DNA of 43,239 nucleotides. Origin: a virus. How positions within the stretch are numbered: position 1 is the first letter of the stretch; the number at the start of each line of letters is the position of its first letter. Below the pieces are notes generated by a model. It searched no databases, was not told the origin of the DNA, and saw only the letters and a list, made by a program, of their open reading frames with translations. Below, in pieces: positions 1 through 43,239 of the stretch. The position numbers and the translations under genes were made by a program. The stretch spans positions 1-43,239 of IMG/VR virus record IMGVR_UViG_3300022188_000021, one strand, 5' to 3'.

Positions 1-97
1 GGCAATATCCAAGGTATTGTTCTGGAGTTAGTTTTGCCTTAATGATGTCAATAGTTTCTATTCCACCTGCGTCGTAATACTTTGATTTATCTTTCAT
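1..97 (-). CDS. DUF3310 protein, N-terminal part (duplicate of 42869-43111)
   Basis: This is the first 32 codons of the DUF3310 gene, cut by the window edge. It is the same gene as the complete copy at 42869-43111, seen again because of the terminal repeat. It should not be counted as a second gene. Confidence 0.9.
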   Translation of the reverse strand, partial: MKDKSKYYDAGGIETIDIIKAKLTPEQYLGYC

Positions 98-222
98 TTT
101 TTTTTACCTCCCAGGTAATTCCAAATCTTTTTTATTCGTAGTATCCATTTCCGAGGGATTCCAAAACTCTGTTTTAAACCCTAATGGAACCTCATCACAG
201 TGTTGAAGTGGATTTGTCCAAG
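1..222. repeat. Left copy of the terminal direct repeat
   Basis: These 222 bases recur at 43015-43239. The two copies are identical except for one homopolymer: 9 T after the CAT at 95-97 here, 12 T in the right copy. This means the linear record is a circular or circularly permuted molecule cut at an arbitrary point inside the DUF3310 gene. It could be assembly overlap or true terminal redundancy; the sequence alone cannot separate these. Confidence 0.95.
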
Positions 223-1099
223 ACAGACAAAAGTCATGATAAGCACAGCCGAAGTATTTAGTGCAGTTTGTAGGATTTAATGGAAAAGCAGTCAAAACAT
301 CATCTGAGTCAGAAGAAGAAAGAAGTTCGTTCATTTCATCTTCTATGTCATTATAGATTTTCAAAACTGTATAAAGCCAAACATTCATTTGGTCAGGAGT
401 TTTAAATGCAGGGACTAGTTCGAAAGAAACGTGGTAACCAGCTTCCCGATTTTTAGAACCTCTTTTCAGGTATTCAAAAGCAGCTCCGTAAAATTCAACT
501 CCAAGAACTTCTTCAATAGGAAACATGCAGTAAAGACAATGAGTGTAAGTTCCATTCTGGATTGAAAGGTGAAAATTCTCCCTCCATTGACGTGAGAAGC
601 GCTTTGTAGTTTTGTGGTCCCAACTGAAAATCTTCCCATCTTCCTTCCTTCTCATTATTGAGTCCATTCGGTAGTGGATTACTTTGTTATCTGAGATTGG
701 AACAGTGCCTGAAATTTCAGTCATTTTCTTTCCATCTATTGTTACAACCTCGTTTTCCTCCAAGTCATTGCTTCGCTCTTCTGCTAACCTCATTAAACCA
801 TGAAGGGCGGCAGTTGGGTCTTTGGGTCGGTAGAGTTCATCAGTGTCTTCATCAAATTCTTTTCTGTAGTATTCAATGAAGGCATCATAAGCACCTTTTA
901 CATCTTCATAACCGTTTAAAAGTTGATACTCTCTGGCTTTGTGCCAACTTTCTCCAAAGTAAGCATCATGTTTAGGTGCATCTACTCTCCAGCCTAGGAT
1001 GTGTTCGTAGAAATATTTCCTAGGACATTCGAGGAAGTTAGTTAGCTTCGAACTGTCAATAATACTCCATTCTGGTTTTTCTTGCAATGGAAAAGACAT
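104..1099 (-). CDS. PD-(D/E)XK nuclease, Cas4/RecB-like with Fe-S cysteines
   Basis: A 331-residue protein of the RecB/Cas4 nuclease superfamily, predicted to resect or process phage DNA ends for recombination or replication. An N-terminal 'ECPRKY' (Cys25) is followed by 'GESWHK' (His53), then Asp146 in 'YRMDSI', and the D-H-K triad 161-163 that makes the PD-(D/E)XK metal site. Near the C-terminus Cys279, Cys285 and Cys291, together with Cys25, match the four-cysteine pattern that holds an iron-sulfur cluster in Cas4 and AddB. It is followed in the minus-strand operon by DUF3310 and a Sak4-like ATPase, which suggests a recombination module. The fold is clear. The exact polarity (5'-3' or 3'-5') is not visible. 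Confidence 0.85.
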   Translation of the reverse strand: MSFPLQEKPEWSIIDSSKLTNFLECPRKYFYEHILGWRVDAPKHDAYFGESWHKAREYQLLNGYEDVKGAYDAFIEYYRKEFDEDTDELYRPKDPTAALHGLMRLAEERSNDLEENEVVTIDGKKMTEISGTVPISDNKVIHYRMDSIMRRKEDGKIFSWDHKTTKRFSRQWRENFHLSIQNGTYTHCLYCMFPIEEVLGVEFYGAAFEYLKRGSKNREAGYHVSFELVPAFKTPDQMNVWLYTVLKIYNDIEDEMNELLSSSDSDDVLTAFPLNPTNCTKYFGCAYHDFCLSWTNPLQHCDEVPLGFKTEFWNPSEMDTTNKKDLELPGR

Positions 1100-1115
1100 T
1101 TTTCTTTCTCCTTTT

Positions 1116-1370
1116 TTAATATCTTACATTAAGCCACTTGCCATCACCTTTGTTTACCTGCAAAGTTCCATCTGGAAATATTCTGTAATCATAATAAGGT
1201 CCGACTTTCCTACATACTTTTTCAATCTTTGAAAAATCCAACTTTTTATTTTCAGCTCTTTCAAGATTTTCAGTTGAAAAAGCCGGACGAATTATCATGC
1301 ACAGAAGGATTAACAACAAGAGGATAATCAAGATTGTTATTAAAGTATTTATTATCTCTTTTAGTATCAT
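1116..1370 (-). CDS. Small membrane protein, unknown function
   Basis: An 84-residue protein starting at the ATG at 1370, which overlaps the stop of the upstream gene by four bases (ATGA type) and has GGAAT upstream. A longer frame begins further upstream but would overlap the neighbouring gene by over 100 bases. Residues about 8-28 form one very hydrophobic leucine/isoleucine-rich helix, so it is probably anchored in the inner membrane with a soluble C-terminal part carrying 'PDGTLQVNKGDGKWL'. Function unknown. Confidence 0.7.
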   Translation of the reverse strand: MILKEIINTLITILIILLLLILLCMIIRPAFSTENLERAENKKLDFSKIEKVCRKVGPYYDYRIFPDGTLQVNKGDGKWLNVRY

Positions 1371-1657
1371 AGTTTGTGATTCCTTTCTATGTATGTTCCT
1401 TTTTTGAATAGCAAAAGATTCAATGTTCCATGCTTGTGTGCAAAAATAGCACAGGCTATTGAGTTCATTACATTTAGAGAGCATGGAACTATGTAATCAT
1501 CAGGAGAGGAATTTTTTAACTTTTCCTCAAAAATCCTGAACATGTTGTTAGTCCCATATCTATTCATTGGCCCTGAGGAAAGGAAGACTAGTTCTCCAAA
1601 CTCCTTTGCAGGACTGAAATCGTGATTACTTTTGTTCACAACGAAGACTTTTTTCAT
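1367..1657 (-). CDS. Conserved small phage protein
   Basis: A 96-residue protein beginning 'MKKVFVVNKSNHDF' and containing 'SPDDYIVPCSLNVMNSIACAIFAHKHG'-type text (residues about 51-77). I recognise this as a conserved phage hypothetical family of unknown role, often found in early regions. It overlaps the zinc-ribbon gene upstream by 32 bases and the membrane-protein gene downstream by 4, so the three are translated as one cluster. No catalytic motif is visible. Confidence 0.7.
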   Translation of the reverse strand: MKKVFVVNKSNHDFSPAKEFGELVFLSSGPMNRYGTNNMFRIFEEKLKNSSPDDYIVPCSLNVMNSIACAIFAHKHGTLNLLLFKKGTYIERNHKL

Positions 1658-1835
1658 TTTCTTTTTTCCTCCTAAACCGTTTTGGGATGCCTTTTTTGTA
1701 AGGCTTTGAGTCTAACTTTTCATTGGAAAGATATCGTTCTTCACAGGTTAGACAGATGTATTCTCTAACTCGAACTGTTTCAAAGCATTGAGTAGTGATT
1801 ATGTAAAGTCTTTCTTTACATTTAGGACATTTCAT
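1626..1835 (-). CDS. Small zinc-ribbon protein
   Basis: A 69-residue protein with a CPKC pair at residues 3-6 and a CLTC pair at about 28-31, the classic four-cysteine zinc ribbon, followed by a basic tail (KRFRRKK). It may bind nucleic acid or a host protein, by analogy with phage zinc-ribbon proteins such as Ogr or NrdR N-domains, but no specific family is assigned. Its start has a good GGAGG-type ribosome site about 10 bases upstream. Confidence 0.65.
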   Translation of the reverse strand: MKCPKCKERLYIITTQCFETVRVREYICLTCEERYLSNEKLDSKPYKKGIPKRFRRKKENEKSLRCEQK

Positions 1836-1852
1836 TTTCTTTTTCTCCTCCT

Positions 1853-2242
1853 TTACATGTCCAGATTTTTTTCTGGAGCTGAAGGACTTAAATCTTTAAT
1901 TCTGTCAAAGAGTGTTTTGCTATCTATTGTTGGCGCAGATTGAGTGCGTAGGAGGTTTTCCTCCTTGAGGTTTTCATCTTTAGGTTTTTCATCTTCTTTG
2001 ACATCCAGTTCGTTTAATGATTGAACGAACTTTAAATCCTCCTCCTTGGAAAAATCCGTAGTTTTACAATCTGAAAGTTCAAGTTCCTTCAATGCTTTTT
2101 TGAAATTTTCTTCAAAATTATTGTCTTTACAAGAGTGAGGTTCAACTACATTGATAATTATAGAGCTAAAATTAGGTTTTCTTACTACCCTTTTTTCAAT
2201 CCTCAGGAGTTTTCCACAGTTTGCACAATAACAAGTTTTCAT
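1853..2242 (-). CDS. Zinc-finger-like protein with an acidic linker and an embedded palindrome
   Basis: A 129-residue hypothetical protein. The N-terminus has Cys4, Cys6 and Cys9 (CYCANCG) and a later 'HSC', which suggests a zinc site. The rest is acidic and probably unstructured. One copy of the 25-bp genome-wide palindrome (2007-2031) lies inside this frame and encodes FVQSLNEL near the middle, so the repeat is tolerated in, or was inserted into, a coding linker. Function unknown. Confidence 0.65.
   Translation of the reverse strand: MKTCYCANCGKLLRIEKRVVRKPNFSSIIINVVEPHSCKDNNFEENFKKALKELELSDCKTTDFSKEEDLKFVQSLNELDVKEDEKPKDENLKEENLLRTQSAPTIDSKTLFDRIKDLSPSAPEKNLDM
2007..2031. repeat. 25-bp dispersed palindrome, copy 1 (inside a gene)
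   Basis: Arms AGTTCGTTTAA and TTGAACGAACT around TGA. The half-site outer octamers are perfectly complementary. It lies within the zinc-finger-like gene and is read in frame. Confidence 0.85.
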
Positions 2243-2281
2243 TTTAACTTCCTTTCTTCCCTAATTTAGAAATTAACAAGT

Positions 2282-2602
2282 TTAAACTTCTTCAAGTTCC
2301 TCAACTATTTCAACCTTCAACCTTTCCCAAGGTTCTGCCTTGGGATTTATTTCAGTCAGGATACAAAAGATTGGTTTTCCAATCTCAAGCATTGCAGAAG
2401 TTTCACTTGAATATTTTTTAGGAACATATCCAAGCATGGTTTCGTCTTTCATAATCTTCACAGCGTTTGGGTCGAACTTGTTCTCCGGCTCAGGCACAAG
2501 TTTTAATTTCTCACCTTGTTTTAACTCATGAATTACCTCATTAGCTTGATGGAATCTAACTCCAGCAACAAAGAATGAGTGAATAGTTTTAAACTCTTTC
2601 AT
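2282..2602 (-). CDS. HIRAN-domain protein
   Basis: A 106-residue protein consisting of almost nothing but a HIRAN domain: 'FFVAGVRFH' strand at 10-18, 'LVPEPENKFDPNAVKI' at about 35-50, then 'LGYVPKKYS'. HIRAN domains (HLTF/Rad5) bind 3' single-stranded DNA ends, and stand-alone phage and bacterial versions are thought to recognise stalled or damaged DNA. It sits next to the DNA ligase in the minus-strand operon, so a role in replication or repair is reasonable. Family assignment is strong; the role is inferred. Confidence 0.85.
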   Translation of the reverse strand: MKEFKTIHSFFVAGVRFHQANEVIHELKQGEKLKLVPEPENKFDPNAVKIMKDETMLGYVPKKYSSETSAMLEIGKPIFCILTEINPKAEPWERLKVEIVEELEEV

Positions 2603-2627
2603 TTCCTTTCTCCTTTTGTTTTAAAGT

Positions 2628-3488
2628 TTATAAAACTTCCACAAAGACAGGAAACATTGGGACTTTCTTTGCGGAAAGATGTTGATATGAAACTTTGCAA
2701 ATCCTACCTTTTAATTCATTTCTTATGTTCCACAAGAACTCTCGTTCTTCTCTTGTGAAACCTGTGCCGACATTGAAAGTTGTTCCATCACCGCTTGCAC
2801 AGACTAGAGAGCCAATAGAAGGTTTCGGCACACCATTTACAGACACCTCTTGATTGAAACTTATAATTTCATACTCGTCGCTTTTTTTAGGTTTAAACTT
2901 CATGATGTAAATAGAACGTTTTCGCTCATAACGAGCATAGATGTTACGAACTATTATTCCTTCGTAGTTTTTATCTATCAAATCTTCATAAACTCTCATT
3001 ACATCTTGAAGATTCTCACACATGTAATAAGGTGAGATTATTAAACTATTTAAACCAAGAGATTTTATCTCTTCTTCCAAATCAATCAAGGTTTTCAACC
3101 TATACATTTGTTGTTCTGAGTTGACTACATCAAAGATGTGAAAGGAAATCTTTTCATGCTCAGGATGGATGTTTACTGTTCTTGAAACAATGGAAGATAT
3201 TTTTTCAAAACTCATTCCATGACAATAAAGTTCTCCATCTAGTTCGTAGTTAACTTTGAGCTTCTCTAATTGGTCATTTATATGAGGGACTGAAAAAATA
3301 ACATTTTCTTCTGAAGATAGGAGAATAAAACTAATTGACCTATCTGGTTGTTCCATAGGTATAGCACGACATCTTATGCCATTATACTTTGGTTGAACTA
3401 TGTAGGGCCTACTCCAGGTGTTTAACCTTTTTTCCGAAAAAGGATAGGCCTTCATTATGTTTTTCCATCTTTGCCATTTATTAGTCAT
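2628..3488 (-). CDS. ATP-dependent DNA ligase
   Basis: A 286-residue enzyme that seals nicks using ATP. Lys34 in 'QPKYNGIR' is the nucleotidyl-transfer lysine (motif I, with the unusual KxNG in place of KxDG). Motif III is 'FHIFDVV', motif IV 'YEGIIVRN', and motif V 'IMKFKPKK'. The C-terminal part with 'FNVGTGFTREERE' fits the short OB domain. It has the length of small phage ligases of the T7/viral type. It lies in the early operon with the HIRAN protein and serves lagging-strand joining together with the phage polymerase. Confidence 0.9.
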   Translation of the reverse strand: MTNKWQRWKNIMKAYPFSEKRLNTWSRPYIVQPKYNGIRCRAIPMEQPDRSISFILLSSEENVIFSVPHINDQLEKLKVNYELDGELYCHGMSFEKISSIVSRTVNIHPEHEKISFHIFDVVNSEQQMYRLKTLIDLEEEIKSLGLNSLIISPYYMCENLQDVMRVYEDLIDKNYEGIIVRNIYARYERKRSIYIMKFKPKKSDEYEIISFNQEVSVNGVPKPSIGSLVCASGDGTTFNVGTGFTREEREFLWNIRNELKGRICKVSYQHLSAKKVPMFPVFVEVL

Positions 3489-3504
3489 TTATTTTTCCTT
3501 TCAT

Positions 3505-3942
3505 TCAGTCATTGCAGCTTATTATGTATTTTATTAAAGGTTTCTTTAACTTGACTGTTTCTTCAACTTCTATCATTTCTCCAGTTTCAATAGGAACTAT
3601 ACGACATGAGTCACTTGAGGAAGTTATTACTGTTATATAGATATAGACTCCCTTTATATCCATATGGGTATAGTAACTAATCCCTATCCCATCTACTACC
3701 CTAGACCACTTTACACCTAATGCATCTGAAAGGTCGGAAATTATTTCTGATTCAAAATATTCAGCTGAGATATTTTTTATATAAATGTAGGAAGAATAAG
3801 TAATGGTTTCAATTTCTATTGGAATGTTGCCAAGGATAGGTTTGATTTTGTTGATACATTCTTTTTGAACAATAAGTTCAGTTCTAACTTTTGTAGAATA
3901 TTCTTCAAAATGTTTTGTTAATCTATCTTTCAATTCAATCAT
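3505..3942 (-). CDS. Hypothetical protein
   Basis: A 145-residue protein with no family I recognise. It has alternating hydrophobic and polar strands in the middle (IETITYSSYIYIK; GVYIYITVI) and an N-terminal helix, so it is probably a small alpha/beta protein. It is the last gene before a hairpin that separates it from the independently expressed 4046-4405 gene. Translation starts at 3942 behind AAAAAGC, a weak site. Confidence 0.6.
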   Translation of the reverse strand: MIELKDRLTKHFEEYSTKVRTELIVQKECINKIKPILGNIPIEIETITYSSYIYIKNISAEYFESEIISDLSDALGVKWSRVVDGIGISYYTHMDIKGVYIYITVITSSSDSCRIVPIETGEMIEVEETVKLKKPLIKYIISCND

Positions 3943-3992
3943 TGCTTTTTCCCCTATTTTTTAATGTGAAAAATTGTACTAATTAGGTTTTT

Positions 3993-4029
3993 AAAATAGC
4001 CCTTGAGAATTATCCCAAGGGCTATTTTT
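3993..4029 (-). terminator. Rho-independent terminator after 4046-4405
   Basis: Arms AAAATAGCCCTTG (3993-4005) and CAAGGGCTATTTTT (4016-4029) form a 13-bp stem with a 10-base loop. T-runs lie on both sides, so it could work in either direction. It sits 16 bases beyond the stop of the 119-residue gene, which has its own promoter, making that gene a complete single-gene unit. Confidence 0.8.
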
Positions 4030-4045
4030 AGGTGGTTGAAAGAAA

Positions 4046-4405
4046 CTAAGCCTGCGCAGCCCTTTTCTTGAGCTCTTCGAGCATCTTATTCTGCTGCTCT
4101 GGTGTGGCAGTCTGGAACTTTGCAAGGAAGGCCTGAACAGGGTCAATCCGTCCACCTCCACGCTGAGAAACTCCCATCTTAGCGTCTTTCAGACGCTCCT
4201 GGATTTGCTCAGGAGTTTCTCCCCGTTTCAGTCCAGAGCGGATGTTAGACTGGAGAATAATCTTCCAATGGGCAAGGGCATTGGAAAGAACTGGCTCTTC
4301 TCCATAGGCTTTTACTGCCTCCTCAAGAGTTTCTGGAAAGGGAACTTCGATTGACGCTGATGTGTTGGTGGAAGTTTCTCTTGCACTAATGGTTTCCTTC
4401 TTCAT
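4046..4405 (-). CDS. Highly expressed small helical protein, unknown function
   Basis: A 119-residue protein. The start at 4405 is chosen over a longer frame because GGAGGAG lies eight bases upstream. It is alpha-helical in appearance, with a central basic segment (IRSGLKRGETPEQIQERLKD), a glycine-rich 'RGGGR' turn and a helical tail (PEQQNKMLEELKKRAAQ). The codons are GC-richer than in neighbouring genes and resemble those of the capsid and SSB-like genes, which suggests high expression. It has its own promoter with a dyad operator (4477-4531), a structured leader and a terminator. I do not recognise the family. A DNA-binding or host-takeover protein is possible but not shown. Confidence 0.7.
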   Translation of the reverse strand: MKKETISARETSTNTSASIEVPFPETLEEAVKAYGEEPVLSNALAHWKIILQSNIRSGLKRGETPEQIQERLKDAKMGVSQRGGGRIDPVQAFLAKFQTATPEQQNKMLEELKKRAAQA

Positions 4406-4439
4406 TCTTACTCCTCCTTTTAAAAAAGTTAGTTGTTGC

Positions 4440-4458
4440 GACAAACACTGCGTTTGTC
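4440..4458 (-). promoter_or_regulatory. Leader hairpin in the 5' untranslated region
   Basis: A perfect 7-bp stem, GACAAAC and GTTTGTC with a 5-base loop, lies between the predicted transcription start (near 4470) and the ribosome site of the 119-residue gene. A 5'-proximal hairpin of this kind often stabilises mRNA. That role is inferred. Confidence 0.5.
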
Positions 4459-4476
4459 ATTTTGAAATACAATAAG

Positions 4477-4505
4477 ACAATAACATGATGTGGTTTATTT
4501 GTCAA
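4477..4505 (-). promoter_or_regulatory. Sigma70-type promoter for 4046-4405
   Basis: On the minus strand a perfect TTGACA (4500-4505) is followed after exactly 17 bases by TATTGT (4477-4482), preceded by TGT, which makes an extended -10. It is the strongest promoter-like sequence I see in the genome. Confidence 0.75.
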
Positions 4506-4531
4506 TGGGAAAATTGGCACAAATAAACCAC
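4490..4531. promoter_or_regulatory. 13-bp dyad operator overlapping the -35
   Basis: Perfect inverted arms GTGGTTTATTTGT (4490-4502) and ACAAATAAACCAC (4519-4531), extended inward by CAAT/ATTG. One arm covers the -35 box and part of the spacer of the 4477-4505 promoter and the other lies just upstream. The layout is that of a repressor site. The binding protein is unknown. Confidence 0.65.
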
Positions 4532-4551
4532 GTTGTTAAAACTACGTTGTT

Positions 4552-4566
4552 TTATCACCTCCTTTC
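4552..4566 (-). promoter_or_regulatory. Orphan full-length Shine-Dalgarno sequence
   Basis: The minus strand reads GAAAGGAGGTGATAA, a complement of the 16S rRNA 3' end over its full length, but no usable reading frame follows. The identical 15 bases occur at 41661-41675. It lies between the stop of 4586-4972 and the 4477 promoter. Confidence 0.6.
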
Positions 4567-4585
4567 GTGGGATATAGTTTTTTAT

Positions 4586-4972
4586 TCAAAAATCCCTTAT
4601 TTTCTGAACTATATATGAACCAAGCATTGTATAATCTTCTATCTGTTCTTTTGTAGGTTTACTTTCTCTATTTAGACATTTATTTTTTATACTTTCAAGG
4701 GTGCCACTAGCAGGGTATGGCCCATAGAAAACTCTAACATACCAATGTTCTTCTTTGTTGTAACTTCCAATAATGAAAATAAAAGCTCCTTCAAAACTTC
4801 CTTCTCTTATTACTTGGATATCTCTAGGATTTGGAGCATAGTTACTGTCATAAGTTATTGTCTTTATTACTTCTTTTACTATGTCTTGGTAGTTCTCTGG
4901 ATGCCTTTCGGAAAAAGTTAGTTTAAAACTATCTTTGTTTTCTTCCCAGTTTTTGACAAATTGTTTAATCAT
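4586..4972 (-). CDS. Hypothetical protein
   Basis: A 128-residue protein starting at 4972 behind AAAGGAGAAAG; an in-frame ATG ten codons earlier lacks a site. The sequence suggests a small alpha/beta fold with strands 'GAFIFIIGSYN' and 'HWYVRVFYGPYP' (about residues 63-92), reminiscent of small two-layer sandwich proteins, but no family can be named. It is followed by about 180 bases of control sequence. Confidence 0.65.
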   Translation of the reverse strand: MIKQFVKNWEENKDSFKLTFSERHPENYQDIVKEVIKTITYDSNYAPNPRDIQVIREGSFEGAFIFIIGSYNKEEHWYVRVFYGPYPASGTLESIKNKCLNRESKPTKEQIEDYTMLGSYIVQKIRDF

Positions 4973-4998
4973 TTGACTTTCTCCTTTTAGTTTTTTAT

Positions 4999-5202
4999 TC
5001 AAACTTCTATATAACCTCTCGGAAAATACTTTAGTTTATCTTCATCCCAATGTTCTTCAGGATATTCAAAGCAGAATTTATCTCCGAATATTTCAAAGAC
5101 TTTTTCCCTGTCTCCTCCCACAACAGCGACGCAGTCTTTGTCAAAAATCTTACCATTGATTTTGTGGACATGAGATTGTCCAAAAGTTACAAATGTTTTC
5201 AT
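4999..5202 (-). CDS. Conserved small phage protein
   Basis: A 67-residue protein beginning 'MKTFVTFGQSHVHKING' with 'FDKDCVAVV' and 'FGDKFCFEYPEEHW'. I recognise the family as a small conserved phage hypothetical, with no known function. Its stop overlaps the start region of the next longer frame, and the true start of that gene lies 26 bases further on. Confidence 0.7.
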   Translation of the reverse strand: MKTFVTFGQSHVHKINGKIFDKDCVAVVGGDREKVFEIFGDKFCFEYPEEHWDEDKLKYFPRGYIEV

Positions 5203-5217
5203 TTTTTTTTATTCCTC

Positions 5218-5379
5218 TTATTCATAAAGAAAAGTGTTAAGAAACTCACTTAAATCTTCCATCTCCTTTTTGGAGATAACTAAATGTCCTGCGTTGAGGG
5301 AAAGGGCTTTTTCAAGAACTTCTTGATGGAAAGTCATCAAGCGTAAAATTAGTTCTTCTTGTTTTTCTTTGTAGTTCAT
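5218..5379 (-). CDS. Small hypothetical protein (53 residues)
   Basis: A short frame starting at 5379 (MNYKEKQEELILRLM...) behind AAAGGAGAATAAAAAA and ending at TAA 5218-5220. It fills an otherwise empty gap between two real genes, in phase with the operon. It is mostly helical and charged. Just upstream of its ribosome site lies copy 2 of the palindrome. Function unknown. Confidence 0.65.
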   Translation of the reverse strand: MNYKEKQEELILRLMTFHQEVLEKALSLNAGHLVISKKEMEDLSEFLNTFLYE

Positions 5380-5410
5380 TTTTTTATTCTCCTTTCTTTT
5401 TTAGTGTCAT

Positions 5411-5435
5411 AGTCTGTTTAACGATTGAACGAACT
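5411..5435. repeat. 25-bp dispersed palindrome, copy 2
   Basis: Arms AGTCTGTTTAA and TTGAACGAACT around CGA. It lies between the stop of 5439-5681 and the ribosome site of 5218-5379. Confidence 0.85.
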
Positions 5436-5438
5436 ATT

Positions 5439-5681
5439 TTATAAATATAGTTCAGGAAAACCTTTCATTCCACTTTCGAACCATTTATGCCAAGCTTCTG
5501 CCCAGTCTTTGCGGTAATCTTCTGGTTTTAAAAGTTGGATACCATCAACTTTTCTGCAATTAAAGATTGGACATCTATGACAAAGTCCTCCTTGGGAAGG
5601 AGAAATTTGTTTCCCTGGACAATTTGTAGGGCATTTAGTAGGAAATTCAAGACTACCAATAATGATTGTGTTTTTACTCAT
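5439..5681 (-). CDS. Cysteine-rich small protein
   Basis: An 80-residue protein with Cys17, Cys21, Cys34, Cys37 and Cys42, spaced like a metal-binding knuckle (zinc or iron-sulfur), followed by a tryptophan-rich helix (DWAEAWHKWFESG). The family is not recognised beyond being a typical phage early protein. The stop TAA is followed within three bases by copy 2 of the palindrome, which provides a second TAG stop. Confidence 0.65.
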   Translation of the reverse strand: MSKNTIIIGSLEFPTKCPTNCPGKQISPSQGGLCHRCPIFNCRKVDGIQLLKPEDYRKDWAEAWHKWFESGMKGFPELYL

Positions 5682-5756
5682 AAACTTTTCTCCTTCATTT
5701 TCTTAAATGATTTAATCTCCAGCGAGTTCCAAAGTACCATCTATTTGCCGTCTACT

Positions 5757-5981
5757 TTAATCTGATATGTTTTCATGATGCTCCTCCAGAATATCCTGCA
5801 ATTCATAAATGCTATCTGCGATTTTGTCGCAGGCATTTTTTATTTTATCTCGTGCCTGCTCCAGTTCTTTATCAAGCTGTAAGCCATATCCATTGCCGGT
5901 TTTGTACATCCGTTTGATATTGCAATAGAGCAGTCCTGCCGCCTCAATATCAATCATTCCCCGTGGTGTAAGTATTCGCAT
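5757..5981 (-). CDS. Small helical protein, GC-richer than neighbours
   Basis: A 74-residue protein starting 'MRILTPRGMIDIEAAGLLYCNIKRMYKTGNG' in its first half, then a helical segment with an acidic end. It may form a coiled-coil dimer. Its base composition is visibly GC-richer than the genes around it, as is that of its upstream neighbour, which suggests that the pair was acquired together. The start at 5981 is behind a weak GGAAA. Function unknown. Confidence 0.6.
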   Translation of the reverse strand: MRILTPRGMIDIEAAGLLYCNIKRMYKTGNGYGLQLDKELEQARDKIKNACDKIADSIYELQDILEEHHENISD

Positions 5982-5996
5982 TTTGTTTTCCTTATG

Positions 5997-6191
5997 CTAT
6001 TCATCCCGCAAGTAAGGCCTTCCGCAGTGCCTACAAATAGCACTGCCCTTGACCAGTATTTTAGCGGCATCGTTTATTACTGATAATGGAAACTCCGCTG
6101 TTTCACAAAGTCTGCGGAAACAAGTTTCACAGACCAGGCCATCAGAGATGGCATAGGCAGTTGTTAGTTTTCCATCTTCAGATTTCATCAC
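5997..6191 (-). CDS. Small zinc-finger protein
   Basis: A 64-residue protein with 'CETC' near residue 21 and 'CRHCG' near residue 54, separated by a helical segment, which is a four-cysteine zinc-binding pattern. Its start (ATGATG at 6186-6191) overlaps the end of 6178-6669, indicating translational coupling. It is GC-richer than most neighbours. Function unknown. Confidence 0.6.
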   Translation of the reverse strand: MMKSEDGKLTTAYAISDGLVCETCFRRLCETAEFPLSVINDAAKILVKGSAICRHCGRPYLRDE

Positions 6192-6669
6192 TTTCCTCCT
6201 CTGCTAATTTTGCATAAGGCCAATTTATAACTATTCCATCAGTACTCCATTTTGTTGTACCACTTTCCCATGCATAAACTTTACCATCTTCATATTTAGC
6301 AAAGTAGCGCTTACTAGGATTTCGAAAATCTGAATGTTTTGATACAATTATTTTTGTGTCAACCGGGACTTTTGACCAGTTGATTTCCTCCTTGAAATCT
6401 TTTAACCACTCTTTTTTCCAAAAGTATTGACCATCCCTAGGGTCTGTCATGACACTTTTGTAGTCATAGTTTCTATAGTATTTATCAGCCATTTTTTCTA
6501 AAGGCTCGATTTCAATTCTTTTCTTTTCTAAAGCTAGTTCATTCATCTCTGGTACATATATTAAGTCAAGGGTTTCATCTTTGAAAAAGAAGGAAAATGA
6601 ATTGCATCCTTTAATCCCTGTAATCTCCTCCGCTGTTTTTGGGACAGCAGAATATATTTTGTTAGACAT
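6178..6669 (-). CDS. Conserved phage protein
   Basis: A 163-residue protein. The C-terminal half (about 98-158) has 'INWSKVPVDTKIIV' followed by 'RYFAKYEDGKVYAWESGTT' and 'WPYAKLAEEE', a pattern I recognise from many phage hypothetical proteins that carry it as a repeatable C-terminal module. The N-terminal half is not recognised. No catalytic motif is visible. Confidence 0.65.
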   Translation of the reverse strand: MSNKIYSAVPKTAEEITGIKGCNSFSFFFKDETLDLIYVPEMNELALEKKRIEIEPLEKMADKYYRNYDYKSVMTDPRDGQYFWKKEWLKDFKEEINWSKVPVDTKIIVSKHSDFRNPSKRYFAKYEDGKVYAWESGTTKWSTDGIVINWPYAKLAEEESDEI

Positions 6670-6671
6670 TT

Positions 6672-7031
6672 TTACTCTCCTTTCTCTTTCAAAACTTCAG
6701 CAATTCTTTTAATTTGGTCTATTGAAAGACCTGTTAAGAGTTCCACTTCTTCTTTGTAAGTTTTAATCTTCCTCCCTTTATCTTTTGTAGGGAGAAGAGT
6801 TAGTTTTGTCCTCATCGCTATTTCTCGGTCAATTTTTTCGAAAAGCTTTCTTTTACACCTTATTTCACTCCTTATTTTGTTTAATTTTAGTTCGACAGAG
6901 CAGGCACGAGTTTTCAACTCTATAATCTCTTCCCGCAGTTCCATCTTTCCTTTGTTCAGGACTTTTATGAAGTTTTTTTCAACTTCTTTAAAATCCTCTT
7001 CTATTTCATAAAATTCGCTAAGTTCAAACAT
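6672..7031 (-). CDS. Coiled-coil protein
   Basis: A 119-residue protein, highly charged and predicted to be helical almost throughout (EEDFKEVEKNFIKVL; KMELREEIIELKTRA), then a short C-terminal segment 'LLTGLSIDQIKRIAEVLKEKGE' that looks like a small helical hairpin. It ends two bases before the start region of the next gene, so the two are probably coupled. Function unknown. Confidence 0.6.
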   Translation of the reverse strand: MFELSEFYEIEEDFKEVEKNFIKVLNKGKMELREEIIELKTRACSVELKLNKIRSEIRCKRKLFEKIDREIAMRTKLTLLPTKDKGRKIKTYKEEVELLTGLSIDQIKRIAEVLKEKGE

Positions 7032-7050
7032 TAGCTTTTTCTCCTATTTT

Positions 7051-7320
7051 TTAGTCATCATCTCCGTTTCTTTTAGTTATTATTTCATCTAACTTTTTCC
7101 TAACTAATTCCTTAACTTCTTCCATATTAGCCAAAGTTGCCCCTGCTAAGTGTGCATAGTATTCATCGCCGGTCTTTTCAACAACAAATTTGAAACCTTC
7201 GCTGTTTTCATCTGGGAAGATAAAAGTAAGCCCATGAACTGTATTAACTCTTGCAGTGAAAGTCCATAGTTTTCCCATAGCATCTTTGTATTTTATGCCT
7301 TTTAATGTTTTAACTTTCAT
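7051..7320 (-). CDS. Small protein, first gene behind the 7406 promoter
   Basis: An 89-residue protein. The start at 7320 is chosen because TTGGAGGAAAA lies directly upstream; a longer frame runs back through the promoter and operators and cannot be real. It has a beta-rich N-terminal part (YKDAMGKLWTFTARVNTVHGLTFIFPDE) and a helical, basic C-terminus. It is the first gene of the transcript from 7406-7434. Function unknown. Confidence 0.65.
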   Translation of the reverse strand: MKVKTLKGIKYKDAMGKLWTFTARVNTVHGLTFIFPDENSEGFKFVVEKTGDEYYAHLAGATLANMEEVKELVRKKLDEIITKRNGDDD

Positions 7321-7341
7321 TTTTCCTCCAATTTTTTTGTT

Positions 7342-7504
7342 AAAAAGTTGGTTCAAAGTTGGTGACCACATTGATAAATGGTCACCATGACCGTACCATG
7401 ACCCCACCATGCCATATAAAATGATGCGTGTCAACACCTTGTGACCAAAAATTTTCATTTACAGTTTTTGAACCAATCTTTTGAACCAAAAAGTTGGTTC
7501 AAAA
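7342..7504. promoter_or_regulatory. Operator cluster around the 7406 promoter
   Basis: This 163-bp stretch contains: the 16-bp direct repeat AAAAAGTTGGTTCAAA at 7342-7357 and 7488-7503; a perfect palindrome with 11-bp arms TTTTGAACCAA/TTGGTTCAAAA at 7479-7504; a further GAACCAA copy at 7469-7475; an 8-bp dyad GGTGACCA/TGGTCACC at 7361-7386; and three spaced ACCATG copies around 7384-7411. The repeats flank and overlap the promoter, as in a control region regulated by two different proteins. Confidence 0.7.
7406..7434 (-). promoter_or_regulatory. Promoter for the leftward early operon
   Basis: A perfect minus-strand TTGACA (7429-7434), 17-bp spacer, then CATGGT (7406-7411) preceded by TGG as an extended -10. 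The -10 is poor (3 of 6), so it may need activation. It would transcribe the long operon from 7320 leftwards. Confidence 0.55.
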
Positions 7505-7532
7505 CTATGATTCCGCAGGCATTTCGTTAAAT

Positions 7533-7557
7533 AGTTCGTTCAATGATTGAACGAACT
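7533..7557. repeat. 25-bp dispersed palindrome, copy 3 (perfect)
   Basis: Arms AGTTCGTTCAA and TTGAACGAACT around TGA, fully complementary. It overlaps the TAG stop of the 7556-8335 gene and stands at the edge of the operator cluster. Confidence 0.9.
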
Positions 7558-8335
7558 ATTCTTTATCCCTAGGTTCAACCATCAAAGTTTTCAAAAACTC
7601 TAAATCAACCCTCTTTTCCATCTCAAACCTTTCTTTATCCCTCTTTTCGATTTCCATCTTTTTCCTTTCCCACTCTTCATCACTCATGTTTTCTTTAACA
7701 GTTGGAACAACATCTTTTTCAAAACCTTTGGAATTTTCAAAATTCTCAATAGGTGGTTTCAAACTTTCAATCTCATCTTTAATAACAAAACTTGACCTCT
7801 TAAAATCCTCAACCTGTTTTTCCAAACTTTTCTTCATCTCTTCTTCCTCAATTTTTCTATAAATCTCTAAAGCTTCATCTACTTTCCTCCTCCTTTCTTC
7901 ATCATCTAATGAACCACTCCTAACTCTCATTGGAGAATTAACATCAACTTTCGAAACTCCTCTAAAATCACTTTTAATCAGACCTAGTTTTTTCCTCCTC
8001 TCACTTAAAACTAAATTATGCCTCAAGTTCCTCATACCTCTTCCTTTAGGATTTAGATTAACTCTATATTTCAAACTTAATAAATTCCTAGCATCTTTTG
8101 TATCATCTACTAACTCTACAAGTTGTTTTTCAACTAAATTATCACAAAGGATTTGCAATCCATCTTTTACAACCTCACTTAAAAACCTCGTAACTCTCCC
8201 TTCCATGTCAAGCCAGTTACTAATAGTTGCTAAAACCCTACTATCAACCCAGCATTGAACAAAGGCATCTCCTTTATAATCAACTGGGTCAACCATAGCT
8301 GAGCCTTTCGTACTGTTTCTAACATAATCTTTCAT
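7556..8335 (-). CDS. Ribbon-helix-helix-like DNA-binding protein beside the iterons
   Basis: A 259-residue protein. Residues about 26-63 read as a strand (FVQCWVD), a helix (RVLATISNWLDME) and a second helix (RFLSEVVKDGLQIL), the order of a ribbon-helix-helix DNA-binding domain. The C-terminal half is highly charged and coiled-coil-like (ERKKMEIEKRDKERF). It has a strong AAAGGAGG site. It lies immediately downstream of the AT-rich iteron region (8515-8852), a position typical of an initiator or origin-binding regulator. It could be the protein that binds the iterons or the 25-bp palindromes. The domain call rests on pattern only. Confidence 0.6.
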   Translation of the reverse strand: MKDYVRNSTKGSAMVDPVDYKGDAFVQCWVDSRVLATISNWLDMEGRVTRFLSEVVKDGLQILCDNLVEKQLVELVDDTKDARNLLSLKYRVNLNPKGRGMRNLRHNLVLSERRKKLGLIKSDFRGVSKVDVNSPMRVRSGSLDDEERRRKVDEALEIYRKIEEEEMKKSLEKQVEDFKRSSFVIKDEIESLKPPIENFENSKGFEKDVVPTVKENMSDEEWERKKMEIEKRDKERFEMEKRVDLEFLKTLMVEPRDKE

Positions 8336-8388
8336 CTTTTTCCTCCTTTAAAAAATTAACAGTTTTTTACCTCAAAGTGAACATTCCA

Positions 8389-8413
8389 AGTTCGTTCAAC
8401 CATTGAACAGACT
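8389..8413. repeat. 25-bp dispersed palindrome, copy 4
   Basis: Arms AGTTCGTTCAA and TTGAACAGACT around CCA, at the left edge of the origin-like region. Confidence 0.85.
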
Positions 8414-8514
8414 ATTTACCTAATTACCTACGAGCTTTACAAATAACCTTTTTTCCCTCAACTTTTTACTCACCAGGTTTTGTTTATTAGTTGTCAAAAG
8501 CGGCATTCCGTTCA

Positions 8515-8550
8515 TGTCATTAATGTCATTAATGCCATTAATGTAATTAA
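8515..8550. repeat. 9-bp iteron array A (4 units)
   Basis: Four consecutive 9-bp units TGTCATTAA, TGTCATTAA, TGCCATTAA, TGTAATTAA, then a decaying TGTCGTCA. Orientation is opposite to arrays B and C. Confidence 0.85.
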
Positions 8551-8710
8551 TGTCGTCATGTCAATGACCGTCACGGTAGCAAATTCCATTGAACAATCTA
8601 ACAATATATATCTTTTAAGTGTTGTTTAATAACTATTTTTTATATATTTAAAACCTATATTTTAAAATTTTTTTTGTAACAATTGTTACATTTAAAAATT
8701 ATATATACTA

Positions 8711-8746
8711 ACATTAATTACATTAACGACATTAATTACATTAACA
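8711..8746. repeat. 9-bp iteron array B (4 units)
   Basis: Four units ACATTAATT, ACATTAACG, ACATTAATT, ACATTAACA in tandem, inverted relative to array A, on the right side of the AT-rich core. Confidence 0.85.
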
Positions 8747-8760
8747 AGGTAATATATATT

Positions 8761-8785
8761 AGTTCGTTCAACGATTAAACGAACC
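8761..8785. repeat. 25-bp dispersed palindrome, copy 5
   Basis: Arms AGTTCGTTCAA and TTAAACGAACC around CGA, between iteron arrays B and C. The last base departs from the family (C for T). Confidence 0.85.
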
Positions 8786-8807
8786 CCATACGGCCATTAG
8801 CATGACA

Positions 8808-8852
8808 GCATTAACGACATTAACGACATTAACCATATTAACGACATTAACG
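8808..8852. repeat. 9-bp iteron array C (5 units)
   Basis: Five tandem units GCATTAACG, ACATTAACG, ACATTAACC, ATATTAACG, ACATTAACG, in the same orientation as array B. Confidence 0.85.
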
Positions 8853-8984
8853 GCATATCAATTTAACATTTTAAAATAACAATAATAACTTGTCAATTAA
8901 CAATTTGTTACAAATTAAAAGAACTTCATTCTTTTAATTAAAAGATTTACAGAAAAATTGGGAGTTGAAAGTTGAAAAATTAAC

Positions 8985-9026
8985 AATAAAAAAAGGGATT
9001 GCAAAATATTTCCTACAATCCCTTTT
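8985..9026 (-). terminator. Rho-independent terminator after 9058-9414
   Basis: Arms AAAAGGGATTG (8991-9001) and CAATCCCTTTT (9016-9026) form an 11-bp stem. Read on the minus strand the stem is followed by a seven-T run, so it terminates leftward transcription from the 9058-9414 gene. Confidence 0.85.
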
Positions 9027-9031
9027 GATTT

Positions 9032-9448
9032 TCAATATCCGGCTTTGATTAAAAAAATTATCCGTTCAAAAGTTCTGCGGCTTTGCTTGGGTTTTCTACC
9101 ACAAGTCTTGCAACATTTTTTGGTACTCCAAGAGCGACAAGTTTTTTAACCTGTTGCTCTTTGGACTCAATCTTTTTACCGCAAGATGTTGCGAGAATTG
9201 TTCGACCGTTCAATGACTTTGCCTCTCCAAGGGTAAGTGCCCGGAGTGGTGTTTGGAAGGCTATTCGTCTATTAGCTACAACCCAGGAAATAATCTCCTC
9301 ATCTAAAGCGTTTGTGAAGTCGAACTTGACATTTAACTGAACCTTTTCCCCTGTATCAAGGGTAGTTCTAAAGTTTGTTTCAATGATGCCAATCTGTTTC
9401 CCTAAAGTTTCCATTGTTTTCTCCCTTCATTTTTTAGCCGGATATTGA
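9032..9448. repeat. Gene cassette flanked by 13-bp inverted repeats
   Basis: TCAATATCCGGCT at 9032-9044 recurs inverted as AGCCGGATATTGA at 9436-9448. The pair exactly brackets the 118-residue gene with its ribosome site, leaving the terminator just outside. It may mark a mobile or invertible unit, or simply be two operator copies. Confidence 0.6.
9058..9414 (-). CDS. Stand-alone small protein in an inverted-repeat cassette
   Basis: A 118-residue protein of unknown family. The N-terminal half has strands (GIIETNFRTTL; KVQLNVKFDFTN). The C-terminal segment 'QQVKKLVALGVPKNVARLVVENPSKAAELLNG' looks like a UBA-like or three-helix bundle. It has a GGGAG site, GC-richer codons, a candidate promoter (9569-9599), a strong terminator and flanking 13-bp inverted repeats, so it is an independent unit inside the control region. 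The arrangement resembles that of the 4046-4405 gene, although the proteins are not alike. A regulator or host-takeover protein is possible. Confidence 0.65.
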   Translation of the reverse strand: METLGKQIGIIETNFRTTLDTGEKVQLNVKFDFTNALDEEIISWVVANRRIAFQTPLRALTLGEAKSLNGRTILATSCGKKIESKEQQVKKLVALGVPKNVARLVVENPSKAAELLNG

Positions 9449-9460
9449 TTGTCAAAGAAC

Positions 9461-9480
9461 ATACCGGACACGTCCGGCAT
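9461..9480. promoter_or_regulatory. CCGGAC-AC-GTCCGG dyad
   Basis: Six-base perfect GC-rich arms around AC, extended by AT on both sides, in the leader of the 9058-9414 gene. The CCGGA element also recurs in the 13-bp inverted repeats flanking that gene, so one protein may bind all three sites. This would fit autoregulation. Confidence 0.5.
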
Positions 9481-9568
9481 TTTCAATATTTATATATCCA
9501 AAAACCATGCCAACAGTTTAAAATTTTTTATGTAATAATCTCAACATTTTACAAACCATGTTTTTTTC

Positions 9569-9599
9569 ACAATAATTAAAAACCAACATTTTTTGTCAA
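9569..9599 (-). promoter_or_regulatory. Candidate promoter for 9058-9414
   Basis: A perfect minus-strand TTGACA (9594-9599) and TATTGT (9569-9574), the same -10 as at 4477, but with a 19-bp spacer. An AATTAT at 16-bp spacing is an alternative -10. Confidence 0.45.
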
Positions 9600-9722
9600 C
9601 GTCTGACAAAAAAAGGTCAATGGGGGAAAAGTCCGTTCCACAATGGGCGGTTAGCACTCTCAAATTTTGTCTGGAAAATTATTAAATGTGACAAATGTTA
9701 CAAATAAATTTGTGAAAAACCC

Positions 9723-9747
9723 AGTTTGTTCAACGATTGAACAGACT
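9723..9747. repeat. 25-bp dispersed palindrome, copy 6
   Basis: Arms AGTTTGTTCAA and TTGAACAGACT around CGA, about 60 bp upstream of the terminase promoter. Confidence 0.85.
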
Positions 9748-9805
9748 TTTTTGAAAAAATTTTTCGGTGAAAAAAAAGTTCATTCCATTTGGGAAAATTT
9801 ATTCC

Positions 9806-9834
9806 TTGACTCCTGCAAAATTATTTGTTATGGT
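9806..9834 (+). promoter_or_regulatory. Promoter of the rightward structural operon
   Basis: TTGACT (9806-9811), 17-bp spacer, TATGGT (9829-9834) with TGT directly before it as an extended -10. The start of transcription would fall near 9841, some 40 bases before the ATG of the small terminase. This supports that start. Confidence 0.65.
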
Positions 9835-9882
9835 TTAGTTAAAATAATAATAAAAAATTTTTTGAAGAAAAACTGGGAAAAA

Positions 9883-10461
9883 ATGGAAAAAGAAAACTTA
9901 AAAGAACCTCTTGAAATTGAAGGAGTTGGAAAGTATAAAGGCTTGTATGGCTTTGAGTTTTCCAGACCAGATAGAAGAAGGACTGGGAAAAGAAGCTTTG
10001 ACATCAAACATCTTTGGCAACGAAATCATGAGATTATTAACTTGTTATCAAGAGGCCTGAAACAAAAAGATATTGCAAAACTGCTTGGAGTAACTCCTCA
10101 GACAGTATCTAATACTGCAAACTCCGAATTGGGAATGAGAAAGATTTCAGCTCTTAGGGCTAAACGAGATGCTGAGGCAATAAACTTTAACCACAGAGTT
10201 AATGAACTAACTTCAAAAGCACTTGAGGTTTATAATGAAATCTTTTCCCGTGATGATGTTTCAATAAGTGAAAAAAGAAAAGTTGCAGACACAGTAGTTC
10301 TTGAACTCAGTGGTTTGAGAGCTCCTACGAAAATTCATAATTTGTCAGCTTCTTACACTTTATCTAAGGAAGAACTAGATGACATTAAAAAGCGTGCTTT
10401 GCAGGCAGCAAAGGAAAGTGGAATGATAGTTGACATAACACCTGTTGGAGAAAACTCTTAA
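9883..10461 (+). CDS. terS: Terminase small subunit
   Basis: A 192-residue protein that would recognise phage DNA and load the large terminase. The start at 9883 is preferred because a promoter lies just upstream and the longer frame starts with TTG. A helix-turn-helix at about residues 44-72 (IINLLSRGLKQKDIAKLLGVTPQTVS) is the DNA-binding domain. The rest is helical, as expected for the ring-forming part. The stop overlaps the start of the large subunit by one base. The function rests on this pairing and on the HTH; the sequence itself is divergent. Confidence 0.75.
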   Translation: MEKENLKEPLEIEGVGKYKGLYGFEFSRPDRRRTGKRSFDIKHLWQRNHEIINLLSRGLKQKDIAKLLGVTPQTVSNTANSELGMRKISALRAKRDAEAINFNHRVNELTSKALEVYNEIFSRDDVSISEKRKVADTVVLELSGLRAPTKIHNLSASYTLSKEELDDIKKRALQAAKESGMIVDITPVGENS

Positions 10462-12002
10462 TGGCAATGGTAGATAAACAATTTCAGGAATTACTAACTG
10501 CTTGTGCAATGAGCACTCGCATGACTGCGAAGACCTTCTTTCCTGAGCGGTTTCATCTACCTTTTGCAGAAAATATCCATGGAGAGATATTTAAACTAAT
10601 CGACGACCCTACGAAGAACAAAGTAGCAATCGCAGCCCCTCGTGGCTATGGTAAGACAAGCATAGTTGCGTTAGCATTAGTTGCCCGCTACATTCTTTTT
10701 AGACTTACAAATTTTGTAGTTTACATTAACAAAAGCCACGACGCAGCTTCTCTCCAAACTGAAAACTTAAGACGTGAGTTAGTAACTAATCGAACAATAA
10801 AAGGGCTATTTGGAAAAGTTAATTCAAGAAGTGCTGAAAATGATTTTGATGAAGTCTTTAGTAAAAAATCTTGGGTTGCTTATGATACATTAGTCTGGCC
10901 TCGTGGTGCAGGTCAGCAAGTTCGAGGTGTCTTATTCAAAAATGACCGACCAGGTTTAATTGTAATAGATGACCTCGAAGACCCTCAAAAAATTGAGAAT
11001 GAAGAAATAAGAAAAAGTTGGTACGAGTGGCTTTATGCAGATGTTATAAAAGCTGTTCCAAGAACTCATAACAACTGGAAGATTGTCTATATAGACACTC
11101 TAAAGCATGAAGATTCAGTTCTGCAAAAACTTCTTGACTCTCCTGAATGGCATTCAATAAGGCTCGAAGCCTGCGATGATGACTTTAATCCAACAGCTCC
11201 TAATTTCATGTCTAAGGAAATGATAGAAAAAGAATGGAAGCAGCATGTTGAGGCAGGTCAAACAGATGTATTTTTCAGGGAGTTGCGAAACCTTCCTATT
11301 TCAACTAAAGACTCAACATTTAAGCAAGAATATTTCAGATATTACAACCTACCTCCTGACAAGCTAAAAAGAGAAGAAGACCTCAACTTACTCGATATCG
11401 ACCTTCAGCATGACAACAAGGTTGAAACAGTAGTTATTCTAGACCCTGCTAAGACTGTCAAGATGCATTCTGCAGAGTCTGCAATAATAGGCATTGGAAT
11501 CGATTTAACAAGTGCAAGACTTTATATAAGAGACATAGTCTCAGAAAAACTTTATCCAGATGAAATCTACGATGTTTTATTTGGAATGGGTATTAAGTTA
11601 GGTGCAAAAGTATTAGGTATTGAAGAAACTTCTTTAAACGAATTTATCAAACAACCTATAAAAAACGAGATGTTCCGCAGAGGCACTTTTTTCGAACTTG
11701 TCTGGCTAAAAGCCAGAGGAGGAATGAAGAAAGAACATAGAGTGAAGGAACTTGTTCCATATTATAGAGGCGGCTATATTTACCATAATGCGTCTTGTTC
11801 AAATACTAAAAAGTTGGAACAGCAACTTTTAATGTTCCCTAGGTCTGCCCTGTGGGACTTGATGGACGCAGAAGCTTACATAATCGAGATGCTCGAATTA
11901 GGTGAACGTTACTTTGCTCCAAAAGAAGACCCTTATGATATAGAGGCAGAATATGCTGAATTGGATTATGAAAAGCCTATTGAAAACTGGAGGATTATAT
12001 AA
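10461..12002 (+). CDS. terL: Terminase large subunit
   Basis: A 513-residue packaging ATPase and nuclease. Walker A is 'PRGYGKTS' at 60-67 with Lys65; Walker B is 'LIVIDDLED' with Asp170/Asp171 and the catalytic Glu173. The RNase H-like nuclease domain has Asp328 in 'ILDPAK', 'LGIEET' about 60 residues later, and Asp469 in 'LMDAEAYI'. All key residues are present, so both activities should be intact. It is the motor that fills the procapsid through the portal encoded further downstream. Confidence 0.93.
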   Translation: MAMVDKQFQELLTACAMSTRMTAKTFFPERFHLPFAENIHGEIFKLIDDPTKNKVAIAAPRGYGKTSIVALALVARYILFRLTNFVVYINKSHDAASLQTENLRRELVTNRTIKGLFGKVNSRSAENDFDEVFSKKSWVAYDTLVWPRGAGQQVRGVLFKNDRPGLIVIDDLEDPQKIENEEIRKSWYEWLYADVIKAVPRTHNNWKIVYIDTLKHEDSVLQKLLDSPEWHSIRLEACDDDFNPTAPNFMSKEMIEKEWKQHVEAGQTDVFFRELRNLPISTKDSTFKQEYFRYYNLPPDKLKREEDLNLLDIDLQHDNKVETVVILDPAKTVKMHSAESAIIGIGIDLTSARLYIRDIVSEKLYPDEIYDVLFGMGIKLGAKVLGIEETSLNEFIKQPIKNEMFRRGTFFELVWLKARGGMKKEHRVKELVPYYRGGYIYHNASCSNTKKLEQQLLMFPRSALWDLMDAEAYIIEMLELGERYFAPKEDPYDIEAEYAELDYEKPIENWRII

Positions 12003-12003
12003 G

Positions 12004-12216
12004 GTGAACGGAACAGGCATTTGTAATTGGAATGACTGGAAAAATTTATCAGAAGACCAAAAACAGTTTGAAATCCATAGAGTGCTTGTAGCACTTGATA
12101 ACAGGACTAATGACATTATGAAATCAGTAAAATTCTACGCATTTTCTGGCGGTTTTGTTGGTGGAGTAGTTACAGTTTTGGCAATTTTTAGTTTTAAACT
12201 TTCATTTAATTTTTAG
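12004..12216 (+). CDS. Small membrane protein, possible lysis accessory
   Basis: A 70-residue protein. The GTG at 12004 is chosen since GGAGG lies 11 bases upstream and longer frames sit inside the terminase gene. Its amphipathic N-terminal half contains a helix (QFEIHRVLVALDNRTNDIM) and the C-terminal 25 residues form one transmembrane helix (GGFVGGVVTVLAIFSF). It lies in the lysis region, so a holin or pinholin-like role is possible. The TAG stop is formed by the first bases of palindrome copy 7. Confidence 0.6.
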   Translation: MNGTGICNWNDWKNLSEDQKQFEIHRVLVALDNRTNDIMKSVKFYAFSGGFVGGVVTVLAIFSFKLSFNF

Positions 12217-12239
12217 TTCGTTTAATGGTTGAACAGACT
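12215..12239. repeat. 25-bp dispersed palindrome, copy 7
   Basis: Arms AGTTCGTTTAA and TTGAACAGACT around TGG. Its first two bases complete the stop codon of the 70-residue gene. Confidence 0.85.
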
Positions 12240-12356
12240 ATGGATAAAATCATCTATAAAACAATAATTTTTTGTCGTGAGTTGTTGAAATTCATAATTC
12301 TTTTACCTATCTCGTTGTTTATGAGATTTTTATTCTGGCTTATGGGAATTGTTTGA
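12240..12356 (+). CDS. Tiny hydrophobic protein (38 residues)
   Basis: A short frame starting at 12240, directly after palindrome copy 7, with two basic residues followed by a long hydrophobic helix (FIILLPISLFMRFLFWLMGIV). It ends at TGA just before the endolysin start. Its position suggests a small lysis or membrane peptide. No clear ribosome site is present, so the call is tentative. Confidence 0.4.
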   Translation: MDKIIYKTIIFCRELLKFIILLPISLFMRFLFWLMGIV

Positions 12357-12357
12357 A

Positions 12358-12768
12358 ATGTATAAGTGTGAACACTTCAAAATTCAAGAACTTGTCCCGC
12401 CATCAATTTATAAGATTTATGGTGAGTTCGCATGGCACTTTTTTGATGACCGGGCACTTATTACACTTGATAGGTTACAAGATAGGTATGGGACAACTAT
12501 AATAAATAATTGGCTTTGGGACGGTGATAGATTATGGTCAGGGCTTAGGACTCCTGAAAGTCCTTACTATAGCCCTGGTTCACAACACACTTTTGGAAGG
12601 GCTTTTGACTGTATATTTAAAGAAGTATCTGCAGAACAGGTCAGGAAAGACCTTTTTGATAACCCAAATGACTTAACGTTTAAATTTATAAATGCAGTCG
12701 AGGCAGATGTTCCTTGGTTTCATTTTGACTCAAGGAACTGTAAAAGGATAAAGGTTTTTAAGAAATAG
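12358..12768 (+). CDS. Endolysin-type peptidase (M15/VanY-like)
   Basis: A 136-residue protein starting at the ATG at 12358 with GGGA upstream; a TTG three codons earlier is the alternative. Zinc-peptidase signatures of the M15/Hedgehog fold are visible: 'GSQHTFGRAFDCIF' supplies the first His and Asp, and 'VPWFHFDSRN' supplies the second His and the final Asp. M15 enzymes cut peptidoglycan cross-bridges. It lacks a signal peptide and is followed within 100 bases by a holin, so it is the likely lysin of the lysis cassette. Confidence 0.8.
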   Translation: MYKCEHFKIQELVPPSIYKIYGEFAWHFFDDRALITLDRLQDRYGTTIINNWLWDGDRLWSGLRTPESPYYSPGSQHTFGRAFDCIFKEVSAEQVRKDLFDNPNDLTFKFINAVEADVPWFHFDSRNCKRIKVFKK

Positions 12769-12841
12769 CCTGCGCTCAATAATATTAACTATAAAGTGCG
12801 GTGCATCAGCTGTTCGTTTTTTGAAGCATGGGCGCAGGCTA
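12766..12841 (+). other. Large stem-loop between endolysin and holin
   Basis: TAGCCTGCGC (12766-12775) pairs perfectly with GCGCAGGCTA (12832-12841), enclosing a 56-base loop that is GC-richer than the surroundings. The stem starts at the endolysin stop codon and ends shortly before the holin ribosome site. A short CTTTTAAAAG follows. It may limit read-through into the holin or be a structured RNA. Confidence 0.55.
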
Positions 12842-12860
12842 CTTTTAAAAGAGGTGATAA

Positions 12861-13295
12861 ATGGGACTTTTAAATGCAGTAACAGGCTTTTTCGGAACAA
12901 GCAATAAAACTATTGAAACCGGTGCAAGGATAGCTGAGAAAGCTACAGACGGTATAATCAACGGGCTTGATAAACTTGTCTACACAGACGAGGAAAAAGC
13001 CGAAGTAAGTCAAAAGGCAGTCGAAACAACGCTGGAATTTTGGAAAACTTTTGCAAACGAAAATAGTCAGCAAAGCAAGGCACGGCGGGAGATAGCTTTA
13101 ATACTTACTTTTACATTCGTTGGAATTTTAGGGGTAATAACCGGCCTTGTTTTAACAGGAAATATGCAAGGACTTAGAGTATATATTGATGCATTAAGTG
13201 CACTTGGTTTCGGCTGGATAATTAGTTGTGTAGTAGTAACATACTTTGCACCTCATCAGATATCAAAAGTTTGGAAAGGGAAAAACGTCAAATGA
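12861..13295 (+). CDS. Holin, GTA-type 3TM family-like
   Basis: A 144-residue protein behind an AGAGGTG site. The N-terminal 75 residues are soluble and helical. Two clear transmembrane helices follow (about 80-98, 'LILTFTFVGILGVITGLVL', and 110-130, 'ALSALGFGWIISCVVVTYF'), and there is a short basic tail. The layout resembles the GTA_holin_3TM family. It would form the inner-membrane lesion that lets the endolysin out. The next gene starts within its stop codon. Confidence 0.7.
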   Translation: MGLLNAVTGFFGTSNKTIETGARIAEKATDGIINGLDKLVYTDEEKAEVSQKAVETTLEFWKTFANENSQQSKARREIALILTFTFVGILGVITGLVLTGNMQGLRVYIDALSALGFGWIISCVVVTYFAPHQISKVWKGKNVK

Positions 13296-13939
13296 CTGTT
13301 TACAAAGTAACAGGAGAAGAAACTATTGCGGGCAGGGATTTGTCAGTATCTGACTATGATGCTGTCTTTGAGTTCTCTATTGCTTGTAATAACAGGAACA
13401 GGGTAGAGGAAGGTGATTTTCTCTCTTACAAACACAATCCCCGGCCTTGGGGACGGATAGTTTCCAAAAACTGCCTTATTCTGCCTGTGAAAAATATCCC
13501 TCTGGAAATAGCAACACAGTTGCTTGAACCGCTCTACAGTGACGGCAAAACACAGGCTGACATAGACGCACTGACTGAGCTTATTGATGATGAGATGCAC
13601 AAGCTGTGGGAAGCGTACGCTGTTGAAAAAGAGTTTGACGGGGAGATGGTCGGGTTTATCCCCCCTGAACGGCAGGAGGATTATAAAAAGGAAGCGCAGG
13701 AACTGCTTGCACAGTATCCCATGCCTTCAATTTTAAAAAAGCGGAGATACAAAATTCCGTTTGATAAACTGAAAAATTTTTATCCAACAATAGACCTGCA
13801 AATGCTGAGGGATGAAAAGGTGAAATATCAACCTTTTAAAATATATGAGCTTGCAGTGGATTGGAACATTTTGAAAAAGTATGTCTACGATAAAAGCAAA
13901 AGCGCAATAGCAAACTTTTTAACCACGGTGATTAAATGA
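13292..13939 (+). CDS. Hypothetical protein, unusually GC-rich
   Basis: A 215-residue protein starting at 13292, in ATGA overlap with the holin stop and behind a GGAAAGGG site. The frame extends further upstream, but only by running through the holin gene. No family is recognised. It has an N-terminal beta-rich part and helical middle and C-terminal parts. It ends in an ATGA overlap with the beta-helix gene, so these are translated together. Its codons are strikingly GC-richer (about half G/C in places) than the AT-rich neighbours, which suggests recent acquisition. It might assist folding or attachment of the next protein. Confidence 0.6.
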   Translation: MTVYKVTGEETIAGRDLSVSDYDAVFEFSIACNNRNRVEEGDFLSYKHNPRPWGRIVSKNCLILPVKNIPLEIATQLLEPLYSDGKTQADIDALTELIDDEMHKLWEAYAVEKEFDGEMVGFIPPERQEDYKKEAQELLAQYPMPSILKKRRYKIPFDKLKNFYPTIDLQMLRDEKVKYQPFKIYELAVDWNILKKYVYDKSKSAIANFLTTVIK

Positions 13940-14901
13940 GTAGTGCAATCAGACTTCCAACAGATTATAATGTAAGCACTTATGGTGCTTCTGGTTTTGG
14001 AAGAGATTATATAGAAGGTGAACTTTCAAATTGGGAAGCCGACACCGATTATGGCCTTGCTGGTGCAGGTATGGGCGAAGGGTTAGAAATTTATGCTGAT
14101 GCCCCTACTTATAACGATACAGTACGATTAAATGGTGCAACGACAAACGCTGATTATTTTAGATTTATAAGGCCAGCAGAAGGACATGAAGGAGCATTTA
14201 AATTTTCTGTGAGTGGTGTAAATTACTGTTTTAATATCTGGGAAAACTATTCACAGATACAAAATATTATTGTAACTGGTGATGGTAATCATGCTTTTTC
14301 GCTTTCAGTAGCTACTGGCTCTCGGTTTAATGCTTTTGTTAATTGTATTGCAGATAATTTTGAAGGCAACGGATTTACAGTTGGTATGAGTAAAGATGAT
14401 GGATATTTAATCAACTGTTTAGCTTACGGCTGTAATGTCGGTTTTTATTTTAAAAACACAACTTCATCTACATATTATCAATGGGCTTATAATTGTACGG
14501 CTGTAAAATGTGATTATGGCTTTTATTTAGAAAATAGTGGTGGAGGTGATTTATTTCTATATGCTAAAAATTGTATTTCAGAGCAGAACACTACAGCAAA
14601 TTGGGGAGGTGCACTTGGTAATCTCCATAGAATTACTTGCACTGATGGTGATGGTGTTCTTTTTAGAGACCCAGCAAACGATGATTATAGACTAAGCGCA
14701 GATGATACAGTAGCAAAAGACCAGGGTACAGATTTATCAGCAGACAGTGTATATGCTTTTGACGATGACCTACTTGGAGTCCAAAGGCCACAAGGTTCAG
14801 CATGGGACATAGGAGCTTATGAATATATAGAAACTACCACTAACAAAAGAAGAGGCATAAGAAACTTTGGATTTTCCCTAAGCGCTGATTGGAGAATTTA
14901 A
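13936..14901 (+). CDS. Right-handed beta-helix protein, probable tail spike
   Basis: A 321-residue protein of the pectate-lyase-like parallel beta-helix fold. Repeated short coils with asparagine/cysteine turns are visible (residues about 90-230: 'YSQIQNIIVTGDGNHAF', 'FVNCIADNF', 'LINCLAYGCNVGF', 'YNCTAVKCDYGF', 'AKNCISEQN'). It ends with 'QRPQGSAWDIGAYEY', the C-terminal motif found in many such repeat proteins. It probably binds or cuts a surface polysaccharide. Its place beside the lysis genes rather than the tail genes is slightly unusual. Catalytic residues cannot be assigned. Confidence 0.75.
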   Translation: MSSAIRLPTDYNVSTYGASGFGRDYIEGELSNWEADTDYGLAGAGMGEGLEIYADAPTYNDTVRLNGATTNADYFRFIRPAEGHEGAFKFSVSGVNYCFNIWENYSQIQNIIVTGDGNHAFSLSVATGSRFNAFVNCIADNFEGNGFTVGMSKDDGYLINCLAYGCNVGFYFKNTTSSTYYQWAYNCTAVKCDYGFYLENSGGGDLFLYAKNCISEQNTTANWGGALGNLHRITCTDGDGVLFRDPANDDYRLSADDTVAKDQGTDLSADSVYAFDDDLLGVQRPQGSAWDIGAYEYIETTTNKRRGIRNFGFSLSADWRI

Positions 14902-14902
14902 A

Positions 14903-15265
14903 ATGGCTAATACAATAAAAGCTACTAATAATTTCATAGAACTTTCATTAGATGGTTTAACTGATTTTGATGTAACTACTGACCTTGAAAATTTAGGATT
15001 AAATTTCAACGCTTCCAATGGCATTAGGGTTAGGAAAGTTATTTTTATTCCAAGTGCCGCTGGTGACAAGGTTGTGATAAGAGATACTCAAAACGGGCCT
15101 ATAATGTTTTATGCAACAGATGTGCTTGGGACTTATGATATTTTAAAAGATGATTATCGTGAAGATGGGAAAATTGACAGAGGGAAATTGGTAACTCCTT
15201 TCATTGATGCAAGTGAGTGTACGATAACTAATGCAAATCAGGCATTTGTTATCTTTGAACTTTAA
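14903..15265 (+). CDS. Small virion-like protein
   Basis: A 120-residue beta-rich protein (RKVIFIPSAAGDKVVIRD; TNANQAFVIFEL), similar in look to small phage decoration or tail-associated proteins, but with no firm family. It starts two bases after the beta-helix gene stop, and its TAA stop runs into palindrome copy 8. It lies between the spike-like gene and the portal, so a structural role is likely. Confidence 0.6.
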   Translation: MANTIKATNNFIELSLDGLTDFDVTTDLENLGLNFNASNGIRVRKVIFIPSAAGDKVVIRDTQNGPIMFYATDVLGTYDILKDDYREDGKIDRGKLVTPFIDASECTITNANQAFVIFEL

Positions 15266-15289
15266 GTTCGTTTAACGATTAAACAGACT
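15265..15289. repeat. 25-bp dispersed palindrome, copy 8
   Basis: Arms AGTTCGTTTAA and TTAAACAGACT around CGA. It begins in the stop codon of 14903-15265 and ends directly before the GGAG of the portal gene. Confidence 0.85.
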
Positions 15290-15301
15290 AGGAGACTCTA
15301 A

Positions 15302-17257
15302 ATGCCTTACATTGTGCATGGAGAACAGAACAAAAATGTAAATTGGAGTCTTTACAAAAATAAAGATTTCAACTACAAATATCCTGAAGGTTTAGACCTC
15401 AAACCTGGGAGTGAACTACATAATAAAATAAGAGATAAAATCTATGAAAGAGCTATCGTTTCAAGGAATGAAATCTCGAAACGTTTCGACTCATGGAATG
15501 AAATAGATAAGGTTTTAACTACTTACATAACCTTAGATAATGATGAAGAAGATATAAAAGACAAAGACCCAAGGAAACCTGTTTCAATCATTTTTCCTTA
15601 CAGCTATTCAATGATTGAGGCATTGTTAACTTATTTATCCCTAGCATTTTTTCAAGACCCTATCTTTCAATATGAAGCAGTAGATGATGAAGACACTGTA
15701 GGGGCAATGCTTCTTGAAATGGTGATAAGACTTCATTGTATTAAGACTAAAGTCCCATTAGCTATTCACACTGCCTTACGTGACGGTCTTGGGTATGGAG
15801 TAGGGATAGCAGTGCCTGTTTGGAAAACTGTTTATGGCAAGAGGTTAATAAAATCTGCAATAAACGTAGAAAATATCTTTGGAAACTCTGTTCATTACAA
15901 AAGAGTTCCTGTTCAAGATGTAATCTTTGAAGGCAATGGACTAAACAACATAGACCCTTATTCATGGCTTCCAGACCCTTCGGTTTCAAGTAATAATATC
16001 CAAGATGGGGAGTTCATAGGCTGGATTGACAGAGATAATTATATGAACCTTCTCGAAGAAGAATCTAATGGTGATGGAAGTATTTTTAATGTAAAATATC
16101 TGAAATTTAAAAAAGACAAAAGGTCAACTCTTGCAAAAGACCAAAGTAGGAGAGAGGAAAAGTTTGGTGGCTCAAGTAGAGACTCCATAGCTGGGCTAGG
16201 TGTAACTTCCCCTGTGGACATTATAAAGATGTATGTAAACCTTATTCCAAAAGAATGGGAGCTTGGAGATAGTGAATATCCTGAAAAATGGTACTTTGAG
16301 CTTGCAGCAGATGATGTAATCATCTCTTGTGAAAAGGCAGATTTCTATCATGGAATGTATCCGATAGCTGTAAATTCACCTGAGTTCGACGGCTATTCGA
16401 TTACACCTATAAGTAGAATGGAGATTCTCTATGGTTTGCAGCATACATTAGATTTTCTATTCAATAGTCACATTGAAAATGTAAGAAAAGCAGTAAACGA
16501 CATGTTCGTTGTTGACCCTTATTTAATAAACATCCTTGATGTAAAAGACCCAAAAAGAGCTGGGAGGTTAATAAGGTTAAGAAGGCCTGCTTGGGGAAGG
16601 GGAGTTAGTAATGCTATTGAACAACTTCAAGTAAATGATATAACAAGATTAAACATTTCAGATTCTGCCTACATAACTCAATGGATGGATAGAATAAGTG
16701 GTGCAGACCAGTCAATGCAAGGTGCATTAAGACTTTCAGGCCCTGAGAGGTTAACAAGTGCTGAGTTTCAAAGTACAAGAAGTTCTGCGATTTCAAGATT
16801 GAAAAGACTAGCGATGGTAATAAGTGTTCAATTCATGCAGGACATAGGGACTATGTTCGCAGCTCATACACAGCAGTTTATGTCAAAAGATACTTTTGTA
16901 CGTCTTGCAGGGCCTAGAGCTGAACAATTAACAAAGTTTTTCGGCTCAAAGACTGCGAAAGTATCTATCAATGACCTGGCTATAGACTACGATGTTATTG
17001 TCAGAGATGGTTCAATTCCAGGTAATGACTTCACTTCTGCATGGATAGAGATGTTCAAAGTAATAACTCAGTCACCTGAACTAATGCAAACATTTGATGT
17101 TTTTAAGATTTTCAGTTTCATAGCTCAGGAAATGGGTGCTAGGAATATAGAAGATTTTAGAAAAAATGTTCAGAATATTCAGACTACAACAATGCCTGAT
17201 GAGCAAGTGTTGAGGGAACAAGAAAAAGGAAACATAATTCCGGTAGGAGTACAATAA
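15302..17257 (+). CDS. Portal (head-tail connector) protein
   Basis: A 651-residue protein with the size and position expected of a podovirus portal: after the terminase and directly before scaffold and capsid. The alpha/beta wing, stem helix and crown order is plausible. The C-terminal stem/clip stretch reads 'RLTSAEFQSTRSSAISRLKRL' and then 'MQDIGTMFAAHTQQFM', a pattern I associate with portal proteins of this group. The dodecameric ring would hold DNA entry and, later, the tail. Function is assigned mainly by context and size. Confidence 0.8.
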   Translation: MPYIVHGEQNKNVNWSLYKNKDFNYKYPEGLDLKPGSELHNKIRDKIYERAIVSRNEISKRFDSWNEIDKVLTTYITLDNDEEDIKDKDPRKPVSIIFPYSYSMIEALLTYLSLAFFQDPIFQYEAVDDEDTVGAMLLEMVIRLHCIKTKVPLAIHTALRDGLGYGVGIAVPVWKTVYGKRLIKSAINVENIFGNSVHYKRVPVQDVIFEGNGLNNIDPYSWLPDPSVSSNNIQDGEFIGWIDRDNYMNLLEEESNGDGSIFNVKYLKFKKDKRSTLAKDQSRREEKFGGSSRDSIAGLGVTSPVDIIKMYVNLIPKEWELGDSEYPEKWYFELAADDVIISCEKADFYHGMYPIAVNSPEFDGYSITPISRMEILYGLQHTLDFLFNSHIENVRKAVNDMFVVDPYLINILDVKDPKRAGRLIRLRRPAWGRGVSNAIEQLQVNDITRLNISDSAYITQWMDRISGADQSMQGALRLSGPERLTSAEFQSTRSSAISRLKRLAMVISVQFMQDIGTMFAAHTQQFMSKDTFVRLAGPRAEQLTKFFGSKTAKVSINDLAIDYDVIVRDGSIPGNDFTSAWIEMFKVITQSPELMQTFDVFKIFSFIAQEMGARNIEDFRKNVQNIQTTTMPDEQVLREQEKGNIIPVGVQ

Positions 17258-17574
17258 TGAAAGAAATAAAAGTAAATGCTACAAAAGAGCAGATTGAAAG
17301 ATTTAAAGAATCTATCTTATGGCAAGATATAGTTAATGAACTATCTGCTTGGAAAAAAGGTTTTGAAATAGAACTTAAGTCAATAGTTGATGACGCAGCT
17401 GCTAATAATCCTTCAACTGCTTCTGTCCTCCTTCACATGGGAGACCTTAATGGAAGGTTAAAAGCTGTCGAATACATGATTGGGATATTAGACCTTTTTA
17501 TGATAATAATAGATGAACAGAACAAAGAAAAGGAAGATAAAAGTTTGGACAATGAAAGTTCGTTTAACGGTTGA
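17257..17574 (+). CDS. Small helical protein between portal and scaffold
   Basis: A 105-residue helical protein; ATG overlaps the portal stop (TAATG), so it is coupled to it. The central motif 'SVLLHMGDLNGRLKAVEYMIGILD' is typical of small phage proteins lying next to the portal. No function is known. Its stop TGA lies within palindrome copy 9. Confidence 0.65.
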   Translation: MKEIKVNATKEQIERFKESILWQDIVNELSAWKKGFEIELKSIVDDAAANNPSTASVLLHMGDLNGRLKAVEYMIGILDLFMIIIDEQNKEKEDKSLDNESSFNG

Positions 17575-17581
17575 ACAATCT
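17557..17581. repeat. 25-bp dispersed palindrome, copy 9
   Basis: Arms AGTTCGTTTAA and TTGAACAATCT around CGG. It contains the stop codon of 17257-17574 and precedes the AAGGAGGAG of the scaffold. Confidence 0.85.
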
Positions 17582-17600
17582 ATTTAAGGAGGAGATTAAA

Positions 17601-18488
17601 ATGGGAAACAGTGAAAATCAGGTAGACATTATGAACTCTTTTTTAAGCGCTATTGGGGAAGAGTCTTCGGAAGATGAAGGTAAGGAAGCTAAAGAGACTG
17701 AAGATGTTGAAGAGAAAGATGAGAAAAAAGGCGCAGAAACATCTGATGATGAAACCGGAGATGATGAAACTGATGAGACTGAGGATGATGAAACTGACGA
17801 TGTCAGTGATGACAATGATGAAGATGATGAGGATGAAACTTCGGAAGATGAAGAACAAGAGGATGATGAGGAAGATGACAAAGATGAAGTTATAGAGAAA
17901 CTTACTTCTAAAATAGAAGAGTTAACTAAGAAAATTGATAAATTAGAGAAAGGAGAATCTGAAGATGAAATCGAGGATGAAGAAGAGGAAGTAAATATCG
18001 AAGAACAAGACTTCTTCGACGACATAGATTTTGAAGAAGCTGCTGAGTCGAAAGAGGAGTTTAACAAAGTTTTAAACAAAGTTTATTCAAAGGGCATAGA
18101 AGATGCCTCAAAAATTGTTGTGGACAAACTTTTAAAAACTCTTCCTGGGACAATAAGGAGTAATGTAGAAACTATCATAAATTTGCGTGAGGCAAGTAAA
18201 AAATTCTATGAGGAAAATGAAGACCTTAAGCCTTTCAAGAATGTCGTTGCTGAGGTTTTTAAAGAACTTTCCTCTGAATATCCTGATGAGAGTTATCAGG
18301 AGTTATTGGAAAAAGTGGCAAAACGAGCTAGGAAAAAACTAAACATAAAAAATAAAAAGAAAAAAGAAAAAAGAGGCCCTAGACTTCCAGGAAAGAAGTC
18401 TAGTAAAAAATCTAAAACCACAAAGGAAAAGTCTAGCCCTGTTGAGGATGAACTAGATGAAATGAACAAACTTTTAGGGAGGAATTAG
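17601..18488 (+). CDS. Scaffolding protein
   Basis: A 295-residue protein starting at 17601 behind AAGGAGGAG. The N-terminal 120 residues are extremely acidic (runs of D/E), then a coiled coil (IEKLTSKIEELTKKIDKLEKG), a helical middle, and a basic C-terminus (NKKKKEKRGPRLPGKK). This acidic, coiled-coil, basic-tail layout immediately before the capsid gene is diagnostic of phage internal scaffolds: the basic tail binds the capsid protein, and the scaffold leaves before DNA packaging. Confidence 0.85.
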   Translation: MGNSENQVDIMNSFLSAIGEESSEDEGKEAKETEDVEEKDEKKGAETSDDETGDDETDETEDDETDDVSDDNDEDDEDETSEDEEQEDDEEDDKDEVIEKLTSKIEELTKKIDKLEKGESEDEIEDEEEEVNIEEQDFFDDIDFEEAAESKEEFNKVLNKVYSKGIEDASKIVVDKLLKTLPGTIRSNVETIINLREASKKFYEENEDLKPFKNVVAEVFKELSSEYPDESYQELLEKVAKRARKKLNIKNKKKKEKRGPRLPGKKSSKKSKTTKEKSSPVEDELDEMNKLLGRN

Positions 18489-18490
18489 TT

Positions 18491-18823
18491 ATGAGTCTTG
18501 AAAGAGGTTACGATAACCATGATAAAATAGTCGTTGATAAATACGCTGACCCAAGTGAAGATTATCAAATGACTACGAGGGATTACGTAGTAAGGGTAGA
18601 TGCAAGTTCTGCGGCTGTAACTGTCACACTTCCAAGTGTTTCAGAAACAAGAGGTAGAATCTATTCTATCTCAGCGGCAGATGCTTCTAATAACATCACT
18701 ATAACTGATAAAGGTGATAGTGAAGATTGGTCTGACTTGACTATGAGTACTAGTGGAGACCGAGTAGCACTCTACTCAGATGGCATGTACTGGCATGTAA
18801 TTAGTAGTGTCATCACTGTTTAA
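18491..18823 (+). CDS. Head-fibre/decoration-like protein
   Basis: A 110-residue beta-rich protein with 'YVVRVDASSAAVTVTLPSVSE' and 'YSISAADASNNITITDKGD', a repeat style seen in many phage fibre and head-decoration domains, ending 'MYWHVISSVITV'. It starts two bases after the scaffold stop with a GGAGG site and precedes the capsid gene, so it is probably displayed on the capsid. Inferred from composition and position. Confidence 0.65.
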   Translation: MSLERGYDNHDKIVVDKYADPSEDYQMTTRDYVVRVDASSAAVTVTLPSVSETRGRIYSISAADASNNITITDKGDSEDWSDLTMSTSGDRVALYSDGMYWHVISSVITV

Positions 18824-18859
18824 TTTAAACTAATGAACTGAAATTAGGAGGAAATAGTT

Positions 18860-20158
18860 ATGTTTCTAGGTATGCGTGGAACTGGTGATTGGGTAGATGG
18901 CCAAAGGCCTAAAAATTGGAGGCAGCAGATACTTTATCTTTATCCTAATGGGATGGCGCCTCTTACTGCTATGCTTTCAATGATGAGTAGTGAAAAAACT
19001 GATGACCCCGAGTTTTCTTGGTGGACTCAGGAACAAACTGCTGTCAGTGGTGCTGTTAGTGGAGTTTACACTGACCCAAGTCTTTCTACTGCTTACACAA
19101 GTGGCGGGGTAGCTGGTGACATTGTTTATGTCCAGATAACTACTGAGCTTGCAAAGCGGGTAAGGGCTGGACATCAGATACTCCTTCGTGATGCTTCTGA
19201 TTATCGAGTAGATGTTGTTGGAAAAGTTACCAATGTAACAAGGGGTTCAACAAACTCTGTTTTGGCAGTCAAGCTCCTTGAGGACGATGATAATTCTCCA
19301 GACAATGACCTGAGTGATTGTGATAACTTCAAAATCATTGGTAATATAAATCCTGAAGGTGGAGAAATGCCTGAGGCGATAGCCCTTAATCCTGTTAAGG
19401 TTTATAACTATACCCAGATATTTAGAACTCCACTTTCAATCACTCGAACTGCCAGAAAGACTAAACTTCGCACTGGTGAACAATATCAGAAAGCGAAGGC
19501 AGAAGCTCTTGAAATGCACTCTTGGGAGATGGAGCTTGCTTTTCTGTTTGGTATTAGGACTGAGAACATAGGTGACAATGGCAAGCCTGAGCGAACCACT
19601 ATGGGTTCTATCAACTTTATTCGTCAGTATGCTCCAAACAACTGTGATGACTTCACTCTTAATACTGACTATTCAGGCCAGACATGGGTTGCCGCTGGTG
19701 AGGACTGGTTTAAGTATAGGCTTGAACAAGTCTTTCGTCATGGGGCAGATGAGAAACTCTGTCTTTCTGGAAGTGGAGCTTTGCTTGGCGTAGATGCTCT
19801 TGCATCTAATAATGCTCAGATAAATCTCCAGCCGGCGCAGAAAACTTATGGAATGGACATTAGGACATGGATTACTCCTTTTGGAACTCTCCATATAAAA
19901 ACTCATCCATTGTTCAGTTATGATGCAACAACTCGTAACATGATGGTTATTCTTGAGCCGAAGGAACTTACTTATCGTTACATAGATGACACTACTTTCT
20001 ATGGCGAAAGTAAGTCTAAAGAACATCCTGAGGGTTACGGTAACAAACGTATTGATGGGACTTACGAGGAGTTCTTGACCGAAGCTGGTCTTGAGTTTGG
20101 TCTCCCACAGAAGTGCGCTGTTCTTAATGGCGTGGGACTTGATAATAATCTTACTTAA
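18860..20158 (+). CDS. Major capsid protein
   Basis: A 432-residue protein that follows the scaffold and has a strong TTAGGAGG site. The sequence resembles the SU10/DUF5309 branch of HK97-fold capsid proteins: an N-terminal arm, 'IRTENIGDNGKPERTTMGSI', 'GSGALLGVDALA', then 'YGMDIRTWITPFGTLHIKTHPLF', 'NMMVILEPKELTYRYI'. Codons are GC-richer, as expected of the most abundant virion protein. The gene is followed by a stem-loop that would separate it from downstream genes and allow its high dosage. Confidence 0.85.
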   Translation: MFLGMRGTGDWVDGQRPKNWRQQILYLYPNGMAPLTAMLSMMSSEKTDDPEFSWWTQEQTAVSGAVSGVYTDPSLSTAYTSGGVAGDIVYVQITTELAKRVRAGHQILLRDASDYRVDVVGKVTNVTRGSTNSVLAVKLLEDDDNSPDNDLSDCDNFKIIGNINPEGGEMPEAIALNPVKVYNYTQIFRTPLSITRTARKTKLRTGEQYQKAKAEALEMHSWEMELAFLFGIRTENIGDNGKPERTTMGSINFIRQYAPNNCDDFTLNTDYSGQTWVAAGEDWFKYRLEQVFRHGADEKLCLSGSGALLGVDALASNNAQINLQPAQKTYGMDIRTWITPFGTLHIKTHPLFSYDATTRNMMVILEPKELTYRYIDDTTFYGESKSKEHPEGYGNKRIDGTYEEFLTEAGLEFGLPQKCAVLNGVGLDNNLT

Positions 20159-20182
20159 AATCTCCTCCTTTTGAAAGTCCCT

Positions 20183-20223
20183 GAGCAGGCCTAGGGAAAC
20201 ATCAGAAACCTTGGGCCTGCTCT
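20183..20223 (+). terminator. Stem-loop after the capsid gene
   Basis: GAGCAGGCCTAGG pairs with CCTTGGGCCTGCTC with small irregularities, leaving a loop of about 13 bases. It is followed by TCTAAAAAC, so the T-run is absent. It is more likely an attenuator or mRNA-stabilising end than a full stop, which matches the need for more capsid than tail transcripts. Confidence 0.6.
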
Positions 20224-20244
20224 AAAAACTAAAGAGGTTAAAGA

Positions 20245-20967
20245 ATGAACTTGATTGAAATAAGAGAAAAATTCAAGGAACTTTCAGGCCGCTATGATTT
20301 AGTCAATGATGATAATTCAGATAATGGAGCTAATTTTTTCATAAATGAAGGTTCTAAGTATTTAGATAGACTTCATAAAAGTAAAAATTCCTGGACTTAC
20401 AATTTCCAGCCTCTTGCAGAAGGTGAGTATGTAATAAGTATTCCTTATTGTAGGGCAATTAGTAAAGTTATAGTTTCTTCAGACGAGAATGAATGGGAGG
20501 TAGAGAGAAAATCACTTGAGTATGTTTTAGGATATTATTTTCCTATTCAATCAAGTTATGAAAATGGAAAGCCTTCTTATTATGCTATTTCATTAGTTCA
20601 TCCAACTATGGGCGACTTTACTGGGTATAACACAGAGACTTTATTGACTGCAATAAGCTCTATTCATTCAGCTGATGGAAGAGAGTTTAATACTATAATA
20701 TTCAATGTTCCGGCTGAAGGTGATTTGACTGTAGCTATAAAAGGATTATTCTATTCACCACTTCTCATCAATGATGAAGATGTTAACTATTGGTCAGACG
20801 TTCATCCAATGCTTCTGGTCATGGCTGCTATTAGACAAACTGAGGTTTTAAACAGAAACATTGAAGGAATAAGAACTTGGACAGAATCTATAATGAATGA
20901 AATTAAGGGGATTGGCCAAGATTGGATTGAAGAAGAAAGTGCAACAGCTTTGAGAATGGAAGGTTAA
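20245..20967 (+). CDS. Head-tail adaptor protein
   Basis: A 240-residue protein just after the capsid. The N-terminal text 'MNLIEIREKFKELSGRYDLV' with 'ANFFINEGSKYLDRLHKS' is typical of the adaptor proteins that dock below the portal in podoviruses (functionally gp4/gp11-like). The C-terminal half is helical, with 'MLLVMAAIRQTEVLNRNIEG'. Preceded by AAAGAGG. Assigned by position and the N-terminal pattern. Confidence 0.7.
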   Translation: MNLIEIREKFKELSGRYDLVNDDNSDNGANFFINEGSKYLDRLHKSKNSWTYNFQPLAEGEYVISIPYCRAISKVIVSSDENEWEVERKSLEYVLGYYFPIQSSYENGKPSYYAISLVHPTMGDFTGYNTETLLTAISSIHSADGREFNTIIFNVPAEGDLTVAIKGLFYSPLLINDEDVNYWSDVHPMLLVMAAIRQTEVLNRNIEGIRTWTESIMNEIKGIGQDWIEEESATALRMEG

Positions 20968-20971
20968 AAAA

Positions 20972-21193
20972 ATGCCTGTTAAAATAACTAAATTAAAATC
21001 TGGAAAATATCGTGTTTCGACTCCTCATGGAGTTAAATCTAAAGGAACAACAAAGAAAAAAGCAATGGCTCAGAAAAGGCTTTTAAATGCCATAGACCAT
21101 GGTTGGAAACCTTCCAAAAAGAGAAAGAAAAGACATCATTCAGCTGAAGATGGAAGGTTTCTTGAAAGTAGAATAAACAAGTTCGTTCAATGA
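20972..21193 (+). CDS. Small basic conserved phage protein
   Basis: A 73-residue, strongly basic protein starting 'MPVKITKLKSGKYRVSTPHG' and containing 'KGTTKKKAMAQKRLLNAIDHGWKP'. This is a common small phage family next to adaptor genes, with unknown role and possibly DNA- or capsid-binding. The frame runs four bases after the adaptor gene, and its stop lies inside palindrome copy 10. Confidence 0.7.
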   Translation: MPVKITKLKSGKYRVSTPHGVKSKGTTKKKAMAQKRLLNAIDHGWKPSKKRKKRHHSAEDGRFLESRINKFVQ

Positions 21194-21204
21194 TTAAACA
21201 ATCT
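21180..21204. repeat. 25-bp dispersed palindrome, copy 10
   Basis: Arms AGTTCGTTCAA and TTAAACAATCT around TGA. It supplies the TGA stop of 20972-21193 and ends a few bases before the next ribosome site. Confidence 0.85.
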
Positions 21205-21217
21205 AATGGAGCGCATT

Positions 21218-21592
21218 ATGTTAACTGAGGAAGAAAAAACTGAAATAATTGACAAGGCAGTTGAAAAAGCACTTTTAATGTTACCTAAAGTTGTTGGTAA
21301 CTTAATGGCCGAACAGGCAGAGGTTGCAAAGTTGAATAAAGAACTTTATTCCAAAAATCCTGATTTCAAAGGGAATGAACAAGTTGTAAGGTCTGTAGTT
21401 GAACAAATCGATAGTGAAAATCCAGGCCTTAAGTATGAAGATATTTTGAAAAAATCTATTCCGATAATAAAAGAAAGAATTAAAACTTCTAATTCACTCA
21501 ATTTAGAAAATGTTTCTTCAAACATAAATAGGGATGTTTCAAGTTTGAAAATAGAAGATGCAAAAAGGCCTAGTTTGAATGGAGAGATTTAA
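21218..21592 (+). CDS. Hypothetical helical protein
   Basis: A 124-residue protein starting at 21218, where GGAG sits seven bases upstream; an in-frame ATG four codons earlier coincides with that site. Predominantly helical (EEEKTEIIDKAVEKALLML). No known family. The stop TAA abuts the start of the next gene (TAAATG), so the two are translated together. Confidence 0.6.
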   Translation: MLTEEEKTEIIDKAVEKALLMLPKVVGNLMAEQAEVAKLNKELYSKNPDFKGNEQVVRSVVEQIDSENPGLKYEDILKKSIPIIKERIKTSNSLNLENVSSNINRDVSSLKIEDAKRPSLNGEI

Positions 21593-22081
21593 ATGAACCT
21601 TTATGTTTTAAGAGGTGGAAAATTCACAGCTTCTTTCAATGCTAAGAGATTAGCATCTGGGTTGAGACATAGAAATGACAATGTTAGGAATAGTAACTTC
21701 TTAACAACATCTTTTGGCACTGTTGGAAAAGATGGAGTTTTGCAATCTCTTGATACATTAAGTAGGTTAACCACTGATGAAATAACAGACAGTTTTCCTT
21801 ATCCACAGATTTTTGCTTTAACTAATTTATGCATAGTCTGTGGAAAAACCTCTATCTACGAATTTGATGGAAGTTCGTTGGAACTTAAAATAGACAATCT
21901 TACCGAAGGTGATACTTGGACCTGCGTTGATTACTTTGATTTTGTATATTTAAGTAATGGAAAAATAGTTGTAACACGAGATGCTTTGAACAAGGAATAT
22001 TCAGTAGTTGATTCACTACCTGTTGCGAAATCTGCCTGCGACTTCAAGGGGCAAATGATAGTTGGAGGGCTTTACGAATAA
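21593..22081 (+). CDS. Tail propeller protein, N-terminal part
   Basis: A 162-residue protein of repeated beta-strand segments: 'DYFDFVYLSNGKIVVTRD' followed by 'VAKSACDFKGQMIVGG' and then an abrupt stop. I recall podovirus tail proteins in which this end is directly followed by a second half resembling residues about 140-420 of the 24249-25511 gene. The two may be parts of a former single tail protein. It ends in an ATGA-type overlap with the next gene. Confidence 0.6.
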   Translation: MNLYVLRGGKFTASFNAKRLASGLRHRNDNVRNSNFLTTSFGTVGKDGVLQSLDTLSRLTTDEITDSFPYPQIFALTNLCIVCGKTSIYEFDGSSLELKIDNLTEGDTWTCVDYFDFVYLSNGKIVVTRDALNKEYSVVDSLPVAKSACDFKGQMIVGGLYE

Positions 22082-23301
22082 TGAGTTGGAAAGACAATAA
22101 GAATTTAGGCCCTTGGAATTTTACAGAGCAAAGAGATAAATTTGGCTATGTCAATAATCCAAGGTGGACAACTACTGTTAATGAAAGGCATTTTCCAGAT
22201 GGTTATTGGTATAAGGTAAAGCCTTATAAAACTACATATTCTTATAAAGATGAATTTCCTTGGAGTGATGGAAACGGTTACTGGATATCTGACAATGGAC
22301 AAATTCATGTTGTTAAAGATTATCCAAATGATTATAATACAACAACTCTTTGGATATCAAGAGATTATGGACAAAATTGGAAAGATGTAATTGTTTCAGG
22401 AGGCTGTTCAAGTTCTCAAGTAGTTGGCTTTGATATGTCTTACGATGGCCATTATATGGTAGCATTAGTGGATTGTGGTTCTAGTAATTATTCAATAACT
22501 GTTTCAAGAGATTATGGTCAAACATGGGAAGTTGTCTATAGTTCAGTAGTCGCAATTTCGTTAAGGGTTGCAATTTCTGGAAATGGAAAGTATATAATTG
22601 TATCTCCTATTATGGTTGGAGGATTTAACAGATATCAGCTAAGGTCAGATAATTATGGAAAAGATTGGGTTGTAGAAGAGTGTATATATAGTGACCTACA
22701 AATAAAAGAAATCTCATACACTGGACAATTAGTAACTTATGGTAAAACTACAAGTTCCAAAGCTTATATATATAATAGCTATGCATATGGCATAGATTTT
22801 AATGTGATAAAAGTCTATGAGACAACAGAACTTCTCAAGAATACAATAGTCAAAATGTCTAAAGGGGTAGATTATACAAGCGGGAAATACATAACTTTAA
22901 TTGCAAAAGGTGGATGGATTGTTAGGTCTGAAAACTATGGAGTAGCAGGTTCTTGGGAAAAGTTTAGACTTGACTATCCGCATATTAACTATCCAGGATA
23001 TTTCATAGGTATGTCTGATGAAGGAAAGTATCAAATGGTTTCTGGATGGAGTAGGATTTATTTATCTAAGAATTATGGAAAAGAAGGTTCTTGGAATTGT
23101 GTGCTTGGGCCTATTTCAAAAGTAGGTTACTATGGAGGTATGGATGAAACTGGAAATATAATGTTTGTAATAAATGATGTTGTAAATAAAGTTCATCGTT
23201 CTTTTGATATGGGAAATAACTGGAAAACCTCTGGAACTCACACTGTTGAAACAATTTCAGTTGACAAACCTTCAATACCAATAGTTTGGGAAACAGAATA
23301 G
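22081..23301 (+). CDS. BNR/Asp-box beta-propeller protein
   Basis: A 406-residue protein carrying about six Asp-box-like repeats (SxDxGxxW): 'SRDYGQNWKD' (about 95), 'SRDYGQTWEV' (about 140), 'SDNYGKDWVV' (about 195), 'SENYGVAGSWEK', 'SKNYGKEGSWNC' and 'SFDMGNNWKT'. Such repeats form beta-propellers as in sialidases. It overlaps the preceding tail gene by one base. In a phage tail this suggests a receptor- or glycan-binding protein. Sialidase catalytic residues are not evident, so enzymatic activity is not claimed. Confidence 0.7.
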   Translation: MSWKDNKNLGPWNFTEQRDKFGYVNNPRWTTTVNERHFPDGYWYKVKPYKTTYSYKDEFPWSDGNGYWISDNGQIHVVKDYPNDYNTTTLWISRDYGQNWKDVIVSGGCSSSQVVGFDMSYDGHYMVALVDCGSSNYSITVSRDYGQTWEVVYSSVVAISLRVAISGNGKYIIVSPIMVGGFNRYQLRSDNYGKDWVVEECIYSDLQIKEISYTGQLVTYGKTTSSKAYIYNSYAYGIDFNVIKVYETTELLKNTIVKMSKGVDYTSGKYITLIAKGGWIVRSENYGVAGSWEKFRLDYPHINYPGYFIGMSDEGKYQMVSGWSRIYLSKNYGKEGSWNCVLGPISKVGYYGGMDETGNIMFVINDVVNKVHRSFDMGNNWKTSGTHTVETISVDKPSIPIVWETE

Positions 23302-23320
23302 ATTAAAAGGAGATTTTGTT

Positions 23321-23761
23321 ATGAGTAATCAAGTACCTAATGCATGGAAAAGTCAGTTGTGGAAAGGTTATCTTTCTGATACTTTTAAAATTATTTTAAT
23401 GCAGCCTGGGTTTACATTTGATAAAGACAGTCATAAATCTTATTCAGATGTCTCAGCTTTTGAATTGCCTAATGGAAATGGCTATACTACAGGAGGTGAA
23501 ACCTTAACAGGCATTGCAAGAACAACTGACGATGTTGAAGATAGGTGTGAAATAACTTGGAACAATGTCCAGTGGAATGCTTCAGGAGGTTCATTGTCTA
23601 CCTGTGGAGCTATTATTTACAACGACTCTGCCGCAATAGCAGATGGTTACGATTATGATGATGCAATAGTTGCATTTATTGATGCAGGTGGGACAATAAC
23701 TGCCACCGACGGAACTCCGATTATAATAAGTTCCATTATGATAACTATTGAAGATGTATAG
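23321..23761 (+). CDS. Probable tail/receptor-associated protein
   Basis: A 146-residue beta-rich protein beginning 'MSNQVPNAWKSQLWKGYL' and continuing with 'DTFKIILMQPGFTFDKDSHKSY'. I recognise the general look of small phage tail-associated proteins, but no function can be given. It has a GGAG site at 23310. Its TAG stop uses the first bases of palindrome copy 11. Confidence 0.6.
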   Translation: MSNQVPNAWKSQLWKGYLSDTFKIILMQPGFTFDKDSHKSYSDVSAFELPNGNGYTTGGETLTGIARTTDDVEDRCEITWNNVQWNASGGSLSTCGAIIYNDSAAIADGYDYDDAIVAFIDAGGTITATDGTPIIISSIMITIEDV

Positions 23762-23784
23762 TTCGTTTAACCATTAAACAATCT
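23760..23784. repeat. 25-bp dispersed palindrome, copy 11
   Basis: Arms AGTTCGTTTAA and TTAAACAATCT around CCA. It gives the TAG stop of 23321-23761 and precedes a GGAGG site. Confidence 0.85.
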
Positions 23785-23801
23785 AAAATGGAGGAAAAGA
23801 A

Positions 23802-24236
23802 ATGTTACTTTCTCTTGGAATAAAAACAACTGATGGAACATCAGGTGCGCCTTCTTTGGAAATTATAACTGGTTCATCTAGCCGTGTGAGTGTTAAAGAA
23901 ATAGGAATTTTTCAATCTACTGCAAACGCAAGTACAATTGGAATAGGTAGACCGGCAGCAGCTGGCGTTGACCCTGATTCACCAGTTGATTTTTTAGTTC
24001 ATGATGAAGATGTTTTATCACCTGCTTCAGGAACAATTCAGGCAGCTACTGCTTGGACAACTTCAGCTCCTACTGCTCCTTCACAGTTTTTAAGAAGGGT
24101 TTCATTACCAGCTACGGTCGGAACAGGGGTTATTTTTACTTTTGAAAATCTTATTATTCAGCCTAGTTCTTCACTTGTTTTATGGAACATTGATGCAAGT
24201 AGTGTAGTAGATGTTTATGTGGTAGTTGAAATATAA
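23802..24236 (+). CDS. Small virion-like protein
   Basis: A 144-residue, beta-rich protein of low complexity (SSSRVSVKEIGIFQS; VIFTFENLIIQPSSSLVLWNI). It looks like phage head or tail decoration proteins and probably forms oligomers. No specific family. It lies between the two tail-propeller-like genes, in the block with the Asp-box protein. Confidence 0.6.
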   Translation: MLLSLGIKTTDGTSGAPSLEIITGSSSRVSVKEIGIFQSTANASTIGIGRPAAAGVDPDSPVDFLVHDEDVLSPASGTIQAATAWTTSAPTAPSQFLRRVSLPATVGTGVIFTFENLIIQPSSSLVLWNIDASSVVDVYVVVEI

Positions 24237-24248
24237 AGAGGCCTTTCA

Positions 24249-25511
24249 ATGTCAAGGTTTTATTCAGGTGATATAAATAGAGCTTTAAGAAAACTCGATG
24301 TTACAAAAATTGAGTTAGGCTCTAGAATTATATCTAATTACCCAGGCTTTGATAACAACTCTGCTAAAACAGGCACTACCATTTTATGTGAAATAGATTC
24401 TATTAAAATGGCTAGAATGATTACAAAAGCAGTTGGTGTTATCAGCCATTATCCACCTGCACCAGTAGATACATCGAAGACTATTTACATCGAAGGTGAT
24501 GCAAAAACTTCTATTAACATAACTTCCAATTTTTCAAAGTTAATAACTGACTCAACAGTCCAAATTGCGACTGGTGTTACTATTGGAAAATTTATCACTG
24601 GCGAAAACATCCAGTCACAGGGTAATAACCTTGTTATTGAAATCAAAGGCGATATTTACATAGATTCTTCCAAGAAAAACTTTGTTGCCTGGTCTAATAT
24701 TGGAAGTGTAGATTTTACAATAGGTAGAGATAACATAGCTGGTAATCGGCCTATTGACCAGAAAGGTTGGGTTTATTGTGTTAAGAAATTAGGTGACAAA
24801 GTAATTGCTTATGGGGAGAGTAAGATAGTTGGACTAGTGCCTGCTGGGAACACTTTTGGAACTCATACTGTTTACAATCTAGGCATCAAAGGAAAGAATG
24901 CAGTAGCCGGGGATGAAACTATTCATTTCTTCATAGATTCCCAAGACAGACTTTGGTCATTAAGTAATGAATTAGAACTTTTAGATTATTCTGAATTTCT
25001 TAATGCCTTAAGTGACCCAATTCTAACTTGGGATGAAAAAGATTTATTGCTCTATCTCTGTGATGGTAATATCGGCTATGTTTATAATCCAGTGGATAAA
25101 AGTCTAGGCCAAGGATACTCTAACATCACTGGAATAGCTTACTATAATGGACAAAGATATGTAGTTGCTTCTGGAGACTTGTTACTGCCTGGAGTTGGAA
25201 TAGCTACTGACATAATAGATATGAAAACCAGAAAATATAAAACTATCACAGACATAGAAATAGGAACAGACCTTGATGTTCCAATGTTAGTTTCAATCGA
25301 TTATAGGTTGAGAAAAGATGGTGAGTTTCAAACTACCCCTTGGAAACCTTTAAACCCAGATGGTTCTATTTACCACCCATGTTATGGACTTGAGTTTAAA
25401 ATAAACATAATGGTTGAAACTTTCGTAAAGTTTAAGATTGACTATATTAAAATAAAAGGATTTATTCATAAGTTTTCATTCAGAGACTCTTTACTTGAAG
25501 GGGAAGAATAA
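24249..25511 (+). CDS. Tail propeller protein, C-terminal type
   Basis: A 420-residue protein. After about 140 residues of unrecognised N-terminal sequence the text becomes 'FVAWSNIGSVDFTIGRDNIAG' and 'VYCVKKLGDKVIAYGESKI', followed by repeated strands ('LWSLSNELELLDYSEFL', 'LLYLCDGNIGYVYNP'). This matches what I remember of podovirus tail propeller proteins, and would continue the 21593-22081 protein. The stop overlaps the start of the next gene (TAATG). Confidence 0.6.
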   Translation: MSRFYSGDINRALRKLDVTKIELGSRIISNYPGFDNNSAKTGTTILCEIDSIKMARMITKAVGVISHYPPAPVDTSKTIYIEGDAKTSINITSNFSKLITDSTVQIATGVTIGKFITGENIQSQGNNLVIEIKGDIYIDSSKKNFVAWSNIGSVDFTIGRDNIAGNRPIDQKGWVYCVKKLGDKVIAYGESKIVGLVPAGNTFGTHTVYNLGIKGKNAVAGDETIHFFIDSQDRLWSLSNELELLDYSEFLNALSDPILTWDEKDLLLYLCDGNIGYVYNPVDKSLGQGYSNITGIAYYNGQRYVVASGDLLLPGVGIATDIIDMKTRKYKTITDIEIGTDLDVPMLVSIDYRLRKDGEFQTTPWKPLNPDGSIYHPCYGLEFKINIMVETFVKFKIDYIKIKGFIHKFSFRDSLLEGEE

Positions 25512-25945
25512 TGGTTATTAGAGTTTTATCTTTTCAAATACCGCAGTTTTGGGAAGCTATTAAGTTTGTAGTTGACAGAAGCAGTGGGTTTGGAGAATAT
25601 GATAGGAGAAGTTATTTTACTCAACTCTTATGCGACCTTTTGAGTAACAAGAGTCAATGTTTCATAGCTGTTGATGAAAACTATGAAATGTATGCTTTGG
25701 CAATTACTGAAATTAAAATAAATGAGTTTTCAGAAAAGAAATACCTAGTGGTTAAAAATCTTTATTCATGGAAGTTTACAAAAGAAGATGTTTGGCACAG
25801 GCATTGGAGGACAGTTGAAAAATTCGCTAAAAATCAAGGCTGTGAATATATCTATTTCGAATCTGGAAATAAAAGAATTTGGGAACTGTCTGAAAAATTT
25901 GGTGCTAAGGAAAGTTTTAGGGTTTACAGATATGATGTTAATTAG
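25511..25945 (+). CDS. GNAT-like virion protein
   Basis: A 144-residue protein with the strand-helix order of a GNAT acetyltransferase: helix (FWEAIKFVVDRS), strand (CFIAVDENYEMYALAITEI), strand (KYLVVKNLYSW), helix (HWRTVEKFAKNQGCEYIYFES) and an end 'WELSEKFGAKESFRVYRYDV'. The acetyl-CoA loop (Q/RxxGxG/A) is not obvious. Small GNAT-like proteins occur between tail and ejection genes in podoviruses, as here. Its TAG stop is contributed by palindrome copy 12. Confidence 0.55.
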   Translation: MVIRVLSFQIPQFWEAIKFVVDRSSGFGEYDRRSYFTQLLCDLLSNKSQCFIAVDENYEMYALAITEIKINEFSEKKYLVVKNLYSWKFTKEDVWHRHWRTVEKFAKNQGCEYIYFESGNKRIWELSEKFGAKESFRVYRYDVN

Positions 25946-25968
25946 ACCGTTTAATGATTAAACGAACT
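25944..25968. repeat. 25-bp dispersed palindrome, copy 12
   Basis: Arms AGACCGTTTAA and TTAAACGAACT around TGA. It supplies the stop of 25511-25945 and precedes the AAGGAGG site of the next gene. Confidence 0.85.
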
Positions 25969-25990
25969 AATATTGAAAAGGAGGTCTCTC

Positions 25991-26851
25991 ATGGGAGGCG
26001 GTGGTGGCGGAAGTCCAATTAGTGTTAATTATGTAAGATACGCTCCATATATTGAAAGTAGACATCAAGCACTTTTAAGCAACTATGCCCTTTACAGAGC
26101 TGAAAAAATAGGCGAGTCGCCCTTTGAGGATTTTACAAAAGTTCCTGTAGAAGATGCTTTTTTTGGCTCTGGTTATATAATAAGTTCTTTCCCATCCCTC
26201 TTCGATATGTTTGGGAAGTTCATGGCAGGGCTTGATATTGAAACTCTTTATGACCAGACTTTCGAAGAAGTAGTTAACGCTCCTGTTGTGAATGAACTTA
26301 TTTTAGCAGAAGCTGCCTTAATGGATGATGATATAGAGAGTAACACACTTCCAAGATTTCAGACTGGAATGAGAGATGCAAATGCAGTAATGACAAGCTC
26401 TTTTGTAATTGGAAAGGCTTTGATTGAAGATGCAAGGATTAAATCTTTATCAAAATTCAGTGCACAACTTAAAACTCAAATGATACCTTATGCAGTTGAT
26501 AAGTGGAAGACCCATCTTGAATGGAACAAGAATGTTGTAACTATTTATGCAGAGTTGATAAAATTCTATTTCATGTCAAAGATGGATGTTGAAAACTTCA
26601 ATTATGAAAATATTACTAAAAACATTCTCTGGCCATTCACAGTTTTAGAATATGAAAGGGTTGCAGTAGGTACTTTGCAAGGTGCTAAAATGAGTGCTTC
26701 TAAAGGACCTGAAGGTGGCCCAAGTACAGGACAAAAAGTTCTTGGAAGCGCTATGAGTGGGGCAGCTGCCGGATGGGCATTGTCAGGAGGAAATCCAATA
26801 GGCGCAGGCATAGGTGCAATTGTTGGAGCTATTGGGGGAGGAATTTTTTAA
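25991..26851 (+). CDS. Internal virion (ejection) protein, glycine-rich ends
   Basis: A 286-residue protein starting at 25991 behind AAGGAGG; an alternative TTG upstream is not needed. A glycine run opens it (MGGGGGGSPISV), and it has a long helical middle. The last 50 residues are Gly/Ala-rich (GSAMSGAAAGWALSGG, GAGIGAIVGAIGGGIF), able to insert in membranes. This resembles the small ejection proteins of podoviruses (T7 gp14-like) which form a pore in the cell envelope. Assignment by composition and gene order. Confidence 0.65.
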   Translation: MGGGGGGSPISVNYVRYAPYIESRHQALLSNYALYRAEKIGESPFEDFTKVPVEDAFFGSGYIISSFPSLFDMFGKFMAGLDIETLYDQTFEEVVNAPVVNELILAEAALMDDDIESNTLPRFQTGMRDANAVMTSSFVIGKALIEDARIKSLSKFSAQLKTQMIPYAVDKWKTHLEWNKNVVTIYAELIKFYFMSKMDVENFNYENITKNILWPFTVLEYERVAVGTLQGAKMSASKGPEGGPSTGQKVLGSAMSGAAAGWALSGGNPIGAGIGAIVGAIGGGIF

Positions 26852-26868
26852 ATATTAGGAGGAATAAA

Positions 26869-28044
26869 ATGCTTGATTTTTTAAGTGCTTTAGGGCCAAA
26901 ACTGTCTGAGGCTTTTAAGGGTAAAGGAGATATGTTGGCCTATCTTCTTGCTTCGGAAGGACAAAATCTTTTGAAAGGTGGAAATTTTGGAGCTGGTGCT
27001 GGACAGGCAGCTATGAACACATTAGCTTCCAAAGCTATGGAACAGAAACAAAATGAATATCTTGCTAAATTGTTAGGTGGGGTTGGTGAAGGTGGTGAAG
27101 TACATTATAATGATAAAGGTGGAATATCTAAAGTAAAAGTAGGAAAACGCAGTACTAATTTAGCCGACCAAGATGTAAATCTAATGGCTGGGTCACTGCT
27201 TGGTGACACTACTAATAATAAATTAAAGCTCGATACAGTAGGAGAACCCACCCGCCCTTTCGTACCAAGCCGGCAAACTACCTCGACACAATTACAAACC
27301 CCTTCATTGTCTGAAGAAAATTCTTACAGTAGTTTTGTCGGCATGACTCCGCAGAGTGTTTCAGCAGCTTATCAAAATGCTTTGGAAGCAGCAAAGTTGA
27401 AAGCTTCTATGGTTCCAAAGAAAGACCCAGTAGTTGCTACATTACCTGGTTATGGGCCTATTACAATGAGTATTTGGAAAGAGCTGCCGAATGATACTAA
27501 GCAATATGCTATGTATTACACCTCTGAAATTCTTAAAGGGAATAAAAATGTTCTTGATGAGCATGAATTTAAAATCCTTGATGATAATGAAAGGTATCAG
27601 CTTACTTTGAAAGCGATGAAGAACTCAAAGTTCAAAGATATGTTTAAAGAACTTTTTGGTCCTGGAGGGTTTGAGGTAAACATAGGTGGAAAGGCAAAGT
27701 TGAGTGAACTAGCTGGCAAAAAATACTTTGATGACCCGCATTGGATAGATGATGTTAAAAATTATTTAGAGTCTTCCGAAGCTGCTTTTGATATCTATGA
27801 ATCTGATGATGAAGATTTTGAGAGGGTTAAGAAAGCTATTCAGTATGTAGAGCAAAAAATCAGAGCTGGTCGTGGGAGACTTCTTAAAGAAAAAGATAAA
27901 GAGCCAGTAGTTGTGGATACCAAAGAAGGGGTTATCAAATGGAAAGTTACTTGGCCAGAAGGAGTTGGAAAATCCACAGTTGTTTATAGACTTACTCCAA
28001 AAGAACTTGAGGCTATTAAAAGATGGACAGGAAATAAAAAATAG
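26869..28044 (+). CDS. Internal virion protein
   Basis: A 391-residue protein starting at 26869 behind TTAGGAGG; the longer frame would cover the end of the previous gene. The N-terminus is a helical Gly/Ala segment (LKGGNFGAGAGQAAMNTLASKAM), then a polar, partly disordered part (about 115-190), then a helical C-terminal half with 'FKILDDNERYQLTLKAMKNS'. It is the second of three consecutive ejection-type genes. Function inferred from position. Confidence 0.6.
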   Translation: MLDFLSALGPKLSEAFKGKGDMLAYLLASEGQNLLKGGNFGAGAGQAAMNTLASKAMEQKQNEYLAKLLGGVGEGGEVHYNDKGGISKVKVGKRSTNLADQDVNLMAGSLLGDTTNNKLKLDTVGEPTRPFVPSRQTTSTQLQTPSLSEENSYSSFVGMTPQSVSAAYQNALEAAKLKASMVPKKDPVVATLPGYGPITMSIWKELPNDTKQYAMYYTSEILKGNKNVLDEHEFKILDDNERYQLTLKAMKNSKFKDMFKELFGPGGFEVNIGGKAKLSELAGKKYFDDPHWIDDVKNYLESSEAAFDIYESDDEDFERVKKAIQYVEQKIRAGRGRLLKEKDKEPVVVDTKEGVIKWKVTWPEGVGKSTVVYRLTPKELEAIKRWTGNKK

Positions 28045-28056
28045 TGAGGTTAAATA

Positions 28057-31000
28057 ATGAATGAATTTAGTGGAAATTCTGCTATTAAAATTCTTGAAGG
28101 TTTAAAAGGTGAAGATGAGGAAGTTAAGACACCTAAAACAACTAAACCTTTTGAAGAAGAAGAAGTGCCTTTGGATACTTCTGTTATTTCAGGAAGTTCA
28201 GCAATAGATGTTTTAGAAAATCTTAAAAAACCTGAAGAGCCTGAAGTTTCTGAGACTGAGATTGAAGAAAAAGAAACAGTAAAAAATCCTCCAACTGAAC
28301 TTGCTAAAAGTTTTTTAGGTGGAATTTACTATTCTGCTATTGCACCTACTACTGTTGATGAGACTATGCGCCCTGTGGATGAAGAAGGTAGGCCAATAGG
28401 TATTGGGAAAACTCTTGCTGAAAAAACTCCTCATGAAAAGAAGAGGGAAGAGGAACTTAAAAAACCCATAACTGAAAGAGAGTTTAGATTAGAACCTGTT
28501 TCGAAAGAAGAGGATTATAGAAGCTCAAACATTATCCGTAAAGCTATATATAAAATAAATGATTTGTTAGGTACTAACATCGAACCTAAATTATCTGATG
28601 AAGCAAGAACTATGGCTTTTTTAGAGTATATGGCCAAGCAAGAAGGAATGACTCTTAGTGAATATATAGGACCTAACCCTTTTGGACAATTATCTGAAGG
28701 CTTTGTAGGTACTGCTTTAAGCCCTATAATGGCTATTCATAGAGAATTAACAGGTGAGAGACCTATAGAACCATCTACTCCTTTAGAGGGAGTAATGAGA
28801 GGTGCTGGCTCTATAGGTGGAGCTGCCTTATGGATGAATATTTTAGGAAAACCTTTGGGTTTTGCTACTGGTTTTTTACCTAAAGTTACAGCTGAGACTC
28901 CAAAAGCAGTTAGAATTGTGACTTCAATGATTAAATCTGGAATAGATTGGGGAGCAGTAGGTGGTGTAATAAGTATTGGAGATGCTGTGCGGGAGCCTAC
29001 TATGGCAGAGGCAGCTAAACATATAGCAGAAGAGTCAGGTACTAGTGCTGTATTAGGTGGTATCATTGGTGCGACAAAAGGAGTATTTCCAGTTAAAGAT
29101 TTAGACAGAGTAAAAAGATTAGCTACTGGTTTAATAGGCATCAATGCCTTTAGAGCTTATGAATATGGACTTGACAAATACTTTAATAGGCCAGTTAGTG
29201 AATTAGCCTTTGATACTTTTCTTGACACATGGATGTTGTGGAATGGACTGCCTAAAGGTAAGTTTGATAAAGTATCTAGAAGTTTGTTAGAGATTTCTGA
29301 AAATGCTAGGGAATATGTTAAGAGGAAAGAAGCTGTTAAAGATATTCCTGATGAAAGGATTAAACAGGCACAAGAGAAAATTTTAGAAGTTGAAAAAGCT
29401 AAAATTGAAAATGCTTATGATAAACTTATGAAGAATGTTGGAGATGATATTGAAGTAGCTTTTGATTTATTTAGACAATACGAAGATGTTGTGAAGGAAC
29501 AACTAAGGCCTGTTGCTAAAAGTGGATTAAAAAAGCCTGGCAAAAGAGTTGAAAAAACAGATATTAAGAAACTTAAACCAGAATATTCTTTTACAAGCAA
29601 AAAAGGTAATAAATATGTAAAGAAAGGAAATGTATGGTATGACAGTGAAGGGAAAGTAGTTAGAAACAGCTTTATTATTAAAGCAGCTGAGGCAAAGAAA
29701 GTTAAAGTCCAAGAAGTGGAAAAATCTTCTATTGAAGAACCTAAAGAAACAACAGAAGAGGTTGTTGAACCTGTTGAAAAACCTAAAGAGGTTAAAGAAG
29801 TTAAAGAAAGTGAAAGGATTGAAGAACCTAAGGAAACCAAACAAGAACCTGACATAGTTTCTGCAACTGAAGAACTCATAAATGTTTTAAAAAAAGACAT
29901 AGACCCTCCTGCAGAAGCACCTTCTGGAGCACAGAGTCCTTTTTATTTTACTTCTGAAAGACTTGAAAGGTCTAAGAAAATAATAGAAGGAAAATCAGAG
30001 CATGAAATAAGAACTGACCCAAATCTTTATTTACACAGTCTTATAACAAAGTTTAATAGATGGGTCAAAGGTGATAAAAGCATAGATGTTGGTGAAGTTA
30101 GAAAATCTCTGAGTATGTTATCTGCTTATGCTGATGAGTTTAAAAAAGATTTTAATACAGAAGATGCTTATTATATGTGGAAACATACAGCTAAAGAGGC
30201 ATCCATCTGGGCTAACCGGACAGACCGTTTAATCATTAAACAAACTGAAGGTAAAAAGAGTGGGGAAAGTAAAGGGGTTAGGTTAAACCTTGGAGTCCCA
30301 ATAGACGAAGTTCCAAAGGAGGTTAAGAAACTTGCAAAGAGTATTAAGAAGTCTGGAAAGAGTCTTTATAGGAATTATAAGATATGGAAAGAAACTGGTT
30401 TCTGGCTTGGAAAGGATGGAAAGTGGAGGTATGCAGTACCTACTGACGATTTGTTTATTAAAGTAAAAAATTTAGAAGAGTTTAAGAAAACTGAAGGTAA
30501 GCTCAAAGACCTTGTAAATGAAGATGCTGAGATACTTAAGGCAGTGCCTGAGTTGAAAGACCTTAATGTAAAAATAGATAAAAGATTAAAGCCTGGAACT
30601 GGATATTACAATGATGTTAAAAAGACTATTGTTCTTTCAGAATTGAAAGACTTTGAAGTATTAGACCATGAAATAGGTCATGCCATAAATGATTTAAGAG
30701 GTTCATCATTCCTTGGCACTTCTCCAGAATGGCAAAGAGGTAAACTTCGAGCTGATGCTGTTAGACATTTGTTATTTAAAATTCTGCCTGAGGCAAAAAC
30801 TAAGGAAGTAAGAAGTAAGATACTAGATTTTATTAACGAAACTTATGAAGAAACTTATAACGGAAAAATTTCTAGAATAGACCTAGTCGAAAGAGCAAAG
30901 AGAAAATATGCTCATGAGTTAAGTAAAGCAGGAGACCAAGAGGCAGCTAAAAAATTAAGAGGGCTTTCAGACATTTCTAAAAAAGAAGCTGAGGAAAGAT

Positions 31001-34000
31001 ATCTTACTGACCAAGGTGAGATGGAGTCTAGGTTGTTTGCTTCTTATATTCCTCAAGAATATCCAAAAGGTAAGTATGGCAGTGTTCCGCCTTGGAAGTT
31101 TCTTGATGATATGTTGGAGGAAGAAGGTTTAGGTAAAAAGTATGGAACAAGGCTTTATTCAGGACTTCCTGTTGATTTAATCTATAAATATGGAAAGGAA
31201 TACACAGAGGCTTTTTTAAAAGATTGGAAAGCAGCTAAGGAACAAGGTAAGTTGACAAAAGGTGATATAATAAGAGGCTTTACAGAAGCTACTTTCAACA
31301 CTGCTTATCAATTAAGGAAAGATTTAAAGAAGATTGAACTATCTGGAAAGGGAAAAGATAGGGCTTATAAAGTCCTACAAATACATGTTAATTCAGCTGG
31401 TGGACATGGTTATGGAGGAGTTTTATATAAACAGATGAAAAAAGAAGTAGCAAGAGGCCTTGACAAAAATAAAACAAGGATATTGAATCAACTTATTAGA
31501 GGCCAAAGGTTTTATGATATTTCTAAATATAAAAGTATGAAGTTCCCTAAGCATCAAGATTATAAAAGAGCTATTTCATACGAAGCTGTCTTTAAAGACC
31601 TTGAAGGATTAACTGAGGAAGAAGCAGCTGATTTAATCAGAAGAAGAGACCTCTTTTTCGACTGGATGAAGAGAATAGTAGATGATTTGGAAAAAGATGA
31701 AATTATAACTAAAGAAATGGCTGAAGGTTTAAGGTCTCATGATTATGCTAAATTAAAAGGTATTGGACAAAGGATTGAAAAAGAAGGGGAAGGTATAACA
31801 GTTGAAGATTTGTTTGATGAAAAGGAATATGTAAAGGTAGGAAACAGACTAAGGCCTGTCGCATCATCTGGAATTGAAAGTTTAAAAACTGGTAAATCCT
31901 CAGACATTCTAGACCCTGACCAAATAAAAGTTGCTTCTGAAATATTTAGTAGGGCTTATGGAAGGATTTTTAGAAACAGAGTTTTTAAAGCATTAGCTGA
32001 TTTAGGTAAGGAATTTCCAGATAATGGAATAGTTAAACTTCCTGGGCTTAGAGACCCCAAAACAGGGAAGGTTATAAAAGTTGGTGACACAAGAGGTTAT
32101 AGTAAGTTTTATTTTAGGGAAGGAGGGAAGAAAAGAACTATTTATATTTCAGATGATTATATGAGAAGTTTGGACATCGCAGGCACTGATGTTTCTCCTA
32201 GAATGATAAATGTTAATAAGTATTTGTTGTTAACTAATGTCGCAAAAGTTTTCCATACTGGAATAACTCCATTTTGGAACTTATGTGTAAATTTACCTTT
32301 GGACATAATGGGGACTTATTTTTCCCAAGGGATTTATAGAAATGGTAGGTTTGAGAGGGTTTATAGTTGGTTTCCAGTAAAATTCGCAGGACAGATTTTG
32401 AAAGACTATATAGACACTGCTGATGTTTTGGTTAGAGGTGTTGGATTAGATAAAAGCCCTAAATATAAAAAGTCTGCTGAAAGAGGATTGCTTATGCCTT
32501 TCTTTGCTACTCAAGGAAAGCTAAGTAATACCTATGAAAATTTGTCAAAGGCTTATGAAAATTTTGAAAACACAGCAGGTTATATAAGTGAAAGTGTAGA
32601 ACTTTGGACAAGAATGGCTAATGTAAACAGAGTTGTTAAATTAAGAGCTAAAGAAAAAGGTATTAGTGTGGAAGAAGCTTGGAATGACCCTGAGATACTT
32701 GATGAAGCAGTTTTTTCAGCAAGAGATAGAATGGACTTTAGTCAAGGAGGCTGGTTTATAAAAGCTGCTGATAAAGGAGGTATGATATATCTTAATTCAG
32801 GAGCTCAGGCGACGAGAACTTTTTTCAGGTCTTTAGCCGAAAACAATCCTGGAGAAACAGCTAAGATAATAACAACTTTTGGAGTACCAGTTGTTTTAAG
32901 TACTATGGCAGGATTACTTTACGCTCCTAAAACACATAGAGATATTCCTAAGTATCAGGATTATAACTATCTTAATGTACCACTGTCTGACAAGCTCAGA
33001 ACAATAGACCCTGAGACAGGGGAGGAAATAGGTTTTTATATCAGTGTTCCAATAGGCTCAGGTCCTGCATTTCTTAAGAATTTATTTCAGGCACTCACAG
33101 AAAAATTTGCTTATGACAATGGAATTACTAAAGAGCCTCCTAATTATGAGGCGATAGTTGGTTCATTAAAGGCATCAATGCCTGATGTGATGTCTTTGCC
33201 TCCTGGATTTAGAGCTTTTATTGAATATACTTTAAACATAAACACTTGGTCAGGTAAGTCTCCAAGTGCTCAGAAATTCAGATATCCCTATAGTGCTGCT
33301 GAATACACTCCAGGAAGAACTCCACAAGTAGCTATTGATGTAGGTGAAAAAACAGGCCTTTCTCCAGATAGACTTACTCAATCTATGAGGGACATCTTTG
33401 GACATAACACAGTTTGGACTTATGGTTTTACAGAAGGTTATGAACAACTCTTCGGTGGCGGTTCTGAAGATGAAAAAGAAGAGATGATGGAAGGTATTGT
33501 TTATATGCTTTATAAATTATCTAAACTCCCTGGGGCTGGAAGGTGGATTAGAATAGCTAGACCAGGAACTGGTTATAGAGATGAGGAAGATAAAAAGCAT
33601 GATGAGATAATGGCTGAAAGATTCCAACGCACTAAGGCTATGGACTTTTTAGCTAAACAGCTTTATTGGAGAAATGTTAAGGAAGCTAAAGGGGAAATAA
33701 AAGAGTTGTTTAAAGAAGTTAAAGACCCAGATGAGATTGAAAGATTACGTAACAGGGCTTTGTTTATAAGAAGCATTAAACCTTTGAAACATAAATCTAT
33801 GTGGATAAGAGCTTTGAACAAACCTGCTGAGGAAAGAGCTTTTGTTGTCTATAATAGGCTTAAACAAGCTGTTGATGAAGAAGAGAGGAAAGAGATTTGG
33901 AGGGAAGCTAATTATATGAACAGTGGGATTTATGGCACTAAGAATAAATTTTTTGGAGGAGATTTTATAGAAGAATATGGTAAACTTGTTAGGAGGGAAA

Positions 34001-34047
34001 AAGAGAGGGAGCGAAAGGAAAAGGTAAATAGTCTGTTCAATGATTAA
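28057..34047 (+). CDS. Giant polyvalent virion protein with metallopeptidase and LPD38-like domains
   Basis: A 1996-residue protein, the last and largest structural gene, in the place of the large ejection protein of podoviruses. Two copies of a short N-terminal peptide (SGNSAIKILEGLK, SGSSAIDVLENLK) are followed by hydrophobic and linker regions. A zinc-peptidase motif HEIGH lies at His871-His875, with Glu990 in 'GEMESRLFASY' a possible third ligand. The C-terminal third ('NVAKVFHTGITPFWNLCVNLP', 'MDFSQGGWFIKAAD') resembles LPD38, a domain of phage polyvalent proteins injected with DNA. The protein probably enters the host and may cut peptidoglycan or host proteins. A palindrome copy lies in frame at 30222-30246. 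Confidence 0.75.
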   Translation: MNEFSGNSAIKILEGLKGEDEEVKTPKTTKPFEEEEVPLDTSVISGSSAIDVLENLKKPEEPEVSETEIEEKETVKNPPTELAKSFLGGIYYSAIAPTTVDETMRPVDEEGRPIGIGKTLAEKTPHEKKREEELKKPITEREFRLEPVSKEEDYRSSNIIRKAIYKINDLLGTNIEPKLSDEARTMAFLEYMAKQEGMTLSEYIGPNPFGQLSEGFVGTALSPIMAIHRELTGERPIEPSTPLEGVMRGAGSIGGAALWMNILGKPLGFATGFLPKVTAETPKAVRIVTSMIKSGIDWGAVGGVISIGDAVREPTMAEAAKHIAEESGTSAVLGGIIGATKGVFPVKDLDRVKRLATGLIGINAFRAYEYGLDKYFNRPVSELAFDTFLDTWMLWNGLPKGKFDKVSRSLLEISENAREYVKRKEAVKDIPDERIKQAQEKILEVEKAKIENAYDKLMKNVGDDIEVAFDLFRQYEDVVKEQLRPVAKSGLKKPGKRVEKTDIKKLKPEYSFTSKKGNKYVKKGNVWYDSEGKVVRNSFIIKAAEAKKVKVQEVEKSSIEEPKETTEEVVEPVEKPKEVKEVKESERIEEPKETKQEPDIVSATEELINVLKKDIDPPAEAPSGAQSPFYFTSERLERSKKIIEGKSEHEIRTDPNLYLHSLITKFNRWVKGDKSIDVGEVRKSLSMLSAYADEFKKDFNTEDAYYMWKHTAKEASIWANRTDRLIIKQTEGKKSGESKGVRLNLGVPIDEVPKEVKKLAKSIKKSGKSLYRNYKIWKETGFWLGKDGKWRYAVPTDDLFIKVKNLEEFKKTEGKLKDLVNEDAEILKAVPELKDLNVKIDKRLKPGTGYYNDVKKTIVLSELKDFEVLDHEIGHAINDLRGSSFLGTSPEWQRGKLRADAVRHLLFKILPEAKTKEVRSKILDFINETYEETYNGKISRIDLVERAKRKYAHELSKAGDQEAAKKLRGLSDISKKEAEERYLTDQGEMESRLFASYIPQEYPKGKYGSVPPWKFLDDMLEEEGLGKKYGTRLYSGLPVDLIYKYGKEYTEAFLKDWKAAKEQGKLTKGDIIRGFTEATFNTAYQLRKDLKKIELSGKGKDRAYKVLQIHVNSAGGHGYGGVLYKQMKKEVARGLDKNKTRILNQLIRGQRFYDISKYKSMKFPKHQDYKRAISYEAVFKDLEGLTEEEAADLIRRRDLFFDWMKRIVDDLEKDEIITKEMAEGLRSHDYAKLKGIGQRIEKEGEGITVEDLFDEKEYVKVGNRLRPVASSGIESLKTGKSSDILDPDQIKVASEIFSRAYGRIFRNRVFKALADLGKEFPDNGIVKLPGLRDPKTGKVIKVGDTRGYSKFYFREGGKKRTIYISDDYMRSLDIAGTDVSPRMINVNKYLLLTNVAKVFHTGITPFWNLCVNLPLDIMGTYFSQGIYRNGRFERVYSWFPVKFAGQILKDYIDTADVLVRGVGLDKSPKYKKSAERGLLMPFFATQGKLSNTYENLSKAYENFENTAGYISESVELWTRMANVNRVVKLRAKEKGISVEEAWNDPEILDEAVFSARDRMDFSQGGWFIKAADKGGMIYLNSGAQATRTFFRSLAENNPGETAKIITTFGVPVVLSTMAGLLYAPKTHRDIPKYQDYNYLNVPLSDKLRTIDPETGEEIGFYISVPIGSGPAFLKNLFQALTEKFAYDNGITKEPPNYEAIVGSLKASMPDVMSLPPGFRAFIEYTLNINTWSGKSPSAQKFRYPYSAAEYTPGRTPQVAIDVGEKTGLSPDRLTQSMRDIFGHNTVWTYGFTEGYEQLFGGGSEDEKEEMMEGIVYMLYKLSKLPGAGRWIRIARPGTGYRDEEDKKHDEIMAERFQRTKAMDFLAKQLYWRNVKEAKGEIKELFKEVKDPDEIERLRNRALFIRSIKPLKHKSMWIRALNKPAEERAFVVYNRLKQAVDEEERKEIWREANYMNSGIYGTKNKFFGGDFIEEYGKLVRREKERERKEKVNSLFND
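30222..30246. repeat. 25-bp dispersed palindrome, copy 13 (inside a gene)
   Basis: Arms AGACCGTTTAA and TTAAACAAACT around TCA, in frame in the polyvalent protein, encoding about eight residues (DRLIIKQT) in a charged linker. Confidence 0.8.
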
Positions 34048-34054
34048 ACGGACT
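34030..34054. repeat. 25-bp dispersed palindrome, copy 14 (convergent junction)
   Basis: Arms AGTCTGTTCAA and TTAAACGGACT around TGA. It covers the stop codons of the plus-strand polyvalent gene and of the minus-strand helicase-like gene, which themselves overlap by four bases. Confidence 0.85.
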
Positions 34055-35246
34055 GTTTTGTTAATATATGGATAATAGTATCCGCCCCAGGCTTTTTTAT
34101 AATCCTTATGTGTTTAGATGCTTCTAAAGTATAGAGAACTCTGTCGAGCAACATCTTGTCCATATTACCTTCAAATGCCCTAGCGAACTGCCACATAGGT
34201 ATGTCTGGAGTTTCTGAGCTTTCGAGGAAAATAATAGCGTCGTTTATTAAGCTTGAAATATCACTCTTTCCAATGCCTCTGAAAACAAGTCCCATTTTTA
34301 CTTCCACTTCATCTAGAAGACCTATAGCTCTTTCAATATCTTCCTTTGTCAAAATTAGTTCATTATTCCTACTAGCACTACAAACCATTGAGAGAGAAAT
34401 AAGATGATTTCTGCGCCTTCCAAGATAACCATCAAAGCGCTTGTCATGGAAAGGTGGGTTTTTCTCTGCCTCATAACACCATTGGGCATAGAGTTCTATA
34501 AAACCTTTTGACATTTTAAACTCTCCACTCATTAAAGAGATTTGTTCTAAATCTTTAATAAGCATTTGTTGGAGTTTTATTTCTTCCTCTGTTATTGTGG
34601 GAAAGATGACTAATTTATTTTTCTTCTCTTCATAAACGAAGATTATTCGAGAAGTTAAACCACCTCCGATTGCTTCTAGAGGTAATGAACTTTGAATACT
34701 ATCAGGAGTTGTACCAGCTAAAATATTTACCCAGACACCAACTATTTCTTCTCTGTCTCGTTTAATAGTATCATAAGACCATCTGTTGTGACAGTCGTAC
34801 CAGTCGCATAGGGCAGAGATAAGTTCTCTATTATGATAGCCGAGAAAAACTGTAAATTCATTAGAGAATATTGTAAGTGATGAATGATAATATTGCTTGC
34901 CTGTTTCCATATCTATGTCGGTTAAGTTAGTTTCCTTCATCCTTTTTATCAATGCTTGAAGGGAAGTAGCTTGAGAACTAAGTCTTATCCCAGGGACTTG
35001 TTCTATTATGTCATAAGCGTATTTCATAGCTGTCCCTTTTCCAGTTGCAGATGGCCCTACGAGAACTATATAAAAATTGGGATAGAAAGTAAGTGATATC
35101 CCAAGGTTGGTTTTTACTTTCCTCTGCAAAGCTGAAGCGACTGCTGAAACAGCTGCCCATTTTCTAAACAATATCGGAGGTTCAGAGTTTTCTGTAAGTT
35201 GCATGAAACCATCTATCCAATCAGGCAGATTGCGCTCATCGGTCAT
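34044..35246 (-). CDS. DUF3987 helicase-like ATPase
   Basis: A 400-residue protein of the DUF3987 family, associated with phage replication. Walker A is 'GPSATGKGT' (64-72, Lys70). 'LTIFSNEFTVFL' corresponds to Walker B with Glu, and 'GGGLTSRIIFVYEE' carries a conserved arginine. It follows the polymerase gene in the minus operon, so it is the likely replicative helicase or a primase-linked ATPase. No separate DnaB helicase or primase was seen. Its stop overlaps that of the convergent gene. Confidence 0.75.
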   Translation of the reverse strand: MTDERNLPDWIDGFMQLTENSEPPILFRKWAAVSAVASALQRKVKTNLGISLTFYPNFYIVLVGPSATGKGTAMKYAYDIIEQVPGIRLSSQATSLQALIKRMKETNLTDIDMETGKQYYHSSLTIFSNEFTVFLGYHNRELISALCDWYDCHNRWSYDTIKRDREEIVGVWVNILAGTTPDSIQSSLPLEAIGGGLTSRIIFVYEEKKNKLVIFPTITEEEIKLQQMLIKDLEQISLMSGEFKMSKGFIELYAQWCYEAEKNPPFHDKRFDGYLGRRRNHLISLSMVCSASRNNELILTKEDIERAIGLLDEVEVKMGLVFRGIGKSDISSLINDAIIFLESSETPDIPMWQFARAFEGNMDKMLLDRVLYTLEASKHIRIIKKPGADTIIHILTKQSV

Positions 35247-35264
35247 TGGAAGTTCCTCCTTTCA

Positions 35265-38200
35265 CTATTCCTGATTAGATTTTTTCACTAATTTATCATA
35301 AACTTCCTTAAGTTTTTTTGCTAAGGTTTCTTGATTAGTTGGAAAGTCCTTACTTTTAATCTCAACCATTTCTTCCTTGCACATGTTAAAGCCAATGCAT
35401 AGGTCAGCAGGAGTCTTGATTTCCCTTTCGTTCCAATAAAGAGGTTGTTCAAGAGATTTTTTAATGTCTAATAACATCCTAGCATGTTCATGCCAAGGGA
35501 TTGTTAAGGGAATTTGGAAAACTACTGAATCATGTATTTGGGTTAATAATTCGAGAGGTTTAAACTTTTCTTGATTATAATAGATGTATTCAACTCCTTG
35601 TTCATTTATCTTGTCAGCAGTCGTGCTTTGAGGTAGATGAGCAAAGGCTTCACGATAGGTGTTTAAACAGGCACTTTTAGAAACACTCGGAGGTGAAGGA
35701 ACTATAGGCCCAAGAAAAAGTCTTTTGCGTCCGAAGAGGTTTGTGACAGTTCTGTCTTTCATAAGCATTTTTATTATTGTCTGGTGGTAACCGTTTCTTA
35801 TTTGTGGATAGCCTTTGTGAATAGTTTCGATAACTCGTTTAGCTTCAGTTTCTGTCATCTCATTTTTCAAAGCAAAGGTTTTGTAGCCTACGTCATAGTT
35901 AATAGCATGATTGCCTTTTTTGCCCCAATAGCGTTCACTCTGCCTGCCGTCACCAAGTTCTGATGAACCATCTTTGTCAGATATTTGGTCATAAGGTTTG
36001 TCAAAGATTATTGAAGCAGTCAGACGGTGTAAATCTATGCCTTCTTCAAAGGCTTTTATTTGAGATATTACTCCGCCTACATAGGCTACTATTCTGTTTT
36101 CTATCTGAGACAAATCAAAAGAATAACCTATATAGCCTTCATCGAAGGTGAAAAACCTCAGTAAATCATGAGGCCAGTTTTGTTGATTTGAGTTGCCTGT
36201 AACAAATATAGTGTTTTTATATCTACAAAGAAAATAAGATGTTTCAACAGTAGGGCAATATACTTTTTGATTATACTGTTTTTCACTATACATATCTTTA
36301 TGTTGATAAGCTTTACATCTAGGTTTTATATTAACGTTGTATAATGTAGTGACATTGTCACTATATGAATCCTTATATTTGTTATTTTCTATTTTTGTAA
36401 TAGTAGCTGACTTACCACAAAGATGGGCTAAAGTAGCTACCCATTCAGCATTTTCTTTAATAGCTGTGTAAAATATAAAACTTTCACCTCTAATATAAGA
36501 ATCCCAATGTTTTATTTCGTCTAGAAGTTCAAACAGACTTTTTTGATTAAGGAGAAGTATCCAAGGGCCGAATAGTTTTTTATTATCTACCTGCAATATG
36601 TTTATGTAAGGTTTTGCATATTTAGGTTTTATGTAAAATCTCCTAAACCCTTTTTTGTCAGATTGTTCTGTGAAGTCAATTTCATATGCTTCCATTAACG
36701 CTAGGAATCTGTCTATCTTTCTTTGCTTTGAGAAAGAAAATCTTATACCATTACCTTCTATTGAACCATCAGCTTGGATAACTGCAAAAAGCCTAACTGT
36801 TGGTAAATCAAGTATCCCTCCAGTATATATGCCAGACAGAGGCAGAAACCAGTTGCTTTTATCTTTGACTTCTAAGGCTTTTTTGACTGTTAAAAAACCT
36901 CTTTTGGATATAGTAGGAATCCTATGGTCTGGAGTGTAAAGTGCTTTGTGTATATTTGAGTTAGCTACAATCATGCTGCCTGCAAAATCATACTCGTTCA
37001 TTTCAGGCATACACCAAGATAAATTACCTGAAATATCCCACTGAAGAATTTTCTCAGGTTTTTGATATAGTTCATACAAAGACTTCCACCCATTTTTTGT
37101 TAATGCTTCAGCATCAGGAGGCATACAGCCAGTTCCAAATATAGTTGTTCCACTTGATATTCTCCCAGTTTCAGCACCTACTGGTTTGTAACTACTCCTC
37201 ATTCGACCATCAGGGTCTATTTTTCCAATGTTGAGGTAAGTAGAAATTCTTTTTGAGAGTGAACGAATATCAAGCATGAGTCTTGCAACTTTACTCCCAG
37301 GGCCTTTTTGTCTATAAATTCTTTTTAAGGCATCTACGTCAGTAGTTACTTTTCCAGTGCTTCGGTTTTTGTAAGGTTTTAAACCTAATTGGTCGTAAAA
37401 ATAGTCTTTTAACTGCGCTGGGGAGTTGTAGTTTATTTCATAACCTACTTCACGATTTAGTTCTTCTGCAAGTTTGTCGAGCTCTGCCTGTTGTTTCTCC
37501 TTGTATTCAGCCATAGAGGTTACATCTACTTTTATCCCTCTCTCAGCCATATACATTAAAGGTTTGATTAACCTTCTTTGGCGATTGTAAGTTTCAATAT
37601 TCCCTTGTTTTTCAAGGATTTTCAGTTGTTTACCAATAGCCTCGACAGGCACTATTGCATCCATACCATTGTAGTTCCACCATTCTTCCCAAGAACCTGC
37701 ACCAAGTTTCATCCATTGTTTTCCGTCTTGCTTATAATATGGAATATCAGTGTGCATTGTAGTTACAAAATCCAGACCTGCTTTGAAATCTGGAAATGCA
37801 ATCTTTTGTGCTATTTGAGTACAATGAATAGAGCCTCTTGGAACTATTCCATATTTCCTGAATAAAAACTGAAGGTCAAAAATAAAGTTAGCTCCAACTT
37901 TTTCAATCTTTTCTGACTCAATAATCTTTGCAACTTTTTTCATTATTTCAAGTTCTTGTTCAACAGTGAAGTAATCACCTTGTTGATGCCTGAAAGGGAT
38001 ACTTATTGATTCACAGTCAGACCATGCAAAGGATATGCAATCAAGTTCTCCATTTATAACTTCTATATCCATTGAGATTATCTGGCCTGAGAGACCAACT
38101 TTGTAACAATAATCAAGGTGATAAATAGCTTGGTCAAAAGAAGGTTTTATACAAATCTTTCTTTCCCTCCTTCTTATTTCTGGAAATTCACTTTCTTCTT

Positions 38201-38711
38201 TAGCTTTCATTAAATCATTGCAAATCAAAGGTTTGTTCAAGTAATTAAACTTTGGAGGAATAAAAGTCGCTGGATGAAAAGTAGGGATAACTTTAAGGTA
38301 AGGAACTAATGTCGATTCAAGAATTGAACCTCTCCACTTGGTTATCCCAACTCTGTTGGTTAAAGCTATTAAAGCCACATTTCCAAGAGCTATTACTACA
38401 TTAGGTTTTACTCTGGAAAGTTCTTCTCCTAATTCTTTTATATATTCATAGCCTTCAGAGGAAATAGAATATTTTCCTCTTGAATCTAAGTTAATGTAAT
38501 GTTTTAAAGGTTTATCAAGGTCTTTAATAACATTTGTTATGTATAGTTCATTCCTTGGAATTTTTACAAGTTTCAAACATTCATCAAAGGCCTTCCCAGC
38601 AGGGCCAATGAAAGGTTTTCTTGCCCTAATTTCCTGTATTCCAGGCTGTTCACCTACTACTGCTATTTTTGCATTGAGGTTCCCAGAAGGTGGGACATAT
38701 GTCTTTTTCAT
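35265..38711 (-). CDS. UDG-domain/family A DNA polymerase fusion containing an intein
   Basis: A 1148-codon gene. Residues 1-190 are a uracil-DNA-glycosylase-like domain ('GEQPG', 'KPFIGPAGKAF', 'TFHPA'), as fused in the polymerase of SPO1-type phages, here without iron-sulfur cysteines. A DnaQ/PolA 3'-5' exonuclease follows ('SMDIEVI', 'GANFIFDL', 'YNGMD'), then polymerase A palm and fingers. Motif A is 'FDLSQIENR' with Asp866; motif B is 'GKKGNHAINYDVG'; motif C is 'QIHDSVVF' with Asp1061, where Ser replaces the usual Glu. Residues 529-840 are an intein, and the spliced enzyme would have 836 residues. It is the replicative polymerase. Confidence 0.92.
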   Translation of the reverse strand: MKKTYVPPSGNLNAKIAVVGEQPGIQEIRARKPFIGPAGKAFDECLKLVKIPRNELYITNVIKDLDKPLKHYINLDSRGKYSISSEGYEYIKELGEELSRVKPNVVIALGNVALIALTNRVGITKWRGSILESTLVPYLKVIPTFHPATFIPPKFNYLNKPLICNDLMKAKEESEFPEIRRRERKICIKPSFDQAIYHLDYCYKVGLSGQIISMDIEVINGELDCISFAWSDCESISIPFRHQQGDYFTVEQELEIMKKVAKIIESEKIEKVGANFIFDLQFLFRKYGIVPRGSIHCTQIAQKIAFPDFKAGLDFVTTMHTDIPYYKQDGKQWMKLGAGSWEEWWNYNGMDAIVPVEAIGKQLKILEKQGNIETYNRQRRLIKPLMYMAERGIKVDVTSMAEYKEKQQAELDKLAEELNREVGYEINYNSPAQLKDYFYDQLGLKPYKNRSTGKVTTDVDALKRIYRQKGPGSKVARLMLDIRSLSKRISTYLNIGKIDPDGRMRSSYKPVGAETGRISSGTTIFGTGCMPPDAEALTKNGWKSLYELYQKPEKILQWDISGNLSWCMPEMNEYDFAGSMIVANSNIHKALYTPDHRIPTISKRGFLTVKKALEVKDKSNWFLPLSGIYTGGILDLPTVRLFAVIQADGSIEGNGIRFSFSKQRKIDRFLALMEAYEIDFTEQSDKKGFRRFYIKPKYAKPYINILQVDNKKLFGPWILLLNQKSLFELLDEIKHWDSYIRGESFIFYTAIKENAEWVATLAHLCGKSATITKIENNKYKDSYSDNVTTLYNVNIKPRCKAYQHKDMYSEKQYNQKVYCPTVETSYFLCRYKNTIFVTGNSNQQNWPHDLLRFFTFDEGYIGYSFDLSQIENRIVAYVGGVISQIKAFEEGIDLHRLTASIIFDKPYDQISDKDGSSELGDGRQSERYWGKKGNHAINYDVGYKTFALKNEMTETEAKRVIETIHKGYPQIRNGYHQTIIKMLMKDRTVTNLFGRKRLFLGPIVPSPPSVSKSACLNTYREAFAHLPQSTTADKINEQGVEYIYYNQEKFKPLELLTQIHDSVVFQIPLTIPWHEHARMLLDIKKSLEQPLYWNEREIKTPADLCIGFNMCKEEMVEIKSKDFPTNQETLAKKLKEVYDKLVKKSNQE
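36192..37127 (-). other. Intein with LAGLIDADG-like endonuclease domain in the polymerase gene
   Basis: 312 codons from Cys529 to Asn840, inserted after 'TIFGTG' and before Ser841. Block A is 'CMPPDAEALTKNGW', block B has 'TPDHRI', and the C-terminal end 'VYCPTVETSYFLC' and 'IFVTGN' followed by Ser matches phage inteins. The penultimate residue is Gly rather than the usual His. A degenerate LAGLIDADG-type block 'LFAVIQADGSI' lies in the middle, pointing to a homing endonuclease, possibly inactive since only one clear motif is visible. Confidence 0.88.
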
Positions 38712-38730
38712 TTATTAGCTCCTTTTAATG

Positions 38731-38755
38731 AGATTGTTCAATCGTTGAACAGACT
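38731..38755. repeat. 25-bp dispersed palindrome, copy 15
   Basis: Arms AGATTGTTCAA and TTGAACAGACT around TCG, between the methyltransferase stop and the AAAAGGAG of the polymerase gene. Confidence 0.85.
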
Positions 38756-40082
38756 AATTGTTGAATAAGTTATTCACCTTAACAAGAAAAGAATCTTTAT
38801 ATGCTTTAGTCAGTTCAAAACCAACAGCTGACATTCCTAGTTGATGAGCACTTATCAAACCATTGCCTGAGCCGAGGAAGGGGATTAAAACCCTTGAGCC
38901 TTTAAAAGCAAAGGTTTCATAGATTTCAGTAGTTAACTCGACAGGCCTTTCTGTTGGATGAACCTTTTTCATCGCAGGGAGAGGATTAAAAGAAAAAACA
39001 TTAGACCTTCCAGCTTTGTTAATAACTGGTTTTCCTTTCCTTGCATAGAAAAATAGTTCATAACTATTTGCGAGTTTAAAGTTTGGATTATTAGTTTGAC
39101 CACTCCCTTTGTTCCAAACCCCGCAGATTCTAGAGGTTTCAAAACCTGCTTTTGTTAACTCTTGGTAAATCGTTTCAAACCAAGGCTCAGGTGCAAACCA
39201 GCAGATGAGCCAACTATGTTGTGCCATAACTCGATAACATTCTTTGAAAAGATTGGAGAGAAAATCTTGATATTTTTCCTTGGGAATTTCATTGTAGTCA
39301 GTGATTAAGTGTTTGTCTTTTATATTACTATTCGAACGCTTGATTTCTTTCAAGTCTATTGCATAAGGAGGGTCGATTTCTACGAGATGAAAAACCTCAT
39401 TAGGGATTTCTTTAACTCCTTCAAAGAAATCTTTTATAATAAAAGAGTTGGACAACTTCTTTAATTCAACGGAAGATTTTTCTTTAAGTTTTTTAGCAAT
39501 AGATTCTTTAACTACCGCTTCATCAATTTGTTTTAATAATTTAGTTGCATCTTTCTGAGTCTTACAATCCTCAAAGAGTTCTGGAAACTTTTCCCTTGCC
39601 TCAGCTCTTTTAATTGCCATAGAGACACTGGCTTTAGATAGGCCACCAATTAGTTCCCCAGTATCTTTAATCCCCCATCCTTTGTCAGTAGGGCCTGCAG
39701 ATTTTTCGCCTTTAAGTTTTTGTTGCATTCTGTGGATTTCAAGAGTTAGTTTATCCAACTCCCAATATTCCATGTCTTTTCGATGGAAGTTTTCAGACTT
39801 CTCAATTACTTTCATTTCGAGTTCTGACAAGTCGTGGTTGTAAAATCTTACAGGAATTTCTTTTACATTATTCTTTTTTAAAACAGTGAAACGTCTGCCT
39901 CCGGCGAGAAGTGTGTAAGTTCCATCTTTGTTATCTTTTACAGCTAAGGGAGTTATCAAACCACTTTCTTTCATATTTTCTTCAAGACTTTTTATGTCAC
40001 CTAGTTCCTCCCTAGCCCTTTCTCCAACTATTATTTTCTCAATAGGAATCATCCCTACTTTGCCAACTTCAATTTTGCTCAT
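38754..40082 (-). CDS. ParB-domain/DNA methyltransferase fusion
   Basis: A 442-residue fusion. Residues 5-110 are a ParB/Srx-type N-domain with 'LLAGGRRF' (61-65) and 'ENFHR' (97-101), the ParB CTP-binding motifs. A helical part at about 130-200 contains 'DTGELIGGLSKASVSMAIKRA', an HTH-like segment. The C-terminal 230 residues form an N4/N6 methyltransferase: DPPY at Asp237 (motif IV) precedes FLGSG at Phe402 (motif I), a beta-class order. ParB-methyltransferase fusions are known in phages. The target is not visible. It could bind the dispersed palindromes, or protect phage DNA from restriction. Confidence 0.85.
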   Translation of the reverse strand: MSKIEVGKVGMIPIEKIIVGERAREELGDIKSLEENMKESGLITPLAVKDNKDGTYTLLAGGRRFTVLKKNNVKEIPVRFYNHDLSELEMKVIEKSENFHRKDMEYWELDKLTLEIHRMQQKLKGEKSAGPTDKGWGIKDTGELIGGLSKASVSMAIKRAEAREKFPELFEDCKTQKDATKLLKQIDEAVVKESIAKKLKEKSSVELKKLSNSFIIKDFFEGVKEIPNEVFHLVEIDPPYAIDLKEIKRSNSNIKDKHLITDYNEIPKEKYQDFLSNLFKECYRVMAQHSWLICWFAPEPWFETIYQELTKAGFETSRICGVWNKGSGQTNNPNFKLANSYELFFYARKGKPVINKAGRSNVFSFNPLPAMKKVHPTERPVELTTEIYETFAFKGSRVLIPFLGSGNGLISAHQLGMSAVGFELTKAYKDSFLVKVNNLFNN

Positions 40083-40084
40083 TT

Positions 40085-40279
40085 TTAAACTCCTAAGATT
40101 TTTAAGATTTCATTAACTTGGTTACTGTCAAGATTTGAAATAGCTTTTTTCTTCGTAGAAGGACTCCGCCTTTTTTTCACAGGCACTCTTCTCGATAACC
40201 TTATTTGTCTTAAAAGTTCAAGATTTTCATCTTCGGATAAATCCAAGATAGATTTAATATCAAGGTCTTCAAGCTTCAT
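40085..40279 (-). CDS. Hypothetical small basic protein
   Basis: A 64-residue protein with a basic central patch (RRVPVKKRRSPSTKKK) flanked by short helices (LDLSEDENLELLRQI; NQVNEILKILGV). It lies two bases before the ParB-methyltransferase start and overlaps the upstream gene by 11 bases, hence a coupled set. It may bind DNA. Family unknown. Confidence 0.55.
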   Translation of the reverse strand: MKLEDLDIKSILDLSEDENLELLRQIRLSRRVPVKKRRSPSTKKKAISNLDSNQVNEILKILGV

Positions 40280-40514
40280 TTTTGTTCTCCTTTTTAATTC
40301 TTAATGAAGGTAAAGCTTCTTTTGGCTTTATTTTCTTTTCAAGAATTAAACCAATAGCCATGCCTCCGTATTCTTCTAATAAATCCAAGACATCATCTAA
40401 AATAATTGAAAATAAGGCCTTCCTTATTCCATGAGTTGATAGTAGTAAATCAGCTTTTCGTTTTTGCTCTTCGGTAATTTCAAAGGTAAATCTTGGTCGG
40501 TAATCTTCAAGCAT
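40269..40514 (-). CDS. Ribbon-helix-helix-like small protein
   Basis: An 81-residue protein. The N-terminal sequence 'RPRFTFEITEEQKRKADLLL' (strand then helix) and 'IRKALFSIILDDVLDLLEEYG' (second helix) fit a ribbon-helix-helix fold like Arc/CopG repressors, with a basic C-terminal tail. A dimer would bind DNA via the strand pair. It lies upstream of the ParB-methyltransferase. It overlaps the dCMP deaminase end by eight bases. A candidate binder of the palindromes. Confidence 0.6.
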   Translation of the reverse strand: MLEDYRPRFTFEITEEQKRKADLLLSTHGIRKALFSIILDDVLDLLEEYGGMAIGLILEKKIKPKEALPSLRIKKENKNEA

Positions 40515-41067
40515 TTTTAGTTTCCTCCTCTTTGAAAAATTCTCTGATAATTAAGTCTGAGTTATCTACAATATATTCAGATAAAGAGTCATAAAAAATA
40601 AGTTCTTTTACCACTATCATTTTAATGCCTGAGTTAATAACTGCTCCAAGACAATTTTTGCAGGGGATGCAAGAGTTGATATACAAAGTTGCTCTTTCAA
40701 CTGATACACCAATTCTTGCGGCATTAGTTATTGCATTCATCTCTGCATGTTGAGCTGGACAAAGTGATAGTCCTTCGTTACTTTTATATTCAAGAAGTTT
40801 TCTTGGACAAGTTATTTTAACATCTAGGTCATCATAAGTAGATTTAAAAACTTCTGTGTCAAATACTTTTTTCAAAACTTTGTCTTTTAAAGCTCTTTCT
40901 TTTCCACAATGAGGTACTTTCCTAGGAGGGCCATTGTAGCCGGTTGAAATAACTATGTTATCCCTAGCTATCACAACACCTATTTTGCGACTCAGGCAAG
41001 GTGACTCTTCACTTATTGTTACACAAAGATTTAAAAAATACCTGTCCCATTTTTTACTTGCTGTCAT
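40507..41067 (-). CDS. dCMP deaminase
   Basis: A 186-residue zinc enzyme that converts dCMP to dUMP, feeding thymidylate. The start at 41067 is taken (AAGAAAAGG upstream) over a TTG thirty bases earlier that sits in palindrome copy 16. Zinc-binding and catalytic residues are visible in 'PAQHAEMNAI' (His and Glu) and 'CIPCKNC' (two Cys). 'GYNGPPRKVPHCG' is the substrate loop. No thymidylate synthase or kinase is seen in the genome, so it would complement host enzymes. It lies between the SSB-like gene and the small RHH-like gene. Confidence 0.88.
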   Translation of the reverse strand: MTASKKWDRYFLNLCVTISEESPCLSRKIGVVIARDNIVISTGYNGPPRKVPHCGKERALKDKVLKKVFDTEVFKSTYDDLDVKITCPRKLLEYKSNEGLSLCPAQHAEMNAITNAARIGVSVERATLYINSCIPCKNCLGAVINSGIKMIVVKELIFYDSLSEYIVDNSDLIIREFFKEEETKNA

Positions 41068-41086
41068 ATCAAGTTTTCCTTTTCTT

Positions 41087-41111
41087 AGATTGTTCAATTT
41101 TTGAACGAACT
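41087..41111. repeat. 25-bp dispersed palindrome, copy 16
   Basis: Arms AGATTGTTCAA and TTGAACGAACT around TTT, between the SSB-gene stem-loop and the dCMP deaminase ribosome site. Confidence 0.85.
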
Positions 41112-41150
41112 AATTAGACCCCACCTCATAAAAAGAGGCAGGGTCTAATT
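41112..41150 (-). terminator. Stem-loop after the SSB-like gene
   Basis: AATTAGACCC pairs with GGGTCTAATT, with an inner CCTC/GAGG pairing inside. No strong T-run follows, so it may serve as a partial terminator or 3' stabiliser between the abundant SSB-like protein and dCMP deaminase. Confidence 0.65.
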
Positions 41151-41162
41151 TAGTTTCAAAGA

Positions 41163-41579
41163 CTAATTACCAGTTACATATTTGGAAACTGTGTTCTGTT
41201 CCCCATAGTCATTGCTCTTGCGAACACCGACTATTACCCATCCCTCGAGACCAACAAGGTCATCTGTCCAACTGAAGGGCTTTGAATAATCAAGACCAAA
41301 TGCCTCTGCAAAGGTCTTGAATCTATAAATAGCCCGCTGGGCAGCCTTTGGGTCAAGCTTGTCACGGTCTGCGAGGTCCCAGAAGAAGTCTGTGAACTCA
41401 ATGACCATAGGGTCATCAGGTACATCGAAAACAGGCATGTACCATTTAGCTCCGTTTTTGTCACTTGTTCCCTCATTTACGGCAACTATCCTCGCCTTTA
41501 CCTCAGACCCACGAGGAAGGATTTTAGGTGCTTCTGCGGTTTCGATGTCTTTTTCAAGGTCACTGTAATCGGTAAGCAT
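41163..41579 (-). CDS. SSB-like / DUF669-type DNA-binding protein
   Basis: A 138-residue protein with N-terminal 'EAPKILPRGSEVKARIVAVNEG' and 'GAKWYMPVFDVPDDP', the beta-barrel entrance typical of phage single-strand binding proteins and DUF669 family members, followed by a helical 'AAQRAIYRFKTFAEAFGLDYSKPF' and a final strand 'LEGWVIVGVRKSNDYGEQNTV'. It lies between the Sak4-like ATPase and dCMP deaminase, as expected for an SSB working with the recombinase. Codons are GC-richer than in its neighbours, consistent with high expression. Confidence 0.7.
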   Translation of the reverse strand: MLTDYSDLEKDIETAEAPKILPRGSEVKARIVAVNEGTSDKNGAKWYMPVFDVPDDPMVIEFTDFFWDLADRDKLDPKAAQRAIYRFKTFAEAFGLDYSKPFSWTDDLVGLEGWVIVGVRKSNDYGEQNTVSKYVTGN

Positions 41580-41642
41580 TTGTTTTTCTCCTTTTAAATT
41601 GTTTTTGGTTGGTTAGTTAGTTGACTCTACAGCTGCTTTTGA

Positions 41643-41675
41643 CTACTTTTTCTTAATCATTTATCACCTCCTTTC
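41643..41675 (-). promoter_or_regulatory. Consensus Shine-Dalgarno with a five-codon leader ORF
   Basis: The minus strand has GAAAGGAGGTGATAA (41661-41675), identical to 4552-4566, and a start codon immediately after with the peptide MIKKK and a stop (41643-41660). It lies about 65 bases before the SSB-like gene start. It may act as a ribosome-loading or mRNA-stabilising element. Confidence 0.6.
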
Positions 41676-41691
41676 ATTAAATATGATAAGG

Positions 41692-41973
41692 TTAAAGTTC
41701 TAAATTGTCCAAGATTTTAGTGATTTTTAAATGGCTGTTAAGAATACTATTGTAACAAACATTTATTTCATAAGCTAATGGAACAAGAGGGGTTTCAGGA
41801 TCTCTAGGGCTTTTAGAGTCAACAGCAAAGTCATTACATACAGGAGCTAACTTTTCCATTAGTTCATCAACTGCGGTATTTAATTCTATTGCTACATCTC
41901 TTAAGTTACTTAATTGAACAGGTATTTGAAATTCTCTTTCTGGAACGGCTTCTTTTATAATGCTCTTTTCCAT
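41692..41973 (-). CDS. Hypothetical protein
   Basis: A 93-residue helical protein (LSNLRDVAIELNTAVDELMEKLAPV; NVCYNSILNSHLKITKILDNLEL) with a polar middle. It sits between the Sak4-like ATPase and the SSB-like protein, which suggests a role in recombination or replication, but there is no family match I can give. Preceded by AAAGGAAA. Confidence 0.6.
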   Translation of the reverse strand: MEKSIIKEAVPEREFQIPVQLSNLRDVAIELNTAVDELMEKLAPVCNDFAVDSKSPRDPETPLVPLAYEINVCYNSILNSHLKITKILDNLEL

Positions 41974-41997
41974 CTCATTTTCCTTTCTTAATTTTAA

Positions 41998-42867
41998 TTA
42001 GTTGAAACAACTATCATTTATTTCCTTCTTTTTCCTCACCCCCCCTTTCAAATCAAGTTTTGGCTTATCTTCCCATTTCAAACCTGCTTTTTTCAGAAGA
42101 GCTTTAATATCAGGCTCTTCGACAGAAGATAAGTTGCTATTAGCTTTTAACCTAGAACGGGCAACATAAGTTCCAGAGGCATCTATTAGCATTTTCCTTC
42201 TAACCCCTCCAGGGGCTTCTTCTGCTATTAAAACATAGATTTCATCAAACAAAAGAGGTATTGTCACAACTGCTTGACCAGTAGTGTAAAAGCGGTATTT
42301 TACGTTTTTCCTCGTAATGCCTGTTTTTGTATCTATGCTTATAACATCTTCTATTGCCCTAAGATGGCCAGTAAGGATGAAGTCACAAGGTAGGGACATT
42401 AACTTCTTAATATAATTAACCATCATAGTTTTCTGTGGCATATAGTCTTTGCCCCAATTAGGTGCTTCACCTGCCTGACCACGTGAGTTGAGTTGATAAT
42501 TCATTATTGCATCTCCAAATGTTGTAGCACTGTCAATGCAATAAGTTCCAAACTGTTCAAAGTAACCTATCTGCAGACGCAAGTCAGTTGCCTTCATCCA
42601 TTTTGCGAACTTATCTGGATTCATAGGGTCATCAGCTTCCCATTGAGTATCTGCGATTACATCACCTTTTTCAATCAAATCTCTTAAACACTTTGTTCCG
42701 CCAGGGTCGAAGGAGTCTATGTGAATAGGTTTACGAGCAGTTCGGAGTAAGTAAGTTTTTCCAGCATTAGTTTCTCCAGTAATCAAGGCGCTAAAGCGTT
42801 TTTGCAAAGGGTCGTTTTTGTAATAGTTAATTACATTCTGTAGTTCTTTTTTACTATCATAAGCCAT
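41998..42867 (-). CDS. Sak4-like RecA-fold ATPase
   Basis: A 289-residue P-loop ATPase: Walker A 'GETNAGKT' (31-38, Lys37), a conserved 'HIDSFDPGG' at about 49-57, and Walker B-like 'YCIDSATTFGD'. It closely resembles phage nucleotide-binding proteins of the Sak4 group, which act as single-strand annealing or strand-exchange proteins. With the SSB-like protein and the Cas4/RecB-like nuclease it forms a recombination module. No other recombinase was seen. Its start overlaps the DUF3310 gene end closely. Confidence 0.8.
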   Translation of the reverse strand: MAYDSKKELQNVINYYKNDPLQKRFSALITGETNAGKTYLLRTARKPIHIDSFDPGGTKCLRDLIEKGDVIADTQWEADDPMNPDKFAKWMKATDLRLQIGYFEQFGTYCIDSATTFGDAIMNYQLNSRGQAGEAPNWGKDYMPQKTMMVNYIKKLMSLPCDFILTGHLRAIEDVISIDTKTGITRKNVKYRFYTTGQAVVTIPLLFDEIYVLIAEEAPGGVRRKMLIDASGTYVARSRLKANSNLSSVEEPDIKALLKKAGLKWEDKPKLDLKGGVRKKKEINDSCFN

Positions 42868-42868
42868 T

Positions 42869-43111
42869 TTAGTTCTCCTTTTTTATCTTTTCATTATCTA
42901 TATAAAGCAATGCCCAGTGGATATAAGCCATTGCTTTTTCCAAGTCACGTTTCTTACCTTCAATTCTACGAGATTTGAAATTAAATCTGCTTACATACTT
43001 AATGACATTACCTAGGCAATATCCAAGGTATTGTTCTGGAGTTAGTTTTGCCTTAATGATGTCAATAGTTTCTATTCCACCTGCGTCGTAATACTTTGAT
43101 TTATCTTTCAT
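42869..43111 (-). CDS. DUF3310 protein
   Basis: An 80-residue protein of the DUF3310 family (phage nucleotide-kinase-associated type): 'YYDAGGIETIDIIKAKL', 'YCLGNVIKYVSRFNFK' and 'DLEKAMAYIHWALLYI'. The family is widespread in phages, with no proven role. It lies between the nuclease and the Sak4-like ATPase in the circular gene order. A partial second copy appears at 1-97 because of the terminal repeat. Confidence 0.85.
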   Translation of the reverse strand: MKDKSKYYDAGGIETIDIIKAKLTPEQYLGYCLGNVIKYVSRFNFKSRRIEGKKRDLEKAMAYIHWALLYIDNEKIKKEN

Positions 43112-43239
43112 TTTTTTTTTTTACCTCCCAGGTAATTCCAAATCTTTTTTATTCGTAGTATCCATTTCCGAGGGATTCCAAAACTCTGTTTTAAACCCTA
43201 ATGGAACCTCATCACAGTGTTGAAGTGGATTTGTCCAAG
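43015..43239. repeat. Right copy of the terminal direct repeat
   Basis: 225 bases matching 1-222 with three extra T in one homopolymer (43112-43120 region). It closes the molecule into a unit of about 43,014 bp. Confidence 0.95.
43121..43239 (-). CDS. Cas4/RecB-like nuclease, C-terminal part (duplicate of 104-1099)
   Basis: The last 38 codons and the stop of the nuclease gene, cut by the window edge. The same gene is complete at 104-1099, and this is the repeat copy. Confidence 0.9.
   Translation of the reverse strand, partial: WTNPLQHCDEVPLGFKTEFWNPSEMDTTNKKDLELPGR

Follow-up and report, generated by a model that had tools for sequence, protein, structure and literature searches.

Evenly spaced palindromes in the genomes of SU10-like phages and a ParB-methyltransferase as their probable reader

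Results

Palindromes and the ParB-methyltransferase gene in the phage genome

The window (the whole stretch of DNA analysed) is the 43,239-nt IMG/VR record IMGVR_UViG_3300022188_000021, positions 1 to 43,239. It contains 16 copies of a 25-bp palindrome and one isolated half-site, TTGAACAATCT, all of which pattern matching located exactly where a preliminary description had placed them (Table 1). The pattern AGWYYGTTYAA-N3-TTRAACRRWCT is matched exactly by 15 of the 16 copies, while the copy at 8761 differs at its last base alone, as described previously. No extra copies were found in the window at up to four mismatches to the full IUPAC pattern, and a reversed control pattern gave 0 matches. 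The 16-position core AG..GTTYAA..TTRAAC..CT had no match at 0 or 1 mismatch in 20 first-order Markov shuffles, which places the set of sites far above chance. The copies had all been assigned to gene junctions, and this holds for 14 of 16; those at 30222-30246 and 2007-2031 are intragenic. The copy at 9723 falls within ORF 9667-10461 only when a distal TTG start is counted. The terS-like protein has a family median of 192 aa compared with 264 aa for this ORF, which suggests a later start of the gene.

Table 1. Palindrome copies and ParB-methyltransferase features in the window.
Feature	Position	Strand	Description
Copy 1	2007..2031	.	25-bp palindrome; within ORF 1853-2242
Copy 2	5411..5435	.	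25-bp palindrome
Copy 3	7533..7557	.	Perfect 25-bp palindrome; overlaps 3' end of gene 7556-8335
Copy 4	8389..8413	.	25-bp palindrome
Half-site	8589..8599	.	Isolated, 11 bp, TTGAACAATCT
Copy 5	8761..8785	.	25-bp palindrome; last base deviates
Copy 6	9723..9747	.	25-bp palindrome; probably upstream of true terS-like gene start
Copy 7	12215..12239	.	25-bp palindrome; its AG completes a TAG stop
Copy 8	15265..15289	.	25-bp palindrome; between stop of 14903-15265 and portal gene RBS
Copy 9	17557..17581	.	25-bp palindrome
Copy 10	21180..21204	.	25-bp palindrome
Copy 11	23760..23784	.	25-bp palindrome
Copy 12	25944..25968	.	25-bp palindrome
Copy 13	30222..30246	.	25-bp palindrome; inside 6-kb tail gene 28057-34047 (1,996-aa ORF)
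Copy 14	34030..34054	.	25-bp palindrome; convergent junction, supplies both stop codons
Copy 15	38731..38755	.	25-bp palindrome; 3' end of ParB-methyltransferase gene
Copy 16	41087..41111	.	25-bp palindrome
ParB-methyltransferase, 442 aa	38754..40082	-	ParB CTPase-type N domain, ParB-type HTH and N4/N6 DNA methyltransferase; probable palindrome binder
ParB_N region, residues 26-93	39804..40007	-	GxRR box; EN..RKD box follows, about residues 97-103
Helix-turn-helix, residues 138-165	39588..39671	-	Recognition helix predicted at 150-165; motif covariation here
Methyltransferase domain, residues 232-431	38790..39389	-	EIDPPYA and PFLGSGNG motifs

The GxRR and EN..R(K) boxes of the ParB-methyltransferase are present in every family member covered by the alignment. 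Its methyltransferase motifs occur in the permuted order of the beta class, with FLGSG in all covered members and motif IV as DPPY in 24 of 26. Motif IV reads DFPY in the Desulfofustis phage, DSPY in phage G013 and DPIY in a Vibrio homologue, so catalysis may not be universal in the family. The C-terminal dimerisation domain of ParB is absent, and the methyltransferase (about residues 212-431) stands in its place. An alignment-based AlphaFold model (pLDDT 79.6) matches N4/N6 methyltransferases and Noc in fold; it was taken in place of a single-sequence model (pLDDT 33), which was unusable.

Conservation, placement and spacing of the sites

Computationally, the sites, the motif of each phage and the even spacing were all observed across the SU10-like clade. 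Between 9 and 24 copies occur in each of the 28 phages examined (465 sites in this phage and 27 relatives), and the consensus is phage-specific, each lineage having its own sequence. For phages DSF, G004, G019, G024 and G026, per-genome EM initially selected coding repeats in tail genes, and intergenic seeds were used instead. ParA ATPase (PF13614) was detected in none of the 28 genomes, whereas all control genomes were positive; integrase (PF00589) was likewise found in 0 of 28. A host search through genome contigs matched four MAG contigs, which were uninformative on the host.

Throughout the clade, stop codons adjoin the palindromes, which are present in both transcription blocks. At co-directional junctions most sites follow a stop codon and precede the next ribosome site, which is 5-25 nt further on. 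The sites are spaced more evenly than random junctions (Stouffer z -8.3, from p-values that are non-independent across related phages and with a simple ORF caller), typically at intervals of 2-3 kb; in two relatives the intervals are mostly 5-9 kb. Giant tail genes, which offer no junction, hold most of the intragenic sites: site density is about 0.02/kb in genes of 0.6-4.5 kb versus 0.20/kb in genes longer than 4.5 kb, and 18 of the 22 genes in the latter class have an internal site. Microcystis phage Mel-JY34, which encodes a distant full-length ParB-methyltransferase homologue, carries a different palindrome, of 27 bp, in six nearly equidistant copies (CV 0.11, p 3e-4).

Half-site arms and RNA folding

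The position of the palindromes at the 3' ends of genes, together with the strong hairpin that copy 7533 could form, would suit RNA hairpins serving as terminators or processing sites. Such a role is extremely unlikely. The two arms of a site match each other less often than random half-sites do (z -7.7, negative in 28/28 genomes), with 13 perfect palindromes observed against 43 expected, which is evidence against an RNA hairpin. Moreover, the predicted RNA folds are mostly weak, and there was no Rfam match. The earlier view that the element is neither a terminator nor an RNA hairpin nor a promoter is supported.

Two other statements in that description have to be revised. Half-site variants, thought to be mixed freely, cluster along the window (ACC at 25944 and 30222; ATT in the right-hand copies 17557, 21180 and 23760), and the arms, thought to vary independently, are anti-correlated clade-wide. 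Half-site scores also compensate within a site (r -0.37, null -0.03), as expected under selection on whole-site affinity; reading the anti-correlation as hairpin avoidance alone is thus unsafe.

Covariation between proteins and motifs

In an unbiased covariation scan, 4,349 protein windows were scored against motif change among phages. The six best all lie within the helix-turn-helix of the ParB-methyltransferase (r about 0.66; mean of all windows 0.056, sd 0.13), and values elsewhere in this protein range from near 0 to 0.2. For motif position 9, residue 149 of the same protein ranks first among 7,857 alignment columns. Residue 150 predicts motif position 7 in all 52 phages: glutamine occurs with A (6/6), arginine with G (1/1) and other residues with T (45/45). 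Half of the contigs (26/52) had been held out while this rule was formed. On a tree built without the helix-turn-helix, parsimony assigns seven changes each to residue and motif position, with seven independent co-changes. Residue 150 occupies the same column as ParB R173 and Noc Q173, a position shown by experiment to switch specificity, with glutamine reading A (PMC7383237). The outer AG..CT positions showed no covariation with the helix-turn-helix. A whole-protein Mantel test was rejected as misleading, as it favours slowly evolving proteins such as the primase and the SSB-like DUF669 protein.

Two RHH-like proteins of 259 aa and 81 aa had also been put forward as binders; both are encoded by core genes and have RHH-like sequences. 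Binding by either is very improbable. The 259-aa family has no detectable homologue in Desulfofustis phage MD01, which nevertheless carries sites, and in the 81-aa protein the RHH-like beta strand RFSFEIT is invariant across motif classes. Their inner-motif covariation peaks at 0.36 and 0.28, respectively, compared with 0.66 for the ParB-methyltransferase. Homologues of the 81-aa protein in IMG/VR were found by an alignment search, a direct sequence search having found nothing; PDB profile searches for RHH families yielded nothing usable. Judged from the covariation, the palindromes are almost certainly bound by the phage's own ParB-methyltransferase. This strongly favours one of the candidates named in the preliminary description, and its proposal of a symmetric DNA-binding dimer with sites genome-wide likewise gains support.

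Discussion

We consider it fairly likely that the palindromes are parS-like loading sites from which ParB-methyltransferase clamps slide, marking the phage DNA as self or coating it. A dimer would bind with one half-site per helix-turn-helix, and within the inner core GTTYAA residue 150, at which the predicted recognition helix begins, would read the outer portion. On the model of ParB, Noc and KorB, this ParB domain would then close as a nucleotide-dependent clamp, leave the site and slide. Fusions of the ParB fold are reported to be capable of binding ATP or GTP instead of CTP (PMC12704722), which leaves the clamp nucleotide uncertain in these phages. KorB clamps have effects at distances of up to 1.5 kb from the operator (PMC11790492). 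With a limited range, clamps would need sites every 2-3 kb over all of the genome, giant genes and both transcription blocks included. While sliding, a clamp would bring the methyltransferase along, and the phage genome would be coated and probably methylated in vivo. We give slightly less than even weight to the possibility that the enzyme can load only at the evenly spaced palindromes of the phage, its modification then covering the whole of the phage DNA and sparing that of the host.

The main rival to this clamp-loading model is KorB-like silencing, in which the protein on its palindromes would silence transcription, or block its elongation, throughout the genome (as KorB on RK2 or stoperators of the L5 type), so that the phage stays inactive, either early in infection or during a carrier state. 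KorB is itself a ParB-family clamp with several operators per replicon, sites are found in both transcription blocks, and their density and stop/start placement resemble those of stoperators. However, integrase and ParA were found in none of the 28 genomes, and mid-operon sites stand directly before ribosome sites, a position at which a block would interrupt the late operon of the phage itself. Coverage accounts better than promoter control for the even spacing and for the sites within giant genes, and the methyltransferase domain would be left without explanation. We therefore regard silencing as unlikely. Somewhat less likely still is that protein and sites organise, segregate or condense phage DNA, in a manner similar to partition or nucleoid occlusion, with methylation as a side activity. 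The homology to ParB and Noc and the many spaced palindromes, as in Noc binding sites, would fit, but ParA is missing, the methyltransferase occupies the C-terminal part through which canonical ParB dimerises, and partition is of little use to a lytic-type phage.

ParB-methyltransferase fusions are frequent in phages, and the literature found reports no DNA sites or function for them. Here sites, reading residues and a spacing rule were all obtained from sequence alone, in dozens of phages and in at least one isolated phage, which makes binding, sliding and methylation directly testable. If the loading model holds, DNA modification would be confined to a single genome in a new way. Matched helix-turn-helix/site pairs in the clade also form a natural series in which the evolution of ParB specificity can be followed; the Q-A and R-G pairs among them independently reproduce the known Noc/ParB switch.

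Comparison with known systems

Stoperators number in the tens per genome and lie at short junctions between genes; they are asymmetric, are oriented one way with respect to transcription and are bound by the lysogeny repressor of an integrating phage. The comparison with them made in the preliminary description stands for density and placement and fails for symmetry, binder type and integrase: the present sites are symmetric 25-bp palindromes on both blocks, and their proposed binder is a ParB-family clamp-methyltransferase fusion. In SPbeta, too, the phage genome contains repeated sites for a regulator, MrpR, but the repeated element is a 15-bp motif in promoter regions, and MrpR is a prophage repressor with a tyrosine-recombinase fold (PMC10516654).

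Among ParB-family systems, KorB-OB of plasmid RK2 is similar in that a single small replicon has several operators for a clamp that acts at kilobase range. KorB, however, needs KorA and target promoters and lacks a methyltransferase, whereas the phage sites lie between genes of one operon. Noc is a paralogue of ParB whose many palindromic sites (NBS) are scattered, and it pairs glutamine at the same residue with A; unlike the phage protein, it acts on the bacterial chromosome, is membrane-targeted and has no methyltransferase. With ParB-parS the phage system shares an N domain containing the GxRR and EN..RKD boxes, a ParB-type helix-turn-helix predicted to read a palindrome through the same specificity column, and an inner core, GTTYAAN, resembling the parS half GTTNCAC. 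It differs from ParABS in the lack of ParA, the C-terminal methyltransferase and the even spread of its sites, compared with few parS near the origin, and from parS in that its palindrome is odd, spans 25 bp and has additional AG..CT ends. The same domain pair is found in the phage ParB-N6/N4 methyltransferase fusions surveyed in PMC12704722, for which an anti-defence or host-interaction role is suggested; the part of that survey used here gives no DNA sites, whereas sites, spacing and helix-turn-helix covariation were found in the present phages.

Palindromic sites in the window and in related phages

The window phage has portal, capsid and adaptor genes that are all of SU10 type on its 43,239-bp IMG/VR record, and all 16 copies of the 25-bp palindrome AGWYYGTTYAA-N3-TTRAACRRWCT listed in the preliminary description are present where they had been placed, 15 matching the IUPAC pattern exactly and one with a single deviation. 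The half-site at 8589 was also confirmed, and 20 Markov shuffles gave 0 matches with ≤1 mismatch to the 16-position core. The location at gene junctions holds for every copy except those at 2007 and 30222, which lie inside genes (the copy at 9723 is counted as junctional, assuming a likely later start of the downstream gene). Half-site variants are grouped along the genome, as if by local spread of copies or neighbourhood drift.

Relatives were gathered from IMG/VR by scanning for the pattern and searching for capsids; 26 long ones were chosen, and the named Desulfofustis phage LS06-2018-MD01 was added. The IMG/VR contigs carry no completeness grades, and genes were called by a simple ORF picker. 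De novo discovery, in which no sequence was assumed, found a 25-bp palindrome in 28/28 genomes (9–24 copies each, 465 in total). Its consensus differs from phage to phage, the window having GTTYAA-type cores.

Coordinates and sequences of features in the window and other phages
Feature	Genome	Position	Sequence or description
Palindrome, ATT right arms	Window	17557, 21180, 23760	
Palindrome, ACC left arms	Window	25944, 30222	
Palindrome, TCT right arms	Window	8389, 9723, 12215, 15265	
Identical 18-bp sequence near both record ends	Window	103-120, 43120-43137	TTTACCTCCCAGGTAATT; with ribosome-site complements
Core 106-aa protein	Window	2282-2602	HIRAN domain (Pfam 4e-14)
Core 259-aa protein	Window	7556-8335	two N-terminal versions
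DNA polymerase A	Window	35265-38711	1,148 aa
ParB-methyltransferase	Window	38754-40082 (-)	442 aa
Locus with altered methyltransferase motif IV	Desulfofustis phage	10342-11634	DFPY, not DPPY
Palindrome core	Relative G012		AGATAATTAAA
Palindrome core	Relative G016		AGATATATAAA
Palindrome core	Relative G003		AGTTCGATCCA
Palindrome core	Relatives G014 and G026		CCTTCGTTTAA
Palindrome core	Desulfofustis phage		GCTATGTCCCAA
AT-rich short palindrome pairs	Vibrio phage VS-ABTNL-3	3155-3199, 23195-23240, 39918-39963, 42176-42220	

Among the 28 genomes, gene junctions hold 87% of sites vs about 28% for random positions. In the commonest layout, at co-directional junctions, the site's AG or A completes the upstream stop codon (overlap of 1–2 nt in 96/344) and the next start follows 5–25 nt past the site. 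Spacing is more even than that of random positions and of randomly chosen junctions (Stouffer z -8.3, a guide rather than a probability as the phages are related). Genes of 0.6–4.5 kb are nearly free of internal sites (12 in 620 kb), and 18/22 genes >4.5 kb contain at least one, usually 1.4–2.4 kb from the start, as if a site were required at intervals irrespective of the gene.

An RNA hairpin was rejected as the function of the palindrome, the two arms of one site agreeing less than random arms from the same genome (0.780 vs 0.806; z -7.7, negative in 28/28 genomes). Perfect palindromes number 13 vs 43 expected among the clade sites, the deficit persists when the set is restricted to high-scoring sites, and all junction types show a similar mean arm mismatch. 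Selection on total affinity may account for part of the deficit, because half-site scores compensate (r -0.37 vs null -0.03). Under either reading of the deficit, the palindrome behaves as a binding site on double-stranded DNA. When 10 window sites were folded as RNA, only 7533 gave more than a weak structure.

The ParB-methyltransferase as the probable binder

Thirty core protein families were scanned for covariation in all their 12-residue windows (4,349 windows), comparing window distance with distance of the inner part of the motif (positions 6–11) and controlling for genome-wide protein distance. The best six of the 4,349 windows overlap one another and all lie in the HTH of the ParB-methyltransferase, with r reaching 0.66 against an all-window mean of 0.056 (sd 0.13), and the protein shows little or no covariation outside it. 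For motif position 9, the top-ranked of 7,857 columns is residue 149 of the ParB-methyltransferase. A rule drawn from the 28 genomes, that Q at residue 150 pairs with A at motif position 7, was true in 26/26 held-out contigs (consensus based on 2–9 sites per contig), where R paired with G. Across 52 phages the combinations were Q/A in 6, R/G in 1 and other/T in 45, and residue and position each changed seven times on a ParB-methyltransferase tree with the HTH cut out. Mutagenesis and crystal structures have identified one residue, R173 in ParB and Q173 in Noc, that decides between G and A in the parS and NBS sites (PMC7383237); in our sequence alignment it corresponds to residue 150, where an alignment-based model predicts the recognition helix to start. 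The HTH windows heading the scan and the 52/52 agreement at residue 150 thus point to the ParB-methyltransferase, one of the candidates proposed earlier, as almost certainly the binder; at the level of sequence, sites, spacing and binder are shown.

The N domain is of ParB type with conserved GxRR and EN..RK boxes, followed by an HTH, likewise of ParB type, and by an N4/N6 methyltransferase of the beta class that carries FLGSG and, in 24/26 family members, DPPY. Motif IV is DSPY in relative G013; the Desulfofustis phage, with its altered motif, nevertheless retains the sites. The model (pLDDT 79.6, pTM 0.54) matches N4-cytosine and N6-adenine methyltransferases and Noc, its domain arrangement being uncertain because of the pTM. 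Searches of the 28 genomes detected neither ParA nor a tyrosine integrase.

Other features of the window

The DNA polymerase A exceeds the clade median of about 839 aa and has an N-terminal uracil-DNA glycosylase-superfamily domain; an intein is suggested by its residues 640–843, with a match to a ribonucleotide-reductase PHROG and a weak one to LAGLIDADG_3. The HIRAN protein is clade-conserved except in the Desulfofustis phage. The N-terminal versions of the 259-aa protein (VPVQARI and VLVQVWMDSR types) are divergent and independent of palindrome class. No terminal repeat was found in the record.

Distant relatives and known systems

Two isolated SU10-like phages encode distant ParB-methyltransferase homologues of identical layout. 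In Microcystis phage Mel-JY34, a 27-bp palindrome (GTGTAATTC...GAATTACAC) occurs six times at intervals of 7.2–9.6 kb (CV 0.11, p 3e-4 vs random placement). Vibrio phage VS-ABTNL-3, a weaker case, carries a shorter palindrome ten times, with several of the copies paired 23–24 bp apart in intergenic gaps. In PaMx41 and Kuura, where no ParB-methyltransferase was detected, no comparable motif was found.

By homology, the ParB-methyltransferase would form a dimeric clamp whose closure depends on nucleotide and which, once closed, slides along DNA; its domain architecture suggests a methyltransferase that is carried along by the clamp and modifies phage DNA. Sites governed by coverage rather than gene position would follow from such a travelling methyltransferase. 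Silencing and DNA organisation, each by the same binder at the same sites, are less probable alternatives. A ParB-fold survey records such fusions in phages and suggests an anti-defence role (PMC12704722). KorB clamps work over distances of up to 1.5 kb (PMC11790492), a reach of the same order as half the site spacing found here.
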